NCBI RefSeq assembly: GCF_022549785.1
Contig: NZ_JAKZGO010000002.1
Coordinates: 1 to 64,000, forward strand
Direction of reading: 5' to 3'
DNA length: 64,000 nt
Origin: Belliella alkalica
GTDB taxonomy: Bacteria; Bacteroidota; Bacteroidia; Cytophagales; Cyclobacteriaceae
Below the pieces are notes generated by a model, which saw only the letters and a list, made by a program, of their open reading frames with translations, did not search any database and was not told the DNA's origin. Position 1 is the first letter of the stretch. Every line of letters begins with the position of its first letter. Of this stretch, positions 1 through 64,000 are shown piece after piece. The position numbers and the translations under genes were made by a program.

Positions 1-1886
1 AAACCATCGAAATCTCAGGTACACTTCCGGCGGGGGCTTCAGTTGCCTATGAAAACAATGGAAGAACGAATGTCGGAAACCAACAGGTAACCGCTAGGAT
101 AACCGGTTCAAACTTCGATGATTTCGTATTGACAGCAGATTTGGAAATTACTCCTGCCACAATCAGAGGAATCACTTTCGAAGATGGAAATTTTGTATTT
201 GACGGAACAGAAAAAACTCTTGAAATATCAGGGACTCTTCCGAATGGAGCTTCTGTTGCTTATGCCAACAATACCAGAACAAATGTGGGTACGCAAAATG
301 TAACGGCTATAGTTACAGGTACTAATTATATCGGTTTGACTTTGATGGCAGAACTGGAAGTTACACCTGCCACTTTGACTCTTACAGTTACACCAGAACA
401 GGGTAAGATTTATGGGGAAACTGATCCTATCTTGAGCTATACAGTCTCTGGCTTTGCAGGTGAAGACGATGAAAGTATTTTATCTGGGCAACTTGTTAGA
501 GTAGCTGGCGAAGATGTAGGAAAGTATTTAATTGAACAGGGTTCGCTAAGCATATCACCAAACTATATTATCAATTTTGTATCAGCTGATTTTGAGATTG
601 TCAAAAAAGCCTTGACTATTCAAGCAAATGACAAGTCTAAAATCTACGGGTCTGCCAATCCAGTCTTTACACTGACTTATTCTGGCTTGGTGAATGGAGA
701 TGAAAAAGTATCTATTGAACCAAGTATTAGCAGTACAGCTACAGCAACTTCAAGTGTTGGAACCTATCCGATAATTTTATTGGGTGGGTCAGATATGAAT
801 TATGACATCAAATTGGTGTCAGGGAAACTAGAAGTGACTGCAGCCTCCTTGACTTTAGTCGCGGATGATCAATCTAAAGTATATGACCTAGAAGATCCAG
901 AGTTTACTTATACAGTTACTGGTTTGATCGGAAAAGATCAATTGAGTGGATCACTCTCAAGGGTGTCAGGAGAAGATGTTGGGAAGTACGACATTACTTT
1001 GGGTTCATTGACAGGAGGGGATAATTATCAGATAACACTCATCTCCGCTCAATTGGAAATAATTCCAACATCAATCAAAGAAATCTTTGAAATAGGAACT
1101 TTAGATATGAATTGGGGAGCTGTTTCTGATCTTCCAAACAGCGTGGCATTGATGGCAACAAATGGGAGACCATACTTCCTTGATGTAACTTGGAATGAAT
1201 TACCTTTGAATAGGTTTAGAAGGGGGACATATGACTTGGTGGGTGAAGTAATACAGACATCTTGGCTCAAAAATCCAGAAAATTTGAAAGCTGAATTGCA
1301 AGTTAGGGTCCTTCCAAAACCATTACCGCAAGACATCTTATTGTCCAATAATACTTTCGAGGGAGCGAAGAGCAATCAGGAAGTAGCGATTGGTTCTTTG
1401 ACAGTATTGGATTCTATAGACAATATACATGTACTTGGAGTACCTTACGATTTGGAAGATAATAGATACTTCAAAGTGATCAATGATGTACTATACTGGA
1501 GCAGTGAAAATCCTGCAGGTGGTAGAACGACCTTCAAGGTTGTCGTGAGGGTCACCGATAGAGACTTGAATACTTTGGATAAGGTATTTACTATAGAAAG
1601 AAGCAGACAGTCAGTAGCTAGCATAGAAGTATTTAATACTTTCACGCCAAATGGAGATGGTATGAATGATACTTGGGGAGTTCCAGATTTGAGATACTAC
1701 AGAAACGTCAGAATCCAAATCTTCGAAAGAGGAGGTGAAAGAATGTTCTACACTGAGGATCCAGATATCCGATGGGATGGAACTTTCAATGGTAGAGAGT
1801 TACCAATTGGGACTTACTATTGGACCATTGAAGTTGGAGAGACAGGAGAAGTAAGAAAAGGAATGTTGAATCTGTTAAGAAAATAG
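1..1886 (+). CDS. MBG-repeat surface protein with gliding-motility C-terminal (type B T9SS) domain, 5' truncated
   Basis: The reading frame is open from base 3, so the gene begins upstream of the window; the first possible start inside it (TTG at 129) is not the real one. What is visible is a chain of MBG/YDG-type immunoglobulin-like repeats, each ending near an L-E-I/V-T-P-A motif and with K-x-Y-G/D signatures (KIYGETDP, KIYGSANP, KVYDLEDP). A cadherin-like stretch and a typical gliding-motility-associated C-terminal domain follow (NTFTPNGDGMNDTW about 85 residues from the end, then WDGTFNGRELPIGTYYW). In this family the C-terminal domain directs export by the type IX secretion system and surface attachment. 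The PorP/SprF gene directly downstream is the usual partner. Role as an adhesin is inferred. Confidence 0.9.
   Translation, partial: TIEISGTLPAGASVAYENNGRTNVGNQQVTARITGSNFDDFVLTADLEITPATIRGITFEDGNFVFDGTEKTLEISGTLPNGASVAYANNTRTNVGTQNVTAIVTGTNYIGLTLMAELEVTPATLTLTVTPEQGKIYGETDPILSYTVSGFAGEDDESILSGQLVRVAGEDVGKYLIEQGSLSISPNYIINFVSADFEIVKKALTIQANDKSKIYGSANPVFTLTYSGLVNGDEKVSIEPSISSTATATSSVGTYPIILLGGSDMNYDIKLVSGKLEVTAASLTLVADDQSKVYDLEDPEFTYTVTGLIGKDQLSGSLSRVSGEDVGKYDITLGSLTGGDNYQITLISAQLEIIPTSIKEIFEIGTLDMNWGAVSDLPNSVALMATNGRPYFLDVTWNELPLNRFRRGTYDLVGEVIQTSWLKNPENLKAELQVRVLPKPLPQDILLSNNTFEGAKSNQEVAIGSLTVLDSIDNIHVLGVPYDLEDNRYFKVINDVLYWSSENPAGGRTTFKVVVRVTDRDLNTLDKVFTIERSRQSVASIEVFNTFTPNGDGMNDTWGVPDLRYYRNVRIQIFERGGERMFYTEDPDIRWDGTFNGRELPIGTYYWTIEVGETGEVRKGMLNLLRK
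3..329 (+). repeat. Tandem MBG repeat units, 71-residue period
   Basis: Two near-identical protein segments, bases 3-116 and 216-329, share the pattern T-x-E-I-S-G-T-L-P-x-G-A-S-V-A-Y-x-N-N-x-R-T-N-V-G. Their period is 213 bases. The nucleotide sequences have diverged at synonymous sites, so the duplication is not very recent. More copies probably lie upstream of the window. Confidence 0.75.
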
Positions 1887-1898
1887 GAACTAGGAAAA

Positions 1899-1939
1899 AG
1901 GGGGATGGTGGGATTTGTATACAATACACTTGTCCCCCT
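1899..1939 (+). terminator. Hairpin after the MBG-repeat gene
   Basis: Arms AGGGGGA (1899-1905) and TCCCCCT (1933-1939) enclose a long loop and are followed by CTCTTTTTT. This is a plausible but weak terminator, so partial readthrough into the PorP/SprF gene is likely. Confidence 0.45.
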
Positions 1940-1974
1940 CTCTTTTTTAACCTTTTCCCTTAAAATAGAAATTT

Positions 1975-2907
1975 ATGAAAAAGATATTTATACTCTTGTT
2001 AAGCTTCGGACTGAGCACGACGCTAATCGCTCAATCAAGAAAATACATCTCCCAGTTCAGCCATTTACAAGGGTATTACAATCCCTCATTGACCGGCTAT
2101 GAAGGTTCTATGTTGCGAGGCTTTGTCCGCAATCAATGGGCAGGTTGGGAGGGAGCTCCAAAGACTTACTTTGCCTCTGCAGAGCTAGACTTCGGCCAAC
2201 TCTCTGGTCAGGTATCTGGCGATATTCTAGGTAAGAATGCCGCTGGTATCTCTATCTTACATGATCAGTATGGTGCCTTTGCTGAGACGGAGTTTGTTGC
2301 TAGCTACGCATCTAGGATACAGGTGGGAGATCAGACCAACTTGAGATTGGGAGCAGGCTTAAACTACCGCTCTGTTCGTTTGGATGGAAACAGCATGACT
2401 ACCGAACAGGCAGATGACCCGATTGTGGGCCAGTACATAGGTAGCTTCTCTAATATGCAGGTAATGGATTTCAATTTAGGCATTGCCTTAACGCATCCAA
2501 GTTATTATATTTCCTATGCTGTACATCATGTTAATCAAGGTGCGATTAGTTCTGGAGATGTATTTATGGAAAGGATGCCTAGAATAGGCATCTTTCAGGC
2601 AGGTTACAGAAATAGACTTAGTGAGAATTTAGCCCTAGCGACCAACTTCATGTTTAGAAGTCAGTCAGATTTACCTGATAATCTGGAATTAAACCTAAAA
2701 GTTGTTCTGAAAGAAAAGCTATGGATAGGTGGAGGTCATAGAATAGATTATGCGAATAATTTTCAGTTTGGCTTACTATTCGACAAGATGCGAATAGGCT
2801 ACATCTACGAGATGCCAATGCTGAGGAGTTACTTGCTCCCTAATGTGACGCATGAATTTATGCTGACTTATGCGCTGTTTGGAGATAGGAGAGGGATGAT
2901 TTGGTGA
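1975..2907 (+). CDS. PorP/SprF family type IX secretion system membrane protein
   Basis: This 310-residue protein has a signal peptide (residues 1-19, ending in TTLIAQ), the early motif YNPSLTGYEG typical of PorP/SprF proteins, and alternating amphipathic strands of an outer-membrane beta barrel. SprF-like proteins are known to be needed for secretion and attachment of the large type B adhesin encoded beside them. Here the gene starts 88 bases after such an adhesin, so the two most likely form a secretion pair. The ATG at 1975 gives a clean signal peptide. The assignment to the family is firm; specificity for the upstream adhesin is inferred from position. Confidence 0.88.
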   Translation: MKKIFILLLSFGLSTTLIAQSRKYISQFSHLQGYYNPSLTGYEGSMLRGFVRNQWAGWEGAPKTYFASAELDFGQLSGQVSGDILGKNAAGISILHDQYGAFAETEFVASYASRIQVGDQTNLRLGAGLNYRSVRLDGNSMTTEQADDPIVGQYIGSFSNMQVMDFNLGIALTHPSYYISYAVHHVNQGAISSGDVFMERMPRIGIFQAGYRNRLSENLALATNFMFRSQSDLPDNLELNLKVVLKEKLWIGGGHRIDYANNFQFGLLFDKMRIGYIYEMPMLRSYLLPNVTHEFMLTYALFGDRRGMIW

Positions 2908-3393
2908 TTCTGTTAAATACTTAAATCTTGGACGTCAGTGGGATTTTGTATTTAGGCCTCATTCTACGGATCTGCTCAATAGTCAGGCCTATTTTATCCT
3001 AATGTTTCATATATAATTAGTCTTGATTTTTTGTTTTTTGGGTATTCTTGGGTCAAAATCAGAAATGGTATTGGGCTTGGTTTAGTATCGTAGATGAATT
3101 TGTAATTTTGAAAAATGCGAAGTTAGAATTGACCCTACTGTGAGCAGGGAAACAAAAGTAATATGGACTCACTTTTTGGATTCAGTAATCCTATCATAGG
3201 TACGCGAGTGGTACCAAGTAATTATGAAATTCAGTTTCTTAAGAATTTAGGAGTATGATTGGAGAGTTCAGGTTTTAATACTTATCTGTGTTAAGGCCAT
3301 ATGAACATAATTTTAATATGACTTAACATGTTAAAATTTAACATTTTTCTAGGATTTACTCAGCAAGATTTGTGGGAGTAAACCATTAATCTT
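2908..3393. other. Gene-free region upstream of the Oar-like receptor
   Basis: These 486 bases contain no convincing reading frame. The only structured element I see is a pair of overlapping palindromes at 3323-3344, listed separately. The rest is A/T-rich and probably carries the receptor promoter. Confidence 0.5.
3328..3344. promoter_or_regulatory. Palindromic operator candidate upstream of the Oar-like receptor
   Basis: ATGTTAAAATTTAACAT is a perfect inverted repeat of 8-base arms around a central A, and it overlaps a second palindrome TTAACATGTTAA (3323-3334). The site lies about 50 bases before the receptor start. A Crp/Fnr-type regulator is encoded downstream of the receptor and could be the binder, but no consensus is known for it. 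Confidence 0.4.
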
Positions 3394-6300
3394 ATGTACA
3401 ATTTATCTACACAACAAAAGAAAAAAGCCACCAAAGTATTTGTTTTAACATGGATATTTTTGTCGGTAATCTCAATTCAATCAGTCTTTGCCCAAGCGAC
3501 CAATGCTACTGTAAGTGGTCTAGTACTGGATGATTCAAATGAACCCCTTATTGGGGCAAATGTGCTTGTCAGAAATGAATCTACAGGTTTCGAGGCAGGT
3601 ACCGTAACAGGAGTTGACGGAAGGTTTCAGCTTCAACAATTGCCTTTGGGGAAACCCTATTCAATCACCGTAAGCTTCATTGGTTTCAATACCCAGAAAC
3701 TCACAGGTTACCAGCTCAACCAAGGTGATAGAATTAATCTTGACTTGAAGTTGGATTATGGGAGCAGTGATTTGGCTGAAGTAGTCGTGTCGGGTGATAG
3801 CTTCAAAAATCAGGTTGATAAGCTTGGTGCGGTAACTGCCATTGACTCGAAACAGATCAAAAATCTTCCCACGGAAGGCAGAAACTTTACAAATCTAACT
3901 GCTTTATCACCACTTCAAGGAGGTGGAGGGCTTAATTTGGGAGGTCAAAGGAGAACCTCTACCAATGTTACCCTCGATGGGGTAAATGCGAGAAACCAGT
4001 TGACAGCAGGTGAGATAGGAAGAGGGCCTTATACTGTTTCCATAGAAGCAATCCGTGAATTTGAAGTAGCCACAAACTCTTATGATGTAACGCAGGGGAG
4101 ACAAGCCGGTGGGGCACTCAATGCAGTGACCAAAGCAGGGACAAATACCTTAGAAGGATCGGCCTTTGCATACCATAGAAATGATAATCTTGCCAGTCCT
4201 TATGATATCAGAGGAAATAGAAGGGAAGTAGCATTCAACAACACACAGTGGGGATTTAGCTTGGGAGGTCCTATTGTAAAGGATAAACTCCACTTTTTTA
4301 CCGTTTTTGACAGGCAGGATGCAGGTGAACCCGTATTTATCGCTGACATTAGAAACGAGGATGATGAAAGAAGGCTAAGGATCAGGAAAGATACCTTGGA
4401 CAAGTTTATCGATGTAGCCAGAAGACTTTATGGAGTAGGTCAAGAGCAACAGGTTGGGGAGTTTAGCAGAAAAACTGTAGCCAATACTTTTTTTGCAAGA
4501 TTGGATTGGCAAATCAACAAAAGGAATAAGCTGACCATTAGAAATAACTACACAGACTGGTCAAATCCTTTTTCGGTCAATGACAATACAGCCATCAACC
4601 TCTCGGAAGTGAATGGGGATTTTACCTCCAAAGAGAATAGCTTACTGTTTTCATTAAGGACAATTGTTAATCCCAATACAACCAATGAATTGAAAGTCCA
4701 GTTTCAACATGCCGAAAGGGCTTTTACTGTCAATAGACAATTGCCTGCTACCAATATGCCAAGGGCAATCGTTAGGGTAGTATCTCCATTTCCAACGGAA
4801 AACAACCCCAATGCCATCCAGACTACCAATGTTCAAATAGGAGGACAAAGGTTTCTTCCTGAAACCAATTTGGAACAACAAATACATATCGTCAATAGTA
4901 CTTACATGCAAAGGGGTAAGTTCAACTTTACTTTTGGTACAGACAACATGGTCACTTATCTTGAGACCTTGTTAAGCAGTGAGCAAAATGGTAGGTTTTT
5001 CTATAATAGCTTGCAAGATTTTGAAAACAACAATCCTTTCAGGTATGCAAGGGAAGTACCGCTTCAGGGACTTCCTGTCGTCAAGCAGACAGTTGTTGAC
5101 CTATCTGCATTTGCCCAAATGGAAGTCAATCCCCATAGAGATGTGAATTTGGTCGCTGGACTAAGGTATGATGCAACAATGTTCATGGACGAGGCCGCTT
5201 TCAATCCAAGTGTATTTAATGAACTTGGGATTAGGACTGATAATAGGCCTGCGGATTTCAAAAACCTTCAGCCAAGAGTTCAGGTTTCTTGGGATATCAA
5301 AGGCAAGAATACGGATGTCTTAAAATTTGGTGCTGGTATTTTTGCAGCACAGCCACATTATTATGCCCAAGTAAACAATATTCAAAATTCAGGAGCTATG
5401 TTGGCTGCAATAGATGTACAGGGAGAACTTGTACCTGAAGCAGATTTTATAGGTTATAGAAATGGAGTTCCTGCACCTGGTATTCCCGAAGGAGCTGATT
5501 TTATATCTACAATCAACAGTGTGTCTGATGATTTTAGGGTCCCAAATACATTCAAGGCAAACCTCAACTACAATAAACTCTTGGGAAACAGATACAGGTT
5601 GGGAGCAAATATTATTTATTCCTATACTTTCAACAACTATGTCTATCTAGAAAGGAACTTAGTTGACGAACCATTCTTTAGGTTGGAAAATGAAGCTAAC
5701 AGAGGAGTTTTTGTTCCGGCAAACACTATTGGTCAAAATGGACAGACCAATTGGCTCAATTCAAGAAAATCAAATGATGTGGGAAGAGTTTTGGAATTGA
5801 ATTCCGTTGGGGCAGGTTACCAATACGCCTTGATCCTTGATGGTAGCATGAGGATAGGCAAAGATGGATACTTGACAGCCTCCTACACCTTCAACCAAGC
5901 TTTTGACAATACTTCATACAATTGCTGTGTGGCGAATACCTCAACTTTTCTTCCGGTAGTAGATGATTCCAGAAGACTGAATTGGGCGTATTCTGATAAT
6001 CAATTCAAACACAAAATAGTATTGAACGGTGCATCGCCTACCTGGAAAGGGTTTACCATGGGTGCTACACTGATTGGTGTCAGTGGTTCAAGGTACTCGT
6101 TCCTTGTTTCCAATGGATCATTACAGGGGGATTTTCCTCTCAACAATGCTCTTGCATTTGTATTTGACCCGAATGATCCAAACACACCAGATAACATAAG
6201 GGATGGATACAATGCAATTCTTGATGATCCAAATACCTCGGAGAGTACCAAAAAATACCTAAGGGAGAGTTTTGGGAAAATTGCAGAAAGAAATGGTGGT

Positions 6301-6585
6301 GAAAACCCCATGTTTTTTAACCTTGACCTAAGACTGTTGAAACAGATCAATATTGCAGGAACCCATAGATTTGAATTGTCTGGAGATGTATTCAATTTTA
6401 TGAATTTACTAAACAAGGAATGGGGTGTCAACAATAACCTAGGAAGCTCAAGAAACCTACAAAGCATCAGGGGATTTGATCAAGATACCAGACAATATGT
6501 CTACAATGTAGAACAGGGTGTAGGCGTACTTCCTATCAATGGAACGCCTTGGAGGATTCAGCTGGGTTTGAGGTATTCATTTTGA
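3394..6585 (+). CDS. Oar-like TonB-dependent outer-membrane receptor
   Basis: This 1063-residue protein has a signal peptide ending near VFAQA, then a carboxypeptidase-regulatory-like domain (about residues 38-125, GLVLDDSNEPLIGANVLV), a plug domain (ALNAVTKAGTNTLEGSAFAY) and a long barrel ending in the terminal aromatic motif LGLRYSF. The domain order matches the Oar-type receptors of Bacteroidota and myxobacteria rather than SusC, and no SusD gene follows. It imports an unknown large substrate with energy from TonB. The Crp/Fnr gene and phosphatase gene downstream on the same strand suggest a nutrient-responsive unit. Substrate unknown. Confidence 0.88.
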   Translation: MYNLSTQQKKKATKVFVLTWIFLSVISIQSVFAQATNATVSGLVLDDSNEPLIGANVLVRNESTGFEAGTVTGVDGRFQLQQLPLGKPYSITVSFIGFNTQKLTGYQLNQGDRINLDLKLDYGSSDLAEVVVSGDSFKNQVDKLGAVTAIDSKQIKNLPTEGRNFTNLTALSPLQGGGGLNLGGQRRTSTNVTLDGVNARNQLTAGEIGRGPYTVSIEAIREFEVATNSYDVTQGRQAGGALNAVTKAGTNTLEGSAFAYHRNDNLASPYDIRGNRREVAFNNTQWGFSLGGPIVKDKLHFFTVFDRQDAGEPVFIADIRNEDDERRLRIRKDTLDKFIDVARRLYGVGQEQQVGEFSRKTVANTFFARLDWQINKRNKLTIRNNYTDWSNPFSVNDNTAINLSEVNGDFTSKENSLLFSLRTIVNPNTTNELKVQFQHAERAFTVNRQLPATNMPRAIVRVVSPFPTENNPNAIQTTNVQIGGQRFLPETNLEQQIHIVNSTYMQRGKFNFTFGTDNMVTYLETLLSSEQNGRFFYNSLQDFENNNPFRYAREVPLQGLPVVKQTVVDLSAFAQMEVNPHRDVNLVAGLRYDATMFMDEAAFNPSVFNELGIRTDNRPADFKNLQPRVQVSWDIKGKNTDVLKFGAGIFAAQPHYYAQVNNIQNSGAMLAAIDVQGELVPEADFIGYRNGVPAPGIPEGADFISTINSVSDDFRVPNTFKANLNYNKLLGNRYRLGANIIYSYTFNNYVYLERNLVDEPFFRLENEANRGVFVPANTIGQNGQTNWLNSRKSNDVGRVLELNSVGAGYQYALILDGSMRIGKDGYLTASYTFNQAFDNTSYNCCVANTSTFLPVVDDSRRLNWAYSDNQFKHKIVLNGASPTWKGFTMGATLIGVSGSRYSFLVSNGSLQGDFPLNNALAFVFDPNDPNTPDNIRDGYNAILDDPNTSESTKKYLRESFGKIAERNGGENPMFFNLDLRLLKQINIAGTHRFELSGDVFNFMNLLNKEWGVNNNLGSSRNLQSIRGFDQDTRQYVYNVEQGVGVLPINGTPWRIQLGLRYSF

Positions 6586-6650
6586 TTTCCTTACCTGATT
6601 TGGGTATTGATATCTTATGTTAAGGGTGGTTTAAGTTTTCATGAAGTTTT

Positions 6651-6683
6651 AGGAAGTGGGGTGATTATGTCACTACACTTCCT
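6651..6683 (+). terminator. Hairpin between receptor and Crp/Fnr gene
   Basis: Arms AGGAAGTG (6651-6658) and CACTTCCT (6676-6683) with an inner GTGA/TCAC stem form a stable hairpin followed by GAATTTT. It may terminate or attenuate the receptor transcript. It also lies inside the longest possible reading frame of the next gene, which argues for that gene's shorter start at 6703. Confidence 0.45.
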
Positions 6684-6702
6684 GAATTTTAAAGAAAAAA
6701 TC

Positions 6703-7323
6703 ATGGATATCCTTTCTTATTTTCAAAGCCAACTTTCAAAAGAAGAAGCCAAACACTTGATAAAAGAGCAGTACTACAAAAAGGGTGATTATTTATACAC
6801 ACCACCGCATAAGCCTAACGAGATGTTTCAAATCTTTGAGGGTGCTGTAAAAATCGGGACGTATTCGGAGAACGGGGAAGAAGTATGCTATGATATCCTT
6901 TACAAAAAAGAGGTGTTTGGAAATCTCAGATATCTAAATGGGCAATTCTTTGAATTTGCCAAAGCATTGACAGATTGCAGGGTGATATCATATGAGCTTT
7001 CTTTTTACAAGAAAATGATAGTCTTTGACCCTTTGGTGTCCGATTGGTTCAACAAGTCTGTCATACAGCGTTGGTGTCGAATGGAAACCCGCTTGTTCAA
7101 AATATGCACGCTCTCCCCATCAGATAGGATAAAAGCTGTTTTCAAAGAATTTGACGATACAATTATTGACGCTCGGTCAAGTAAGGTTTTTATACCAGAT
7201 CTATTGCATAAAGTTGATATATCTCAAATGACTGGGATCTGTAGGCAAACTGTCTCAAAACTGATGAAGGGTATGGAAGCAAAAGCTAATACTCGAAGAT
7301 TAGAAACTGATTTATCTAATTAA
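6703..7323 (+). CDS. Crp/Fnr family transcriptional regulator
   Basis: From the ATG at 6703 the product has 206 residues: an N-terminal cyclic-nucleotide-binding-like beta domain (YYKKGDYLYTPPHKPNEMFQ, then the turn FEGAVKIGTYSENGEE) and a C-terminal winged helix (DISQMTGICRQTVSKLMKGM). The ligand motif of true CRP is not obvious and there is no Fnr-type cysteine cluster, so the signal is unknown. Longer starts at 6607 and 6664 would cross a hairpin and extend beyond the normal family length. The gene lies between a TonB receptor and a phosphatase gene and may regulate one or both; this is inferred from position. Confidence 0.85.
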   Translation: MDILSYFQSQLSKEEAKHLIKEQYYKKGDYLYTPPHKPNEMFQIFEGAVKIGTYSENGEEVCYDILYKKEVFGNLRYLNGQFFEFAKALTDCRVISYELSFYKKMIVFDPLVSDWFNKSVIQRWCRMETRLFKICTLSPSDRIKAVFKEFDDTIIDARSSKVFIPDLLHKVDISQMTGICRQTVSKLMKGMEAKANTRRLETDLSN

Positions 7324-7341
7324 TTTGAATTTATAAAAAAC

Positions 7342-8349
7342 ATGATAACTACAAAATTAAAAGCAATCGGGCTTTGCATCATTACAATGCTAGCCGTAGA
7401 ATTTTCTTCCTTTGCCCAACAAATAAGCAAAATTGCTTTTGGATCCTGCAACAAACATGATCTACTACAGCCACTTTGGGAACCTATTAGTTCTGATAAT
7501 CCGGATGTGTTTCTTTAGTTGGGAGATAATGTGTATGGTGATACCGATGATATGGATTTGCTAAAATCAAAGTATGATGCACAAAATATGGTCGATGGAT
7601 ATCGAAATCTTAAAAAGTCTGCCAAAGTTATAGGTGTTTGGGATGACCATGATTATGGTATCAATGACGGAGGAAAGTTCTATGCCCAAAAGGAGGCTTC
7701 CATGGAATTGATGCTTGATTTTCTTGATGAGCCAAAAGATAGTCCTCGTAGAAAACAGAGTGGGGTTTACGCTGTTTATGAATTTGGAGGAGGAAATGAA
7801 AAAGTCAAGGTTTTCCTTTTAGATGCAAGGTTTAACAGAGATACTTTGTATCGAGAAAATGGTGAATACCTGCCAAATTTGGAAGGTTCTATTCTTGGTG
7901 AAGAACAATGGGAATGGTTGGCTTCAGAATTGGGTAAAAGTACGGCACAAGTAAATATTATCGCATCAGGAATTCAGTTTATTCCAACAGCCCATCCATT
8001 CGAAAAATGGGAGAATTTTCCCAAAGAACGAGAAAGGTTGTTTAAGCTAATTGAACGCTCAAAAGCTAAAAACCCTGTATTGATCAGTGGAGACAGGCAT
8101 ATTGCAGAAATATCAAGGTTAAAAGACGGTAAGTTTCCCAATGGTCTGTATGAAATCACATCAAGCGGGATGACTCACGTATGGAAGACTTATAAAGAAG
8201 AGTACAATCCATATCGAGTAGGAGGGTTGATTGCTTCCCTTCACTACGGTTTGGTAGAGTTTGACTGGGAAAACAATCAGATGATCTATCAAATAAAAGG
8301 TAAAGAAGGACAGGTTTATTTGGAGCAGTCTATCCCAATACGTGATTGA
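7342..8349 (+). pseudogene. PhoD-like phosphatase interrupted by an in-frame TAG
   Basis: An ATG at 7342 opens a frame with a signal peptide (ending SSFAQQ) and the PhoD-like start KIAFGSCNKHD. It runs to a TAG at 7516-7518 and then continues in the same frame for 277 codons to the normal stop. The downstream part has the metal-site motifs LGDNVYGDT, GVWDDHDYGIND and LISGDRHIAEI. The stop falls in DVFL-stop-LGDNVYGD, where a tryptophan (TGG) is plausible, so one base change would explain it. The rest is intact, with no frameshift, so the lesion is recent, a sequencing error, or read through. The active family hydrolyses phosphomonoesters or diesters in the periplasm. A downstream start at the TTG at 7519 would lack the signal peptide and first ligands. 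Confidence 0.8.
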
Positions 8350-8380
8350 CTTTGTCAACTAACTGCCAAGAATTCTTTAT

Positions 8381-8417
8381 AAAAATCCCATCCAAAATTC
8401 AATTGGATGGGATTTTT
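8381..8417. terminator. Strong bidirectional terminator
   Basis: Perfect 15-base arms (8381-8395 and 8403-8417) with a 7-base loop have A-runs on one side and T-runs on the other. It lies between the convergent PhoD-like gene and the LuxR-type sensor gene and can stop both transcripts. Confidence 0.85.
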
Positions 8418-8604
8418 GATCAAGATACTTGTTGAACAAATCAAGTAATTATTTACCCCATCTGAAAGTTTTATCCATTTATTAATGTCAATTTCTGGGA
8501 AAACTCAAGTCAGTCTTATGGGAATCTAAACATCTAATAGATAAGAATTGTCTAATTACTCCTACTTGAAACATATTGATCTATATTTTGAATGAATCGT
8601 AGCT

Positions 8605-11484
8605 TTAGAAATCCATCAAAAATTCAGTAAGGTTAGTTTCTTGCTCAAGTTCAAGTTTCTTTCTTAACCTGTATCTGCTCACTTCTACACCTCTCACCGA
8701 AATATTCAAGAGTTGTGCGATTTCTTTAGATGTTAAATTCATCTTGAGAAAAGCACAGAGTTTTTGGTCTTTAGTTGTAATGTTTGGAAAAGTATCCCGA
8801 AGTCTTTTTAGGAAATCGCCATTTACTTGATCAAAATGTTGAGTAAAATTATCCCAGTCTTCATCAAGTTTCCCTTCCTGATCAATGAGCCGGTGCAATT
8901 TTTTGAGGAGTCTATTTTTCTCTTGCTCTTCTGAAACCTCAATTATGGAATGAATATCAGATTTGATTTTTTCTAGAATTTCACCTTTATGCAATAGATG
9001 CAGCGTGTTTGAGGCAAGTTCCTTATTTTTGAAATCAAGTTCTGACTGTAACTTTTCCTGTTTCAATCTGTTGAGTTCATTTTGTGCCAACTCTACATTT
9101 TTCTGATTGATTTCTTCCTTTTTTCTATACTGAAACTCAAGATGTTCTTTTTCTTTATGGTACTTTTTTCTAGGTAAAATAATGATAATTGCAATTACAG
9201 AAAAAATCAAAATCGTGTAAATAAAATATGCGAAATTCGATCTGTACCAAGGTGGAGAAATAGTAAATGAATATTGATCTTCAGAAAACTCGTTAGGTTT
9301 ACTTGAAAGTCGCCCTCGAATTTTAAATGTATAATTTCCAGGTTTTAAGTTTGAATATTCTTTGTTTGATTTACTTTGCCATTCCGACCAATTTTGATCA
9401 TATCCTTCCAAAAGCCATGAATATTCCTTTGGATCTTGATTGGAAAATTGGATTACAGCAAATTCGAACTTTATATCATTTTGCTTTGCATCTAACTTGA
9501 CTTCTTTAGGAATGTAATGATCACCTATTTTCTTGTTGTTTGTGGTAGAGTCGTTGAATGCCAGAATTGTGACTGACCTTATCAAAGTGTTTGGTATTGA
9601 ATTGTTTAATTTGTTTTTATTAAAATAAACGAAGCCTTTCTCAGTGCCAAAAGCTGTAATGTTTGAATCCAAAGGGTAAATAAAATCAAAACCAGAAATT
9701 ATCTTACCTCTCAGAAAATTGAGGATTCTTTTTTGATAGATTTTCCCACCTCTGTTTTCAATAGGCTCTAAAACTCCAATTTCATTTTCTTTGACATACC
9801 AGATTTCTCCGGATTTCCCTTCAACAAGTGATGAAAATCTTCCTTTTTTCTCAAAGTATGAGTTTAAGGCCGTGTATTCTTTAAATCTCTTTTCTATTGG
9901 ATCAAATTCAAACAAACCTTTTGCGGTACTGAATAATATTTTGTTTCCAAATGTTAAAATGTAATTGAAATTCTCAGTTATAATTTCAGTTTCTTTACCA
10001 AAATACTGATAATCTAGGTCTTGATAATTATTAGAAAAGGTCAATCTAAAAAAGCCTTTATATGGATGAGCCATCCACAGAGTATTTTTATCTTCTCTGA
10101 CTAAAATCCTGCATGATTCATTGAAGTCAGCATACTGCTTTATGTAGATCCATTTGTCATTTTGTTTTTCAAATAAATGAAGACCATCATAGGATCCTGC
10201 TATTAAAAATGAACCATTTTCTGAAAATTCGACAAAAGTCCAAGCTCCTCTGAATGAAGCAAAATTCTCAGCATAAGTATATTTTGATTGATTTAATATT
10301 TTTGCCCCTTCATGATGACCTAACATAATTTTCCCCTCTACTTCCACGATATCGTATGTTTGACCTTTTGTGTTTTCTATTAATCTATAGGAGTTTTGAG
10401 GATAAATCTCATCTTCATTTAAAGCATAGAGTCCATTCGACGTGGCAAAAAAGAAAATATCACCTTTTTTTAAAATTTTATATCCTCCACCCTCCAATTG
10501 ACCGTCAGGATAGCTAAAGGAATATGGATTATTTACCATAAGGTATTCAATACCTGCATTAGTGCCAGCAAGAAGATTTCCTTTCTTATCAGTGTAAAGA
10601 CTGTAAATATTATTACTTTGAAGCCCTGATTGCTTGTCAATTCTTTGAATTAATTCCCCATTTTCATTGAAAATCAATACTCCTCCTTGATAGGTGGCGA
10701 GCGCAAACTTATTTTCACTTAAGGGTTGAATTGCACTGATTCTATTCTTTTCTAAGAAAATCTCCTGATTTGTCCTGAATTGGGTTAATTTTTTATCGGC
10801 AAACAAATACAAATCTCCTTTTTCAGTTGCTATCAAAATATCATTTTTGAATTTTATGAGACCCATCATTAGGCCACTTTTTTCCGGTATTTGAGCTAAT
10901 AATCTCTCTTCTTTATTATCAAAATGCAATAGACCTCTACCCGTGTCATAAGTAAATATTTGATTATCAATACTTTTTAAATACATGAACCTCCCTGAAG
11001 CTTTCCAAAAGTTTAACTCATTGTTTTCAAGTTTGTAGATATAGTTGGAGGTTCTAAAATATATGGCTCCCTTGTAGTTGGTTAAATTCCAAATTTCTGA
11101 TATATCAGGATCTATATTTATCAATTTTTCGACCAGGGAGGTGTAAATTAATTCCCCTGATTCATCAGCTTTGTAATATCCAAATTCGCGTTGTGCACCT
11201 ACCCAAATTTTTTCATCTTGATCTACACAAGCAGTTCTGACAATTGTTTTATTTGGCATAGGGAAAACGCTCCAATTTTCACCATCATATTCTAGCAATC
11301 CACCACTATTGGCTACATACATAAGCCCAGATGAACTTTCTGTAAAATCCCAATTTTGTATACCTCCATTATAATCGCTTTTTGAGTACAGTTCAGTGAA
11401 TGGCAAACCTTGACCCTTCAATTGAAGAGTTAAAAAAACTAAAAGTGTTGTAGTAAATAGAAAGTGAATTTTGAATTTGAGCAT
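8605..11484 (-). CDS. Membrane-bound propeller / Y_Y_Y / LuxR-type transcriptional regulator
   Basis: This 959-residue protein has a signal peptide (residues 1-24). A long series of beta-propeller repeats follows (many I/L-x-A/G-T-x-x-G-L-x-x-L/Y-type blades). Next come a Y_Y_Y domain (about 680-745, EYSWLLEGYDQNW), one transmembrane helix (about 750-770) and a coiled coil with many K/E/Q (775-860). It ends in a LuxR-type helix-turn-helix (about 900-945, LTSKEIAQLLNISVRGVEVS). There is no histidine kinase or receiver domain, so it is a one-piece regulator that senses ligand in the periplasm and binds DNA from the membrane. It is divergent from the susC at 11.8 kb and most likely activates that locus; this is the usual arrangement for such sensors. 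Confidence 0.88.
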   Translation of the reverse strand: MLKFKIHFLFTTTLLVFLTLQLKGQGLPFTELYSKSDYNGGIQNWDFTESSSGLMYVANSGGLLEYDGENWSVFPMPNKTIVRTACVDQDEKIWVGAQREFGYYKADESGELIYTSLVEKLINIDPDISEIWNLTNYKGAIYFRTSNYIYKLENNELNFWKASGRFMYLKSIDNQIFTYDTGRGLLHFDNKEERLLAQIPEKSGLMMGLIKFKNDILIATEKGDLYLFADKKLTQFRTNQEIFLEKNRISAIQPLSENKFALATYQGGVLIFNENGELIQRIDKQSGLQSNNIYSLYTDKKGNLLAGTNAGIEYLMVNNPYSFSYPDGQLEGGGYKILKKGDIFFFATSNGLYALNEDEIYPQNSYRLIENTKGQTYDIVEVEGKIMLGHHEGAKILNQSKYTYAENFASFRGAWTFVEFSENGSFLIAGSYDGLHLFEKQNDKWIYIKQYADFNESCRILVREDKNTLWMAHPYKGFFRLTFSNNYQDLDYQYFGKETEIITENFNYILTFGNKILFSTAKGLFEFDPIEKRFKEYTALNSYFEKKGRFSSLVEGKSGEIWYVKENEIGVLEPIENRGGKIYQKRILNFLRGKIISGFDFIYPLDSNITAFGTEKGFVYFNKNKLNNSIPNTLIRSVTILAFNDSTTNNKKIGDHYIPKEVKLDAKQNDIKFEFAVIQFSNQDPKEYSWLLEGYDQNWSEWQSKSNKEYSNLKPGNYTFKIRGRLSSKPNEFSEDQYSFTISPPWYRSNFAYFIYTILIFSVIAIIIILPRKKYHKEKEHLEFQYRKKEEINQKNVELAQNELNRLKQEKLQSELDFKNKELASNTLHLLHKGEILEKIKSDIHSIIEVSEEQEKNRLLKKLHRLIDQEGKLDEDWDNFTQHFDQVNGDFLKRLRDTFPNITTKDQKLCAFLKMNLTSKEIAQLLNISVRGVEVSRYRLRKKLELEQETNLTEFLMDF

Positions 11485-11821
11485 CTTTTTCTATTGGTAT
11501 AATAGTAAGATTGGTTGATATATATTTTTGTCTTTAAGAATTCAGATACATATTTTGATCTGATTTTCAGCATCAAGTAAATATATAATTCTTCATTGAT
11601 CTAAAAAAGCCAATATTAGATTAGAGGGGTATTTAACTTGGGTGTGAGGTGATGTGTAAGTACTTATTAATTTTTGTAGTAGTAATGAAGTAGTGATCTT
11701 AAAATACTTCAACCATGTATAATTGATGTTTGGGTGCATTTTTTTGAAATGGAGTAAAGTACAAATAGGTTTGTGAATCTTCGAATTGTAATAATTGCTG
11801 CAATAGTAATCTAATGGAAAA
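11485..11821. other. Divergent promoter region between sensor and susC
   Basis: These 337 A/T-rich bases separate the minus-strand sensor from the plus-strand susC. They must hold both promoters, and probably the sensor's binding site. I see no clear palindrome or repeat that I would name as the operator. Confidence 0.5.
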
Positions 11822-11878
11822 ATGAAGCTGTTGTCAATGATGTTAAAAAGAGGAGATTTAACCTTAAACCCTACAAAA

Positions 11879-14800
11879 ATGAAAAACGATTTACCCAAAA
11901 TTGATTACAGGAATATTTATCGAATATTTCTTGAAAATTATGTTTTAAGACTACTGTTGATTGTAATATTAACGTTATCTACCGCAACCATTTCCTTGTC
12001 TCAAAATAGGGAGATAAAAGGCATTGTATATGACGCAGACAAACAACCTGTGCCAGGGGTCAATATACTAGTAAGCGGAACTACAATTGGAACAAGTTCT
12101 GATATTGATGGAGCATTTGTTCTGAATGTGCCATCGGGTTCTGACGAACTACAATTCAGTTTTATTGGATTTATCGACCAAAAAGTAAATATAGGTAACA
12201 GAAGTTTTTTGGAAATCAGCCTCAAAGAGGATATCTCTGATTTAGAGCAAGTGATTGTAGTAGGATACGGTGTACAAAAGAAAAGCGATATCACAGGTTC
12301 AGTTGCATCAGCAGATACTGAGGAAATGCTCAAGTTTACCACCAATGACATCAATAGAATGCTTGTTGGGAGAGTTGCCGGTGTAGAAGTCAATGCAGCT
12401 ACTGGAAGACCTGGAGAAATTTCTTCGATTAGGATTAGAGGTACAAGGTCCTTATCCGCAGGAAACGATCCACTCTATATTGTCGATGGTGTTCCTTTAG
12501 ACAATATTGCGTCATTGAACCCTTCTGATATAGAATCTTTGGAGGTGCTTAAAGACGCATCCTCAACTGCTATTTATGGAGCAAGAGCAGCAAATGGCGT
12601 AGTACTAGTCACAACGAAAAGAGGGAAAGAGGGAGTCACTGATGTAAGGTTCTCAACACGACAGAATGTTCAGCAGTTGAAAAGAAATTTTGACTTTTAT
12701 TCTCCAAATGGATATATAGATCTACAAAGAGAAGTTTTAAGAAACCCTGACGGTACTTACCCTCCAAATTCAGTTGTCTTTCAACCTTGGGAAATTGCCA
12801 GTCTTGAAAATCAAAGTTTTACCGACTGGGAAAACCTTACTATTTCGGATGCTTTGTTGAGTCGATATGATCTTTCTGTTTCTGCAGGAACGGATAGGGC
12901 CAAGGCTATGGTAAGTTTAGGTTATTATACGCAAGATGGGATGATACCAAACTCAGGTTTTGAACAATATAACCTTAGAATAAACACCGATTATAAAATT
13001 TCAAAAACGCTTTCTGTTGGAAGTAATATTTCATATTCATTTTCTGAAAATGACAGGGAAGAAGAATTTATATCTGGGTACTTAGGTTTGTCACCTCTAA
13101 ATAGCCCATTTGATAGTGAGGGTAATCTGCAACCTACAGCAGGTGATGGAAATGCATCTAACCCCCTATGGAACAACAGAGAGTATTACAATACCGAAAA
13201 AATCCACAACTATCTTTTCAATGTTTTTTCTGATTTGAAAATCTTACCAAATTTGAATTATAGGTTGAATCTTAGTGCTAACGGTAGGTTTTCAAGTTCT
13301 GAAGTATATAGATCATCATTACATCAGTTAGGATCCAACACCAATGGTACAGGCAGCTTGGGTAGAAGTCAAACTATGGATCTTCTCATGGAGAACATCC
13401 TCAATTACAAGATGGATTTTGGCAAACTTGGTACTCTCGATGCAACATTTGTACAGGCAGCAAATAAAATCAGAGGTGAATTTTTATCTGTAGGAGCGAC
13501 ACAATTCCCAACTGATGCATTTGGAGCAGCTGGTATATCTGGTGCTTTGGAGCCAGGCCCTCCGGGTTATTCTGTGACAGAAAGGAGGATCTTATCCTAC
13601 ATGGGTAGGTTAAATTATTCATTGCAAGACAAATACCTCTTATCCTTGACCATGAGGGCGGACGGTGCCTCTGTGTTTGGTGCCAATAACAAATGGGCTT
13701 ATCTACCATCTGTTGCGGCAGGTTGGTTGGTGCATAGGGAAAATTTCATGAATGGCATTGATTGGATTCCCTATCTGAAATTGAGGGGTAGCTATGGACA
13801 GGTAGGAAATCAGGGAGTATCTCCATATAGAACACTTGGTGTAGCAAATGAATATTTTTATAAGTTCGGTTTAGGTGCTCCAAGTTATTCTGCTTTACCT
13901 TCTTCTGAGCTTTTCAACCCAAACCTTAAGTGGGAGGTTTCTGAGTCCTTCAACTTTGGTGTTGATTTAGGTTTGTTGGACAATAGGTTAGAGATTAATG
14001 CGGAATTTTACAATACAAACACAAGAGATCTTATTGTAAGAAGAACAATTGACTCTTCTTTAGGATATTCAAGCATGTTTGATAATTTGGGTCAGGTAAG
14101 AAATAGAGGGATTGAACTTACTTTTAATTATGCTTTAATCAGGGATAGGGAATTCAATTGGAACATCAGTGCAATGTTTACCCGAAATGTGAACCAAATC
14201 ATAAGCATTTCTGGGGAACTGGATGAAGACGGGAAGCCAATAGATGATTTGGTAAATAGATGGTTTATAGGAAGATCTATCAATAATTATTTTGATTATG
14301 TATTTGATGGGATTTGGCAGAATCAGGAGCAAATAAGCAATGGCCACATGCCAAGTTCACAGCCAGGTGATGTGAGGGTTTTGGATATCAACAATGATGG
14401 CGAGATTACAGGAGATGATAGACAAGTATATGATAGAGACCCTAGGTTTATAGCCTCCTTTACTTCACAAATGGAGTATAAGGGTTTTGATTTTAGCTTT
14501 GATTTCTTTTGGCGAAGTGGTGGAGTTAGGGCTAACTCACTGTATGGGGCAGGTTTAGGTTCCGTCGGGTCAAATGCCATGGATGTTGGATATTGGACAC
14601 CTGAAAACCCGTCGAATGCACTGCCAAGGCCTAGACCTAACTTCATACCATTTACTTCAACTTTCCAGTATCAAGATGCGTCGTTTTTTAGATTGAGGAA
14701 TATCACTTTAGGTTATACCATTCCAGCCAATATTAGTCAGAAAGTTAACATTAGGAATGTTAGAGTCTATACTGCTTTGATGAATTTTTGGACTGTGACC

Positions 14801-14887
14801 GACTTTCTTTCTTATGGTCCAGAGCATGCTCCTGGAGCATATCCTGAGCCTAGAAATATTGAATTTGGCTTGAATATTAATTTCTAA
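11879..14887 (+). CDS. SusC/RagA family TonB-linked outer-membrane protein (first pair)
   Basis: The product has 1002 residues from the ATG at 11879; an in-frame ATG at 11822 would add 19 residues before an already long signal region, so the later start is preferred. Visible parts are the signal peptide (ending ATISLSQ), the carboxypeptidase-like domain (REIKGIVYDADKQPVPGVNI), the plug with the SusC signature (VIVVGYGVQKKSDITGSV, then DPLYIVDGVPLDN and DVRVLDINNDGEITGDD) and a barrel ending in FGLNINF. With the SusD 17 bases downstream it forms the outer-membrane glycan importer of this locus. The GH31 and GH16 enzymes downstream point to a glucan-like substrate, but this is inferred. Confidence 0.93.
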   Translation: MKNDLPKIDYRNIYRIFLENYVLRLLLIVILTLSTATISLSQNREIKGIVYDADKQPVPGVNILVSGTTIGTSSDIDGAFVLNVPSGSDELQFSFIGFIDQKVNIGNRSFLEISLKEDISDLEQVIVVGYGVQKKSDITGSVASADTEEMLKFTTNDINRMLVGRVAGVEVNAATGRPGEISSIRIRGTRSLSAGNDPLYIVDGVPLDNIASLNPSDIESLEVLKDASSTAIYGARAANGVVLVTTKRGKEGVTDVRFSTRQNVQQLKRNFDFYSPNGYIDLQREVLRNPDGTYPPNSVVFQPWEIASLENQSFTDWENLTISDALLSRYDLSVSAGTDRAKAMVSLGYYTQDGMIPNSGFEQYNLRINTDYKISKTLSVGSNISYSFSENDREEEFISGYLGLSPLNSPFDSEGNLQPTAGDGNASNPLWNNREYYNTEKIHNYLFNVFSDLKILPNLNYRLNLSANGRFSSSEVYRSSLHQLGSNTNGTGSLGRSQTMDLLMENILNYKMDFGKLGTLDATFVQAANKIRGEFLSVGATQFPTDAFGAAGISGALEPGPPGYSVTERRILSYMGRLNYSLQDKYLLSLTMRADGASVFGANNKWAYLPSVAAGWLVHRENFMNGIDWIPYLKLRGSYGQVGNQGVSPYRTLGVANEYFYKFGLGAPSYSALPSSELFNPNLKWEVSESFNFGVDLGLLDNRLEINAEFYNTNTRDLIVRRTIDSSLGYSSMFDNLGQVRNRGIELTFNYALIRDREFNWNISAMFTRNVNQIISISGELDEDGKPIDDLVNRWFIGRSINNYFDYVFDGIWQNQEQISNGHMPSSQPGDVRVLDINNDGEITGDDRQVYDRDPRFIASFTSQMEYKGFDFSFDFFWRSGGVRANSLYGAGLGSVGSNAMDVGYWTPENPSNALPRPRPNFIPFTSTFQYQDASFFRLRNITLGYTIPANISQKVNIRNVRVYTALMNFWTVTDFLSYGPEHAPGAYPEPRNIEFGLNINF

Positions 14888-14904
14888 CCCAAAACACCGA
14901 AACG

Positions 14905-16494
14905 ATGAAACTATATAAATCGATAATAATATTAATTCTGGCAATTTTAGTTTTGCCAAGCTGTGCCGATTTTCTGGATGAAAGAAATGAAACCAGAATA
15001 ACTGTGAATGAAATTTACACTACAAATGAAGGGATATCCAATGCCTCTGTGGGTTTGTATTATCTACATAGGAGAATTTTGAGATTTGGGGGCAATAATG
15101 ATTCTGAGATGTTTGCAGGCTTGATCAGGGGGACTGATATCGAAGTCAGCAGAATTGGTCCATTGGGTTCTCCTGCTTTTGGTTTTTATAGACCTGAAGA
15201 ACTCAACAGATATAGGTACCTTCAAACTTATTGGAATCTGTACTATGAAATCATAGGAAAGGCAAACGAAATTGTTTTTTATGGAGAACAATTAGAAGAT
15301 AGAAATTTTGCTGCTGATCGTGCAATAGGGGAAGCAAGCTATTTTAGAGCACTCTCTTTACTTTTTTTATACGAAAGGTTCAATAATATTTACTTAAACA
15401 TTGTACCGACAACCCCTGAAAACTTTAATGATGAAAGAGTATATACAGCGGCTTCAAAGGAGGAAGTATTTGCTCAGATTTATCAAGATTTGGATAAAGC
15501 AATAGAACTGCTACCTGTAGATGATATGGGTCAGCCTGGAAGAATAACAAGGGGAGCAGCAAGGCATGTAAAGATGCTTTCTGCCATGTGGATGAATAAT
15601 TGGCAGGAAGCTATTTTGCAAGGAGAAGCAATTGCTGAAAGTGGACAGTATAACTTGGTTCCTTTGAATCAATTGTTTTCTAGTGTGAAATATATAAATC
15701 ATCCAGAAGCAATTGCCACATGGCAGTATTTCGAAGATTTAGGAGGCTCTGATTTTCAGGGACAGTTTGGTTATGCAGGACACAGGGCAAAAGCCTTATT
15801 CGTACCAGAATATCACAGGGTAAACAATGGCCAGAGAGTAGCAGTAAATGGAGGTCACGGTAGAGCTTGGTTGTTCCCTAATCCTTACTTACTAAGTCTA
15901 TATAACCAAGATACAGATCAAAGATATTTTGAGTTTTATCGTCATGCTTATGTATTTACCAATGAAACTGCCGCCGCATCTAGGGGACTTCAAGTTGGCG
16001 ATACCATTCCTCCAACAGGAAATATTCAGGCAGATTTTCAAAATATTCATGTTGGTCTTAGAAAATTCGAAGATGTAGAAAGCTTTACAGTCAATGATAG
16101 TAAAGGTTTTGGTGACGTGATGCAATACAGGTATGCACAAACTTGTATTTCTTTAGCGGAGGCTTATTTAATGAGTGGAAACCAAGCAAAGGCTCTGGAA
16201 TGGTATAATAAAACATGGGAAAGAGCAGGGAATGAGCCCCGTACAGAGGCATTGTCTATGTCCGATATTTTGGATGAGCACGCACGTGAACTAGCACTTG
16301 AGGGACATAGATGGGCATTTTTGAAAAGGACTGGAACTATGGTAGATCAAATAAGAAACTACGCTGGTGAAGAAGGCTACAACATCGAAGCAAGAACTAA
16401 CTTTCAACCTTTCAATGTCAATTGGCCCATTCCTCAAGGTCAATTGGATATTTTCGGAACAAGTTTTCCTCAAAATGATGGTTTTCCAAGGTAG
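14905..16494 (+). CDS. SusD/RagB family glycan-binding lipoprotein (first pair)
   Basis: This 529-residue protein starts with a lipoprotein signal peptide and lipobox (VLPSC, cysteine at about residue 19). It continues with the helical TPR-like fold of SusD (GEASYFRALSLLFLYERF, and near the end the family motif HARELALEGHRWAFLKRTG). It caps the SusC channel on the outer surface and captures the glycan. The gene lies 17 bases after susC, so the two are one transcription unit. The spacing and length are normal. Ligand unknown. Confidence 0.92.
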   Translation: MKLYKSIIILILAILVLPSCADFLDERNETRITVNEIYTTNEGISNASVGLYYLHRRILRFGGNNDSEMFAGLIRGTDIEVSRIGPLGSPAFGFYRPEELNRYRYLQTYWNLYYEIIGKANEIVFYGEQLEDRNFAADRAIGEASYFRALSLLFLYERFNNIYLNIVPTTPENFNDERVYTAASKEEVFAQIYQDLDKAIELLPVDDMGQPGRITRGAARHVKMLSAMWMNNWQEAILQGEAIAESGQYNLVPLNQLFSSVKYINHPEAIATWQYFEDLGGSDFQGQFGYAGHRAKALFVPEYHRVNNGQRVAVNGGHGRAWLFPNPYLLSLYNQDTDQRYFEFYRHAYVFTNETAAASRGLQVGDTIPPTGNIQADFQNIHVGLRKFEDVESFTVNDSKGFGDVMQYRYAQTCISLAEAYLMSGNQAKALEWYNKTWERAGNEPRTEALSMSDILDEHARELALEGHRWAFLKRTGTMVDQIRNYAGEEGYNIEARTNFQPFNVNWPIPQGQLDIFGTSFPQNDGFPR

Positions 16495-16508
16495 ATGAAA
16501 TAAAGAAC

Positions 16509-16536
16509 TGACAGGAAGAAAACGCTCTTCCTGTCA
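16509..16536 (+). terminator. Attenuator-type hairpin between susD and GH31
   Basis: Perfect 11-base arms TGACAGGAAGA (16509-16519) and TCTTCCTGTCA (16526-16536) with a 6-base loop, followed by only AAATTTT. The poor T-run suggests partial termination that lowers enzyme expression relative to SusCD. That effect is inferred from structure only. Confidence 0.6.
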
Positions 16537-16571
16537 AAATTTTAACCCAGAAGTACTATAAATAAACGTAA

Positions 16572-18377
16572 TTGATGAAAATTCCATTTAAGATTAAAGT
16601 AGTGTTGCTTTTGATTTTTGTTGTAGCAGCATGTAGCAAAAAAGAAAATACAGATTTTGAAAATCACAAGCATGAAGTTCCGAATACCACTGATGAAGAT
16701 GTAATTCTTCCACCAGCTTGGGCATTTGGGATATTGTATGGTTCGTATACAAATCAAGATCAAAGTATTGAATTAATAAATGAAATTATTGATCATGATT
16801 ATCCAATTGATGCATTCTGGATAGATTCTTGGATTTGGGATTGGGAGAATCAAGGAAAAGGACCTAAGAAGTATATGGATTTCATAGCTGATACTGTATC
16901 ATATTACGATATGGAGGAAATGTGGTCATTTATGGAAAGAAAAAATATCAAAGCAGGAATGTGGATGTGGGATGCCATTCAGATTACAGGTAATGAAGAG
17001 GCTTACGAAGATTTCAAATCTCGAGATTTTTTCAAAGAAGAAGTAATTCATAGGAGCAGTTGGCACAATGGGAGTAGAACTACCATAATGGATGACCAAA
17101 GCAATCAAGTAAAAGGCACTATGATGGGAAATATTGACTTTGAAAACCCTGAGGCAGTAAAGTATTTTAAGCAAAGAGTTAAACATTTCTTTGACAAAGG
17201 GGTGGATTTTGTCAAGCTTGACAAAACAGACAATATTCATGTAGTAAAAGCCATGTTCGAACTATCTCAGGAACTTGGAAAGGAAACTGAAGGGAGAGGT
17301 TTCGTATTCTCACATAGTGGAGGTGTAGAATCCAATGAATATAAAAAATACCCTGCTAAATGGACCGATGACACACGTTCTGATTGGACTGTCGAAAACC
17401 CCCAAAGGTCATTTTCTTCTTGGATACCGAAAGTAGCTCTCAAAGAAAATCTAGAAATGTATACTGATACCTCAAAACATTTTCACGAAATACCATTTTT
17501 AGCAAATGATATGGGAGGTTTTGCAATAAATGTAGAAAAGTATGTAGATGAAGAATTGTATATAAGATGGTCTCAAATGGCGAATTGGTTGCCAATAACG
17601 ACCCCTTTTTCACAACCTGAAAATCAAACAGGAAACATTGCATTTAAAGTTTCGGATAAGGCAGATCAAATTTTCAGAAATTATGCCCAACATAAAATGG
17701 AGCTTTTTCCGTTTTTGTACTCTTATGCTCACCTTTCAAGATGGGAAGGGGTAAATGCTGTCAGATCTATTAATGGAAAGCTTCATGAATTTATGCTGGG
17801 TGAAGAATTTTTTGTAGCACCTGTCATCGAGCCTGGCGTAGTCCAAAGAAAAATTGATTTGCCAAAAGGTAATTGGATAAATTATTGGACTGGTGAAGCT
17901 GTAAATGGTGGAAAATCAATAACTGTCGAGACAAATCTTGAACACATCCCCGTTTTTGTAAGGCAAGGATCAATAGTTCCTCTGAGAAATTATGCTCGTT
18001 CTATTGAGTTAGGGTCAAATGACACACTTCAATTAAAAGTATATTTAGGAGAATCTAGATCATTTACTCTTTATGAAGACGATGGAATTTCAAATGATTA
18101 TCTGGAAGGGATATATCTCAAAACAAAATTTGAATTGACCGACTCTGAAAACGAAGCCATACTAAACATAAACCCTGCAAAGGGAAATTATAAAGGTCTG
18201 AAGAAAAAGAGAGTATACAATTTGTCGATTCATAGTAATAGGCCCATTAATTCTATTAAAATAGGGGATAAGTCATATCAAGTAAAAAGTATCGAAGGTT
18301 CTATCTACCAAGTAGATAATATTGAAAGCAACAAGTTTGATGGTTTGAAGATTTCAATAAATAAGATCAAGGGTTAA
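16572..18377 (+). CDS. Glycoside hydrolase family 31 lipoprotein
   Basis: This 601-residue protein has a lipoprotein signal (VVAACSKKEN, cysteine near residue 18). A GH31 barrel follows (DAFWIDSWIWDW; GVDFVKLDKTDN with the likely nucleophile Asp in K-L-D; AKWTDDTRSDW with the likely acid/base Asp; LANDMGGF). The C-terminal beta domain is of GH31 type (RSFTLYEDDGISNDY). It lacks the long N-terminal galactose-mutarotase-like domain of many GH31 enzymes, so it is a short form. The family contains alpha-glucosidases, alpha-xylosidases and related enzymes; the specificity cannot be read here. It lies 77 bases after susD, behind an attenuator hairpin. Confidence 0.85.
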   Translation: MMKIPFKIKVVLLLIFVVAACSKKENTDFENHKHEVPNTTDEDVILPPAWAFGILYGSYTNQDQSIELINEIIDHDYPIDAFWIDSWIWDWENQGKGPKKYMDFIADTVSYYDMEEMWSFMERKNIKAGMWMWDAIQITGNEEAYEDFKSRDFFKEEVIHRSSWHNGSRTTIMDDQSNQVKGTMMGNIDFENPEAVKYFKQRVKHFFDKGVDFVKLDKTDNIHVVKAMFELSQELGKETEGRGFVFSHSGGVESNEYKKYPAKWTDDTRSDWTVENPQRSFSSWIPKVALKENLEMYTDTSKHFHEIPFLANDMGGFAINVEKYVDEELYIRWSQMANWLPITTPFSQPENQTGNIAFKVSDKADQIFRNYAQHKMELFPFLYSYAHLSRWEGVNAVRSINGKLHEFMLGEEFFVAPVIEPGVVQRKIDLPKGNWINYWTGEAVNGGKSITVETNLEHIPVFVRQGSIVPLRNYARSIELGSNDTLQLKVYLGESRSFTLYEDDGISNDYLEGIYLKTKFELTDSENEAILNINPAKGNYKGLKKKRVYNLSIHSNRPINSIKIGDKSYQVKSIEGSIYQVDNIESNKFDGLKISINKIKG

Positions 18378-18387
18378 TTGTAATTGG

Positions 18388-18417
18388 GGAAAACTGAGTA
18401 GCGTTATTCAGTTTTCC
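18388..18417 (+). terminator. Terminator after GH31
   Basis: Arms GGAAAACTGA (18388-18397) and TCAGTTTTCC (18408-18417), loop of 10 bases, then TTTAGTTTTT. It closes the susC-susD-GH31 unit and implies that the next gene has its own promoter. Confidence 0.75.
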
Positions 18418-18742
18418 TTTAGTTTTTACTATTCTTGCTTTAATTTCTAACCAATCAGCCAAACAATTAAATTATTATCATATTGCATCAAAAAATTGGC
18501 TAAGGAAAGTCCTGTTTTTTTTCTTAAACGAGTATTTATTCACTTTAGCATTAGGCTAGAGTAGCTTTGCAAGTAAGGATTCGACACTTCTTAGGTGTAA
18601 ATCAATATAGAGAGATAAAAAATAGTCATAAGCTGTATTGTAGTCATAAGTATATCTAATCGTTTGCTCAAAATACTACCATTTGACTTCAATTACGAAA
18701 GCATACAAACATATTATGTTAATGTTGATACCAAAAAACACA
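18418..18742. other. Gene-free region before the GDPD-GH16 gene
   Basis: This stretch has no supportable reading frame and no clear palindrome. Because a terminator precedes it, the promoter of the GDPD-GH16 gene should lie here. An in-frame ATG at 18683 exists but gives a poor leader compared with the ATG at 18743. Confidence 0.5.
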
Positions 18743-20251
18743 ATGAAGATTAAAATTATTCTAATAGCCACATTTTTATTTATTGTATACGAGCATTATG
18801 CATTTGCACAGACGAAGGTGATTGCGCACAGGGGTGCATGGAAAGCTTCTGGGGTTGCCCAAAATAGTATATCGGGACTGAATGCTGCTTTACTTACCAA
18901 TGTAGATGCTGTAGAGCTTGATATCAGGATGACTGCAGATGATACATTGATATTAATGCATGACCCTAGTTTTGAAGGGTTAGAAGTAGCCTCAAGTACG
19001 TATAAGGATATCGTTCAAAACACACTGAAAAATCAAGAAAGGATACCAACTTTATATGAATATTTTGAGGCTTTCATTCAAAATAAAGCCACTTTTGACA
19101 CCAAACTTATTTGCGAAATTAAACCCTCTTCCACAGGGAAAAATAGGGATATCGCTGAAAAAACCTTGGATTTGGTAAATCAGATGGGTTTGATTGAAGT
19201 TGTAGTCTTCATCAGTTTCAATTATGAAATTCTTGAAGTATTAAGAGCCCTGAACAAAGACTTACCACTACAATATTTGAATGGAGACAAAACTCCCGAA
19301 GAACTCTTTCTAGCAGGTAATATTGGCATGAATTATCAATTTAAGGTTTATGAAAAAAATCCTAGCTGGATAGAAGAAGCAAAAAAATTTCAAATAGTGT
19401 TGAATACTTGGACAGTCAATCAGCCAAACTTGATGGATGTATTTATCAATCATTCTTTTGATTATATCACGACTGATGAACCTGAAGTTTTGATGTCAAA
19501 AATTGAAGTTGATAAAATAAAAAAACAAAGACAACTAGTATGGTTTGATGAGTTTGATGGGAATGGGTTGCCAGATTCCACTAAATGGAGTTTTGATACG
19601 CGAGGAAATGACTGGAATTGGGGAAATAATGAGCTGCAATGGTACACAGATTCTAACCTAAAAAATGCGGAAGTATCCAATGGTACTTTGAAAATCACTG
19701 CTATTAAAGAACCTACTGGAAATAAAAATTATAGTTCGGCTAGGCTTAGATCCCTAGGAAAGGGAGATTTCAAATATGGCTATTTCGAAATAAGGGCAAA
19801 AATGCCAAAAGGGAATGGGACTTGGCCAGCTATATGGATGCTTCCCAGCAATTCAGATAAAGGTTGGCCAGAAGGTGGTGAAATTGATATCATGGAACAT
19901 GTTGGATTTAAACCTGATACTGTTTTTGCCACTGTACATACCAAAGCTCATAACCACATCAAGAAGACGCAGGTGGGCAATGATTTTTTGTTGCCTAATG
20001 CGACATCAGAATTTAATGTTTATAGCTTGTTATGGGATGAAGAGTCTATAAAAGCCTACGTCAATGGAATTTGCTATTTTACTTATGAAAAGAATGGAGC
20101 AGAAACTGATGTATGGCCTTTTGATTCTGATTTTCATCTTTTGTTGAATCTAGCTATAGGAGGTGGATTGGGAGGGAAGAAAGGTGTCGATAATAGCTTA
20201 TTTCCTCATGTATTTGAAGTTGATTATGTTAGGGTTTATCAGTCAAGATAA
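18743..20251 (+). CDS. Secreted fusion: glycerophosphodiester phosphodiesterase (GDPD) + glycoside hydrolase family 16
   Basis: From ATG 18743 the product has 502 residues. A signal peptide (ending YAFAQ) leads into a complete GDPD domain (about 23-250) with IAHRGAW, VELDIRM and LMHDPSF supplying the catalytic His, Glu, Asp and His. The usual PENT is replaced by AQNS. The domain ends LNTWTVNQPN and DYITTDEPE. After a short K-rich linker a full GH16 domain follows (about 262-502, LVWFDEFDGNGLPDSTKW) with the active-site motif GEIDIMEH and the typical ending EVDYVRVYQ. GH16 enzymes cut beta-1,3/1,4-glucans or galactans; GDPD releases alcohol-phosphates from diesters. Joining them suggests a substrate that carries phosphodiester-linked groups such as phosphoglycerol. 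Each domain assignment is firm; the combined role is inferred. Confidence 0.9.
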   Translation: MKIKIILIATFLFIVYEHYAFAQTKVIAHRGAWKASGVAQNSISGLNAALLTNVDAVELDIRMTADDTLILMHDPSFEGLEVASSTYKDIVQNTLKNQERIPTLYEYFEAFIQNKATFDTKLICEIKPSSTGKNRDIAEKTLDLVNQMGLIEVVVFISFNYEILEVLRALNKDLPLQYLNGDKTPEELFLAGNIGMNYQFKVYEKNPSWIEEAKKFQIVLNTWTVNQPNLMDVFINHSFDYITTDEPEVLMSKIEVDKIKKQRQLVWFDEFDGNGLPDSTKWSFDTRGNDWNWGNNELQWYTDSNLKNAEVSNGTLKITAIKEPTGNKNYSSARLRSLGKGDFKYGYFEIRAKMPKGNGTWPAIWMLPSNSDKGWPEGGEIDIMEHVGFKPDTVFATVHTKAHNHIKKTQVGNDFLLPNATSEFNVYSLLWDEESIKAYVNGICYFTYEKNGAETDVWPFDSDFHLLLNLAIGGGLGGKKGVDNSLFPHVFEVDYVRVYQSR

Positions 20252-20332
20252 CAGATCGTTAAGCTTTTGAAAAATCAATTTCTATTTTGTCTTAAAAAAG
20301 CAGTTTTTTTTCTGTTTGTTTCAATAAAAATT

Positions 20333-20363
20333 AAACCTCCAAGGCTAAGCGCGTTGGAGGTTT
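20333..20363. terminator. Bidirectional terminator between convergent genes
   Basis: Arms AAACCTCCAA (20333-20342) and TTGGAGGTTT (20354-20363) with an 11-base loop, then a T7 run on the plus strand. It separates GDPD-GH16 from the minus-strand barrel protein. Confidence 0.85.
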
Positions 20364-20378
20364 TTTTATGTGATTGTT

Positions 20379-21002
20379 CTATAGGTTTTTGAAATTGAAT
20401 ACGCCCATTTTCAACCCTACCTGAAATGTGAGATTGTTGTTTGCCTGGGGAACGCCGGCTGCATTTTCGATGGTTGACCCCATGATCCGATATCCCAAAC
20501 CGGCGTGGAGTCTTGCAAACTTATGGAGGTTAACCTCAACTTGCGCGCGTGGCTCAAAAAATAGGTTCTTTCTTTCATCATAATCGAAGTTTCTGCCTTC
20601 TTCATCTATTTCGATTTCCATCATGCCTATTGCCAAGGGGAATGTGAAATGCACAAGCTTGTTGGAAAACAAGGTGTATTCTATAAATCCACCAGCTGTA
20701 TAGGAGTCAAGATGTGCTGCCTGCGGAAGTCCACTGTCCAGGGAAGCTGGCCTTACTTCATTTATTAATGAACCATAAAATCCCCCAAGTGTGATTTTGT
20801 CATTCAAGATAACCCCGCCTCTAAACTGGAAAAATCCTGCACCTTCCCCTGCCAACTGTGTGAATTGAAATCCCGGTTCGACCATGACTCCAATGTTTGA
20901 GAATTTTAGGTTACTTCCCAAAAGGGTTTCTTCTTTTTCCTGAGACCATACAGCTTGAAAACTTAGGAAGGAAATAGCGAGCAATGCAAATACTTTTTTC
21001 AT
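20379..21002 (-). CDS. Predicted outer-membrane beta-barrel protein
   Basis: The ATG at 21002 gives a 207-residue protein with a clear signal peptide (MKKVFALLAISFLSFQAVWS, cut before QEKEE). Alternating amphipathic strands with G-x-F and Y-x-F patterns follow, and it ends in GVFNFKNL. A longer upstream frame runs into the sigma-factor gene on the other strand and is not real. No catalytic motif is visible. It is divergent from the sigma-factor gene with 130 bases between the starts, so it may be a target of that sigma factor. Function unknown. Confidence 0.75.
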   Translation of the reverse strand: MKKVFALLAISFLSFQAVWSQEKEETLLGSNLKFSNIGVMVEPGFQFTQLAGEGAGFFQFRGGVILNDKITLGGFYGSLINEVRPASLDSGLPQAAHLDSYTAGGFIEYTLFSNKLVHFTFPLAIGMMEIEIDEEGRNFDYDERKNLFFEPRAQVEVNLHKFARLHAGLGYRIMGSTIENAAGVPQANNNLTFQVGLKMGVFNFKNL

Positions 21003-21132
21003 GATAAGATAAATTTGTTTAGTTTCAATGCAATTACGACAGCATTCGAAAAAACAGTTGCCTGAATAATGTTGATTTTTTTTTGTGGGGGTAGGCAACC
21101 AATTAGGAAGGTGGGTACGTGATACAGATAAG

Positions 21133-21711
21133 ATGAATCTACCTAATTCCAATGAGTTACAATCCGTGATTCGGCAGTGTCGAAACGGAGACAAAAAAGC
21201 ACAGCAAAAACTATTTTGCTTGGCATATCCCCTTGGTATGAGTGTTTGCAGAAGGTATTCTTCCGATTTGGAAGAATCCAAGTCGATTTTTAATGAAGGA
21301 ATGTTGAAAGTATTCCAACAGTTGGACAGGTATTCAGCCGACATGAGTTTTGGTGGCTGGGTACGCAAAATCATGGTCAATACTGCAATTGACAACTACC
21401 GAAGAAGCAAGAGATACCAAGAGAGATTTTCGGATATAGATGAAGAATATGTTTCCCTGACATGTGATGAAAGTGTCTTGGATAAAATCAGTGCCGAAGA
21501 ATTGCTTGGGTTGGTTCAGCAATTGCCACCATCCTACAGAATGGTTTTTACCTTATATGCCGTGGAGGAATATACCCACAGGGATATTTCAGACAAACTT
21601 GGGATATCGGAAGGTACCTCCAAATCAAATTATGCCAAAGCAAAAGCCAAGCTCCAAAAGGCTTTGGTTTCAATTCAACCTGGAATAGAAAAAAATTATG
21701 GAAAGGCGTGA
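21133..21711 (+). CDS. ECF-type RNA polymerase sigma factor
   Basis: From ATG 21133 the product has 192 residues with region 2 (QLDRYSADMSFGGWVRKIMVNTAIDNYRR, read at about 60-90) and region 4 (EEYTHRDISDKLGISEGTSK, near 155-175). No region 3 is present, as expected for extracytoplasmic-function sigma factors. An in-frame start at 21085 would add 16 residues with no conserved content. The next gene overlaps its 3' end by 14 bases and encodes a membrane protein with a short cytoplasmic N-terminus, the normal place for an anti-sigma factor. Its targets are unknown. Confidence 0.88.
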   Translation: MNLPNSNELQSVIRQCRNGDKKAQQKLFCLAYPLGMSVCRRYSSDLEESKSIFNEGMLKVFQQLDRYSADMSFGGWVRKIMVNTAIDNYRRSKRYQERFSDIDEEYVSLTCDESVLDKISAEELLGLVQQLPPSYRMVFTLYAVEEYTHRDISDKLGISEGTSKSNYAKAKAKLQKALVSIQPGIEKNYGKA

Positions 21712-23071
21712 TAAATTCGATAAAAAAATAAAGGAAAAACTAGAACAGGTTTATCCTTCCTATGATGAAGCAGCATGGCAGGAATTCGCCCCGTTGATGG
21801 CAATGCCAAAGCCAATGTTTTGGAAGCGTTGGTTTTTGCCTTACATATACAGCACAATGTTGTTTCTTTTGGCCTTGTTGTATTTCCACAAAACCAACAA
21901 CGGGGTTTCAACAGCTATCCAATCGGGAGGCCAAAATAATCTTGGCTATGCACAAGATACCCTTTATCGCAGCGATACAGTTTATTTGGTGGACACGATT
22001 TACATTGTAAAAAAGGTTTATGTAAATGAAATTCAATCAACAGAGTCAAACAATGGGATTGCAGGCAATAGAACTGTGGGAAGCAACAATGGGATGAATG
22101 GGATGTCATTTGAAAAATGGGAGGTAACAAACTTCGATGTGAGCAATTCTGAAGGTATGGGAAAAGAAGATTCCAGTGCTTTAACTATTGGGAAAGTGAA
22201 TGACTCTCTTTCTAAAAATAATGTGAATGAAACTATATCACAGAATTTAAAAAACCAGAGTTCATTTGTTTCAAAAAACAACGGGATTTCCAATGGAGGC
22301 GAAGCAAGCGGTTTTTCCAAGACCCAAACAAGCAAAATAGGGAGGACTTTGATGGCTCCAGATTTAGCCCCTGTGGACAAATCCATTTTTAGATTGGAGA
22401 AAGAATTGGTAATAGGTGATACAAGCAATCTAAATAATGTACCAATAAAAGATAAAAGCAAACCGTTTTTCAATTTGGAGACAACACTTTCGGTTCTAGT
22501 GCCCATAGATCGGGATATTGAATATTACCCATCCTTTTCCCAAGGCTTCGGTTTTGGTTTGGAATGGGATAATGGAATAGGAATCTATACGGGCTTTATC
22601 CGCAACGCAATGAAGGGAGAATTTGATGATGATGATATCAGAAAATTTAGCAGTGAGGTGATTTTCTCCCTGCCTGGATTTATGGGAGATATCAATGATA
22701 TCGATGAGATTTATCTTACAAACAAGCAATGGTTTTTCCCTTTGGAACTGAGGTGGAGAAGTCCATACTATAGTGGTTTTAGCTTTGAAAGTAGCTTTGG
22801 ATTGATGGGAAACTACCTTTCACGACAAAACTTCCAATATGAGTTTGAAGATAGTCTAAACCGAAACGATCAATTTTCGACTTTGGTAAACAGCGAGTTC
22901 AAAATAAGCCACATCAGAGCAGGAATTGGTACAAACTATTTGCTGTCTGGCAATTGGGGATTCTTTTTGAGAAGCCATTACTGGTTGCCGACTTCCAATA
23001 TTGGATTGCTTTCAACTCGGATCCATGGAATAGAAGTGGGGGCAGGGGTGAATTACTTCTTTGGTAAGTGA
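21698..23071 (+). CDS. Putative membrane anti-sigma factor with C-terminal barrel-like domain
   Basis: This 457-residue protein has four visible parts. There is a charged cytoplasmic N-terminus (1-44, with YPSYDEAAWQEF) and one transmembrane helix (about 46-64). A long Ser/Asn/Gly-rich linker follows (about 65-250). The C-terminal part (about 255-457) looks like an outer-membrane beta barrel and ends in GAGVNYFFGK. It overlaps the sigma-factor gene by 14 bases, so translation is likely coupled, and the N-terminus probably holds the sigma factor. An inner-membrane anchor joined to a barrel-like domain would span the envelope. No known domain was recognised with certainty, so anti-sigma activity rests on position and topology. 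Confidence 0.6.
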   Translation: MERRDKFDKKIKEKLEQVYPSYDEAAWQEFAPLMAMPKPMFWKRWFLPYIYSTMLFLLALLYFHKTNNGVSTAIQSGGQNNLGYAQDTLYRSDTVYLVDTIYIVKKVYVNEIQSTESNNGIAGNRTVGSNNGMNGMSFEKWEVTNFDVSNSEGMGKEDSSALTIGKVNDSLSKNNVNETISQNLKNQSSFVSKNNGISNGGEASGFSKTQTSKIGRTLMAPDLAPVDKSIFRLEKELVIGDTSNLNNVPIKDKSKPFFNLETTLSVLVPIDRDIEYYPSFSQGFGFGLEWDNGIGIYTGFIRNAMKGEFDDDDIRKFSSEVIFSLPGFMGDINDIDEIYLTNKQWFFPLELRWRSPYYSGFSFESSFGLMGNYLSRQNFQYEFEDSLNRNDQFSTLVNSEFKISHIRAGIGTNYLLSGNWGFFLRSHYWLPTSNIGLLSTRIHGIEVGAGVNYFFGK

Positions 23072-23141
23072 TTGAAAAACAAAAAGCTGATCAGTAAGAC
23101 TCGCATTCCTTACATTGATTTTTTTGGATTTTTTACTTTCG

Positions 23142-23189
23142 ATAACATTAAAATAGCGAGGTTATAAAATCTCGCTATTTTAATGTTAT
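23142..23189. repeat. Perfect 19-base inverted repeat
   Basis: Arms ATAACATTAAAATAGCGAG (23142-23160) and its exact reverse complement (23171-23189) enclose the loop GTTATAAAAT. No T-run follows, so it is not a standard intrinsic terminator on either strand, although it may still end the transcript of the upstream gene. Confidence 0.85.
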
Positions 23190-23205
23190 GACTATCCGCT
23201 TTCTT
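23188..23205 (+). repeat. Dispersed 18-mer, copy 1
   Basis: ATGACTATCCGCTTTCTT occurs here directly against the inverted repeat and again, identical, at 58661-58678, 35 kb away. The flanks differ. It may be a fragment of a mobile or repetitive element. Confidence 0.6.
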
Positions 23206-23472
23206 GCACGTAGCCAAACAATAGCGTGTCGGCTGAACGATTCGTGGTTCTGTTGACTGTGAACTATTGTCTGCTGAGGTGTATCCGCAATGACACTAGA
23301 AGTTGTATTTTCCGATAAAATCATGCTGATACTCATTACCAGTTATTAGTCGATTAGTTGCTAGTAGATCAATTTGATTGGATACAGATAAGAAATCTGA
23401 CTTTTTCTAATTCCATTTTCAACTATGTTGAGTCATTTGCCTGATTTTGAGGTAATAAAGTTAAATCTTCTA

Positions 23473-24102
23473 CTATCTTTTTAGCTTTAATTGTTCCTCT
23501 TTGTAATTATTGTAAAATATTGCAACCTCTTCTGGCCTTGTAATACTTTTTCCTTCGATAAGCTCAACTAATGGAGGGCAATCCGCAAAGTATTCTATTA
23601 AAAACTTCCTTTTTAAGCCAAAAACACCTTGGGTAGCACGCACCATTATCATTTCACCATTTTTTAAGAAAAATGGTATAGTCTGGATTTGTAAATCTTC
23701 ATCGACAAAATAATCTAGATAGATGCTTAAATGTCCTTCTGACTGTAATTCAAAAATTTTATGTTTTTTTCCACCCCGAATGCTATACACCTCTTTCAAA
23801 AGTGCGTTGTTTCGTTTTACTCGCCAACTTACAAATTGACGGTCACCCATAGAGAATCCCGAAATTTTATTTGGGCGATATTTTTTAGCTAGATTTTTAC
23901 CATTTGGTTTTATCCTTACCTTATCCAATAATTGATCTCTAAATCCATGTTTGATATTGGCCACATTACCAAAGATAGTTTCCCCATTTTTCAATGTAAC
24001 TGATCCTTGTACATAATTGTATTTTCTATCCTTAGTTTGAGCGCTCACTTGATTGAAGTAAAATGTTAAAGCCAAAACCAAATAAATTAGTTGTTTGTAC
24101 AT
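23473..24102 (-). CDS. Secreted protein of unknown function
   Basis: The ATG at 24102 gives 209 residues with a clean signal peptide (MYKQLIYLVLALTFYFNQVS, then AQTKDRK). The mature part begins with GSVTLKNGETIFGNVANI, a pattern seen in small beta-rich periplasmic proteins of Bacteroidota. I recognise no catalytic motif. An 8-residue longer form from 24126 would place charged residues before the signal peptide and is less likely. It stands alone between two long spacers, so the neighbours give no hint. Confidence 0.65.
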   Translation of the reverse strand: MYKQLIYLVLALTFYFNQVSAQTKDRKYNYVQGSVTLKNGETIFGNVANIKHGFRDQLLDKVRIKPNGKNLAKKYRPNKISGFSMGDRQFVSWRVKRNNALLKEVYSIRGGKKHKIFELQSEGHLSIYLDYFVDEDLQIQTIPFFLKNGEMIMVRATQGVFGLKRKFLIEYFADCPPLVELIEGKSITRPEEVAIFYNNYKEEQLKLKR

Positions 24103-24539
24103 TGTGTTATTTTTAAATTCCTTCAACCGCTACCAATCTCATTCAAATAAATATAAGCTCATTCTTTAAGATTTGATCACAAATTCTATGGCAACCAATC
24201 AAGAAATTTTATTTCTGCTTTAAAACAGGGCTCAGAACGAATACATGGCAATTGGTAATATTTAGGAATGTGTTGGCTTTACATCTATTTTGATTACAAC
24301 ATTCATTGAATGGGAAGGGTACGTTTTAAGCATTATTCTTTTAGCACATAATCTAAATTGTGTGAAGAAGCTTTGTGGTAGTGAAATTCAGTATTTTTCT
24401 GGGAAAAAATGGCAGGCTATAATCATTTATTTCTCTATGAACATTTTTGAATTTTATTTTTATTTCGATAAAAAATACCTAACTAGCTTTTGTGAATCAT
24501 AAAAGTAGTTAATTAACTATGCCTCGTATTTAATTAGTA
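24103..24539. other. Gene-free region upstream of the first LacI gene
   Basis: No gene is supported in these 437 bases; a 70-codon frame at 24290-24502 has no plausible start context or protein character. A 14-base palindrome lies near the right end and is listed separately. Confidence 0.5.
24506..24519. promoter_or_regulatory. Palindrome in front of the first LacI gene
   Basis: TAGTTAATTAACTA is a perfect 14-base palindrome 20 bases before the lacI-type start. It could be an autoregulatory site, but it does not resemble the CAAA-centred operators elsewhere in the window and is made of A/T-rich sequence that arises by chance more easily. Confidence 0.35.
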
Positions 24540-25568
24540 ATGAAGAAAGATCAAGTTACAATCACTGACTTAGCACGAGAATTGAATGTTTCTCCATCCA
24601 CTGTATCAAGGGCCTTGAACAATAGTCCATTTATAAGTGTAGAAAGGAAAAAGGTGATTTTGGAACTTGCAAAAAAAATGAACTATAGCCCAAATCAGCT
24701 AGCGCTTAGTCTTTTAAATAAAAGGACGAAGATTCTTGGGGTAGTTGTTCCTGAAATCACCAGCTACTATTTTTCGACAGCCATCAATGGCATTCAAGAT
24801 AAAGTAGGTAGTAGTGGCTACAAATTGATGATCAGCCAATCCAATGAATCTTTTGAGGAAGAAATCAGGCTAATGGAAGCAATGGCCCTAGTTAGGGTAG
24901 ATGGCTTTTTGATTTCTCCATCTTCGAATACACTGAATTATGACCATTTTGAAAAAATAAAAGACTCAGGTTTTCCATTAGTGATTTTTGATAGGGATTG
25001 TGTAGGGCTTGAAGCTGACAAAGTGGTTGTGGATGATTATTCAGGTGCTTTTCAAGCAGTAGAATATCTTATTCAAACAGGTTGTCACCGCATTGCTCAT
25101 ATAACAGGTTCCGCCAACCTTTCCACCACACAACATAGAAGAAAAGGATATTTGGATGCACTGCAAAAAAATAATTACCCGATTTTGGAGGATTTGATGG
25201 TAATTGGGGATGATTCTTCTTCAGAAAGTGGTGTGGCTTGCATGCAAAAACTTTTAGATCTTGAGCAAATTCCAGATGCGGTTTTTTGTTATAATGATGC
25301 CATTGCCATAGGTGCTATGTCCGTGATTAGGGAAAGAGGAATCGAAATCCCCGATCAAATTTCATTGGTTGGATTTGACGATGAACCATATAGTTCCTAC
25401 TTCAAACCTTCCCTTACATCAGTTTGGCAACCGATCTACGATCTTGGTCTTTTATCTGCAAAAATCCTTTTAGACAATCTTGAAATTGAAAAGGACAATC
25501 CGAATTACCGCTTTGAAGTTCTCAAACCAGAATTGGTTATCAGAGAATCTTCAAGGAAAATTGTTTGA
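24540..25568 (+). CDS. LacI family transcriptional regulator (probable inositol-operon regulator)
   Basis: This 342-residue protein has an N-terminal LacI helix-turn-helix (TITDLARELNVSPSTVSRAL, residues 7-26) and hinge helix region (NYSPNQLALSLLNKRT). The periplasmic-binding-protein-like effector domain follows (ILGVVVPEITSYYFS, FLISPSSN, HITGSANLSTTQHRR, VGFDDEPYSS). It is directly upstream of the inositol operon on the same strand, with its own promoter region and a 500-base spacer between. The palindrome ATGCAAACCTTTGCAT in the iol promoter has the dyad form expected for LacI-family operators, so this protein is the best candidate binder. The effector is probably an inositol-pathway intermediate; that is inferred. 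Confidence 0.88.
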   Translation: MKKDQVTITDLARELNVSPSTVSRALNNSPFISVERKKVILELAKKMNYSPNQLALSLLNKRTKILGVVVPEITSYYFSTAINGIQDKVGSSGYKLMISQSNESFEEEIRLMEAMALVRVDGFLISPSSNTLNYDHFEKIKDSGFPLVIFDRDCVGLEADKVVVDDYSGAFQAVEYLIQTGCHRIAHITGSANLSTTQHRRKGYLDALQKNNYPILEDLMVIGDDSSSESGVACMQKLLDLEQIPDAVFCYNDAIAIGAMSVIRERGIEIPDQISLVGFDDEPYSSYFKPSLTSVWQPIYDLGLLSAKILLDNLEIEKDNPNYRFEVLKPELVIRESSRKIV

Positions 25569-25619
25569 TAAAAAAAGTGAAGTTGTAGAACTGAGATGTG
25601 AGATTTGAGACAGTAAGTT

Positions 25620-25830
25620 GTAATAAGAGATGAAAACCACGAAGTGCTTGTCCCCTGAAAATAACTATCGGCACGGGAGGTTAAACTTTTAGTAACACAA
25701 GTTCGCAACCCGTGGATTAATGATGATCCAGAAAAGACAACCCCGAAAGGGGTTAAACCTTCAATAACCCCGTATGAAATGCGGGGAATAACGAGGATGA
25801 TTAAGAGCAACAACCCCGAAGCTGGTTGAA
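25620..25830. repeat. Cluster of REP-like palindromes
   Basis: Several short hairpins stand in a row: CACGGG/CCCGTG (25672-25714), AACCCC-GAAA-GGGGTT (25739-25754), an 8-base stem CCCCGTAT/ATGCGGGG with a GAA loop (25768-25786) and a degenerate CAACC/GGTTG (25811-25828). The C/G-rich character contrasts with the A/T-rich surroundings. The form is that of intergenic palindromic repeats that are dispersed in many Bacteroidota genomes; copy number elsewhere cannot be judged from one window. Confidence 0.55.
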
Positions 25831-25983
25831 CTCTACTATTTGTAAGAAAAAGTGTCAACTACTTTCAGGACGATACACTTTCAATTCTTTGCGAGAAACT
25901 CCACACCCATTAGCAAACCCTCCATCTTCCTTCCCAACTTTCCAATATTCATAATATAATACTTAATTTTTGTGAAATAAACT

Positions 25984-26017
25984 TTTGTTTATGCAAACCT
26001 TTGCATGATACTATTTG
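25984..26017 (+). promoter_or_regulatory. Promoter of the inositol operon
   Basis: TTTG at 25984-25987, a 21-base gap and TACTATTTG at 26009-26017 resemble the Bacteroidota promoter form TTTG-N19-21-TAnnTTTG, with one extra base in the downstream element. The LacI-type palindrome lies between the two elements, as expected for repression. The first gene starts 63 bases further on. Confidence 0.5.
25991..26006. promoter_or_regulatory. LacI-type operator, copy 1 (inositol operon)
   Basis: ATGCAAACCTTTGCAT has perfect 7-base arms around CC. An identical 16-mer lies at 36047-36062 before the second susC. The position between promoter elements and the adjacent LacI gene support an operator role. 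Confidence 0.75.
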
Positions 26018-26080
26018 GTTCTAGCCTTTCATTTTCGCGGATTTTCATGTTGTATTGTAATACAAATTCCACCCAAAATA

Positions 26081-27019
26081 ATGAAAGTCATTACTCAAGA
26101 TTTATTCAACGATTGCTATGGCAAATATGCTTTGGCTGCCATCAATGTTTTTACGATGGAGCAGGTTTTGGCGGTTTTTGAAGCAGCTGAAAAAGCGGAA
26201 TCTCCTGTGATCATTCAGACTACTCCCGTCGCTAGAGAATATGCTGGTGCGGAAATGATCCTTTCTATGATAGCTACAGCCTCTAGAATGTTTCCAAAGG
26301 TTGTTTTTTCACTACACCTAGATCATGGCAACGAACCGCACATTGAAGCAGCCCTTGATTCTGGAGCGTATTCTTCCGTAATGATCGATGCTTCCCACGA
26401 TATTTTTTCAATGAATGTTAGAAGAACTTCCGAAGTGGTTTCAAAAGCCCATGCAATAGGTATTCCTGTGGAAGCGGAGTTGGGTGTGCTCAGTGGGATA
26501 GAGGATGATATGGAGATAGAGGATTCTCTTGCCAAATATACCAAGCCTGAAGAAGTGTTGGATTTTGTGACCAAGACAAAATGTGACAGCTTGGCTATAG
26601 CAGTAGGTACCAGTCACGGAGCTTATAAATTTTCAGGAAACCAAGGGATTCGATTCGATATTTTAGAAAAAATACAATCACTTCTACCAAGATTCCCTTT
26701 GGTTCTGCATGGAGGTTCATCTGTCAATCAAAATGAAGTACAGAGGATCAACAAATTCGGTGGCAATATCAAAACTGGAAGCAGAGGAGTTTCTGACGAA
26801 GAAATAAAACAAGCAATCCAACTAGGGGTGTGCAAAGTGAACATTGCTACAGACCTCAGGGTACTTTGGACTGGTGTTCATAGGGAATTTTTCCACCAAA
26901 AGCCTGATTTATTCGATCCCATTATTCCCGGTAAAATTTACAGAAATGAATTGATTGAGACGGTTTTAAGAAAATTTGATCTGCTGGGTTCCACAGGAAA
27001 AGCAAAGAATTTCAATTGA
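26081..27019 (+). CDS. iolJ: Class II aldolase, probable 2-deoxy-5-keto-gluconate-6-phosphate aldolase
   Basis: From ATG 26081 the product has 312 residues of the class II fructose-bisphosphate aldolase family, with zinc-site and substrate motifs (FSLHLDHGN, EAELGVLSGIEDD, AVGTSHGAYKF, LVLHGGSS, KVNIATDLR). An upstream in-frame start at 26015 adds residues with no family match. It is the first gene of an operon that holds iolB, iolC and iolD, so its substrate is most likely 2-deoxy-5-keto-D-gluconate 6-phosphate, which is split to dihydroxyacetone phosphate and malonate semialdehyde. Family is firm; the iolJ role rests on context. Confidence 0.85.
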   Translation: MKVITQDLFNDCYGKYALAAINVFTMEQVLAVFEAAEKAESPVIIQTTPVAREYAGAEMILSMIATASRMFPKVVFSLHLDHGNEPHIEAALDSGAYSSVMIDASHDIFSMNVRRTSEVVSKAHAIGIPVEAELGVLSGIEDDMEIEDSLAKYTKPEEVLDFVTKTKCDSLAIAVGTSHGAYKFSGNQGIRFDILEKIQSLLPRFPLVLHGGSSVNQNEVQRINKFGGNIKTGSRGVSDEEIKQAIQLGVCKVNIATDLRVLWTGVHREFFHQKPDLFDPIIPGKIYRNELIETVLRKFDLLGSTGKAKNFN

Positions 27020-27053
27020 AACTTAAAATCCAGAAATATAAACAATATATCCA

Positions 27054-27941
27054 ATGAAAAGAGACGAAAAATACCCACTGTTGGCAAAACCCATAGCGAC
27101 CCAAGGAATCTATCAAAAGATTACCAAGGAGGATGGAAATTGGGAGTTTTTGAACTTTGAAGCCCGATTGATGAAAAAGGCTGAAGTTTGGAAAGGTTTT
27201 ACAGGGGAAAATGAATACGCGATTGTTCTACTTTCAGGGGATTTCAGTGTAGATTCTGACAAAGGTACATGGCAGACGAAAAACGGTAGAAAAGATGTTT
27301 TTTCTGGAATAGCCCATACACTTTATCTTCCGAGAAATACCAATTTTGAATTGAAAGCTGATTCTGATTTTCTCGACATTGCTTGTGGATGGTGTGAGAC
27401 TGACAGGGATTTTTCACCTTATTTCAAAACCCCCGAAATGGTTCAAATCGAAATCAGGGGTGGCGATAATGCCACCAGACAGATTAATGATCTTCTAGGT
27501 CCGGGATCGCCATGTCATCGACTCGTAGCGGTAGAAGTGTATACACCCTCGGGCAATTGGAGTTCTTTTCCAGCACACAAGCACGACGAGAGGATCCTTG
27601 ATAAAGATGGAAACTTATTGGAAGCGAGGTTGGAAGAAACATATTTTTATAAAATTGATAAACCTCAAGGCTACGCTATACAGCAAATCTATACACAAGA
27701 TAGAAGCCTAGATGAGATCGCTGTAGCTAGAAATAATGATGTTGTGTTGGTCCCAAAAGGTTACCATCCTGTTGTAGCTGGTCACGGTTACAATGTTTAT
27801 TATCTGAATTTCCTTACAGGCAGTGATCAGTCGCTTGCCAATACACCAGATCCAGACCATACTTGGATCTTTGATTCATGGAAAGGTAAGGATGCTAGAA
27901 TCCCAATGGTCACTGCTGAAATGAACGGTAAAAATGGATAA
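27054..27941 (+). CDS. iolB: 5-deoxy-glucuronate isomerase
   Basis: This 295-residue protein matches IolB, a bicupin that converts 5-deoxy-D-glucuronate to 2-deoxy-5-keto-D-gluconate. Recognisable parts are the N-terminal cupin (GENEYAIVLLSGDF, HTLYLPRN) and the C-terminal cupin (WSSFPAHKHDER with metal-binding histidines, LEETYFYKIDKPQGYAIQQI, VPKGYHPVVAGHGYNVYYLN, AxTPDPDHTWI-like end). Its last 8 bases overlap the iolC start, so the two are translated together. The length is normal for the family. Confidence 0.93.
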   Translation: MKRDEKYPLLAKPIATQGIYQKITKEDGNWEFLNFEARLMKKAEVWKGFTGENEYAIVLLSGDFSVDSDKGTWQTKNGRKDVFSGIAHTLYLPRNTNFELKADSDFLDIACGWCETDRDFSPYFKTPEMVQIEIRGGDNATRQINDLLGPGSPCHRLVAVEVYTPSGNWSSFPAHKHDERILDKDGNLLEARLEETYFYKIDKPQGYAIQQIYTQDRSLDEIAVARNNDVVLVPKGYHPVVAGHGYNVYYLNFLTGSDQSLANTPDPDHTWIFDSWKGKDARIPMVTAEMNGKNG

Positions 27942-28944
27942 GCAAAAAGATGTACTAACGATCGGTCGCTCTTCTATTGACCTTTACAGCCAACAGGTAG
28001 GAGCTGATTTTGTAGATATCAAAGGCTTTGATGCTTTTGTTGGTGGTTCTCCCTTGAATATTGCTACTGGATGCTCCAGGTTGGGCTTGAACTGTTCTTT
28101 GTTCACTGGGGTGGGAGAGGATAAGGTAGGAGATTTTATTTTGAATTTTCTTGAAAAGGAAAAAATTGACACCAATCACGTGGTGCGGATTCCCGGAGCC
28201 AGAAGCAGTGCTGTAGTATTGGGTATTCAGCCACCTGATAGGTTTCCATTGGTCTACTACAGAGATAATTGTGCGGATATTCAAATCACTATCGACCATG
28301 CCTTGCAAATAGCTTTTGAAGACTACAGATTGGTTGAAATCTCAGCTACTGCTTTGAGTAAAGAACCGAGTAAATCAACAGTTTTTTTCTCCGTAGAAAA
28401 GGCTTATTCTGAAAATATCCCTGTGGTTTTGGATATTGACTTCAGGGCAGATCAGTGGCATGATGTGAGGGCATTTGGGCTCAATGTCAGAGCGATTTTG
28501 CCAAAAGTGAAAATTGCGATAGGAACCGAAGAGGAGATTTTGGCTGCCATGCTCAAAGACCAAAGCCAGATCACGATCGAGCATCAACAGATTTCCGCAC
28601 CAAAAATCACAGGGGATGTCAATGAAGCTATTCAATCCATTTTGGAGACAGGAGTAGAAGTCCTATTGGTCAAAAGAGGTGCTCAGGGAGTGACGGTATA
28701 TACTTCAAAAGGTGAAATAATAGAAGTTCTTGGATTCCCAGTTGAGCCGCTCAATGTACTTGGAGCAGGGGATGCCTTTGCCTCAGGATTTATCTATGGT
28801 TATTTGCAAGGCTGGTCTTTGTACAAAGCATGCAGGATGGGAAATGCTAGTGGAGCTCAAGTAGTGCTGCAATCAGGTTGCGCCAACTTTATGCCTACTT
28901 TGGATGAATCCATGGCCTTTATAAAGTCCCATGGAGGTTTTTGA
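27934..28944 (+). CDS. iolC: 5-dehydro-2-deoxygluconokinase
   Basis: This 336-residue PfkB-family kinase carries the family signatures GFDAFVGGSPLNIATGCSRL near the N-terminus and NVLGAGDAFASGFIYGYL near the C-terminus, with the catalytic Asp in GAGD. It phosphorylates 2-deoxy-5-keto-D-gluconate and supplies the substrate of the aldolase encoded two genes upstream. It overlaps iolB by 8 bases. The protein lacks the C-terminal DUF2090 aldolase-like extension seen in some proteobacterial IolC, which fits with a separate aldolase gene here. Confidence 0.92.
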   Translation: MDKQKDVLTIGRSSIDLYSQQVGADFVDIKGFDAFVGGSPLNIATGCSRLGLNCSLFTGVGEDKVGDFILNFLEKEKIDTNHVVRIPGARSSAVVLGIQPPDRFPLVYYRDNCADIQITIDHALQIAFEDYRLVEISATALSKEPSKSTVFFSVEKAYSENIPVVLDIDFRADQWHDVRAFGLNVRAILPKVKIAIGTEEEILAAMLKDQSQITIEHQQISAPKITGDVNEAIQSILETGVEVLLVKRGAQGVTVYTSKGEIIEVLGFPVEPLNVLGAGDAFASGFIYGYLQGWSLYKACRMGNASGAQVVLQSGCANFMPTLDESMAFIKSHGGF

Positions 28945-28980
28945 AAAATAATTCTATCTAACCAACTGAAGAAAATATCA

Positions 28981-30846
28981 ATGAACACAATAAAACTAAC
29001 AGTAGCCCAAGCTTTGATCAGATTTCTTACGATGCAAAAAGTAGAAAGGGATGGTGTCGTACAACCATTTTTCGCTGGTTGTTTTGGGATATTTGGTCAT
29101 GGAAATGTTGGAGGAATTGGACAGGCTTTGCACCAAATGCCTGATTTCAAATACTACCAAAGTAGAAATGAACAAGCAATGGTACACACTGCTGCTGCTT
29201 TTGCCAAAATGAAAAATAGACTTTCCACATTTGCTTGCACTTCGTCCATTGGGCCAGGTGCTACCAATATGATTACCGCTGCTGCAGGGGCTACCATCAA
29301 TAGAATTCCTGTGCTACTATTACCTGGGGATATATTTTCAACAAGAAAAGTAGACCCGGTTTTACAACAGTTGGAAGCTTCCTATACACAAGATATATCG
29401 GTTAATGATTGCTTCAAGCCAATTTCAAAGTACTGGGATAGAATAAATAGACCTGAACAATTGATCAATTCTCTGCCGGCAGCAATGCGGGTTCTTACTT
29501 CACAGGATGAAACAGGGGCAGTTACAATCTGCCTTCCCCAAGATGTTCAGGCGGAATCTTTTGATTTTCCAGAGTCGTTTTTCGAAGAAAAAATTTGGTA
29601 CATCCCAAGGCCAGTTCCTGAATTTGAGCTATTGAAACGTGCTGCTGAACTGATCCGGAATTCGAAAAAACCGATGATCATCGCAGGAGGCGGAGTAATC
29701 TACAGTGAGGCAACAGATGAATTAAAAAATTTCATTGAGCAAACAGGTATTCCTGTTGGGGAGACTTTTGCTGGAAAAGGTGCTTTACCTTTTGATCATC
29801 CTTTGAATTTGGGAGCCACAGGTGCTACTGGAACGGAAGGTGCCAATGTAAACAGCACAGAAGCTGACTTGATCATTGGGATAGGAACTAGATACAGTGA
29901 TTTTACGACAGCTTCCAAAACAGCTTTCCAAAACAAGGAAGTCAAATTTATCAATATCAATATCGCTGCTTTTGATGCATTCAAACACGGTGCATTGTCG
30001 CTGACAGGGGATGCACGAGCCACTCTTGAAGCACTCTCCAAGCTTTTGGAAGGCTTTGAAACAGATATTTCTTATAGAAACAAAGCTGCGGAATTTAATA
30101 TTAGTTGGGATGAAAAAGTAAGCGAGGCTTATCTGCCAAATTCCGAGGACTTGATGTATCAATCCGAAGTCATAGGAGCAGTAAATGATTTCTCTGATCC
30201 AAAAGACGTAGTTCTATGTGCTGCGGGAAGCTTGCCTGGCGATCTTCATAAACTTTGGAGAACGCGAGATCCCAAAGGTTTTCATCTTGAATATGGTTTT
30301 TCTTGTATGGGTTATGAAATAGCGGGAGGTCTTGGTGCAAAGATGGCTTGCCCAGATCGGGAGATATACGTGATGGTTGGAGATGGAAGCTACTTGATGA
30401 TGGGAACAGAAATCGTCACTTCCATTCAGGAAGGCTATAAGCTGACGATTATTTTGATCAATAACAATGGCTATGCAAGTATTGGAGGCTTATCAAAATC
30501 ACTCGGAACAGAAGGTTTTGGCACTTCCTATCAATACAGAAACCCAGAATCAGGACAGCTTGACGGTGGTTTTTTGCCAGTTGATTTGGCAGAAAATGTG
30601 CGAAGCCTAGGAGCAGAATTAATTAAAGCAGAGAACATTCATAGCCTCAAGGACGCTTTGAAGCAAGCCAAAGAATACAGCAAGACAACTGTGATCTATG
30701 TAGAAACGAAGCCAGAAAGAAAACTTGCTGGGTATGGACATGCCTGGTGGGAAGTGCCAGTGTCGGAAGTTTCTGAAAAAGATTCTGTTAAAGATGCCTT
30801 TGGCAAAATGAAGGAAAATCAAAAGAAGCAGAGATATTTTAATTGA
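28981..30846 (+). CDS. iolD: 3D-(3,5/4)-trihydroxycyclohexane-1,2-dione acylhydrolase
   Basis: This 621-residue protein belongs to the thiamine-diphosphate enzyme family. It shows the N-terminal pyrimidine-binding part (FACTSSIGPGATNMITAAAG), the central domain (KKPMIIAGGGVIYSEA) and the C-terminal cofactor-binding motif (MVGDGSYLMM followed by ILINNNGYASIGGL). IolD opens the inositol ring by hydrolysing the dione to 5-deoxy-D-glucuronate. The length and domain order are normal. It follows iolC after 36 bases. Confidence 0.95.
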   Translation: MNTIKLTVAQALIRFLTMQKVERDGVVQPFFAGCFGIFGHGNVGGIGQALHQMPDFKYYQSRNEQAMVHTAAAFAKMKNRLSTFACTSSIGPGATNMITAAAGATINRIPVLLLPGDIFSTRKVDPVLQQLEASYTQDISVNDCFKPISKYWDRINRPEQLINSLPAAMRVLTSQDETGAVTICLPQDVQAESFDFPESFFEEKIWYIPRPVPEFELLKRAAELIRNSKKPMIIAGGGVIYSEATDELKNFIEQTGIPVGETFAGKGALPFDHPLNLGATGATGTEGANVNSTEADLIIGIGTRYSDFTTASKTAFQNKEVKFININIAAFDAFKHGALSLTGDARATLEALSKLLEGFETDISYRNKAAEFNISWDEKVSEAYLPNSEDLMYQSEVIGAVNDFSDPKDVVLCAAGSLPGDLHKLWRTRDPKGFHLEYGFSCMGYEIAGGLGAKMACPDREIYVMVGDGSYLMMGTEIVTSIQEGYKLTIILINNNGYASIGGLSKSLGTEGFGTSYQYRNPESGQLDGGFLPVDLAENVRSLGAELIKAENIHSLKDALKQAKEYSKTTVIYVETKPERKLAGYGHAWWEVPVSEVSEKDSVKDAFGKMKENQKKQRYFN

Positions 30847-30890
30847 TCTGATCAAATTACCCTTAGCAACCTAACCCAAAAAATCATCCA

Positions 30891-32474
30891 ATGGTACTTA
30901 CCATCGTCAGTTTTGTAGGCTTTACGCTCTTCGTGGCTTTTTATTCTTGGTACAAAACCAGAAATGAAAATCTTTCCACACAAGAAGGGTATTTTTTAGG
31001 CGGTAAAAGTCTAACTGGTGTAGTCATAGCAGGATCCATGATCATGACCAATATTTCTACCGAGCATTTGGTAGGAATGAATGGGTCTTCTTACAAAAAT
31101 GGATTTATCATCGTTGCTTGGGAAGTGACTTCTGCTTTGGCTTTGATTTTGGCTGCACTGTATTTTGTGCCGAAATATCTCAAGATGGGACTTATCACCA
31201 TTCCCCAATATTTGGAAGAGCGATTTGATGCTTCTACGAGGTCTTTGGTTGCATTTTTTCTTCTGGTTTCATTTGCGGTGACATTATTGCCCATTGTTCT
31301 TTATACAGGGGCGATTAATCTTGAAAGTCTCTTCGAAATCTCCGAGTTACTGGGTGTAAGTCATCAGGAAGGAATTTGGATCACTGTATTGTTTGTAGGG
31401 GTTTTAGGGTCTATCTATGCGATTTTTGGGGGGCTCAAGGCAGTTGCTGTTTCTGATACAATCAACGGTTATGGTCTTTTGCTGGGGGGGATTTTGATTC
31501 CGCTGATTGCCTTGGTCTTTATCGGGGATGGGAATCCTGTTGATGGTATTGTCAAAGTTTTTGAACATTCACCGGAGAAGTTCAGCGTAATTGGGGATTC
31601 TGACTCTGTATTGCCCTTTGAAACATTATTCACAGGGTTGATCATCAATCAAATTTATTTCTGGTGTATGAATCAAACGATCTTACAGCGTGCTTTGGGT
31701 GCAAAAAGCTTAGTGGAAGCCCAAAAAGGCCTTTTGCTAACTGGAGCTCTGAAGTTGTTTGTTCCTTTCATTATCGTGTTGCCAGGGGTTATTGGGTTTT
31801 ATTATTTCGGTGATGCATTGATGGACAATCAAGATCTGGTATATCCTGCATTGGTCAAGAAAGTCCTTCCAGTTGGTTTTACGGGAGTCTTTGCAGCAGT
31901 GTTGATGGGGGCTGTTTTGAGCACTTTCAATAGTGTTTTGAATAGTGCTTCGACCATTTTCAGCATAGATATATATAAAAGGATGATTTTCCCAAAAGTC
32001 TCAGACAGGAATTTGGTCCGGGCAGGGAAGGTGTCAGCGACAGTACTCGCTATCATAGCAATTGTGGCAGCACCAATGGTCTCCAATGCCCCTGAAGGAT
32101 TGTTTCAGTTGCTGCAACAGCTCAATGGGATTTTCTTTATACCGATCGCATCGATCATGTTAGCGGGGTTTCTGACCAAAAAAGTAACCGCTCTAGCGGC
32201 AAAAGTTGCCTTGGTCATTGGGTTGATTTTCTATATCATGGTCACTTTTGTTTTGAAGTTGGATATTCATTTTGTGCATGTGTGGGGCATAGAGTTTTTG
32301 CTCAATTGTACCATCATGTTGGTGATATCCTACCTGATTCCTTCACCAGAAAATATTGTGAAAAAATACCCTCTTGGAAATTACAAAATGCAAGGTTGGA
32401 AATATGCGGGATTGGTGTCCACCATTTTGGTCATCATTACCATTGCCGTCTATATCATATTTGGTTCAATTTAA
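30891..32474 (+). CDS. Sodium:solute symporter, probable inositol transporter
   Basis: This 527-residue inner-membrane protein has about 13-14 hydrophobic helices and solute:sodium symporter family features (YFLGGKSLTGVVIAGSMIMTNIS, GSIYAIFGGLKAVAVSDTING, GAVLSTFNSVLNSASTIFSIDIY). It lies between iolD and iolA, 44 bases after the former, so it is probably the inner-membrane inositol importer. Members of this family also carry glucose, galactose or sialic acid; the substrate is inferred from the operon. Confidence 0.88.
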   Translation: MVLTIVSFVGFTLFVAFYSWYKTRNENLSTQEGYFLGGKSLTGVVIAGSMIMTNISTEHLVGMNGSSYKNGFIIVAWEVTSALALILAALYFVPKYLKMGLITIPQYLEERFDASTRSLVAFFLLVSFAVTLLPIVLYTGAINLESLFEISELLGVSHQEGIWITVLFVGVLGSIYAIFGGLKAVAVSDTINGYGLLLGGILIPLIALVFIGDGNPVDGIVKVFEHSPEKFSVIGDSDSVLPFETLFTGLIINQIYFWCMNQTILQRALGAKSLVEAQKGLLLTGALKLFVPFIIVLPGVIGFYYFGDALMDNQDLVYPALVKKVLPVGFTGVFAAVLMGAVLSTFNSVLNSASTIFSIDIYKRMIFPKVSDRNLVRAGKVSATVLAIIAIVAAPMVSNAPEGLFQLLQQLNGIFFIPIASIMLAGFLTKKVTALAAKVALVIGLIFYIMVTFVLKLDIHFVHVWGIEFLLNCTIMLVISYLIPSPENIVKKYPLGNYKMQGWKYAGLVSTILVIITIAVYIIFGSI

Positions 32475-32489
32475 ATTTTAAAAAATAGA

Positions 32490-33965
32490 ATGGAAAAACT
32501 TAAAAACTATATCAATGGCCGATGGGTAGAGAGTGCCGCTCATCAGGCCTCTTCTGTCGTCAATCCCGCCACTCAAGAGGTCTTGGGACAAGTTCCTTTG
32601 GGAATAGGCACAGCAAAGGATCTGGACGAAGCTGTAAAACACGCCCATGATGCTTATCTGGAATGGAGAAATGTACCCGTCATGCAGCGGGTTCAGCCAC
32701 TGTACAAGCTCAAGGCGCTCTTGGAGCAAAATCAAGAAGAAATTTCAAGAATAATAACCCTCGAATGTGGTAAGACGATTGTTGAATCTAGAGCAGAATT
32801 GCAGCGTGCTATAGAAAATGTTGAGACAGCTTGTGCTACACCAACTTTGATTCAAAGTGAATTTTCTGAAAACATAGCTAGGGGTGTGGATGAGTTTATG
32901 ATTCGACAGCCTTTGGGGGTTTGCGTTTGTATCGCACCTTTCAATTTCCCTGGAATGATTCCTTTTTGGTTTTTGCCCTATGCCATTGCTTGTGGCAATT
33001 CTTTTATTCTCAAGCCTTCCGAAAAGGTTCCTTTGACTATGATGAAGGTTTTTGAATTGATGGAAAATATCGGACTTCCAGACGGACTGGTGAACCTTGT
33101 CCATGGTGGCAAGGAGACCGTAGATGCGATGTTGGAGCATCCCAAAGTAAAGGCGGTGAGTTTTGTTGGTTCTACGAATATTGCCAGATACATATACAGC
33201 AAAGGAGCCGCCAATGGTAAGCGTGTCCAAGCTCAGGGAGGAGCAAAGAACCCTGTAGTCATTATGCCTGATGCAGACTTGGATGTTACAGCAAATATCA
33301 TTGCCGATAGTGTATATGGATGTGCTGGACAAAGATGCCTTGCAGCATCAAACATTATTACTGTCGGAGATGACAATGGGAAGATCAAGGAAAGCCTTTA
33401 TGAAGCTGCCAAGAAAAAAGTCACTGGCTTTGGCTTGGATGAGGCAGTAGAGATGGGACCTGTCATTTCTTCTCAAAGCAAATCAAGGGTAGAAATGTTG
33501 TTAGAACAAGGAATTGGAGAAGGGGCAAATTTACTCTTAGATGGAAGGGGATATCAGGTATCAGGATATCAAAAAGGAAACTTTATAGCCCCTACTATTC
33601 TGGAAGGACTTCCTCTTGGAGGGGAGTTGGTGAAGACTGAGATTTTTGGCCCTGTGATGAGTCTATTGTCTATGAAGGATATTGAGCAAGCTATTTCCTT
33701 TATCAATTCAAACAATTATGGAAATATGGCATGTCTCTTTACAAGCAGTGGTGCGAGTGCGAGAAAATTCAGAAATGAAGCAGATGCGGGTAACATAGGG
33801 ATCAATATAGGTGTCGCTGCACCAATGGCACAATTCCCTTTCAGTGGATGGAATGATAGTTTTTTTGGTGATCTACATGGTCAGGGAAGACATGGGATAG
33901 AGTTTTTTACCCAGACAAAAGTAGTTATAGAACGTTGGCCGCGCGAGTGGACTAGAAAATTTTAA
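32490..33965 (+). CDS. iolA: CoA-acylating (methyl)malonate-semialdehyde dehydrogenase
   Basis: This 491-residue aldehyde dehydrogenase has the MmsA/IolA features: PLGVCVCIAPFNFPGMIPFW near the substrate entry, NAD-binding VSFVGSTNIARYIY, and the catalytic cysteine in YGCAGQRCLAAS. In the inositol pathway it turns malonate semialdehyde into acetyl-CoA and CO2. It starts 15 bases after the symporter gene. The N-terminal half has a long open minus-strand frame, which I treat as a shadow. Confidence 0.93.
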   Translation: MEKLKNYINGRWVESAAHQASSVVNPATQEVLGQVPLGIGTAKDLDEAVKHAHDAYLEWRNVPVMQRVQPLYKLKALLEQNQEEISRIITLECGKTIVESRAELQRAIENVETACATPTLIQSEFSENIARGVDEFMIRQPLGVCVCIAPFNFPGMIPFWFLPYAIACGNSFILKPSEKVPLTMMKVFELMENIGLPDGLVNLVHGGKETVDAMLEHPKVKAVSFVGSTNIARYIYSKGAANGKRVQAQGGAKNPVVIMPDADLDVTANIIADSVYGCAGQRCLAASNIITVGDDNGKIKESLYEAAKKKVTGFGLDEAVEMGPVISSQSKSRVEMLLEQGIGEGANLLLDGRGYQVSGYQKGNFIAPTILEGLPLGGELVKTEIFGPVMSLLSMKDIEQAISFINSNNYGNMACLFTSSGASARKFRNEADAGNIGINIGVAAPMAQFPFSGWNDSFFGDLHGQGRHGIEFFTQTKVVIERWPREWTRKF

Positions 33966-33977
33966 ACATTATACAAA

Positions 33978-34877
33978 ATGATAAAAGTAGCAAATGCCCC
34001 GTGTTCATGGGGAGCTTTGGAATTTGACCTTGAAGGGCAATCCAAAGGATATGCAGAAGTTTTGACAGAAATGAAGACTTCTGGATATGTCGGTACTGAG
34101 CTTGGAGATTGGGGTTTTATGCCTACAGACCCTCAAGAGCTCCAAAAAGTCATTTCTGATAAAGGATTTTGGATACCAGGGGCTTTTGTTCCGGTAGCTT
34201 TGGCCAAGGAAGAAGCGCATTCGGATGGTGTCGAGAAGGCATTACAGGTAGCAAAACTATTGGTAGAAGCAGGTTTTGAAGATGCATTTATTGTCTTAGC
34301 TGATGAAAACGGCTCTATTCCAAGTCGAACTCAAAATGCAGGTAGAATAGGAGAAGGAATGGGATTGAGCACTGAAGAATGGGAAGTATTTGCCAAAGGT
34401 GCGAATAGAATTGCGAAAGAGGTGAAGGAAAAATATGGTTTACGTACTGTTTTTCATCACCACTGCGCAGGCTATGTAGAGACAGAGGAAGAGATCGACT
34501 TGCTGATGGAAAAGACCGATCCTGATTTATTGGGGCTATGTTTGGATATGGGACATTGCATGTTTGGTGGTGGAGATCCAGTTCGTGTACTCAAAAACCA
34601 CTACAACAGGATATGGCATGTTCATTTCAAAGACTTTGATCCTAAAATTGGAGAAAAGAGTAGTTCAAAACAGTGGGATTACTTTGAATCTGTAAAGCAG
34701 GGGGTTTTCTGTAAGTTGGGAGAAGGTGCTGTCGATTTTGCTACAATCGTAGAAATGCTTCAAAATAATGGATACACAGGCTGGATTGTAGTAGAGCAAG
34801 ATGTCTTACCTGGGATGGGTAGCCCTTTGCTTTGCGCGGAACACAATCGGAAATACCTCCAAAATCTAGGTCTATAA
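33978..34877 (+). CDS. iolE: Inosose dehydratase-type TIM-barrel protein
   Basis: This 299-residue protein of the sugar phosphate isomerase/epimerase (AP endonuclease 2-like) fold starts with NAPCSWGALEFD, and has GYVGTELGDWGFMP, FHHHCAGYVETEEEID, GLCLDMGHCMFGGGDP and HVHFKDFDP, all matching IolE. It removes water from scyllo-inosose to give the dione that IolD cleaves. It lies 12 bases after iolA. An isomerase role (IolI-like) is a second possibility, but the N-A-P-x-S-W-G motif and operon favour IolE. Confidence 0.87.
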   Translation: MIKVANAPCSWGALEFDLEGQSKGYAEVLTEMKTSGYVGTELGDWGFMPTDPQELQKVISDKGFWIPGAFVPVALAKEEAHSDGVEKALQVAKLLVEAGFEDAFIVLADENGSIPSRTQNAGRIGEGMGLSTEEWEVFAKGANRIAKEVKEKYGLRTVFHHHCAGYVETEEEIDLLMEKTDPDLLGLCLDMGHCMFGGGDPVRVLKNHYNRIWHVHFKDFDPKIGEKSSSKQWDYFESVKQGVFCKLGEGAVDFATIVEMLQNNGYTGWIVVEQDVLPGMGSPLLCAEHNRKYLQNLGL

Positions 34878-34973
34878 TGAATATAACCCCTTTGTCTGTG
34901 TCCTCACAGACCAAATTTAGTGCCCCCACAAATCAAAGTTAAGTCTCAGTAAGTCATTAAAGTCAAAAACGTC

Positions 34974-36008
34974 ATGAAAAATATAAAAGTAGGAGTGATC
35001 GGAATGGGAAGGATTGGAAAGATTCATTTCGATAACCTAAAAAACCAAATCGAGCATGTAGAAGTGCTGGCAATCTCAGATCCTTTTTTTACAAAAAATG
35101 TAGGTGTTCCCAACATTAGTTCAGAAGAATTGATTCAGCACAAGGATATTGAAGCTGTGATTATTTGTTCTCCTACGGATACACATGCTGACTACATCTC
35201 TTTATGCGCCAAAGCGGGTAAGCATGTTTTTTGTGAAAAGCCACATGATTTATCTGTCAACAGGGTTTTGGAAACTTTGCAGGAAGTAAGAGATTCTGGC
35301 GTGAAACTAATGTTGGGGTTTAATAGAAGATTTGATCCAAATTTCCAAAAAATAAGGTCATTGGTTCAGCAAGGTGAAATTGGAGATGTGCATCTACTGA
35401 AGATTACTAGTAGGGATCCTGCGCCACCTTCTTTAGAATACTTAAAAAGTTCTGGAGGAATGTTTTTGGACATGACTATTCATGATTTTGATATGGCAAG
35501 GTTTATCATGGGAAAAGAAGTTGGGGAAGTTTATGCCGTTGCGGGTGCTTTTACTTCAGAAAGTGTGCAAGAGGCTAATGATATTGATACTGCAGTTATC
35601 ACATTAAAATATGAAGATGGTACAATGGCGGTGATTGACAATAGTCGTAAAGCAATTTATGGTTATGATCAAAGGTTGGAGATTTTTGGATCAAAAGGAA
35701 TGGCGAAAGTTGATAATAACAAGCCAGATACACATGTTCTCTATAACGAATATGGAGCCCATGGTGCATTGCCTTTGAATTTCTTTATGGAAAGATACAC
35801 CATGTCTTACAAAGTGGAAATGCAAAAATTCATAGAGGCACTAGTTGATGATCAGCCACTTCCTATCTCTGGAATTGACGGGCTCAAAGCAATGATGATT
35901 GCACTTGCTGCCCAGTTGTCAATCGCTGAAAACAGACCAGTTACAATTAAGGAAATTTCGGAAGAAAAAGTAGGTAGGGAATATACTGAGCAAATTATTG
36001 TAAAGTAA
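34974..36008 (+). CDS. iolG: Inositol 2-dehydrogenase
   Basis: This 344-residue Gfo/Idh/MocA-family oxidoreductase has the NAD-binding start VGVIGMGRIGKIHFDNL, the conserved catalytic lysine in HVFCEKPHDLS, and GFNRRFDPNF, SGGMFLDMTIHDFDMARF and DNSRKAIYGYDQR, as in inositol 2-dehydrogenases. It oxidises myo-inositol to scyllo-inosose, the first step of the pathway. It ends the operon and is separated from iolE by 96 bases. No clear terminator follows, so transcription may run on towards the second susC. Confidence 0.9.
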   Translation: MKNIKVGVIGMGRIGKIHFDNLKNQIEHVEVLAISDPFFTKNVGVPNISSEELIQHKDIEAVIICSPTDTHADYISLCAKAGKHVFCEKPHDLSVNRVLETLQEVRDSGVKLMLGFNRRFDPNFQKIRSLVQQGEIGDVHLLKITSRDPAPPSLEYLKSSGGMFLDMTIHDFDMARFIMGKEVGEVYAVAGAFTSESVQEANDIDTAVITLKYEDGTMAVIDNSRKAIYGYDQRLEIFGSKGMAKVDNNKPDTHVLYNEYGAHGALPLNFFMERYTMSYKVEMQKFIEALVDDQPLPISGIDGLKAMMIALAAQLSIAENRPVTIKEISEEKVGREYTEQIIVK

Positions 36009-36444
36009 TGCTGTTTTAAGATGTAAATATATTAGGAATAAGTGTCATGCAAACCTTTGCATAAATCAAGCTTGTTACAGAGGGAAATTGTTACTAATAT
36101 AGCATAGGCATTAGCCAATAAATATGGTGTAAATAAAGGAGCAAGGTTAATAATTATGTATTTATGGTTAAGACTGAAAGTGAGAATATATTACTCATTT
36201 GACCTTCAAAGTTGCAAAAAAATGTATTGCCCAAAAACCTAATCACTATAGTTTAGTCTCCAAAAAAAACATTTAAAAAAATCTAAAACGTGCTAAATAG
36301 TTGATTTAAGAAAAATCAATCAATGGAAAATTCATGCCTAAACCCTAAAGAAAATAATTGTGAAGGACTTTAAAACTCGAAAAGTGGTTTTTCAGGATTC
36401 ATGATCTGAACTAAGAAACGACAATAACAATAAACCAAATCAAA
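36009..36444. other. Spacer between iolG and the second susC
   Basis: No gene is supported in these 436 bases. The left end holds the second copy of the ATGCAAACCTTTGCAT palindrome. I see no strong terminator after iolG. The rest is A/T-rich leader sequence, long for a susC transcript. Confidence 0.55.
36047..36062. promoter_or_regulatory. LacI-type operator, copy 2 (iolG-susC spacer)
   Basis: The 16-mer ATGCAAACCTTTGCAT is identical to the site at 25991-26006 in the inositol promoter. It lies 39 bases after iolG and about 380 bases before susC. An exact copy of a perfect palindrome at a second promoter region is good evidence of shared control by one LacI-family protein. Confidence 0.72.
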
Positions 36445-39400
36445 ATGAAAAAAACCCTTACCAATTTAAATCTGATAGCTAATTTCGAGATGAAATATCG
36501 GCTATTACCAAATCTAAGATTACTTTATCTCACCTGTAGCTTCCTGTTGCTTAGTGCAATGTCTGTTTATGCACAGAGTTCTACCATTACAGGGGTAGTA
36601 ATATCTGGAGAAGATGATCAACCATTTCCAGGAGTTACTGTGATGGTAAAAGGAACCTCAAATGGAGCTGTGACAGATTTGGATGGAGCGTTTTCCATCA
36701 ATGTAACCAATGCGTCAAATGCCACTTTGGTTTTCTCTTTTATTGGATTTATCACTCAAGAAGTTGCATTAAATAATAGAAGCTTCATAGAGGTGACAAT
36801 AGAGCCAGATGTGTCCCAACTTGACGAAGTGGTAGTAATCGGGTATGGAGAGAGCAAAAGAAGAGACCTTACAGGTGCTGTAGGTTCCATGAACTCTGAC
36901 AATATCAAGGAAACAAACAAGGTCAATGCTTTTCAAGCCTTGCAGGGACAAGTAGCGGGTGTGAATATCCAAGCTGCTGACAATAAGCCAGGTGGAGGAT
37001 TTAATGTTAGGATTAGGGGAGCAAATACGATCAATGCGAATGAGACAGTTGATCAAGGTGGATTTAGTGCAGGTCAAAACCCATTGTTTATTGTAGATGG
37101 GATTTTTGTGAATGATATTTCTTTCTTGAATCCATCAGATATTGAGAGAATGGATGTCCTCAAAGATGCTTCAGCTACAGCTATTTACGGTTCACGTGGA
37201 AGTAATGGTGTGGTTATAATTGAAACCAGAAAAGGAGCAAAAGGGAAGCTAACAGTACAATATGATAACTATATTGGTGTAAGACAGGCATACAACGTTC
37301 CAGAAATGTTTCAGGGGGAAGAGTTTGTCCAATATTTTAAAGATGCTGTTGTAGGGAATCAGTGGGCAGGAGGAAACAGGAATTTCACTGTAAGTGATGT
37401 GGACTTGAGTGATTTTATGAGGCCTAACGAATTAGCAAATATCAATGCTGGTAGATTTACAAATTGGATAGACTTAGTGACTACAACTGGTGCGCAACAA
37501 AATCACACAGTAAACCTTAGTGGAGGAAACGATAACTCCATCTATGGCTTTGGTATGGCATATACTAAAGATGAAGGTACTTTTGCTGGCGAAGATTTTG
37601 AAAGATTCAATTTAAGGGCAAATGTGAACACGAATTTATCAAAGTACGTTTCTCTTGGATTTAGTAATTATGCTTCCTTTGCAATAAGGAATGAAGGTAG
37701 TAGAGAAGGTTTGAGAAGTGCCTACAGATTAAGACCTACTGGGTCTCCTTTTGAAGAAAACGGCAATCCTAAATTTTTCCCAATAGAAGGCGAAACGTTT
37801 ATTTCGAATCCTCTATTTGAACCTGAGTCCATGACTATGGAAACTAGGACTTTTAATTACTTGAGTAATCTTTCACTTTCTGTAAGTCCAACAAAAAAAT
37901 TGAAATTCACATCTAACTTTTCACCAAATATCGAATTTATGAGATATGGAGAGTACAGGGGGAGATTCAATAAATCAACCAATGGAATTATCCAAAATAC
38001 AAGGGCAGATGTGACCAATGGAAATCGAATTTCTTATACATGGGATAACATCATGAATTACAACACCCAGTTTGGTGATGATCATGTTATCAATGCCACC
38101 TTTGTTTATTCTATGTTTTCGGATAGATATGAAAATTACAGAATGCAAAGAAGAGGATATTCTACAGATCAATTTTTATTCTACAATATGCAAGCTGGTC
38201 CAGATATTCGTGATGTCACCAGTGGATTGTCGAAACAAACGCTTGAGTCTTACACTGCTAGGGTAAATTATAATTTGAAAGATAAATACTTATTTACAGT
38301 TACCGGTAGGTATGACGGAGCATCTATCCTTGCGGATGGGAATAAATGGGCATTCTTTCCTTCAGCAGCAGTAGCTTGGAGAGTTTCAGATGAATCATTT
38401 ATGAAAGGTCAGACAACTGTGGAAGACCTCAAAGTAAGACTAAGTTATGGTGAAACAGGTAATAATGGTTCTGGTGGAGGATTGGGTCCCTTATTAGCTC
38501 AATCACTTGTCAACAATTCCAATTTCGTCAATTTGGGTGACCAACCTGTTCAGTCAGCATTTATGACAAGTCTTATCAATAGAGACCTGACTTGGGAAAG
38601 GACAAAGGAGTTTAACTTAGGTGTTGATTTTGGCTTTTTCAAAAATAGGTTGTATGGTTCTTTGGACTTGTACGAAAGACAAAATACAGGTATTATATTC
38701 TTTAGGCCAACACCGATTTTGACAGGTTATACAGGTGTTTATGAAAACATTGGTAATGCAACCAACAGAGGTATAGAATTAACTTTGAATTCAGTGAATT
38801 TTGACAATGGAAATTTCAAATGGACTTCATCCCTCAACTTTGCTAGCAATAGAAATAGAATCACCAAACTAACTGGCCAAACTGACGAGATTTTATTTGG
38901 TGTACAAGCAGGTTCATATATTCATAGAGTAGGGGAGTCTATTGGCTCTATTTATACTTGGGTTTTCGATGGTATCTGGCAACTCGATGAGTTGGAGCAA
39001 GCTCAGGCTTTTGGACAACTTCCTGGCCAAGTCAAAGTAAGAGACATCAACAATGACGGTGTGATAGATGCAGATGATAGGGATGTCATTGGTAATAACC
39101 TTCCAAAATGGACAGGTGGCTTATCAAATACTTTCAACTATAAGAATTTTGACTTTACTTTCTTTGTACATACACTCCAAGGTGCTAAGTCCGCAAGTTA
39201 TTTTCATATTTCGCACTCAGGTTATTACAATGTATTGGCAAGATTCAATAGCTTGAAAACTAACTATTGGACTCCTGATAATCCTTCTAATGAATGGCAT
39301 CAGCCTAGTAATGATGGCCCATTTGCAGAGCCTTTGGTTTACAGAGATGTGTCTTTTGTCAAAGTAGGTTATATCACACTTGGGTATAACTTCGGGAAAT

Positions 39401-39570
39401 CTATCATAGAACCATTGAAAGTCAGTAGCCTAAGGGTGTATTTTACTGCCCAAAATCCTTTCACTTTTACTTCTTATGAAGGATGGGATCCAGAAACTGC
39501 TGCTAGAAACAGTTGGGGATCTGCCAATCTTTCGAGAATCTTGATGGGTGGAATTAATGTCAAATTTTAA
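36445..39570 (+). CDS. SusC/RagA family TonB-linked outer-membrane protein (second pair)
   Basis: This 1041-residue protein has an N-terminal signal region (ending AMSVYAQ) and a carboxypeptidase-like domain (TITGVVISGEDDQPFPGVTV). The SusC plug signature follows (VVVIGYGESKRRDLTGAV, NPLFIVDGIFVNDI), then a barrel with VRDINNDGVIDADDRDV and the terminal GGINVKF. It pairs with the SusD encoded 11 bases later. The shared operator with the inositol operon and the acid phosphatase gene that follows suggest import of a phosphorylated or conjugated inositol. The lyase and GH105 genes further on leave a uronate polymer as the alternative. Confidence 0.93.
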   Translation: MKKTLTNLNLIANFEMKYRLLPNLRLLYLTCSFLLLSAMSVYAQSSTITGVVISGEDDQPFPGVTVMVKGTSNGAVTDLDGAFSINVTNASNATLVFSFIGFITQEVALNNRSFIEVTIEPDVSQLDEVVVIGYGESKRRDLTGAVGSMNSDNIKETNKVNAFQALQGQVAGVNIQAADNKPGGGFNVRIRGANTINANETVDQGGFSAGQNPLFIVDGIFVNDISFLNPSDIERMDVLKDASATAIYGSRGSNGVVIIETRKGAKGKLTVQYDNYIGVRQAYNVPEMFQGEEFVQYFKDAVVGNQWAGGNRNFTVSDVDLSDFMRPNELANINAGRFTNWIDLVTTTGAQQNHTVNLSGGNDNSIYGFGMAYTKDEGTFAGEDFERFNLRANVNTNLSKYVSLGFSNYASFAIRNEGSREGLRSAYRLRPTGSPFEENGNPKFFPIEGETFISNPLFEPESMTMETRTFNYLSNLSLSVSPTKKLKFTSNFSPNIEFMRYGEYRGRFNKSTNGIIQNTRADVTNGNRISYTWDNIMNYNTQFGDDHVINATFVYSMFSDRYENYRMQRRGYSTDQFLFYNMQAGPDIRDVTSGLSKQTLESYTARVNYNLKDKYLFTVTGRYDGASILADGNKWAFFPSAAVAWRVSDESFMKGQTTVEDLKVRLSYGETGNNGSGGGLGPLLAQSLVNNSNFVNLGDQPVQSAFMTSLINRDLTWERTKEFNLGVDFGFFKNRLYGSLDLYERQNTGIIFFRPTPILTGYTGVYENIGNATNRGIELTLNSVNFDNGNFKWTSSLNFASNRNRITKLTGQTDEILFGVQAGSYIHRVGESIGSIYTWVFDGIWQLDELEQAQAFGQLPGQVKVRDINNDGVIDADDRDVIGNNLPKWTGGLSNTFNYKNFDFTFFVHTLQGAKSASYFHISHSGYYNVLARFNSLKTNYWTPDNPSNEWHQPSNDGPFAEPLVYRDVSFVKVGYITLGYNFGKSIIEPLKVSSLRVYFTAQNPFTFTSYEGWDPETAARNSWGSANLSRILMGGINVKF

Positions 39571-39581
39571 TTGAATTAAAG

Positions 39582-41192
39582 ATGAAAACTATATATAAAA
39601 ATTTCAATTTGCTTTGCATCGCTTTGCTTTCCTTTGCGGTGCTAGGATGTAGTGACTTTCTTGAAGAAGAAAATAAGTCTAGAGAAACAGATGTAGTGGC
39701 GAGCTCAAACCCTGCGTTTTTTGATCAATTGGTAGCAGAGGTATACAACAGGATGCGTGCTGTAACTTCTTCATATGATTTGGAGTTTTTGGGGACGGAT
39801 ATTTTCACCAGAGGTGATATCATCGCAGGGATCAACGAAATAAACGATTATGTCAATCTCAGACCCGTAAATGGATCAGTATCCAATCAGTGGTTTGTCA
39901 ATTATAGAGTAATTGCCGCATCCAATGCAGCAATAGATAGATCTAATGAGATTACAGGCCTAACTGATGCTGCAAAGCAAATAGGATTAGCAGAAGTTAA
40001 GTTCTTTAGGGCATATGCTTATTTTAACCTTGTAGAACATTTTGGGGGCGTTCCTTTAGTTCTAAATGAATTGAGAACTTCAACTGTAGATTTTACCAGA
40101 AATACTGAATCTGAAGTTTATAATCAGATTATTTTAGATTTGACAGATGCTTTGAACGGTACTCCTGACGCTCCTTCTGCATATGGTAGGGTGTCCAAGA
40201 ATGCTGTAAGGCACCTTTATTCTAAAGTTTTGTTGACAAGAGGTTACAAGGATTTTGGCTCTTCACAAGACTTCACCCAAGCAGCATCTTTGGCAGAAAC
40301 AGTAATAGCGGCCCATCCTTTAGTTAATAGCTTCTCCACACTTGTTTCCAGACAAAGCCAGAGAAACAGTGAAGTTATCTTCTCTATCTTGTACGGCTCA
40401 AACCCAGTATCAAGAGGTGTAGGAAACAGCAGACATTTGTTGTTTAAGTTTGTCTATGATGTGTATCCAGGACAGACAAGATCTACATTATATCATAGAG
40501 GCCTTGGTCCTGCACCTACTCCTTACTTCTTTAGCTTGTTTCAAGAAAATGATCAAAGAGAAGCAGCCACTATCAGAAGACTATTATTGGCAGAGGTAAA
40601 CAATGCAACAGCAGGCATCGCAGTAGGAGATACTTCCATTTATTTTCCCAAAACAGCATGGAGTGCAAGTGTAATCCAAAGTAAGCCTTATGTGGTTGTG
40701 AACCCTTCAAATTATTTTATTCCAAATGGCTTTACTCAAGTTCAGTATCCGATGTTTAAAAAGTTTGATGATCCAGGTGTGCCATATACCAATCCAGGGA
40801 TTAACCCTGACGGTGAGCGTGATGCTATAATTATGAGATCTGGAGAAACAAGACTTTTGGCTGCAGAAGCATATTTGCAGCTAAACAATACAGCAAAAGC
40901 CGCTGAGCACCTGAATGCCATCAGATCACGCGCTGGACTCAACCAACCTATCACTCCTGCACAAGTTACTATTGATTTGATTTTGGACGAAAGTGCCAAA
41001 GAGCTTGCTGGTGAAGTAAGTCGCTGGATGGATCTCAAAAGAACAGGCAGATTGATTGAAAGAGTGCTTGCTCACAACCCTCACGCAGCCTTGAACAATG
41101 CCATCAGACCATTCCATCTCCTAAGACCTATACCACAAAGTGAAATAGATGTGACTGGAGGTATCCTAGAACAAAATCCTCAATACAATTAA
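39582..41192 (+). CDS. SusD/RagB family binding lipoprotein (second pair)
   Basis: This 536-residue protein has a lipoprotein signal with lipobox (AVLGCSDFLEEENKS, cysteine near residue 23) and the SusD helical fold (AEVKFFRAYAYFNLVEHFGGVP; near the end AAEAYLQLNNTAKAAEHLNAIR and SAKELAGEVSRWMDLKRTGR). It is the surface ligand-capture partner of the SusC encoded 11 bases upstream. The protein is of normal length. Ligand unknown. Confidence 0.92.
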   Translation: MKTIYKNFNLLCIALLSFAVLGCSDFLEEENKSRETDVVASSNPAFFDQLVAEVYNRMRAVTSSYDLEFLGTDIFTRGDIIAGINEINDYVNLRPVNGSVSNQWFVNYRVIAASNAAIDRSNEITGLTDAAKQIGLAEVKFFRAYAYFNLVEHFGGVPLVLNELRTSTVDFTRNTESEVYNQIILDLTDALNGTPDAPSAYGRVSKNAVRHLYSKVLLTRGYKDFGSSQDFTQAASLAETVIAAHPLVNSFSTLVSRQSQRNSEVIFSILYGSNPVSRGVGNSRHLLFKFVYDVYPGQTRSTLYHRGLGPAPTPYFFSLFQENDQREAATIRRLLLAEVNNATAGIAVGDTSIYFPKTAWSASVIQSKPYVVVNPSNYFIPNGFTQVQYPMFKKFDDPGVPYTNPGINPDGERDAIIMRSGETRLLAAEAYLQLNNTAKAAEHLNAIRSRAGLNQPITPAQVTIDLILDESAKELAGEVSRWMDLKRTGRLIERVLAHNPHAALNNAIRPFHLLRPIPQSEIDVTGGILEQNPQYN

Positions 41193-41211
41193 TTTTAATT
41201 TTAAGAAAATG

Positions 41212-41261
41212 GTGAATTTATTCTGTTTTAGAGTGCTACTCTAAATACAGGGTAAATTCAC
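41212..41261 (+). terminator. Imperfect long hairpin after second susD
   Basis: Outer arms GTGAATTTA (41212-41220) and TAAATTCAC (41253-41261) and an inner stem with one bulged base (41223-41234 with 41238-41250) form a long hairpin followed by TTTATC. It lies where the first locus also has a hairpin after susD and may act as an attenuator. Confidence 0.55.
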
Positions 41262-41281
41262 TTTATCTAAAAATACGCCGC

Positions 41282-42286
41282 ATGGATTGCATAGAAATCA
41301 AAGTGAAATTTGTTAAAAAAACAGCTTTTAATTACCTAATATACAAGTTCATAGGATTTGTTGTTCTGCTTGGGTTTACATCTAAATCTTTTGCTCAGGA
41401 AGCAAGTCTCAGTAGTAAATTATCACCTGATGCATTAAATTTTATTGTGTTGGGAGATTGGGGAAGGTATGGTGATGATCATCAGCTACAAGTCGCTGAA
41501 CAGCTTGCCAAAACTTCAAAGGAAATCCATGCCCAATTTTTCATAAGTGTAGGGGATAATTTTTACCCTAAGGGCGTGGCGAGTATTCATGATGCGCATT
41601 GGCATTATTCCTTTGAAGATATTTATAAAGACTATGCTCACCAAAAAGAATGGTATAGTATTCTAGGAAATCATGATTACATGGGTAATCCAGATGCACA
41701 AGTTGAATACACCAACATCAGCAGGCGTTGGGTAATGCCAGGTAGATATTATACGAAGGATTTCAAACTGAAAGGAGACAAAAACAATCTCCTTCAAATT
41801 ACTTTTATCGATACAAACCCATTGATTCCTGAGTTTTATAACAATTCGGAATACGGTCCAAATGTAGTAACGCAAGACACTGTGGCACAGATTGGCTGGT
41901 TGAAAGAAACACTTTCAAGTGAGAATAAAAGGTGGAAATTGGTAATTGGTCATCATCCTATGTTTACAGCAAGTGAAAAACGCAGGGAAGGTTATGATAC
42001 AAGGTCAATCAGAAGTAGTCTGAGGGGGATTTTAGAAAACTACCAAGTAGATGCTTACATAGCTGGTCATGATCATAGTTTGCAACATTTACTTCCCGAA
42101 GGTGGTGTTCACCATTTTATTTCGGGCTCAGCCTCAGAAGCTACTGATGTGGGGACACTTCCATTTAGCAAATTTACAAAAAAAGAATTCGGCTTCTTGG
42201 TATTCTCAGTTACAGTTGACCAAATTCAAGTTTTTGCCATTTCCCATTCTGGCGAATTGTTGTATGAAACCAAAATCGTTAGATAA
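41282..42286 (+). CDS. Purple-acid-phosphatase-like (ACP5/TRAP-type) metallophosphatase
   Basis: This 334-residue protein has an N-terminal hydrophobic export signal (ending KSFAQ) and all five metal-site blocks of the tartrate-resistant acid phosphatase group: GDWGRYGDD, GDNFYPKGV, GNHDYMGN, IGHHPMF and AGHDHSLQHL. The active site is expected in the periplasm or on the surface. Such enzymes release phosphate from many esters, including, in some family members, inositol phosphates. It follows susD2 by 89 bases across a hairpin, so it probably removes phosphate from the imported ligand before inositol enters the cytoplasm. The phosphatase call is firm, the substrate inferred. Confidence 0.88.
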   Translation: MDCIEIKVKFVKKTAFNYLIYKFIGFVVLLGFTSKSFAQEASLSSKLSPDALNFIVLGDWGRYGDDHQLQVAEQLAKTSKEIHAQFFISVGDNFYPKGVASIHDAHWHYSFEDIYKDYAHQKEWYSILGNHDYMGNPDAQVEYTNISRRWVMPGRYYTKDFKLKGDKNNLLQITFIDTNPLIPEFYNNSEYGPNVVTQDTVAQIGWLKETLSSENKRWKLVIGHHPMFTASEKRREGYDTRSIRSSLRGILENYQVDAYIAGHDHSLQHLLPEGGVHHFISGSASEATDVGTLPFSKFTKKEFGFLVFSVTVDQIQVFAISHSGELLYETKIVR

Positions 42287-42312
42287 AATTTTGCTTTATA
42301 CAGAATGATACC

Positions 42313-42356
42313 ACTAGTATTATAAATCCCTACTTCTGGATTTATTTTATACTAGT
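42313..42356 (+). terminator. Imperfect hairpin after the phosphatase gene
   Basis: ACTAGTA (from 42313) pairs with TACTAGT (to 42356), with an inner ATAAATCC/GGATTTAT stem and a mismatched stretch between. There is no good T-run. It marks a possible transcript boundary between the phosphatase and the lyase-like gene. Confidence 0.4.
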
Positions 42357-42457
42357 TGATATTAGATATTTGTAGATATTGATCAAATTCCAATATTTAT
42401 ACTATTACTTGAACTTGCTGGAAATGAAGTGGATAGTCCAATAAAATTTAATCAGAA

Positions 42458-44242
42458 ATGAAAAAGATATCGAGAAAAACATTTATCAAACAATCGGCTA
42501 GTTTGGGCTTATTGACAGCAATGATACCTTTCACATCGCATGTATGGGCAGTGGATTCAAAAAACGGCTACAAAGATTCCAAAATATTGAAGCGGTTAAT
42601 CAAAGCAAATGATGATTTGACTACACAGCTGATTTTACCTGAAAATAGCAATCCTAAATCATACATCAGACAGCAAGGATATGATTTTGCAGTGCTTTCT
42701 GCCAGTTATTGCCATACAGAATCTTCTTATTTCAACAGTGAAAAGGTCTTACTAAGAATGGAAAGCCTAATGGTTTTTCTTTTGTCTCAACAGCGTTCTG
42801 ATGGAACTATGAATACTGGTAATCTTGAGTCACCTCCTGATACTGCCTTTGTGATGGAGCCTCTTTGTGCCGCTGCCAAAATCTTGATTGAACACAATAA
42901 TTCTGCCTTGACAAAGGTGAAATCAGATCTCAAGAGATTTATAGTTAGTGCAGGGGAAGCTTTGGTCACTGGTGGGATTCACACGCCTAATCATCGCTGG
43001 GTACTGAGTGCAGCTTTGGCCAAAATCAACCATGTTTATCCAGACCAAAGATATGTCAACCGTGTGGATGATTGGCTAGGAGAGGGAGTCTTTATTGATG
43101 AGGATGGGCATTATCCTGAGCGAAGTATGAATTATTCAGCTGTTGAAAATGAGGCATTTATCACCATGGCCAAGCTTCTGGATAAAGAGGAGCTTCTGGA
43201 ACCTGTAAGGAAAAACATGGAGATGACTTACTATTACATGGAGCCGAATGGCGATTTGATTACTTTTGATTCCCGGCGACAAGATCAATATGGTCATCAT
43301 AATATAGTTTCCCAATATTTGAATTTCCGCTATTTGGCCATCAAAGACAAAAACCCTTTTTTCTCAGGTGTTGCGAGGCAAATAGAAGGTTTTGAGGGCT
43401 TCGAAGAGAAAATTATCCGTGGAGGTCTCTACTATTTTATGGAACATGAGATTTTGCAGGAAGAAATGCCTGCCTCAGCACCACTCCCAAGAGATTTTGC
43501 AAAAATTTTTCCAACAAGTAGCTTAGCTAGAATCCGAAGGGAGGATACCACGATGACTATTTTTGGCGGTGTGGATTGGCCGTTGATCATTGCATCTGGC
43601 AGATCCGTCAGCCCCAATTTCTTTTCTTATCGAAAAGGCCGAGCTGTGATCAAACATATTAGGATGTCTTCGGCGTTTTTCAGCATGGGACATTTTAGAA
43701 GCGAAGGTCTAGAATCCAAAGATGGAAAGTACACCTTGTACAAAAAACTACAAGCTCCCTATTACCAGCCCCTTCCTCAAGATTTACTGAATTCAGAAGG
43801 TGATTATGAACTTAGTGCCAGTGTGGATGGTAGATTTTGGAGTAAAATGTCATTCGCTGACAGACCTATTAGCAATGTAAAAACCCTAGAAAGCAAAATT
43901 ACCATTGACGAAAATAATGGACAAGCAGATTTGTTAATTGAAGTTTCAGGCTTAGAAGGTGTACCTGTTACTTTAGAGCTTTGTTTCAGCGAAGGGGGAG
44001 AATTTGCCGGAGTTAGTGAGCCTGTAGATTCTCAAGGAAATCGCTTCTTGGAAGAAGGAATGGGAAGTTACAAAATGGGTAAAGATGAAATTTCTTTTGG
44101 GCCAGGGATCAAGAAGCATGAAAGTATCTACCGGCTCGATGGGGAAATGTACACTGTCCATTTTGGAACTTTAAGAGCACAAGGTGATCATGTTTACCTC
44201 ACTGGAATTACTCCATTTACCCACACACTTACTCTCAAATAA
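42458..44242 (+). CDS. Putative exported polysaccharide lyase-like protein (heparinase/PL27-like fold)
   Basis: This 594-residue protein starts with a Tat-like leader (KKISRKTFIKQSASLGLL) in which the twin arginine is R-K. A helical repeat region follows (about 40-330) with GGIHTPNHRWVLSAALA and ERSMNYSAVENEAFITMAKL. The C-terminal half (about 350-594) is a beta sandwich. This order resembles helical-barrel polysaccharide lyases. The neighbours (DUF4861 and GH105) favour an enzyme that leaves unsaturated uronic acids. The PL27 rhamnose-glucuronate lyases are my nearest guess from memory, without alignment. It may also be a hydrolase of unknown type. Confidence 0.45.
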   Translation: MKKISRKTFIKQSASLGLLTAMIPFTSHVWAVDSKNGYKDSKILKRLIKANDDLTTQLILPENSNPKSYIRQQGYDFAVLSASYCHTESSYFNSEKVLLRMESLMVFLLSQQRSDGTMNTGNLESPPDTAFVMEPLCAAAKILIEHNNSALTKVKSDLKRFIVSAGEALVTGGIHTPNHRWVLSAALAKINHVYPDQRYVNRVDDWLGEGVFIDEDGHYPERSMNYSAVENEAFITMAKLLDKEELLEPVRKNMEMTYYYMEPNGDLITFDSRRQDQYGHHNIVSQYLNFRYLAIKDKNPFFSGVARQIEGFEGFEEKIIRGGLYYFMEHEILQEEMPASAPLPRDFAKIFPTSSLARIRREDTTMTIFGGVDWPLIIASGRSVSPNFFSYRKGRAVIKHIRMSSAFFSMGHFRSEGLESKDGKYTLYKKLQAPYYQPLPQDLLNSEGDYELSASVDGRFWSKMSFADRPISNVKTLESKITIDENNGQADLLIEVSGLEGVPVTLELCFSEGGEFAGVSEPVDSQGNRFLEEGMGSYKMGKDEISFGPGIKKHESIYRLDGEMYTVHFGTLRAQGDHVYLTGITPFTHTLTLK

Positions 44243-44249
44243 AACCCTC

Positions 44250-45548
44250 ATGTATTATTTTAGAAAAATAGGTATGTTAACCCTGCTTGCGATCATTGGA
44301 TTGGCTTCTTGTCAAAAAAAGGATCAAGCACAATATTATGATATTCAATTGGGATACTCAGGGAGTATAGAGCTTTATGAAAAAGCTGTGATTATCCAAA
44401 GAAGTGACTTTCCCGAAATAGCCGATGGTAATTTTTATCCAATTTTATTGACTGAGAATAATGATACTTTGCCGGCACAATTTGATGATTCAAATGGCGA
44501 TGGTTCTTGGGACGAATTGTTTTTTCTCATTAACCTAAAACCAGGAGATGAAAGGAATCTTAAATTGATGCTTTCAGAAAATCAGTTGGATTTTGAAAAG
44601 CGAGTAAATATAAGATTTGGTGTACGTGCTTCGGAAAATGATATTGTAAAACCTGCCACTAGCCATACATTTTATCCACACCAACTTCCTGGAGTGATGG
44701 GTTATCAGCCATACCAGACAGATGGTCCTTCTTGGGAGAATGACTGTGTAGGTTTCAGACACTATTTGGATGGGAGGAATTCAAAAGATGTTTTTGGAAA
44801 AAAGGTAAAATACATGTCTCCAGAAGATGTCGGAATCAATGAAGAAGGAGTGACTGAGGACGATTATCATGTGATGGAGGATTGGGGACGGGATATTCTG
44901 TCAGTAGGCAATTCCGTGGGGATTGGAGGGTTTGGGTTGAAGGTAGGCGATCTTTTGGCTAGGTTGGGAGTGACAGAGCAAGATTCCCTTAATAATGTCT
45001 CCGAAACGGATTACACAGTTCTTTCAAATGGCTTTATCCGAGGATTGATGCGTTTTGAATATCATGATTGGAAACCTGAAGTCTTGGATCGAACTTACCA
45101 AGTTCAAGAACATACCTCTATTTGGCCAAGTATGCATGGATACAAAAATGAAGTCCGTATTTCTGGTATCAAAGGGGATGAAGAACTGGTGATTGGATTG
45201 GTAAATTCCAGAACTGACAAACCTCTTTCATCATTTGAAGTTGGTGATTTTCAAGTTTTGTACACACATGACCTACAGACTTACGAAAAAGAATGGTATT
45301 TGGGACTTGCCTTAATTGTCCCTAAGAATAAATACTTGGGGTACACAGAAGCACCCAATGAAGGCTCTCTTTCAAATACTTATTTGGCCAGGATGAAAAT
45401 CGAAGATGGTGATCCATTGTCTTATTATGCTGTAGCTGCTTGGGAATTAGCTGATGAGAATTTTAGAGAAGAAAGTTATTTTAAAAATTACCTAAAAACA
45501 CTTGCTGAAGGTTTAGGTGCAGAGGTGAAAATCACAATTTTGAATTAA
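44250..45548 (+). CDS. DUF4861-type lipoprotein
   Basis: From ATG 44250, 8 bases after the previous stop, the product has 432 residues with a lipoprotein signal (IIGLASCQKK, cysteine near residue 21). The body is beta-rich with GFRHYLDGRNSKDVFGKK, YHVMEDWGRDILSVGNSVG and YEKEWYLGLALIVP, features I associate with DUF4861 proteins, which are common beside GH88/GH105 enzymes in glycan loci. The biochemical role of the family is not settled to my knowledge. A longer frame from 44184 overlaps the upstream gene and would hide the lipobox. Confidence 0.65.
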   Translation: MYYFRKIGMLTLLAIIGLASCQKKDQAQYYDIQLGYSGSIELYEKAVIIQRSDFPEIADGNFYPILLTENNDTLPAQFDDSNGDGSWDELFFLINLKPGDERNLKLMLSENQLDFEKRVNIRFGVRASENDIVKPATSHTFYPHQLPGVMGYQPYQTDGPSWENDCVGFRHYLDGRNSKDVFGKKVKYMSPEDVGINEEGVTEDDYHVMEDWGRDILSVGNSVGIGGFGLKVGDLLARLGVTEQDSLNNVSETDYTVLSNGFIRGLMRFEYHDWKPEVLDRTYQVQEHTSIWPSMHGYKNEVRISGIKGDEELVIGLVNSRTDKPLSSFEVGDFQVLYTHDLQTYEKEWYLGLALIVPKNKYLGYTEAPNEGSLSNTYLARMKIEDGDPLSYYAVAAWELADENFREESYFKNYLKTLAEGLGAEVKITILN

Positions 45549-45553
45549 ACATT

Positions 45554-46894
45554 ATGCTTAGAAGGTATTTGCTCTTTTCGCTGTTTCTCCTTTCGGGGTT
45601 TGCTCAATTAGCTGCACAAAATCAAATTACAGATTCCAATACGCCATTGCATCTGTTGCAGCCCGATTATCCGATTCCTTATGGAGTCACCAAAATTAAT
45701 GATATTGAAAGCGTGTTGGAAAAAGTCTATTTGTACCTCAACGAAGTCACACCTGCAAGACTGGTAGATAAAGCTTCTGGATCACCACTCAAGCCATCGC
45801 AGTTAGCAGATAGTCAAACGAGATTTGAAAAGGGTGATTTTAGACTCACAAGTTACGAATGGGGTGTGACTTATGCAGGTATGATGCTCGCTACACAATC
45901 CACTGGTGATCTTAGATTTGCTGATTATACATACGAAAGGTTGAGTTTTCTTTCTGGTCTTTTTTCAGAATCAAATGAAATTTTCATCAAAGATCCCCAA
46001 GCTGATTTTCCTTTGAAATCCATAGTTAATCCACACGCTTTAGATGATGCAGGGGCTATTTGTGCAGCGATGATCAAAGCACAAAAATTAGGGTTTCAAT
46101 CTGGATTAGAACCAATTATTGAGAATCTCATAAATTATATTTCTTCTAAAGAGTATAGGTTGGATGATGGAACTTTCGCAAGAAACAGACCTTTGAAAAA
46201 CACACTTTGGTTGGATGATTTATTTATGAGTGTTCCTGCTTTGGCATTATACGCTGATCAATCAGGAGATACTAAATACATGGACGATGCAGTTTCACAA
46301 GTTTTGCATTTTTCGGAGAGGATGTTCAATACAAGTTCAGGAATTTTCCGCCATGGTTGGGTAGAAAACTCAGGCAATGCACCGAGCTATTTTTGGGCAA
46401 GAGCAAATGGCTGGGCTTTTATGGCAATGGTGGAGCTTTTATCAGTTTTACCAAAAAATCACCCTAAGTATGAAATAGTATTGTCTTTGTATCAATCACA
46501 TGCTCTTGGATTGTCTTCTTTTCAATCTAGTACAGGATTTTGGCATCAGCTCTTGGATCGCAATGATTCTTATTTGGAAACTTCTGCAACAGCCATTTTT
46601 ACATATGGCTTTGCAAAAGGGATCAATGAAGGGTGGTTGGATTACAGAGTGTATGCTCCATTGACTCTTTCGGCTTGGAATGCAGTAGCTAGTAAGGTCA
46701 ATGATAAAGGTCAGGTCGAGGGCACATGTGTAGGTACAGGTATGGGCTTTGATCCTGCCTTTTATTATTACCGCCCCACCAATCTATTTGCTGCCCATAG
46801 TTATGGCCCCGTAATGTTGGCAGGTTCAGAAGTGATTTCATTATTGAAAAACCATAATTATGAAATCGATGAAACGGCTGTTCAGTTCAAATAA
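45554..46894 (+). CDS. Glycoside hydrolase family 105 (unsaturated uronyl hydrolase)
   Basis: This 446-residue protein has a signal peptide (ending QLAAQ) and the (alpha/alpha)6-barrel signatures of GH105/YteR-like enzymes: TSYEWGVTYAGMMLA, NPHALDDAGAICAAM with the likely catalytic Asp, NTLWLDDLFMSVPALA, YFWARANGWAFMAMVELL and a C-terminal GTCVGTGMGFDPAFYYYRP. The family removes unsaturated galacturonyl or glucuronyl residues from the ends made by lyases. It starts 5 bases after the DUF4861 gene, so lyase-like protein, DUF4861 protein and GH105 form one unit. Confidence 0.85.
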   Translation: MLRRYLLFSLFLLSGFAQLAAQNQITDSNTPLHLLQPDYPIPYGVTKINDIESVLEKVYLYLNEVTPARLVDKASGSPLKPSQLADSQTRFEKGDFRLTSYEWGVTYAGMMLATQSTGDLRFADYTYERLSFLSGLFSESNEIFIKDPQADFPLKSIVNPHALDDAGAICAAMIKAQKLGFQSGLEPIIENLINYISSKEYRLDDGTFARNRPLKNTLWLDDLFMSVPALALYADQSGDTKYMDDAVSQVLHFSERMFNTSSGIFRHGWVENSGNAPSYFWARANGWAFMAMVELLSVLPKNHPKYEIVLSLYQSHALGLSSFQSSTGFWHQLLDRNDSYLETSATAIFTYGFAKGINEGWLDYRVYAPLTLSAWNAVASKVNDKGQVEGTCVGTGMGFDPAFYYYRPTNLFAAHSYGPVMLAGSEVISLLKNHNYEIDETAVQFK

Positions 46895-46972
46895 TTTAAT
46901 CCATACTGGCAAAAAAGATTCAACCTTAGAAAATAATTACACAAAGTTGTTTGGAAAGAAGCAAAGCAAAAA

Positions 46973-48202
46973 ATGAAAAAGAATCAACTAATCCTTATCC
47001 TTATATTCTTGATATTTTTTGTAATATCCTTACTTACAAATATTCTAGGGCCAATAATACCAGCTATTATACAAAGTTTTTCTCTGAGTATGGGGCTAGC
47101 TGGATTTCTGCCATTTTCTTTTTTTGTCGCTTACGGTGTAATGTCTTTGCCTGCAGGTTTGCTGGTAGAGAAATACAGGGAAAAAAACATTTTGATTTTA
47201 TCGTTTGGTTTGGCTGCCTTTGGAGCTCTGATTTTTGCAATAAACACTACTTTTTCGGTTGCATTGTTTTCTCTTTTTATTATTGGGATTGGTATGGCTA
47301 TGCTTCAAGTAGTCATCAATCCATTACTTAGGACTACTGGAGGTGAAGAAAACTTTGCTTTTTATTCAGTTTTAGGGCAATTCGCATTTGGAGCTGCTTC
47401 TTTTTTGAGTCCGCAATTGTATAGTTTTTTGGTGAGAAATATCCATACAGAGACGCTTACTGGTCATATGGAATGGATGAATTCAATAGTTCCAAAAGAG
47501 CTCACTTGGATCTCGGTTTATTGGGTTTTTGCATTGATTGCTATCGTAATGATTTTGATCATTTCAGCTTTCAAGTTCCCTCAAGTCGATTTGCAGGAAG
47601 ACGAGAAAATTCAGCTGGGAAGTAATTTGAGAAACCTTCTTCGTAAGAGAATTGTCTGGTTGTATTTTTTTGGGATAATTTGCTATGTGGGCTCTGAGCA
47701 AGGTATTGCAAATTGGATATCAAAATTCCTTCAAGATTACCACAACTTAGATCCTGCTACCACAGGAGCTACGACAATTTCATATTTTTGGGGATTGTTG
47801 ACATTGGGTTGTCTATTGGGGTTGTTGCTGTTGAAGCTTTTGGATAGCAAATTGGTGTTGATCCTATTTAGTTCAGGTGCGATTTTATCATTAGTACTCG
47901 CTTTGAATGGTAGTCAAGAAGTTGCATTGGTTGCATTTCCCTTGACAGGTTTTTTCTTATCTGTCATGTGGTCGGTAATTATCTCCTTGGCACTCAATTC
48001 TGTATCATATGCTCACGGAACATTTGCTGGGATTCTTTGTAGCGGAATCGTTGGCGGAGCAATTTTCCCTTTGGTTATTGGTCAGTTGGCAGATCAAATT
48101 GGCCTGAGATATAGTTTATTCGTGCTTGTTTTGCCACTATCTTTCATTCTTTGCATAGGGATATGGGCAAAACCTTTGATTTCAAATTCGAGGATAAAAT
48201 AA
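46973..48202 (+). CDS. MFS sugar transporter (FucP/GluP-like)
   Basis: This 409-residue inner-membrane protein has 12 predicted helices. The start is typical of fucose/glucose:H+ symporters (LLTNILGPIIPAIIQSFSLS) and conserved GLLVEKYREK and GIGMAMLQVVINPLLRTTGG follow. It lies 78 bases after GH105 and probably imports the sugar or disaccharide released by the enzymes upstream. It differs clearly from the second permease at 56.7 kb, so the locus has two sugar importers, perhaps for two products. Substrate unknown. Confidence 0.8.
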   Translation: MKKNQLILILIFLIFFVISLLTNILGPIIPAIIQSFSLSMGLAGFLPFSFFVAYGVMSLPAGLLVEKYREKNILILSFGLAAFGALIFAINTTFSVALFSLFIIGIGMAMLQVVINPLLRTTGGEENFAFYSVLGQFAFGAASFLSPQLYSFLVRNIHTETLTGHMEWMNSIVPKELTWISVYWVFALIAIVMILIISAFKFPQVDLQEDEKIQLGSNLRNLLRKRIVWLYFFGIICYVGSEQGIANWISKFLQDYHNLDPATTGATTISYFWGLLTLGCLLGLLLLKLLDSKLVLILFSSGAILSLVLALNGSQEVALVAFPLTGFFLSVMWSVIISLALNSVSYAHGTFAGILCSGIVGGAIFPLVIGQLADQIGLRYSLFVLVLPLSFILCIGIWAKPLISNSRIK

Positions 48203-48284
48203 ATCTCAAATAGAATTGATTTTATCATAAGATTAAGCAAGTTTTACAAGATAAGTTACTCAACTCAACAGAAGTTATTGGCCT

Positions 48285-48298
48285 CCAACACTTGTTGG
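48285..48298. promoter_or_regulatory. Palindrome before the first SDR gene
   Basis: CCAACA-CT-TGTTGG is a perfect 6-base inverted repeat with a 2-base centre, 44 bases before the SDR start. The dyad form fits a LacI-family or similar operator, but it differs from the other two operator types in this window. Confidence 0.4.
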
Positions 48299-48342
48299 TT
48301 ATATAAAGTTATTCGGCGACGATTTCAAAAAAATAATCTAAA

Positions 48343-49098
48343 ATGAAGAATAAGACAATAGTTATTACAGGAGGAGCCAGTGGTATCGGTTTATCCATAA
48401 CAGTGAAATTTTTGTCAAAAGGGGCAAAAGTATTTATGCTTGATGTGAATGAAATACTTGGTCAATCGGTATTGGCAGATTTAAAAAAGACATATGAGCA
48501 CGTTCATTTTTTAACTTGTGATGTTAGTGATCAAGAGCAAGTGAATGAAGTTATCGCAAAAATATCAGAGCCAATTGATGTTTTGATCAATAATGCGGGG
48601 GTTTCCCATGTTGGAAATATAGAGAAGACAACTACTGCAGATTTTGATAGACTATTCAATATCAATGTTAAAGGAATTTTCAATTGTACCAAGGCAGTAA
48701 TATCAAAAATGAAAGGTCGGGGAGGAGTGATATTGAATATGGCGTCAATCGTTTCTTCGGTGGGGATTCCAGATAGGTTTGCTTATTCTATGACCAAAGG
48801 TGCGGTCCTTTCTATGACCTATTCGATTGCCTGTGATTATGTGAATGAAGGCATTCGATGCAATTGTCTATCCCCTGCCCGAATCCATACACCATTTGTA
48901 GATGATTTTTTGGCAAAAAATTACCCTGGTAAAGAGAAAGAAGTATATGATAAATTAGCCAAAACCCAACCGATTGGCCGCATGGGAACACCTGATGAAG
49001 TTGCTGAAGCTGCATACTTTATCTGTTCGGATCAGGCGGCATTTATTACAGGGACAAATTTTCCTGTAGATGGAGGTTTTGTAAGTATAAAAAATTAA
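48343..49098 (+). CDS. SDR oxidoreductase, probable 2-keto-3-deoxy-L-fuconate dehydrogenase
   Basis: This 251-residue short-chain dehydrogenase has the NAD-binding TGGASGIG, the NNAG block, the catalytic Ser and Y-x-x-x-K (RFAYSMTKGAVLSM). Its C-terminal part, ARIHTPFVDDFLAKNYPGKE and FITGTNFPVDGGF, resembles the enzymes that oxidise 2-keto-3-deoxy-L-fuconate to the 2,4-diketo compound. The next gene encodes the hydrolase for that product. In the L-rhamnose version of the pathway the equivalent enzyme uses the rhamnonate analogue, which cannot be excluded. Confidence 0.75.
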   Translation: MKNKTIVITGGASGIGLSITVKFLSKGAKVFMLDVNEILGQSVLADLKKTYEHVHFLTCDVSDQEQVNEVIAKISEPIDVLINNAGVSHVGNIEKTTTADFDRLFNINVKGIFNCTKAVISKMKGRGGVILNMASIVSSVGIPDRFAYSMTKGAVLSMTYSIACDYVNEGIRCNCLSPARIHTPFVDDFLAKNYPGKEKEVYDKLAKTQPIGRMGTPDEVAEAAYFICSDQAAFITGTNFPVDGGFVSIKN

Positions 49099-49103
49099 CA
49101 TGA

Positions 49104-49155
49104 TTATCCGCAATGATATTTGATGGCAATTTGAAGAATTGTATCATGCGGATAA
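49104..49155. repeat. Imperfect inverted repeat between SDR and FAH genes
   Basis: TTATCCGCAATGATA (49104-49118) pairs with TATCATGCGGATAA (49142-49155) with a single bulged A and a 23-base loop. It starts 6 bases after the SDR stop and precedes the FAH-family gene by about 100 bases. No T-run follows. It could be an RNA processing or regulatory structure. Confidence 0.55.
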
Positions 49156-49257
49156 GTGTCAACCTTCAAAAGTTGGCAGCTGCTGAATTTGAAACAAATA
49201 CATTATTAAATGTTGTAACTGCTGCGAAAGTGGATATACATACAATCAATTTAAAAT

Positions 49258-50112
49258 ATGAAGTTACTAAGATTTGGAAATGAAGGACAGGAGCGTCCGG
49301 GAATAGAAAACAAAAGTGGAGAGAGGCTGGATTGTTCGGCATTTGGGGAAGATTGGAATGAAGCATTCTTTGGGAGTGATGGGGTCAACCGTCTAAAATC
49401 TTGGCTGGAAAGCAATGAGGCTGGGTTGCCAAAAGTTGATAAAAGCATAAGATTGGGAAGCCCTATTGCCCGTCCATCGAAAATTATCTGTGTAGGATTG
49501 AATTATTCCCTGCATGCTAAGGAAAGTGGAATGGCTCTGCCTGAGTCTCCGGTTTTGTTTATGAAAGCTTCCTCGTCACTATGCGGTCCTTTTGATAAGA
49601 TAATAATTCCAAGAAACTCAGTGAAGACCGATTGGGAAGTTGAATTGGCAGTAGTAATAGGCAAAAAGGCTAGTTATGTAGATGAGTCAAATGCTGCCGA
49701 ACATATTGCAGGATATACTTTGCACAACGATGTGAGTGAGAGGGATTTTCAACTGAATCATGGCGGACAGTGGGTGAAGGGTAAAAGTGCGGATACATTT
49801 GCACCAATAGGGCCATATTTGGTTACGCCAGAAGAGTTACCAAACCCAGATAATCTTAGGCTTTGGCTAAAAGTAAATGATAAAATGATGCAGGATAGCA
49901 ATACATCAGATTTGGTATTCAAAATCCCCCATTTGATCAGTTACATCAGTCAATATATGACATTACTGCCAGGTGATGTGATTTCTACCGGTACACCGTC
50001 GGGTGTTGGCTTGGGCTTAAACCCACCTCAATATCTCAAAGCAGGTGATGTTGTAGAGCTTGGAATTGATGGCCTAGGAGTTGCAAAGCAGGAAGTGGTA
50101 TCTTGGCAATAA
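49258..50112 (+). CDS. Fumarylacetoacetate hydrolase family protein, probable 2,4-diketo-3-deoxy-L-fuconate hydrolase
   Basis: This 284-residue protein has the FAH fold core: KIICVGLNYSLHAKESG, PVLFMKASSSLCGP, the metal-ligand stretch TDWEVELAVVIGKKA, GYTLHNDVSERDFQ, KSADTFAPIGPYLV and GDVISTGTPSGVGLG. In the non-phosphorylating L-fucose route this family splits 2,4-diketo-3-deoxy-L-fuconate to pyruvate and L-lactate. Its place beside the SDR, GH29 and a FucP-type permease supports that role. Other FAH-family activities are possible. Confidence 0.8.
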   Translation: MKLLRFGNEGQERPGIENKSGERLDCSAFGEDWNEAFFGSDGVNRLKSWLESNEAGLPKVDKSIRLGSPIARPSKIICVGLNYSLHAKESGMALPESPVLFMKASSSLCGPFDKIIIPRNSVKTDWEVELAVVIGKKASYVDESNAAEHIAGYTLHNDVSERDFQLNHGGQWVKGKSADTFAPIGPYLVTPEELPNPDNLRLWLKVNDKMMQDSNTSDLVFKIPHLISYISQYMTLLPGDVISTGTPSGVGLGLNPPQYLKAGDVVELGIDGLGVAKQEVVSWQ

Positions 50113-50120
50113 AAAAATCA

Positions 50121-50152
50121 AGCCATTGGATTCATAAAGGTTTTCAATGGCT
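50121..50152 (+). terminator. Terminator after the FAH gene
   Basis: Arms AGCCATTG (50121-50128) and CAATGGCT (50145-50152), then ATTTTT. It overlaps the last codons of the convergent LacI gene. Confidence 0.6.
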
Positions 50153-51154
50153 ATTTTTCGTTGTTTCTCTATGCACTAAAGAAGTTTTGAGCTGCTCAGT
50201 CATAGGCAACTCGATATTTTCTTCAATAATTTTCAATAAAATTTCAGCTGCTCGTTTGCCGATTTCATAGGCAGGCTGTTTGACGGTGGATAACTGTGGG
50301 CTGATATATTGAGCCAAAGGCTCGTCTGCGTATCCTATTACTGAAATTTCTTCAGGGATTTTGCAATGCCTTTGTTTCAGAACTTTCACTATATCAAAGG
50401 CATTATAATCACTGAATGCAAAAAAAGCATCAATAGGAAATGTGTTCAAAGTATTATTCACATCATCCACGAAGGATTCACTATCACCGGCAATTACCAA
50501 CTCCTCTCGATAAGTTAAACCATTTTTTCTCAATGCTTCTTGATATCCCAGAAATCTGTTGAAGCTTGTAGAGATGTAATCAGGGCCTTTGATATGGACT
50601 ATGTTGCGACAACCGCTATCTATCAAGTATTGGACTGCTTCGAAGGCCCCATCAAAGTCATCTGTGATTACATAGGAGGTGTTTAAGTCTTCGCATATTC
50701 TGTCTAGCAAGACCAATGGCGTACCATAATCTATGATTTTGGAAAAATGATCTAGATTGTCTGAACTGTTTCCTGCAGCTGCCAGAATACCATCTACTCT
50801 GGCATCAAGGAGTGTTAGGCATGATTTTTCTTCTTTTTCTTTTAAAGCATCCGAAGTACATATCAAGAGCTGATAACCTTTTTGGTAGGTGATACTTTCT
50901 ATTCCTGCTAAGATCTTGTTGAAATAATTATGGGTAAATTCAGGAAGAATAAGGCCAATATTAAAAGTTTTGTTTGATACCATACTTTTTGCAATATGGT
51001 TTGGTCTATAGCCATATTTTTGGGCAAGATTGACAATTTGCTCTTTGCGCTTCGTACTAATACTTCCCAGTCCATTGAGAGCACGTGATACCGTGGAAGG
51101 TGTTACGTTAAGCTCTTTTGCCAAATCTGTGATACTTATTTTTTTCTTTTTCAT
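50144..51154 (-). CDS. LacI family transcriptional regulator (fucose locus)
   Basis: This 336-residue regulator has the N-terminal helix-turn-helix SITDLAKELNVTPSTVSRAL, the hinge region YRPNHIAKSMVSNKTFNIGL and an effector-binding domain (GILAAAGNSSDN, HIKGPDYISTSFNRFLGYQE, VIGYADEPLAQYI). It resembles the first LacI protein of the window in length and layout but is clearly a different protein. It is divergent from the mutarotase-GH29-dehydrogenase unit, and a dyad CAAACGTTTG lies between. Most likely it represses the fucose unit until a pathway sugar is present. Confidence 0.88.
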   Translation of the reverse strand: MKKKKISITDLAKELNVTPSTVSRALNGLGSISTKRKEQIVNLAQKYGYRPNHIAKSMVSNKTFNIGLILPEFTHNYFNKILAGIESITYQKGYQLLICTSDALKEKEEKSCLTLLDARVDGILAAAGNSSDNLDHFSKIIDYGTPLVLLDRICEDLNTSYVITDDFDGAFEAVQYLIDSGCRNIVHIKGPDYISTSFNRFLGYQEALRKNGLTYREELVIAGDSESFVDDVNNTLNTFPIDAFFAFSDYNAFDIVKVLKQRHCKIPEEISVIGYADEPLAQYISPQLSTVKQPAYEIGKRAAEILLKIIEENIELPMTEQLKTSLVHRETTKNSH

Positions 51155-51368
51155 ACTCTATTGAAGCCTCAAGGTACAAACATTACCCCATCAATTCAAT
51201 TTGTTTGGTATTTGGCAAGTTTGTTTTATCAATTGATGCAGGAATCTAATACAGACTTTCCCAAAACAAAAATTCTGAATGTATATCAACCCAATTTCAG
51301 CTAAATAGAAATTAGATTGAATTGCCCTTTTTGTGCTCTCACTAGAGTATTGACTTTTATCATTAAGG

Positions 51369-51378
51369 CAAACGTTTG
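51369..51378. promoter_or_regulatory. LacI-type operator for the fucose unit
   Basis: GGCAAACGTTTGAC (51367-51380) contains the perfect palindrome CAAACGTTTG, a form common for LacI-family operators. It lies between the divergent LacI gene and the mutarotase gene, 54 bases before the latter's start. Confidence 0.65.
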
Positions 51379-51409
51379 ACTGGAATTTATTTTAAATAAA
51401 AGCTAACAT

Positions 51410-51417
51410 TACCTTTG
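51410..51417 (+). promoter_or_regulatory. Promoter -7 element of the mutarotase unit
   Basis: TACCTTTG is an exact TAnnTTTG element, 15 bases before the mutarotase start. No good TTTG element stands at the expected distance upstream, which may mean that activation is needed or the leader is very short. Confidence 0.45.
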
Positions 51418-51431
51418 GTAAAATTGATAGA

Positions 51432-51767
51432 ATGAATACACATTATTTGGCTCTAGACCTTGATGAGCAATTGGAATCTATAGTATCCTATGAAAAATGG
51501 CATGAAAACGTCTGGCCGGAAGTCAAGAAAAGTATTCTTGACTCTGGGATAGTTGCTATGGAGATCTACAGATCAGGAAATCGACTTCTAATGGTATTAG
51601 ATGTAAATGAGGAATTTAGTTTCGAAGAAAAAGCCAAAATGGACGCCATCAACCCCATAGTTCAGGAATGGGAAACATTGATGGACAGATATCAAAAGAG
51701 ACTTCCTTGGGCAAAAGAAGGTCAAAAGTGGGTTTTGATGGAGAGGATTTTTCATCTTTCATCATAG
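51432..51767 (+). CDS. L-rhamnose/L-fucose mutarotase family protein
   Basis: This 111-residue protein belongs to the RhaM-type mutarotase family: LALDLDEQLESIVSYEKWHE, EIYRSGNRLLMVLDV, and a C-terminal P-W-A-x-E-G-x-K-W block (RLPWAKEGQKWVLMERIF). Members interconvert the anomers of 6-deoxy sugars. The family is usually named for L-rhamnose, but here the neighbours are a fucosidase and fucose-oxidation genes, so L-fucose is the likelier substrate. First gene of the unit on this strand. Confidence 0.83.
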   Translation: MNTHYLALDLDEQLESIVSYEKWHENVWPEVKKSILDSGIVAMEIYRSGNRLLMVLDVNEEFSFEEKAKMDAINPIVQEWETLMDRYQKRLPWAKEGQKWVLMERIFHLSS

Positions 51768-51871
51768 CAAAGATCGATGCAAGTAAGATTCTTTCAGTCC
51801 TATAGTCCTTCAAAATTTCCCCAAATACAAAGAGGAAATAGTAAATGAAAATTAACTAAACACCAAAATAA

Positions 51872-53527
51872 ATGAAAACCCTCAATAAATCTATTCTTTT
51901 TGGCATGTTCCTCAGCATAAGCCTAAGCATACATTCCTTCGGTCAAGAAGAGTTTTTATCGCCAGTAGGACCTCAAAATGAACCCCAACACACAGGGAAG
52001 TTTGAGCCCAACTGGGAATCACTCAGTCAGTACAATACTCCAGAGTGGTTTAGAGATGCCAAATTTGGAATATGGGCACATTGGGGACCTCAATGTCAAC
52101 CGGGACAAGGAGATTGGTATGCTCGAAATATGTATGATGAAGGCAGTAAAACTTATAATTGGCATGTTGAAAATTATGGACATCCTTCTGAAGCTGGTTT
52201 TATGGAAGTAATCCGCAGCTGGAAAGCGGAAAGATGGGATCCGGAAAAGTTAGTGGCACTCTACAAAAAAGCTGGTGCTCAGTATTTTTTTGCAATGGCA
52301 AATCATCATGACAACTTAGATTTGTGGGACAGTGAATATCAGGAATGGAATTCCGTAAATGTAGGTCCCAAGAGGAATATTATTCTGGAGTGGGCCGAAG
52401 CAGCCAAAACCAATGGGCTTCCTCTGGGATTAAGTGTGCATTCGGCACATGCATGGAGATGGTATGAATCATCTCAGTTAGCTGATGAAAATGGTCCTTA
52501 CAAAGGTGTACCTTATGATGGTAACTTGACAAAGGAAGATGGTAAAGGAAAATGGTGGGAGGGACTGGATCCACAAAACCTATATGCGCAAAATCATAAG
52601 TTGAGTGAAGGAAGTGAAGACATCAATAAAATCGATTCTCAGTGGGATTGGGAAAATGGGGCTGAAGTGCCATCTGTAGAGTATAGTGAAAACTTTTATA
52701 ACAGGTCTATAGATCTGATCAATAAATTCAATCCCGATTTGTTGTATTTTGATGATACCGGATTGCCGCTTTACCCAATATCTGATGCAGGGCTGAAGAT
52801 CGCCGCGCATTTTTACAATAGCAATATGGCGAAAAATGATGGCAAACTTGAGGCAGTATTATTTGGTAAGATTCTTACTGAAGATCAAAAAGAAGCACTC
52901 GTTTGGGATGTGGAAAGAGGTGCTCCAGCAGATTTGCAGCAAAAACCTTGGCAAACATGCACATGTATTGGGAATTGGCATTATAGTGAAGATGTTTACA
53001 ATCAGGATAGATACAAGTCTGCCAAGGATGTCATTCATATGCTTGTAGATGTGGTCAGTAAAAATGGCAATCTTTTGTTGAATGTTCCGATCAAGGGTGA
53101 TGGAAGTATAGATGATAAAGAAATCCAAATCGTAGAGAATATAGGCAAATGGATGGAAATCAATAAAGAAAGTATTTTTTCTACCAGACCATGGCAAGTT
53201 TTTGGTGAAGGGCCTTCAGTAGAAACAAAAAACCCAATCAATGCCCAAGGTTTTAATGAAGGTAAAATGAAGTTTACCGAGAAAGATATCCGATTCAACC
53301 AAAAAGGAAAGCTGCTTTATGCTACTGTTTTAGGACTTCCCTCTGAAACCGTTCACATCAAAAGCTTGGGTTCTCGGACTACTGGATTCAGAAAAATTAA
53401 AAAGATAGAACTGTTGGGAAGTTCTGAAAAAGTGAATTGGAAAATAAGCGAAAATATGCTGAGTATAGAACCTCCTAGTGACTTCCCAAATGACATTGCC
53501 TTGGTGTACAAAATCCATAGGAAGTAA
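51872..53527 (+). CDS. Glycoside hydrolase family 29 alpha-L-fucosidase
   Basis: This 551-residue protein has a signal peptide (ending SIHSFGQ), the GH29 start WFRDAKFGIWAHWGPQ, the AMANHHDNLDLWDS block and DLLYFDDTGLPL, where the first Asp after YF is the expected nucleophile. NLLLNVPIKGDGSI and a short C-terminal beta domain follow. It acts in the periplasm or at the surface and releases L-fucose, which feeds the dehydrogenase pathway encoded downstream. The acid/base residue varies within the family and I cannot place it. Linkage preference unknown. Confidence 0.87.
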   Translation: MKTLNKSILFGMFLSISLSIHSFGQEEFLSPVGPQNEPQHTGKFEPNWESLSQYNTPEWFRDAKFGIWAHWGPQCQPGQGDWYARNMYDEGSKTYNWHVENYGHPSEAGFMEVIRSWKAERWDPEKLVALYKKAGAQYFFAMANHHDNLDLWDSEYQEWNSVNVGPKRNIILEWAEAAKTNGLPLGLSVHSAHAWRWYESSQLADENGPYKGVPYDGNLTKEDGKGKWWEGLDPQNLYAQNHKLSEGSEDINKIDSQWDWENGAEVPSVEYSENFYNRSIDLINKFNPDLLYFDDTGLPLYPISDAGLKIAAHFYNSNMAKNDGKLEAVLFGKILTEDQKEALVWDVERGAPADLQQKPWQTCTCIGNWHYSEDVYNQDRYKSAKDVIHMLVDVVSKNGNLLLNVPIKGDGSIDDKEIQIVENIGKWMEINKESIFSTRPWQVFGEGPSVETKNPINAQGFNEGKMKFTEKDIRFNQKGKLLYATVLGLPSETVHIKSLGSRTTGFRKIKKIELLGSSEKVNWKISENMLSIEPPSDFPNDIALVYKIHRK

Positions 53528-53622
53528 GAAAACTTAAAAATCCACTATCTTAAAATGCTTGAATCATTAAGAATGCTTTTTTATTTAGGGAGAAATGATT
53601 GTGATAAATACGAAATTAACTT

Positions 53623-54633
53623 ATGAAATATATCATCTGTGAAGAGCCTGGGAAATTTTCATTAAAGGAAAAGGAAAAGCCTGAACCAAGGTCAGGAGAG
53701 GTTTTGATAGCAATAAAGAAAATTGGAGTCTGTGGCACGGATATCCATGCATTCTCTGGCAATCAGGCCTATTTTTCATACCCTAGGATTTTGGGACATG
53801 AATTGGCAGCAGAAGTTGCAAACTCCAATGGTTCTGGTAAATTCTCAAATGGTGACAAAGTAATTTTGATACCTTACTTGCACTGCGGAAAGTGTATTTC
53901 TTGCCGAACTGGAAAGACGAATTGCTGTGTTAATATGCGTGTGATGGGTGTACATGTCGATGGAGGGATGCAGGAATTTCTTTGTGTTCCAGAATGGACA
54001 TTGCTCAAAACTCCCCAACTCAATTTCAATGAAATGGCATTGGTAGAGCCGCTAGCCATTGCGGCACATGCAATTAGGAGAGCAGATGTGGTTGCAGGTG
54101 AAAATGTTTTGGTAATGGGCTGCGGTCCCATTGGATTGGCAATAATGGCCATAGCCAAAAGTAAGGGGGCTTCTGTCATCGCACTGGATATCAATGAACA
54201 AAGAATTCAGTATGCAATTGATGAAATTGGTGTTTCGCATGGTGTTTTGGCAGGGGAGTCTGCTTTTGAGCAAATCGCATTATTGACAAATGGAGATAAT
54301 TGCCAAGCTATATTTGATGCAACGGGTAATAAAAGAGCTTTGGAATCAGGTCCTGCTTTTATGAGTCATGGAGGAAGGTATGTATTGGTAGGTTTGTCAA
54401 AGGGGGACTTGGTATTCAACCATCCTGCAATTCACTCCAAAGAAACCACAATCATGTGCAGTAGAAACGCAACTATGGAGGATTTTGAATTTGTCATTTC
54501 CATGCTTGCTGCTAAAAAATTCCCGACCGATTCTTTCATAACCCATGAATCAGCTTTTGACATGATGATTGATGTTTTTGACAGTTGGGTTAAGCCAGAT
54601 TCTCAAGTAATCAAGGCGGTTATCAATTTATAA
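53623..54633 (+). CDS. Zinc-dependent alcohol dehydrogenase family protein
   Basis: This 336-residue medium-chain dehydrogenase has the catalytic-zinc motifs GVCGTDIHAF and ILGHELAAEV, four cysteines for structural zinc (CGKCISCRTGKTNCC) and the cofactor-binding VMGCGPIGLAIMA followed by IALDIN, which suggests NAD. It lies in the fucose unit between GH29 and the lactonase. It resembles the sugar-acid and sorbitol/threonine dehydrogenase group. It may oxidise L-fucose, L-fuconate or a downstream intermediate; the sequence alone does not decide. Confidence 0.75.
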   Translation: MKYIICEEPGKFSLKEKEKPEPRSGEVLIAIKKIGVCGTDIHAFSGNQAYFSYPRILGHELAAEVANSNGSGKFSNGDKVILIPYLHCGKCISCRTGKTNCCVNMRVMGVHVDGGMQEFLCVPEWTLLKTPQLNFNEMALVEPLAIAAHAIRRADVVAGENVLVMGCGPIGLAIMAIAKSKGASVIALDINEQRIQYAIDEIGVSHGVLAGESAFEQIALLTNGDNCQAIFDATGNKRALESGPAFMSHGGRYVLVGLSKGDLVFNHPAIHSKETTIMCSRNATMEDFEFVISMLAAKKFPTDSFITHESAFDMMIDVFDSWVKPDSQVIKAVINL

Positions 54634-54675
54634 AAGAAATTCCATATTCTGATTACTTCTAAAAGTTTCCCGAAA

Positions 54676-55515
54676 ATGAATAAGACACTAAGAATAGATT
54701 CGCACCAGCATTTTTGGAAATATGATTCAATCAAGCATGCTTGGATTGACGATTCAATGGCTGTTTTGAAAAGAGATTTCTTACCGCAAGATTTAGAACC
54801 GATTTTGGAAAAGCATCAAATCGATGGCTGTGTGGCTGTGCAAGCTGACCAAAGTAAAGAAGAAACCGGTTTTTTGCTTGAGCTGGCTGGAAAACATGAT
54901 TTTATCAAAGGGATCGTAGGTTGGGTTGATTTGCAGGCAAAAGATCTGGAAGAGCAATTGAGTTCTTATTCTGAAAATAATTGGATAAAGGGTTTTAGGC
55001 ATGTGCTTCAGGATGAGCCTGACGATGAATTTATTCTCAAACCGGAATTTATAAATGGGTTGAGCAAGCTGTCCAAATTTGATTTCACCTATGATATTTT
55101 GATTTTCCCCAAGCAATTGTATTCTGCTACAAAAGCGGTAAGACTTCTTCCCAATCAAAAATTTGTATTGGATCATATTGCAAAACCATCGATAGTCAAA
55201 GGTGAGTTAGAAGAATGGAAAAGAGGAATTTCAGAACTTTCAAAAAGTGAAAATGTCTATTGTAAACTTTCAGGAATGGTCACAGAAGCCAAGTGGAAAA
55301 ATTGGGAATATGATGATTTTGTGCCTTATATGGATTTTATTTTGGAATCTTTTGGGTCAAAGCGATTGATGTTTGGTTCGGATTGGCCTGTTTGTACCCT
55401 TTCTGGAGAATATGAGCAAGTGTTCCAGATAGTCAATCAATACATCAAAAACCTCACAAGTTCAGAGCAAACTGGGATTCTTGGAGAAAATGCCGTAGAT
55501 TTTTACAAATTATAA
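54676..55515 (+). CDS. Amidohydrolase family protein, probable L-fuconolactonase
   Basis: This 279-residue protein begins with the metal motif RIDSHQHFWKYD and has GIVGWVDLQA, GFRHVLQDEPDD, FVLDHIAKPSI, VYCKLSGMVTEA and MFGSDWPVCTLSG, as in the sugar-lactone hydrolases of the amidohydrolase superfamily. In the non-phosphorylating L-fucose pathway this type opens L-fuconolactone to L-fuconate. It starts 42 bases after the alcohol dehydrogenase gene and ends 8 bases before the SDR gene, so all three belong together. Confidence 0.83.
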   Translation: MNKTLRIDSHQHFWKYDSIKHAWIDDSMAVLKRDFLPQDLEPILEKHQIDGCVAVQADQSKEETGFLLELAGKHDFIKGIVGWVDLQAKDLEEQLSSYSENNWIKGFRHVLQDEPDDEFILKPEFINGLSKLSKFDFTYDILIFPKQLYSATKAVRLLPNQKFVLDHIAKPSIVKGELEEWKRGISELSKSENVYCKLSGMVTEAKWKNWEYDDFVPYMDFILESFGSKRLMFGSDWPVCTLSGEYEQVFQIVNQYIKNLTSSEQTGILGENAVDFYKL

Positions 55516-55523
55516 ACATTGAG

Positions 55524-56306
55524 ATGGATTTAAATTTAAAGGATAAGGTTTTTATAGTTACAGGTGGTTCGGAAGGAATAGGTGGTGGGATAAGTTCTGC
55601 AATTGCCCAAGAAGGAGGGATTCCAGTAGTCGCTTCCTGGTCTGAAGAGACTACTGTTAAGTTTATTGAAGACCTGCGAGAAAACGGATTTAGAGCTGAT
55701 TATCTTATTGGCGATTTACAGTTTACAGATTATTGCAAATCTGTGATAACTTATGCCATCGAAAAATTTGGCAGAATAGATGGGATTGTAAACAATGCAG
55801 GGAGCAATGATGGCGCTGGATTAGAAAAAGGACCTGAAGCATTTCGGAAATCGATGATGTTGAATTTGTATCATTATTTTGATTTGGTTCATTTTGCCTT
55901 GCCATATCTAAAGAAAAGCAAAGGTTCTATCCTCAACATCAGCTCAAAAGTTGCGCTCACCGGTCAAGGAGGTACATCAGGCTATGCTGCTTCGAAAGGA
56001 GCACATCTTGGTTTGACTAGGGAGTGGGCATTGGAGTTGCTGCCGTTTGGTATTCGCGTAAATGCAATCTTACCTGCAGAAGTTATGACACCATATTATA
56101 AAAAATGGCTAAAAGTAACTTTTGACAATCCGGATGCGAAAGAAAGAGAAATATCTGCCAAAATTCCTTTAGGTAGCCGAATGACGAAAATTGGAGAAAT
56201 AGCTTCTCTTGCAGTTTTTGTCTTATCAGATAAATCTGCCCACACGACAGGACAATTCTTGTTTGCTGATGGTGGATATGTTCACTTGGATAGAGCGATT
56301 ACTTGA
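55524..56306 (+). CDS. SDR oxidoreductase, probable L-fucose dehydrogenase
   Basis: This 260-residue short-chain dehydrogenase has TGGSEGIGGGISSAI, the NNAGSND block, the catalytic Ser and Y-x-x-x-K (GTSGYAASKGAHLGLTREWA). The C-terminus GQFLFADGGYVHLDRAIT resembles dehydrogenases reported for L-fucose. It would oxidise L-fucose to the lactone opened by the enzyme encoded 8 bases upstream. The other SDR of the locus (48.3 kb) better fits the later step. Confidence 0.77.
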   Translation: MDLNLKDKVFIVTGGSEGIGGGISSAIAQEGGIPVVASWSEETTVKFIEDLRENGFRADYLIGDLQFTDYCKSVITYAIEKFGRIDGIVNNAGSNDGAGLEKGPEAFRKSMMLNLYHYFDLVHFALPYLKKSKGSILNISSKVALTGQGGTSGYAASKGAHLGLTREWALELLPFGIRVNAILPAEVMTPYYKKWLKVTFDNPDAKEREISAKIPLGSRMTKIGEIASLAVFVLSDKSAHTTGQFLFADGGYVHLDRAIT

Positions 56307-56687
56307 GAAGGATTAACTCAGGAAAATACTGTATAACCGCCGAGGTATGCTTATTTAAATGATTATTTGTGATAGGAGTTTTGGAGGAAAAAGAGGAGGA
56401 GCGAGAGCAATTTACAAGAGGTGAGTGAAATGCGAAAGGGTCATTTCAAACGAATTGAGATATCTTCAATGCACTCGATATGACTTGCCTATAAAACAAA
56501 TTGGTAAGTATAAAAAATGTTAACTATTTTCTGAACTTGAAGATAGAATGCAGCTCTACTTTAAAGAAAAACAATGGAAAAAAGCATCAACCAGAATATG
56601 TGACTTGACAACTCAATCTTTTAATTTTAGAATCCTCCGCGGAGGACAAGTTCTTCCAACCCAAAAATATTAACCTAACCCAGCCAA
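56307..56687. other. Gene-free region before the fucP-like gene
   Basis: These 381 bases contain no supportable gene. A perfect 14-base palindrome near the right end is listed separately. The remainder contains purine-rich stretches (56380-56405) with no clear function. Confidence 0.5.
56633..56646. promoter_or_regulatory. G/C-rich palindrome before the fucP-like gene
   Basis: TCCTCCGCGGAGGA is a perfect 14-base palindrome 41 bases before the start at 56688. It is unusually G/C-rich for its surroundings. It may be an operator or a stable 5'-leader hairpin; no loop is present if fully paired, so a protein site is the better reading. Confidence 0.4.
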
Positions 56688-57947
56688 ATGACCAAAAACA
56701 ATAAAAATTTCCTTGCCTTTGCTTTAGTCACCAGTTTATTTTTTATGTGGGGCTTGGCCAATAACATGACGGATACATTGCTTGCAGCTTTCAAAAGGGT
56801 TTTAAGCATATCGGATTTTCAAACTTCTTTTGTGCAAAGTGCATTTTATGGGGCTTACTTCTGTTTGGCTCTTCCTGCAGCATTTTTGATCAAAAGATTT
56901 AATTACAAAACTGGTATATTGGTTGGCTTAGGTTTGTTTATTGCAGGGGCATTGCTTTTCTATCCTGCAAGCAATACGATGGTGTATGGTCATTTTCTTT
57001 TGGCACTCTTTGTTTTGGCAGGCGGGTTATCCATTTTGGAAACAGCAGCAAATCCTTATATCCTCGAATTAGGCCCACAAGAGGATGCAACGAGAAGGTT
57101 GAATTTGGCTCAATCATTCAACCCAATAGGCTCTATCTCAGGAGGGATATTGAGTAAATATTTTATTCTTTCCAAACTTGATTCAGCATCTTTTGAAGAT
57201 AGAAGCGGAATGGATCTGACTTCTCTTCAGCATATTCAAGCCAAAGAGCTCCAAGCCATAATGGGACCTTATGTAGGCGTAGCTATTGTCCTGATCGTTT
57301 TGTGGGTCATTATCTACTTTACTTCTATGCCACAAGCAAAAGATGATAGCAGATTACATCTACGAGCTTCTTTCAACCGGTTAATAGTAAATAAAAATTA
57401 TGTTTGGTCAGTGGTTGCACAATTCTTTTATGTAGGCGCTCAGATTGGCATTTGGTCATTTACAATCAGGTATGTTATGGTAGAATTGGCATTGGATGAA
57501 GCTGATGCATCGACTTATTACATCATAGCCTTGGTATTGTTTTTAATTTTTAGGTTTGTATTTACATACCTGATGAAGTTTTATAATCCTGCGTACCTTC
57601 TTCAAGTTTTGTCAATTGTGGCAATAGTCTTGGTTGTTTTTTCAATCGTGGGTAATGGATACTTTGGTGTGGTTTCATTGTTGCTGATTTCAGCATGTAT
57701 GTCCTTGATGTTTCCTACGATTTTTGGGTTGGGGTTGAAGGATCTTGGTGATGATGCCAAAGTAGGAGGGGCTGGACTGATCATGGCGATTTTAGGAGGA
57801 GCAGTGTTGCCAGCGGTCCAAGGTCAGTTTTCAGATTATTTCGGAAGTATCAAAATTGCCTTTATTGTGCCTATGATATGTTTTACTGTTGTATTTTATT
57901 ACGGATTGATTTCTAGAAATACTACTTCAGCGAACGTGACTAGATAA
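56688..57947 (+). CDS. fucP: L-fucose:H+ symporter-type permease
   Basis: This 419-residue MFS protein has 12 predicted helices and FucP-type features: FLAFALVTSLFFMWGLANNM, TDTLLAAFKRVLSISDFQTS, LPAAFLIKRFNYKTGI, LSILETAANPYILELGP and RRLNLAQSFNPIGSI. It brings L-fucose through the inner membrane with protons. It closes the fucose region and is followed by a strong terminator. Some relatives carry glucose, galactose or other sugars, but the neighbours support fucose. Confidence 0.85.
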   Translation: MTKNNKNFLAFALVTSLFFMWGLANNMTDTLLAAFKRVLSISDFQTSFVQSAFYGAYFCLALPAAFLIKRFNYKTGILVGLGLFIAGALLFYPASNTMVYGHFLLALFVLAGGLSILETAANPYILELGPQEDATRRLNLAQSFNPIGSISGGILSKYFILSKLDSASFEDRSGMDLTSLQHIQAKELQAIMGPYVGVAIVLIVLWVIIYFTSMPQAKDDSRLHLRASFNRLIVNKNYVWSVVAQFFYVGAQIGIWSFTIRYVMVELALDEADASTYYIIALVLFLIFRFVFTYLMKFYNPAYLLQVLSIVAIVLVVFSIVGNGYFGVVSLLLISACMSLMFPTIFGLGLKDLGDDAKVGGAGLIMAILGGAVLPAVQGQFSDYFGSIKIAFIVPMICFTVVFYYGLISRNTTSANVTR

Positions 57948-57974
57948 AGTTTATTTTTGATATTGTTAAAAACA

Positions 57975-58010
57975 AAAAAGCCTGTAAATCATAAGATTTA
58001 CAGGCTTTTT
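57975..58010. terminator. Strong bidirectional terminator after fucP
   Basis: Perfect 16-base arms (57975-57990 and 57995-58010) with an ATAA loop and flanking A- and T-runs. It serves fucP on the plus strand and the tRNA-Pro transcript on the minus strand. Confidence 0.9.
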
Positions 58011-58031
58011 TCGTGAATTTGAACTTCACTG

Positions 58032-58108
58032 TGGTCGGGGTGGCAGGATTCGAACCTACGACCTCCTCGTCCCAAACGAGGCGCGATACCGGGCTACGCT
58101 ACACCCCG
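58032..58108 (-). tRNA. tRNA-Pro (UGG)
   Basis: On the minus strand the sequence folds as a full cloverleaf: acceptor CGGGGTG/CACCCCG, anticodon stem CCTCG/CGAGG with loop TTTGGGA (anticodon TGG), T-loop TTCGAAT. The 3' CCA is encoded (58032-58034) after the discriminator A. Confidence 0.95.
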
Positions 58109-58248
58109 AAAATTGACTTTTTGATCAATCGTAGCACAAATGTAGGAAAAGATTTCATGGATGCAATAGTCATTGGTAAGTAAAGGTGAATGATTGTTTT
58201 GACCCACAGTTTAAGGTGTTAATTATCAGCTATATAAATTTAATCAAA

Positions 58249-58276
58249 AACACCTTGAGATTTGTCCCAAGGTGTT
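58249..58276 (-). terminator. Terminator of the histone-like gene
   Basis: Arms AACACCTTG (58249-58257) and CAAGGTGTT (58268-58276); on the minus strand the stem is followed by TTTTTGATT. It lies 12 bases after the stop of the histone-like gene. Confidence 0.75.
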
Positions 58277-58287
58277 CTAGATTAAAA

Positions 58288-58467
58288 TTACTTTGCTGAA
58301 TTTTTGATTTCAGTAACTTCCACTCTGATTTCTTGAGCAAGTTTTTTGATTTCATTCATGCTGTTTCTAACTCTCGTTCCAGCAGCTTTATTTCCTTTTT
58401 CATAAAACTTATTGAAATCATCTTCCATTGCGGAAATCATTGATTTAAGTGTCTCAAATCTGCTCAT
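58288..58467 (-). CDS. Histone H1-like protein (Hc1 type)
   Basis: A 59-residue protein is encoded, starting MSRFETLKSMISAMEDDF and continuing NKFYEKGNKAAGTRVRNSM, with the rest rich in K and E helices and ending in KNSAK. The pattern x-K-G-N-x-A-A-G-T-R-V-R followed by a helical L-A-Q-E-I-R block matches the short Hc1-like nucleoid proteins of Bacteroidota. It lacks the long lysine-rich tail of chlamydial Hc1. It is flanked by two tRNA genes on the same strand and has its own terminator. A DNA-binding role is inferred from the family. Confidence 0.8.
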   Translation of the reverse strand: MSRFETLKSMISAMEDDFNKFYEKGNKAAGTRVRNSMNEIKKLAQEIRVEVTEIKNSAK

Positions 58468-58660
58468 AGCTTAATTAGTTTAAATTTTAGTTATTTTTCT
58501 ATTGTTCAAGTTAAAACCAAATTTTCTTAAATCCATATTTGCGTAACAAGGATTTTAATAAAATCATAGAAATTGTTAAAATTAGGGTTATTATATTTTA
58601 AATTAACTTTTATTACAACTTTTTATACTTGTAAATTGATCTACTAGAGTATAATTTAAT

Positions 58661-58678
58661 ATGACTATCCGCTTTCTT
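58661..58678 (+). repeat. Dispersed 18-mer, copy 2
   Basis: ATGACTATCCGCTTTCTT, identical to 23188-23205. Here it lies in the spacer between the histone-like gene and the terminator of tRNA-Gln, without the inverted repeat found at the first copy. Confidence 0.6.
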
Positions 58679-58718
58679 AGAAGCACTTTGGGGTTTTGAA
58701 GATTGTATTAAAAAATAA

Positions 58719-58747
58719 AAACCCCAAGTTTTAAAAACTTGGGGTTT
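58719..58747 (-). terminator. Terminator after tRNA-Gln
   Basis: Arms AAACCCCAAGTT (58719-58730) and AACTTGGGGTTT (58736-58747) with a 5-base loop; on the minus strand a T-rich tail follows. It begins 2 bases after the tRNA. Confidence 0.85.
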
Positions 58748-58749
58748 AG

Positions 58750-58822
58750 TTGGCCGACCAGGGCTCGAACCTGGACTCTTCTGGACCAAAACCAGACGTG
58801 TTGCCAGTTACACCATCGGCCA
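58750..58822 (-). tRNA. tRNA-Gln (UUG)
   Basis: On the minus strand: acceptor TGGCCGA/TCGGCCA, anticodon stem TCTGG/CCAGA with loop TTTTGGT (anticodon TTG), T-loop TTCGAGC. The CCA end is not encoded. Confidence 0.95.
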
Positions 58823-58975
58823 ATTTTGCTTTCAGTTGATTGCTCTTCTTTAAGGTGTCACAAATGTAGGTGTACTTTCTATTTTATGCAAATCTTGAAA
58901 GAAAGATTTTGATCAATTTTTCTTAATTCCCTATATTTCAAAGAGAAAAATATAAAATACTATTTTTCCTCAATG

Positions 58976-59614
58976 TCATAATCCTTGAATTAAATACATA
59001 ATGGCAATAAAATGTAAAATGGTGCCCATTAATACGAATAAATGCCATAGCGTATGAGCAAACATCATATTAGGTTTTGTGTAGAATATAGTTCCTAAGG
59101 TATAACTTAGTCCACCTGCGGCAATCAGAGATAGAGTAGGGGTGCTGAGGTTTTCGAATAGTGGCTTTATTACAAATAGTGCAAGCCATCCCATAGATAA
59201 ATAGAGAATCAATGAGGCCTTTTTGAATTTATTGATGTAGAATATTTTATATACGACGCCAAATGCTGTAAGTCCCCAAATTATTCCAAAAAAAATCCAG
59301 CCTAATGTACCTTGTACTGCCAAAAGCAAAAATGGTGTATAAGTACCTGCAATCAAAAAATATATTCCAATATGATCTAAGGTCCTGAGCCATGCTTTTA
59401 CCTTTACATCTTGCACGGCATGGTACAAAGTGGAAAATGTGTAAAGAAGCATAATAGAGCCTCCAAATAAGCTGCAGCTTACTATGTGTATTGCTGACCC
59501 ATTCAGTACAGAGAAAGTGACTAAAAGGGCAATCGCTACGACGCTAAACAAGATGCCTATGCCGTGACTAATGCTATTAGCAAACTCTTCCTGTAATGTT
59601 TGTTTTCTTTCCAT
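58976..59614 (-). CDS. Hemolysin III family (PAQR-type) membrane protein
   Basis: This 212-residue protein has seven predicted helices and the family motifs EEFANSISHGIGI (first conserved His), STLYHAV, DHIGIYFLIAGTYTPFLL and the C-terminal H-T-L-W-H-x-F block (MFAHTLWHLFVLMG). These histidines are the conserved metal-site residues of the PAQR/hemolysin III superfamily. The name reflects an early hemolysis report; the cellular role, perhaps in membrane fluidity control, is not settled. The gene stands alone. Confidence 0.9.
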   Translation of the reverse strand: MERKQTLQEEFANSISHGIGILFSVVAIALLVTFSVLNGSAIHIVSCSLFGGSIMLLYTFSTLYHAVQDVKVKAWLRTLDHIGIYFLIAGTYTPFLLLAVQGTLGWIFFGIIWGLTAFGVVYKIFYINKFKKASLILYLSMGWLALFVIKPLFENLSTPTLSLIAAGGLSYTLGTIFYTKPNMMFAHTLWHLFVLMGTILHFIAIMYLIQGL

Positions 59615-60007
59615 GTTATTTAATTTGGTGGTTTAGGGTATATGTGCGCAACCTTCCTATCAAGATATTCTAGAAAGCCGTTTACTAATTTACAAGTTTT
59701 TTTACGTGGATGACTTTATTGAAATAAGCTTGGTAAATTAACCCAAAATTCATTAATACCTTAATAAGTTTTTTAGCAAATCTATATGTAATCACCTCAA
59801 ATACTTGTTGAATTTCTGATTTAGTTTCTGATTTTTTTGATCTACTATCACAATTATTTTGCAATATTTTGGTTCTCTAAATAGTCCCAATTTGATTTTT
59901 GTAGTATTAATATACTGTTAATAAATGTGTTGTGTTTTTGTTATTTTCAATTTAAATACGCTATTTTGTTACGGTATTTATTTTATAAACTTATTTAACT
60001 TACAAAA
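59615..60007. other. Divergent spacer between hemolysin III and a small gene
   Basis: These 393 very A/T-rich bases must hold two divergent promoters. A TATTTTG element near 59961 is close to TAnnTTTG and could serve the plus-strand gene. I see no operator-like dyad. Confidence 0.45.
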
Positions 60008-60256
60008 ATGGCAGTTAAGAATCTTGAAAAAACGGTAATAAGCACCTTAGAGAAATTGGAGAAATTGAAACTTGATGAGAAGCTTCATGCTGAATTGAGT
60101 TGGTGCTGGAGAAGTTATGAATATGATAGCAATCCAGAAGGAGTTATTGAAAAAAGTAAAAAAGCATTAAAACTTTTCAAAGCAAAAAGAGAAGAGAATT
60201 CAAAAGCTGTCTCAAAGAAGCTTATCGAAGATCTAGAGAAAATCACAAAAAATTAA
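60008..60256 (+). CDS. Small helical protein of unknown function
   Basis: This 82-residue protein is rich in Lys, Glu and Leu, with a predicted helix in the first 25 residues, a short central motif LSWCWRSYEYDSNPEG and a second helix. It has no signal peptide or membrane segment. The regular start context, the strong terminator after it and the protein-like composition support a real gene. I do not recognise the family. Confidence 0.65.
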   Translation: MAVKNLEKTVISTLEKLEKLKLDEKLHAELSWCWRSYEYDSNPEGVIEKSKKALKLFKAKREENSKAVSKKLIEDLEKITKN

Positions 60257-60263
60257 GGAATTA

Positions 60264-60295
60264 AAAAAGGCTTTCTCTTGCGGGAAAGCCTTTTT
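60264..60295. terminator. Bidirectional terminator
   Basis: Arms AAAAAGGCTTTC (60264-60275) and GAAAGCCTTTTT (60284-60295) with an 8-base loop, between the small plus-strand gene and the convergent rplI. Confidence 0.9.
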
Positions 60296-60313
60296 AATTA
60301 TGCTTAAAGTATA

Positions 60314-60757
60314 TTATTCAGCTACAACAACGAATTTAACGTTGCTTTTAACTTCTCTGTGAAGATCAACCTCAGCTTCAAACTCACCAGCTGTTTGAAC
60401 TGGAACGTTTATAGAGATTTTCTTTCTGTCAATCTGAATACCTTGGTTTGCCAAAGCATCAGAAATTTGAAGTGTAGTTACTTTTCCGAAGATTTTTCCA
60501 GACTCACCGATTTTGGCTTTGATTTCCAAAGTAAGGCTAGAAAGTTTCGCTGCGATAGCTTCAGCTTCAGTTTTTACTTTTTCAGCTTTGTGTGCTGCTT
60601 GCTTGATGTTTTCAGCAAGAATTCTTTTGTTGGATTGTGTAGCCAAAACAGCAAATCCCTGAGGGATAAGGTAGTTTCTGCCATATCCAGGTTTTACAGC
60701 TACAAGATCATTCTTGTATCCTAAACCTTTTATATCTGTTCTTAAGATAACTTCCAT
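60314..60757 (-). CDS. rplI: 50S ribosomal protein L9
   Basis: This 147-residue protein starts MEVILRTDIKGLGYKNDLVA, then VKPGYGRNYLIPQGFA, the typical N-terminal rRNA-binding domain of L9. A connecting helix and the C-terminal domain (GESGKIFGKVTTLQISDAL) follow. The length is normal. It is the last gene of the rpsF-rpsR-rplI operon, 42 bases after rpsR, and ends at a shared terminator. Confidence 0.98.
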   Translation of the reverse strand: MEVILRTDIKGLGYKNDLVAVKPGYGRNYLIPQGFAVLATQSNKRILAENIKQAAHKAEKVKTEAEAIAAKLSSLTLEIKAKIGESGKIFGKVTTLQISDALANQGIQIDRKKISINVPVQTAGEFEAEVDLHREVKSNVKFVVVAE

Positions 60758-60799
60758 TGTGATAAATTTTTAATTTGTAAATAATCGATCAGGTATGGA

Positions 60800-61051
60800 T
60801 TATTTCAACCCATCAGCTACGAATGGCAATAAAGCCAAGTGTCTTGCTTTTTTGATAGCGTTAGCCACTTTTCTCTGGAATTTCGCAGAGTTACCGGTCA
60901 ATCTTCTTGGAAGGATTTTACCTTGCTCGTTCACAAACTTCAAAAGGAAGTTAGGATCTTTGTAGTCAATATACTTAATGCCGTTCTTTCTGAATCGACA
61001 ATATTTCTTTCTATTCTCTACTCTGTTGATTGGTTCGTTTCTTAGTGTCAT
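60800..61051 (-). CDS. rpsR: 30S ribosomal protein S18
   Basis: This 83-residue protein has the S18 core: [40 protein letters not shown] and a K/R-rich C-terminal helix ([17 protein letters not shown]). Its start overlaps the rpsF stop by one base (TAATG), which indicates coupled translation. In this organism no single-stranded-DNA-binding protein gene stands between rpsF and rpsR, unlike in many Firmicutes. Confidence 0.98.
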
Positions 61052-61419
61052 TAGGCTTGCTCCTCCTTAGCTTCAGCTTTTTTGTTAAATTCACCTTTTC
61101 TTCTTTTTTCAGCATAAGCTAGTGAATGCTTATCAAATACTGTAGTCAAGAAGCGCAATACTTTCTCGTCTCTTCTGATTTCAAGCTCAAACTTCTTGAT
61201 CAAAGTTGGCTCAGCTTTGAATTCGATCAAAACGTAGAAACCGGTGCTTTTTTTCTGAATAGCGTAAGCCATTTTCTTAAGACCCCAATTTTCAACATTT
61301 ACGATTTCTGCCCCCTGTTCTTTTAACAAGTTTACAAACTTGTCTACGGTATCCTTCATCTGAACGTCAGACAAAACGGGAGTTAGTATGAATACCGTTT
61401 CATAATTTTTTTGGAACAT
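61051..61419 (-). CDS. rpsF: 30S ribosomal protein S6
   Basis: This 122-residue protein shows the S6 fold signatures [34 protein letters not shown] and [20 protein letters not shown], with a Glu/Ala/Lys-rich C-terminal tail. It is the first gene of the S6-S18-L9 operon. Its promoter should lie in 61420-61600. Confidence 0.98.
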
Positions 61420-61601
61420 TTTTTTTATTGTTTAATTGTATTTTATTTAAACAGACCGCAAAATTAGAGGTTTATTCGGTTTTATCCAAGATTTGTCCTA
61501 ATTAATATTCAGGTTTGTTGAAATATATCCTATCGTTAGCAATGCTTTGTATCTATATATCTATAGTTTTGAAGTCTGCCACATAGTATAAATATAAAAA
61601 C

Positions 61602-61635
61602 AAAGACCTGATGGAATTATGGCCATCAGGTCTTT
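61602..61635. terminator. Terminator after the coiled-coil protein gene
   Basis: Arms AAAGACCTGATGG (61602-61614) and CCATCAGGTCTTT (61623-61635) with an 8-base loop; A- and T-rich flanks make it usable in both directions. Confidence 0.85.
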
Positions 61636-61685
61636 TTGTTCCTTAGATCAGGAGTATATCCCAAAAAAATAGCATTACTTTTACC

Positions 61686-62606
61686 TTATTTTACTTCAAA
61701 ACTTCCTTTACCTATTTGATAGTTGTCAGCGTAGATCCTCACTTCGTATTTTCCTGAATTATACTTACTCCCTTTTTCATAAAAATAAGTAAGCGATTGC
61801 TGTGTATTATCAAACAGTATGTCTTGCTGAACAGTGTAGAATTCCTCCCTGCCGTCTATCATGAATGTTCCAGAGCCACGAGCTATGTCAAAAATCGGTT
61901 GATTGTTTGGAGCTATTATCTGTACATAAATATCTCTTGGGCCTTTTTCAGCTACTTTATTGTCTGCTATGTTGAATGTGATCTTGAGTCTTTCTAATTG
62001 CCTGTTTCTAAAACCGTCTTCACGCTCTCTACCACGCGAATTTACTGCGGCGATCACGATGTTTTCGGCTTTTAATCTACCTGCAATGCTCACCTTTTCT
62101 TCTAACTCCTCAGCCTTCATGTTAAGCTTGACGACTTTTTCTTCAATCTTTGCTTGGGTTGATTTTAAATCCTCGTTTTCTGCAAAAAGTTGCTGATTGA
62201 CTTCTCTTAGTCTTACTATCTCCTTGTCTTTTTCTTGGAGTACACCTGTAAAGGAATTTATCTTTTTATTCAAAGCTTCGATTTCTTCTGTAGTTCTTTT
62301 TTTGCTGGAATTTCTTTCAGAAATAAGTTGTTCTCTTATCTCTTCCAATGAACTAATGTCGCCTCCAAGTTTCTCTATTTCCTGAATTCGTAAATCTAAC
62401 TGGAATGTGATGGAATCAAGCCTATTGTTAATTTCATTGTTTTCTTCAGACAATAATAGGATTTCCTCGGATTTCTTACTGCGATCTACTGAATCTGAAT
62501 AGAGCTTGATGCCACTTATGATTACGAGGATAATCAAAACTATTATGAGAATGTTTTTCCCTTTCTCTGAGTTACTAGGTTTTTCCTTTTCAAAATTGGT
62601 ATTCAT
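61686..62606 (-). CDS. Membrane-anchored coiled-coil protein of unknown function
   Basis: This 306-residue protein has a short polar N-terminus, one transmembrane helix (about 19-36, ILIIVLIILVIISGIKL) and a long coiled coil (about 45-175, heavy in E, K, L, Q, N). A C-terminal beta domain (about 185-306) contains RLKITFNIADNKVAEKGPRD and ends YADNYQIGKGSFEVK. The domain sits outside the cytoplasm if the helix is an N-in anchor. Proteins of this layout are common in Bacteroidota but I know no assigned function. It is monocistronic with its own terminator. Confidence 0.7.
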   Translation of the reverse strand: MNTNFEKEKPSNSEKGKNILIIVLIILVIISGIKLYSDSVDRSKKSEEILLLSEENNEINNRLDSITFQLDLRIQEIEKLGGDISSLEEIREQLISERNSSKKRTTEEIEALNKKINSFTGVLQEKDKEIVRLREVNQQLFAENEDLKSTQAKIEEKVVKLNMKAEELEEKVSIAGRLKAENIVIAAVNSRGREREDGFRNRQLERLKITFNIADNKVAEKGPRDIYVQIIAPNNQPIFDIARGSGTFMIDGREEFYTVQQDILFDNTQQSLTYFYEKGSKYNSGKYEVRIYADNYQIGKGSFEVK

Positions 62607-62647
62607 GATTTATATCCTTGTATTTTTACCAAATTAAATAAATAATT

Positions 62648-63241
62648 ATGAATCTTTCACTAGACGAGCAATACTGGACCTCAAGATATCTACAAAATCA
62701 GATCGGTTGGGATGTCGGCCAAGCTACTTTCCCCATTAAGCAATATTTAGACCAAATTGTAAATAAGGATCTTAAGGTTTTGATCCCTGGAGCAGGGAAT
62801 GCCCATGAAGCCACTTATGCATTCGAATCAGGTTTCAAAAACTTACATATTTTGGATTTATCCAAATATCCTTTAGATAAGTTTATGGAGAAACATCCTA
62901 ATTTTCCTGCTTCCAATGTCCATCAAGAAGATTTTTTTCTACACAATGGAAAATATGACTTGATTATCGAGCAAACATTTTTCTGCGCTCTTTTGCCGAA
63001 TTTAAGAAATGAATATGTGATTAAAATGCATCAACTGCTTGAAAAAGAAGGTGTTTTGATGGGTGTGCTTTTTAGTAAATCCTTTGAGCAGGATGGGCCA
63101 CCATTTGGAGGCGATATAGATTTGTATAAATCTATATTTGAAAACCACTTTGAGATAAAAACTTTGGAGCCTTGCTATAACTCAATACCTCCGCGCAAAG
63201 GTGCCGAGGTTTTTATTCTTCTAAAGAAAAAAGAGATTTAA
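62648..63241 (+). CDS. TPMT-family SAM-dependent methyltransferase
   Basis: This 197-residue protein begins with QYWTSRYLQNQIGWDVGQ and has the SAM-binding VLIPGAGNAHEATYAFE, IEQTFFCALLPNLRNEYV and GPPFGGDIDLY, all matching the thiopurine-methyltransferase-like group. Such bacterial enzymes methylate thiols, selenium or tellurium compounds, or unknown small molecules. The length is normal. Its stop overlaps that of the convergent gene by 4 bases. Confidence 0.82.
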   Translation: MNLSLDEQYWTSRYLQNQIGWDVGQATFPIKQYLDQIVNKDLKVLIPGAGNAHEATYAFESGFKNLHILDLSKYPLDKFMEKHPNFPASNVHQEDFFLHNGKYDLIIEQTFFCALLPNLRNEYVIKMHQLLEKEGVLMGVLFSKSFEQDGPPFGGDIDLYKSIFENHFEIKTLEPCYNSIPPRKGAEVFILLKKKEI

Positions 63242-64000
63242 AATTTTAAGACATAGCTTTCTTTTGGCATAGTCTTATCGAAAAAAATAATGCCACACTC
63301 GTAAAAGTCAAGATTGAGTCTTACTCGGGGATGTTTTTTTATTTCTTGCCAAATGGTTTCCATTTCTTTGGACCAATGAATGTCTGCAATTGCCAATATG
63401 CTACTCTCAGATAAATATGGAAGAATGGATTCAAAATAGCTTTTAGTTCCCAAATAGGTATGGGTTGCATCAATTAACGCGAAATCAACCTTCTTTGTAT
63501 CCTTCAATAACTCGGTTAATGTTGTATCAAGGTTTCCCAAAATATAGTTTGCATTCGGCTCAACCTGATGTTCCTGAGCTTTGAAGAACAAAGATGCTGA
63601 ACCTTCAAAAGTATAAAGCTTGCCTTTTGGACATGCTCTAGAAAGGTATCGGGAATTGATCCCTACGCAAGTACCAAGTTCCAATACCACTTCGGATGGG
63701 GTAAGCTGGCAAAAATATTGGTAAAGTTTGCTGTATTTTCTAGATGAAGTACTGTATTTTGTAATTGATGCGGTCTTTCTCAGGTTGCTTTGGAGTTTTT
63801 TGGATCCTGCTCCAAAATCCTCAATTTCCAATTTGCTGTCATCTCGCAGAAGGGAGTTTCTGATTCCCTCCAAATCCAAATCTGAGAGTTTGTTCTTGGT
63901 TAAATAGGAGAGAAGACCTGTGTAAATTTTGAATACTGAAGGTGATTGAACGGCATACTTGTCCTCCTGAACCAGCCAATATTTCAAATATGAAAGGAGT
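63238..64000 (-). CDS. Class I SAM-dependent methyltransferase, 5' end outside window
   Basis: The frame is open to the window edge. A TTG at 63987 would be the first start inside, but the residues before it (L-L-S-Y in frame) suggest that the real N-terminus lies beyond. The visible part has the SAM-binding motif VVLELGTCVGINSRYL, KLYTFEGSASLFFKAQ, DFALIDATHTYLGTKSYF and SILAIADIHWSKEMETIW, typical of the O-methyltransferase-like class I fold. Substrate unknown. It is convergent with the TPMT-family gene, overlapping by 4 bases. Confidence 0.8.
   Translation of the reverse strand, partial: LLSYLKYWLVQEDKYAVQSPSVFKIYTGLLSYLTKNKLSDLDLEGIRNSLLRDDSKLEIEDFGAGSKKLQSNLRKTASITKYSTSSRKYSKLYQYFCQLTPSEVVLELGTCVGINSRYLSRACPKGKLYTFEGSASLFFKAQEHQVEPNANYILGNLDTTLTELLKDTKKVDFALIDATHTYLGTKSYFESILPYLSESSILAIADIHWSKEMETIWQEIKKHPRVRLNLDFYECGIIFFDKTMPKESYVLKF

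Follow-up and report, generated by a model that had tools for sequence, protein, structure and literature searches.

A candidate inositol-switched SusC/SusD importer for glycosyl-inositol-phosphates in Belliella alkalica

In Belliella alkalica, an operon for myo-inositol catabolism and a neighbouring SusC/SusD pair are preceded by two identical copies of a putative LacI operator (Table 1). From the genes that surround the pair here and in related bacteria, we propose that it forms the centre of an inositol-switched importer for a glycosyl-inositol-phosphate, most likely the headgroup of plant GIPC, a reading to which we assign a probability of about 0.55.

Table 1 Features of the locus. Coordinates are positions in the window, i.e. 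the whole 64,000-nt stretch of contig NZ_JAKZGO010000002.1 (GCF_022549785.1) that was analysed
Feature	Position	Strand	Evidence or remark
LacI1, LacI-family regulator (proposed inositol-responsive repressor)	24540..25568	+	Pfam LacI/Peripla_BP_3
Operator 1, ATGCAAACCTTTGCAT	25991..26006	none	74 bp 5' of iolJ ATG
iolJ-like class II aldolase	26081..27019	+	Pfam F_bP_aldolase 3e-81; ATG at 26081
iolB	27054..27941	+	TIGR04378 321.6 bits, cut-off 205
iolC	27934..28944	+	TIGR04382 374.3 bits, cut-off 300
iolD	28981..30846	+	TIGR04377 928.5 bits, cut-off 715
Sodium:solute symporter (proposed inositol importer)	30891..32474	+	SSF/PRK10484
iolA/methylmalonate-semialdehyde dehydrogenase	32490..33965	+	TIGR01722 572 bits, cut-off 448.5
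iolE-like dehydratase	33978..34877	+	TIGR04379 215 bits, cut-off 290
iolG, inositol 2-dehydrogenase	34974..36008	+	TIGR04380 437 bits, cut-off 355
Operator 2, identical 16-mer ATGCAAACCTTTGCAT	36047..36062	none	382 bp 5' of first possible susC start
SusC2, SusC-type TonB-dependent outer-membrane transporter	36445..39570	+	TIGR04056 840 bits, above cut-off
SusD2, SusD-type surface lipoprotein	39582..41192	+	Pfam SusD_RagB, SusD-like_3; lipobox-like LGC by reading
PAP, purple-acid-phosphatase-type enzyme	41282..42286	+	N-terminus resembles signal peptide
Hep, predicted uronate lyase	42458..44242	+	Helical toroid + beta-sandwich model; no Pfam family
DUF4861 protein	44250..45548	+	PF16153 2.4e-89; frame open from 44184, start 44250 by reading
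GH88/GH105-type unsaturated uronyl hydrolase	45554..46894	+	PF07470 2.1e-79; GH105 relatives in PDB
MFS transporter	46973..48202	+	Cluster membership uncertain; adjoins B. calami and B. filtrata clusters too

The operon encodes IolG, IolE, IolD, IolB, IolC, IolJ and IolA together. The NCBIfam cut-offs exceeded by IolB, IolC, IolD and IolG are of the equivalog type and the one exceeded by IolA is set at subfamily level; for the IolE-like protein, IolE is the best match, yet below the cut-off, and IolJ was assigned by Pfam family and position, as a class II aldolase with nothing above an equivalog cut-off. The set, which the initial annotation had called near-complete, is in fact complete for catabolism, with IolE and IolJ as the weaker calls. 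Orthologues of the symporter are found inside iol operons and adjoining MIOX. Three further statements of that annotation were confirmed: a single 16-base palindrome is present in the iol promoter and between iolG and the next genes, where both exact copies were located; these next genes are a SusC/SusD pair, SusC passing its NCBIfam model and SusD carrying Pfam SusD domains; and the gene beside them encodes a purple-acid-phosphatase-like enzyme. The latter belongs to the small type of purple acid phosphatase (phmmer 3.4e-43 against human PAP) and has in place all five motifs (GDWG, GDNFY, GNHD, GHHP, and GHDH) which we take to define the metal ligands of purple acid phosphatases. The cluster extends past the phosphatase to at least 46894 with a lyase-fold protein (Hep), DUF4861 and GH105; like a polysaccharide utilization locus, it thus has carbohydrate-active enzymes next to a SusC/SusD pair. 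Neither a phospholipase nor a mannosidase is part of the Belliella cluster. The type strains of B. calami and B. filtrata have the cluster as well.

The operator consists of 7-bp inverted repeats flanking a CC centre and is palindromic at 14 of its 16 positions. Its core, TGCAAANNTTTGCA, occurs at three places in the 4.95-Mb genome, two of which are operators 1 and 2; the third (TGCAAACGTTTGCA, contig C1) is flanked by a different LacI gene and a different susC. The reversed control pattern has no occurrence in the same genome. When the window was searched at 3 mismatches, 4 matches were obtained on both strands, a number equalled by 10 of 100 shuffles and not significant, so that the evidence is carried by the exact copies and by conservation. 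With 0-1 mismatch, the operator is found 5' of iolJ in G043, G079, G159, G131, G083, G168, Parapedobacter, and G121, and 5' of susC orthologues in 10 relatives. On these grounds the assignment of SusCD to an inositol-type LacI regulon is well supported by sequence comparison, a LacI gene being accompanied by a near-palindromic operator before each unit that is conserved across genera. Orthologues of LacI1 adjoin iol operons without SusC2D2 (53-78%; G079, G159, G131, G168, and G043) as well as SusC2D2 itself (56-62%; Echinicola and genus g67). The strict operator is confined to the SusCD cluster in 7 of the 14 searched relatives with a SusD orthologue, and strict copies are found only outside this cluster in G121, G090, G125, G071, and G016; in G121, one altered 16-mer is common to both operator copies.

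The SusC2D2 clade is distributed over eight genera of the family, Parapedobacter and Pontibacter, and it is narrow or patchy, since the B. alkalica genome was the sole match when 395 genomes of the class were searched (E<=1e-90). A SusD orthologue is present in 15 of 196 family genomes, and IolB or MIOX is encoded by 14 of these 15 versus 79 of the 196 overall, figures that ignore ancestry. MIOX, an inositol-degrading enzyme unrelated to the Iol pathway, adjoins orthologous SusCD pairs in Agaribacillus and Pontibacter, and an iol-type symporter, nesting with the iol symporters of Belliella, G121 and G043 (support 98/96), adjoins SusCD in four of four Echinicola-group genomes without an IolB, IolD or IolG orthologue. 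These neighbours argue for a tie of SusCD to inositol that is independent of the Iol pathway, a conclusion we regard as well supported at the level of gene comparison. The four Echinicola-group genomes retain SusCD, operator and symporter and possess MIOX, which rules out a dependence of SusCD on the Iol pathway. For the MIOX genes of this group, no clear operator was found, and their control by the operator is unsupported, barring a single 1-mismatch site near MIOX in G190. The initial annotation had suggested that other genomes be searched for iol operons next to SusCD and the phosphatase; SusCD loci and their links to iol or MIOX do recur, but a PAP orthologue is present in just 6 of 18 SusCD loci. 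No phosphoesterase or inositol gene was seen among the genes scanned beside SusCD in G125 and G071, and the five most diverged of the 18 loci are without Hep, with the operator in none of the four of them that were scanned.

Phosphoesterases of some kind, from five Pfam families, are encoded in 14 of the 18 SusCD clusters. The first gene after SusD codes for a phosphoesterase in 8/18 loci of the SusC2D2 clade compared with 0/10 beside other SusD genes, where the first long gene was counted, short ORFs (L064, L068) and LacI genes (L066, L067) were skipped and L121 ends early. In an earlier version of this control, five of the ten genes (L034, L035, L039, L041, and L043) lay upstream of SusD and were left out; none of the other five codes for a phosphoesterase. 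PI-PLC adjoins SusCD in Agaribacillus, and in Parapedobacter a GDPD gene lies two genes upstream of SusC; both enzymes act on diesters.

Hep matches no Pfam family at E up to 5 and has no credible sequence match in the PDB. Its AlphaFold model, from a run with 7 sequences, is of moderate quality (pLDDT 73.8, pTM 0.73; a single-sequence run reached pLDDT 35.8) and is predicted to combine a helical toroid with a beta-sandwich, as in toroid-type polysaccharide lyases. Uronate lyases, together with a uronyl epimerase, make up the first 28 Foldseek matches (E down to 1.3e-11, TM about 0.4-0.55). The model shares this two-part fold with PL15/PL17 alginate lyases, exo-heparinase and chondroitinases, at an identity of 8-12% among the Foldseek matches. 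In Hep, Asn178-His179 followed by Tyr226, invariant in 19 sequences, form a candidate for the Asn/His/Tyr catalytic set of toroid-type lyases. Hep is encoded in 13 of the 18 SusCD loci, often in company with DUF4861 and GH105, a combination that suggests a uronic acid in the ligand. GH92, a sign of mannose, is present in the loci of Pontibacter, G111 and G016, in the last case adjoined by a GH115-type gene; since it is also encoded after a sister SusD in E. pacifica, it is unspecific.

The sequence of events that we infer, including the ligand of the repressor, the substrate and every catalytic step, would be as follows. The LacI repressor, answering to inositol or an iol intermediate, would bind both identical operators, and its release would jointly switch on the iol operon with the inner-membrane inositol symporter and the outer module centred on SusCD. 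Soluble glycosyl-inositol-phosphate would be freed from the lipid by phospholipases of the own or other organisms, and SusCD would bind and import it, most likely the headgroup, hexose-(1α-4)-GlcA-(1α-2)-inositol-1-phosphate of plant-type GIPC sphingolipids. In the periplasm, Hep may eliminate the hexose from O-4 of GlcA, mannose possibly being taken off by GH92 in some relatives, GH105 may remove the unsaturated uronate from inositol, and the purple acid phosphatase may remove the phosphate. The symporter would then carry free inositol inward, where the Iol enzymes or, in other lineages, MIOX would degrade it.

The outer module itself appears to be exchangeable. In G043, the operator recurs in this position behind iolG and leads into genes for a TonB receptor, a beta-propeller phytase (PF02333, 286 bits), a porin O/P, an alkaline phosphatase, and a purple acid phosphatase. 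This phytate module resembles that of Belliella in regulator family, operator and its place, TonB-type receptor and phosphatases, but beta-propeller phytase and porin replace Hep, DUF4861 and GH105, the receptor is only 26% identical and has no adjoining SusD, and the phosphatase superfamily is the sole common gene type. Because the same operator precedes it, the slot after iolG probably holds alternative modules driven by one operator, inositol-yielding in G043 too. In that genome, a further SusC-SusD pair and an 828-aa protein are encoded upstream of iolJ. In G168, iolG is followed, with no operator between them, by a SusC-like receptor that is truncated where the contig ends.

The view that the system takes up inositol phosphates, advanced in the initial annotation, is upheld in its inositol part by the operator common to SusCD and iol and by the MIOX and symporter neighbours, and is weak for phytate as the ligand. 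Capture of phytate or lower inositol phosphates with dephosphorylation by PAP, its main version, would suit a PAP adjoining susD, a SusCD pair in the inositol regulon and a phytase module under the same operator in a relative; it nevertheless seems highly improbable for Belliella, given that this phytase module has so little in common with the Belliella module, that so few loci encode PAP and so many Hep, that Hep and GH105 would be left without a role, that the PI-PLC and GDPD of relatives attack diesters, and that the scanned window genes (24540-53527) include no phytase family such as PF02333. Phytate was therefore set behind the GIPC headgroup as main ligand, the phytate module looking different where it exists; the idea is borne out in G043, whose module raised our estimate for the GIPC headgroup from 0.50 to 0.55 and lowered a small one for phytate in Belliella still further. 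Phosphoinositol conjugates fit best among the ligands named at the outset. Should these derive from inositol lipids without uronate (phosphatidylinositol, glycerophosphoinositol, fungal mannosyl-inositol-phosphoceramide, mycobacterial PIMs), the PI-PLC of Agaribacillus, the GDPD near SusC in Parapedobacter and GH92 in three loci would be accounted for, but Hep and GH105 would have no work and the GH115-type gene that adjoins GH92 in G016 suggests glucuronate, which makes such a source improbable.

A uronic-acid glycan locus (pectin, arabinogalactan, algal) captured by the inositol repressor, with inositol absent from the ligand and serving only to signal plant or algal debris, deserves more weight and is still unlikely. 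DUF4861, GH105 and the lyase fold predicted for Hep suit such glycans, GH105 and DUF4861 being common in pectin-type loci, two SusD paralogues (36-39%) adjoin glucuronate isomerase, and the window runs on into a fucosidase cluster. Left unexplained, however, would be MIOX (Agaribacillus, Pontibacter) or PI-PLC beside orthologous SusCD, the recurrent phosphoesterases, the Echinicola-group iol-type symporter and the phytase module in the same slot of G043. Uronate and inositol need not be alternatives, since a glucuronosyl-inositol-phosphate contains both, and Hep, DUF4861 and GH105 together with the GH92, GH115-type, PI-PLC and phosphoesterase genes of relatives would fit a hexose-GlcA-inositol-phosphate better than phytate.

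The catabolic enzymes are the same as in the bacterial iol operon, but in Belliella a LacI gene with its operator would also bring an outer-membrane SusCD importer and periplasmic enzymes into the regulon; the accessible part of the paper used for comparison does not tie SusC to iol. Bacteroidota polysaccharide utilization loci likewise group a SusC/SusD pair with carbohydrate-active enzymes and a regulator of the sugar type; the Belliella locus would differ from them in its proposed ligand, the small, inositol- and phosphate-containing headgroup of a lipid, and in an inositol regulator as the switch. The core chemistry of the plant GIPC headgroup is covered in the accessible text of PMC6151786, and PMC11907402 counts GIPCs among the major sphingolipids on Earth. 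Botrytis GIPC phospholipase C attacks plant GIPC and releases soluble Man-GlcA-Ino-P; unlike the system proposed here it is a fungal phospholipase, and the accessible text mentions no uptake or catabolic system (PMC11496612). No bacterial route for using GIPC headgroups was found in the open-access literature searched. Tentatively, and at somewhat less than even odds, we envisage a Bacteroidota family with an inositol regulon and exchangeable outer modules, one dedicated to uptake and catabolism of GIPC headgroups, with a new lyase family acting on 4-O-glycosylated GlcA-inositol and inositol feeding Iol or MIOX. If true, a major plant membrane lipid would become a source of carbon and phosphate, the genes involved would form a set open to testing, Hep would be a candidate for a new family of uronate lyases, and the SusCD clade would gain a role in inositol use. 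Even with another ligand, an inositol regulon in which outer modules replace one another (SusCD-Hep in Belliella, phytase in G043), as do two pathways for inositol, makes checkable predictions.

Distant Hep homologues (33-39%) are located in other neighbourhoods, some with sulfatases. Among Hep genes in genomes without SusC2D2, that of G034 has FucI-like, DHDPS, BNR and, farther off, metallophosphoesterase neighbours, with no clear fit to the model, and the neighbourhoods in G095, G105, and G138 resemble it by gene sizes alone; that of G083 has a different SusCD pair and two Exo_endo_phos genes as neighbours, an arrangement that fits the model.

The iol operon of the window and its SusC/SusD pair (SusC2D2, a name used here also for the orthologues) are linked by a 16-base near-palindromic operator. 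The two identical copies reported in the initial annotation were both recovered, one located 74 bp upstream of the iolJ ATG and the other between iolG and susC, and the operon, described there as near-complete, carries a complete catabolic set, with IolE scoring under the curated cut-off. The pattern TGCAAANNTTTGCA occurs three times in the 4.95-Mb genome, the reversed control pattern not at all. SusD2 is 94, 81 and 80% identical to its counterparts in B. calami, B. filtrata and B. aquatica, respectively, which places the genome close to these Belliella species. In the same genome, ATGCAAACGTTTGCAT separates a different LacI gene (36-37%) from a different susC, an arrangement shared by genome G143, and the sequence also occurs in B. 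calami; these sites point to a sister regulon, with cross-talk being possible.

The strict form of the operator, RTGCAAANNTTTGCAY, was searched in 20 relatives, and a mismatch-tolerant scan covered the upstream regions of iolJ, iolG, the symporter gene, susC2, and LacI1, and separately G121. With no or one mismatch, the operator is located upstream of iolJ in G043, G079, G159, G131, G083, G168, Parapedobacter, and G121; none was detected upstream of iolJ in G041, G144, G109, and G004, where the fetched stretches also lack LacI1. It precedes susC2 in 11 of the 17 loci scanned (G071 left out), i.e. those of the window, three more Belliella genomes, the four genomes of the Echinicola group (G169, G047, G111, and G190, which share one genus label), two of genus g67, and G121. 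The best site upstream of susC2 has two mismatches in Parapedobacter and three to five in Pontibacter, Agaribacillus, G099, G016, and the G125-type MAG. All four Echinicola-group genomes carry the operator upstream of the symporter gene as well. Among the 14 searched relatives with a SusD orthologue, the strict form is confined to the SusC2D2 cluster in seven (G166, G174, G123, G111, G190, G169, and G047), occurs both inside and outside in G108 and only outside in G121, G090, G125, G071, and G016, and is absent from G099. The strict copy of G047 lies about 170 bp past GH105, and its sites upstream of susC and the symporter gene have one mismatch. G121 has ACGCAAACGTTTGCAT upstream of iolJ as well as susC, the two copies being altered together. 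LacI1 also stands beside iol operons without SusC2D2 (G079, G159, G131, and G168) and is the last gene of the cluster in G043. From these conserved sites and positions, LacI1 looks like an inositol regulator with SusCD among its targets. In genus g67, the block LacI1-SusC2-SusD2 of L051 (G174) is missing in L105 (G153), despite which Hep, a phosphodiesterase, and a metallophosphoesterase are kept.

Outside Belliella, the iol operon closest to that of the window among 196 genomes belongs to G043 (IolB 85%, symporter 80%). There, iolG is followed by TGCAAAGGTTTGCA and a TonB receptor with 26% identity to SusC2, then by a beta-propeller phytase (PF02333, 286 bits), a phosphate-selective porin (porin O/P), an alkaline phosphatase, a protein with a purple-acid-phosphatase N-terminal domain, a further protein, a fructose-bisphosphatase, and LacI1 (78%); another SusC-SusD pair is located upstream of iolJ. 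As operator and slot are common to both genomes, one switch appears to serve a phytate module in G043 and the SusCD-Hep module in the window, which supports inositol as the shared theme. The sequence data give good support to one common inositol regulon whose outer modules are exchangeable. The ligand proposal of the initial annotation is partly right: the link to inositol stands, but phytate fits poorly for the window, and a phytate module in this group looks different from the module found there.

Locations of the G043 module and of further sites and genes mentioned in the text
Feature	Location	Context
G043 phytate module	L161 = G043:C19:192000-209000, with L124	directly after iolG, same operator
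ATGCAAACGTTTGCAT site, genome of the window	G000:C1:319480-319493	
ATGCAAACGTTTGCAT site, B. calami	G108:C44:41701	
Pontibacter phosphatase orthologue	L008:11743-12818	
GDPD-GH16 frame	window 18683-20251	end of SusCD1-GH31 cluster
Second LacI gene and facing genes	window 48343-57947	

The SusC2D2 set comprises 18 loci at about 50% identity or more. Six of them, those of the window, B. calami, B. filtrata, B. aquatica, G121, and Parapedobacter, have iol genes as neighbours. In the four Echinicola-group loci, the neighbour is a symporter gene whose product groups with the iol symporters of Belliella, G121, and G043 (98/96); these genomes lack IolB, IolD (best matches 28-29%), and an IolG orthologue (best at most 32%), and possess MIOX, an inositol-degrading enzyme unrelated to the Iol pathway, away from the SusCD locus. 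MIOX is encoded immediately before SusC in Pontibacter; in Agaribacillus, the same-strand genes following SusD begin with PI-PLC, GH28, symporter, and MIOX, which puts MIOX in fourth place. Relatives of the symporter (63-64%) lie directly beside MIOX in G123, G174, G034, and G095 (L136-L139), so that this family of symporters accompanies either type of inositol catabolism. Across the 196 family genomes, IolB is present in 16, MIOX (E<=1e-30) in 63, and both together in none; at E<=0.001, one IolB genome (G080) shows a 57-position MIOX match. SusD orthologues occur in 15 of these genomes (eight genera), 14 of which, G099 being the exception, have IolB or MIOX, versus 79 of all 196 (Fisher 1.4e-5, ancestry ignored), and Hep orthologues (at least 47%) in 16, all with IolB or MIOX (Fisher 1.8e-7, ancestry ignored).

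Hep follows SusD or PAP, the purple-acid-phosphatase-type enzyme, in 13 of the 18 loci, and DUF4861 and GH105 are found in ten and seven, respectively. No Pfam family was obtained for Hep. The first 28 structure matches of an AlphaFold model built from seven sequences (pLDDT 73.8, pTM 0.73) are all uronate lyases or a uronyl epimerase (E 1e-11 to 6e-7, TM about 0.4-0.55): PL15/PL17 alginate lyases, chondroitinase, exo-heparinase, lyases acting on hyaluronate and xanthan, and dermatan sulfate epimerase; arabinofuranosidases and mannanases rank after these with weaker scores. Residues N178, H179, and Y226 do not vary among 19 homologues and stand in the order established for such lyases, and PDB titles among the matches name His202 and Tyr258 in Alg17c. 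SusD paralogues of 36-39% identity lie near glucuronate isomerase and LacI genes in L066 and L067 (G082 and G126), so a broader group of SusD proteins may be linked to uronate.

A phosphoesterase adjoins SusCD in 14 of the 18 loci: a PAP orthologue in six, a metallophosphoesterase of the 629-aa type in three Echinicola-group loci, a phosphodiesterase together with a different metallophosphoesterase in G174 and G123, a PI-PLC in Agaribacillus, an alkaline phosphatase in G099, and a GDPD two genes upstream in Parapedobacter. None was present among the scanned SusCD neighbours, part of the neighbourhood, in G047, G125, G071, and G016. The Pontibacter phosphatase orthologue is split over two overlapping frames by sequencing error or decay. 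GH92 adjoins SusCD in three loci (Pontibacter, G111, and G016); in G016 it is accompanied by a GH115-type gene (57 bits).

A uronate lyase requires a 4-O-substituted uronate. GH105 would presumably suit the unsaturated uronate, PAP inositol phosphate, GH92 mannose, and GH115 alpha-1,2-glucuronate, and PI-PLC-like enzymes could act on a lipid diester. Apart from the headgroup of GIPC, a plant sphingolipid, we know of no common molecule in which glucuronate, inositol, and phosphate are joined with either mannose or glucosamine. The best current reading is that the cluster may be a utilization system for the GIPC headgroup or a similar glucuronosyl-inositol-phosphate, the SusCD ligand being inferred from gene content and sequence.

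In the literature, the plant GIPC core is given as GlcNAc(1alpha-4)GlcA(1alpha-2)inositol-1-phosphate-ceramide (PMC6151786), GlcA addition is described as plant-specific (PMC9113257), and Botrytis is stated to free Man-GlcA-Ino-P as a soluble glycan (PMC11496612). Among the open-access papers searched, neither a bacterial locus for GIPC-headgroup utilization nor a paper linking SusCD with iol genes was found; one paper describes iol in Parapedobacter indicus (PMC7500135), and another has the inositol lipid metabolism of gut Bacteroidetes as its subject (PMC9246714).

Elsewhere in the window, one open frame combines GDPD phosphodiesterase and GH16 domains, an unusual fusion. A second LacI gene faces genes for a GH29 fucosidase, an alcohol dehydrogenase, an amidohydrolase, an SDR, and an MFS protein, and is preceded by an SDR gene and a 2,4-didehydro-3-deoxy-L-rhamnonate hydrolase-like gene scoring under its cut-off; this region looks like an adjoining fucose-type cluster.
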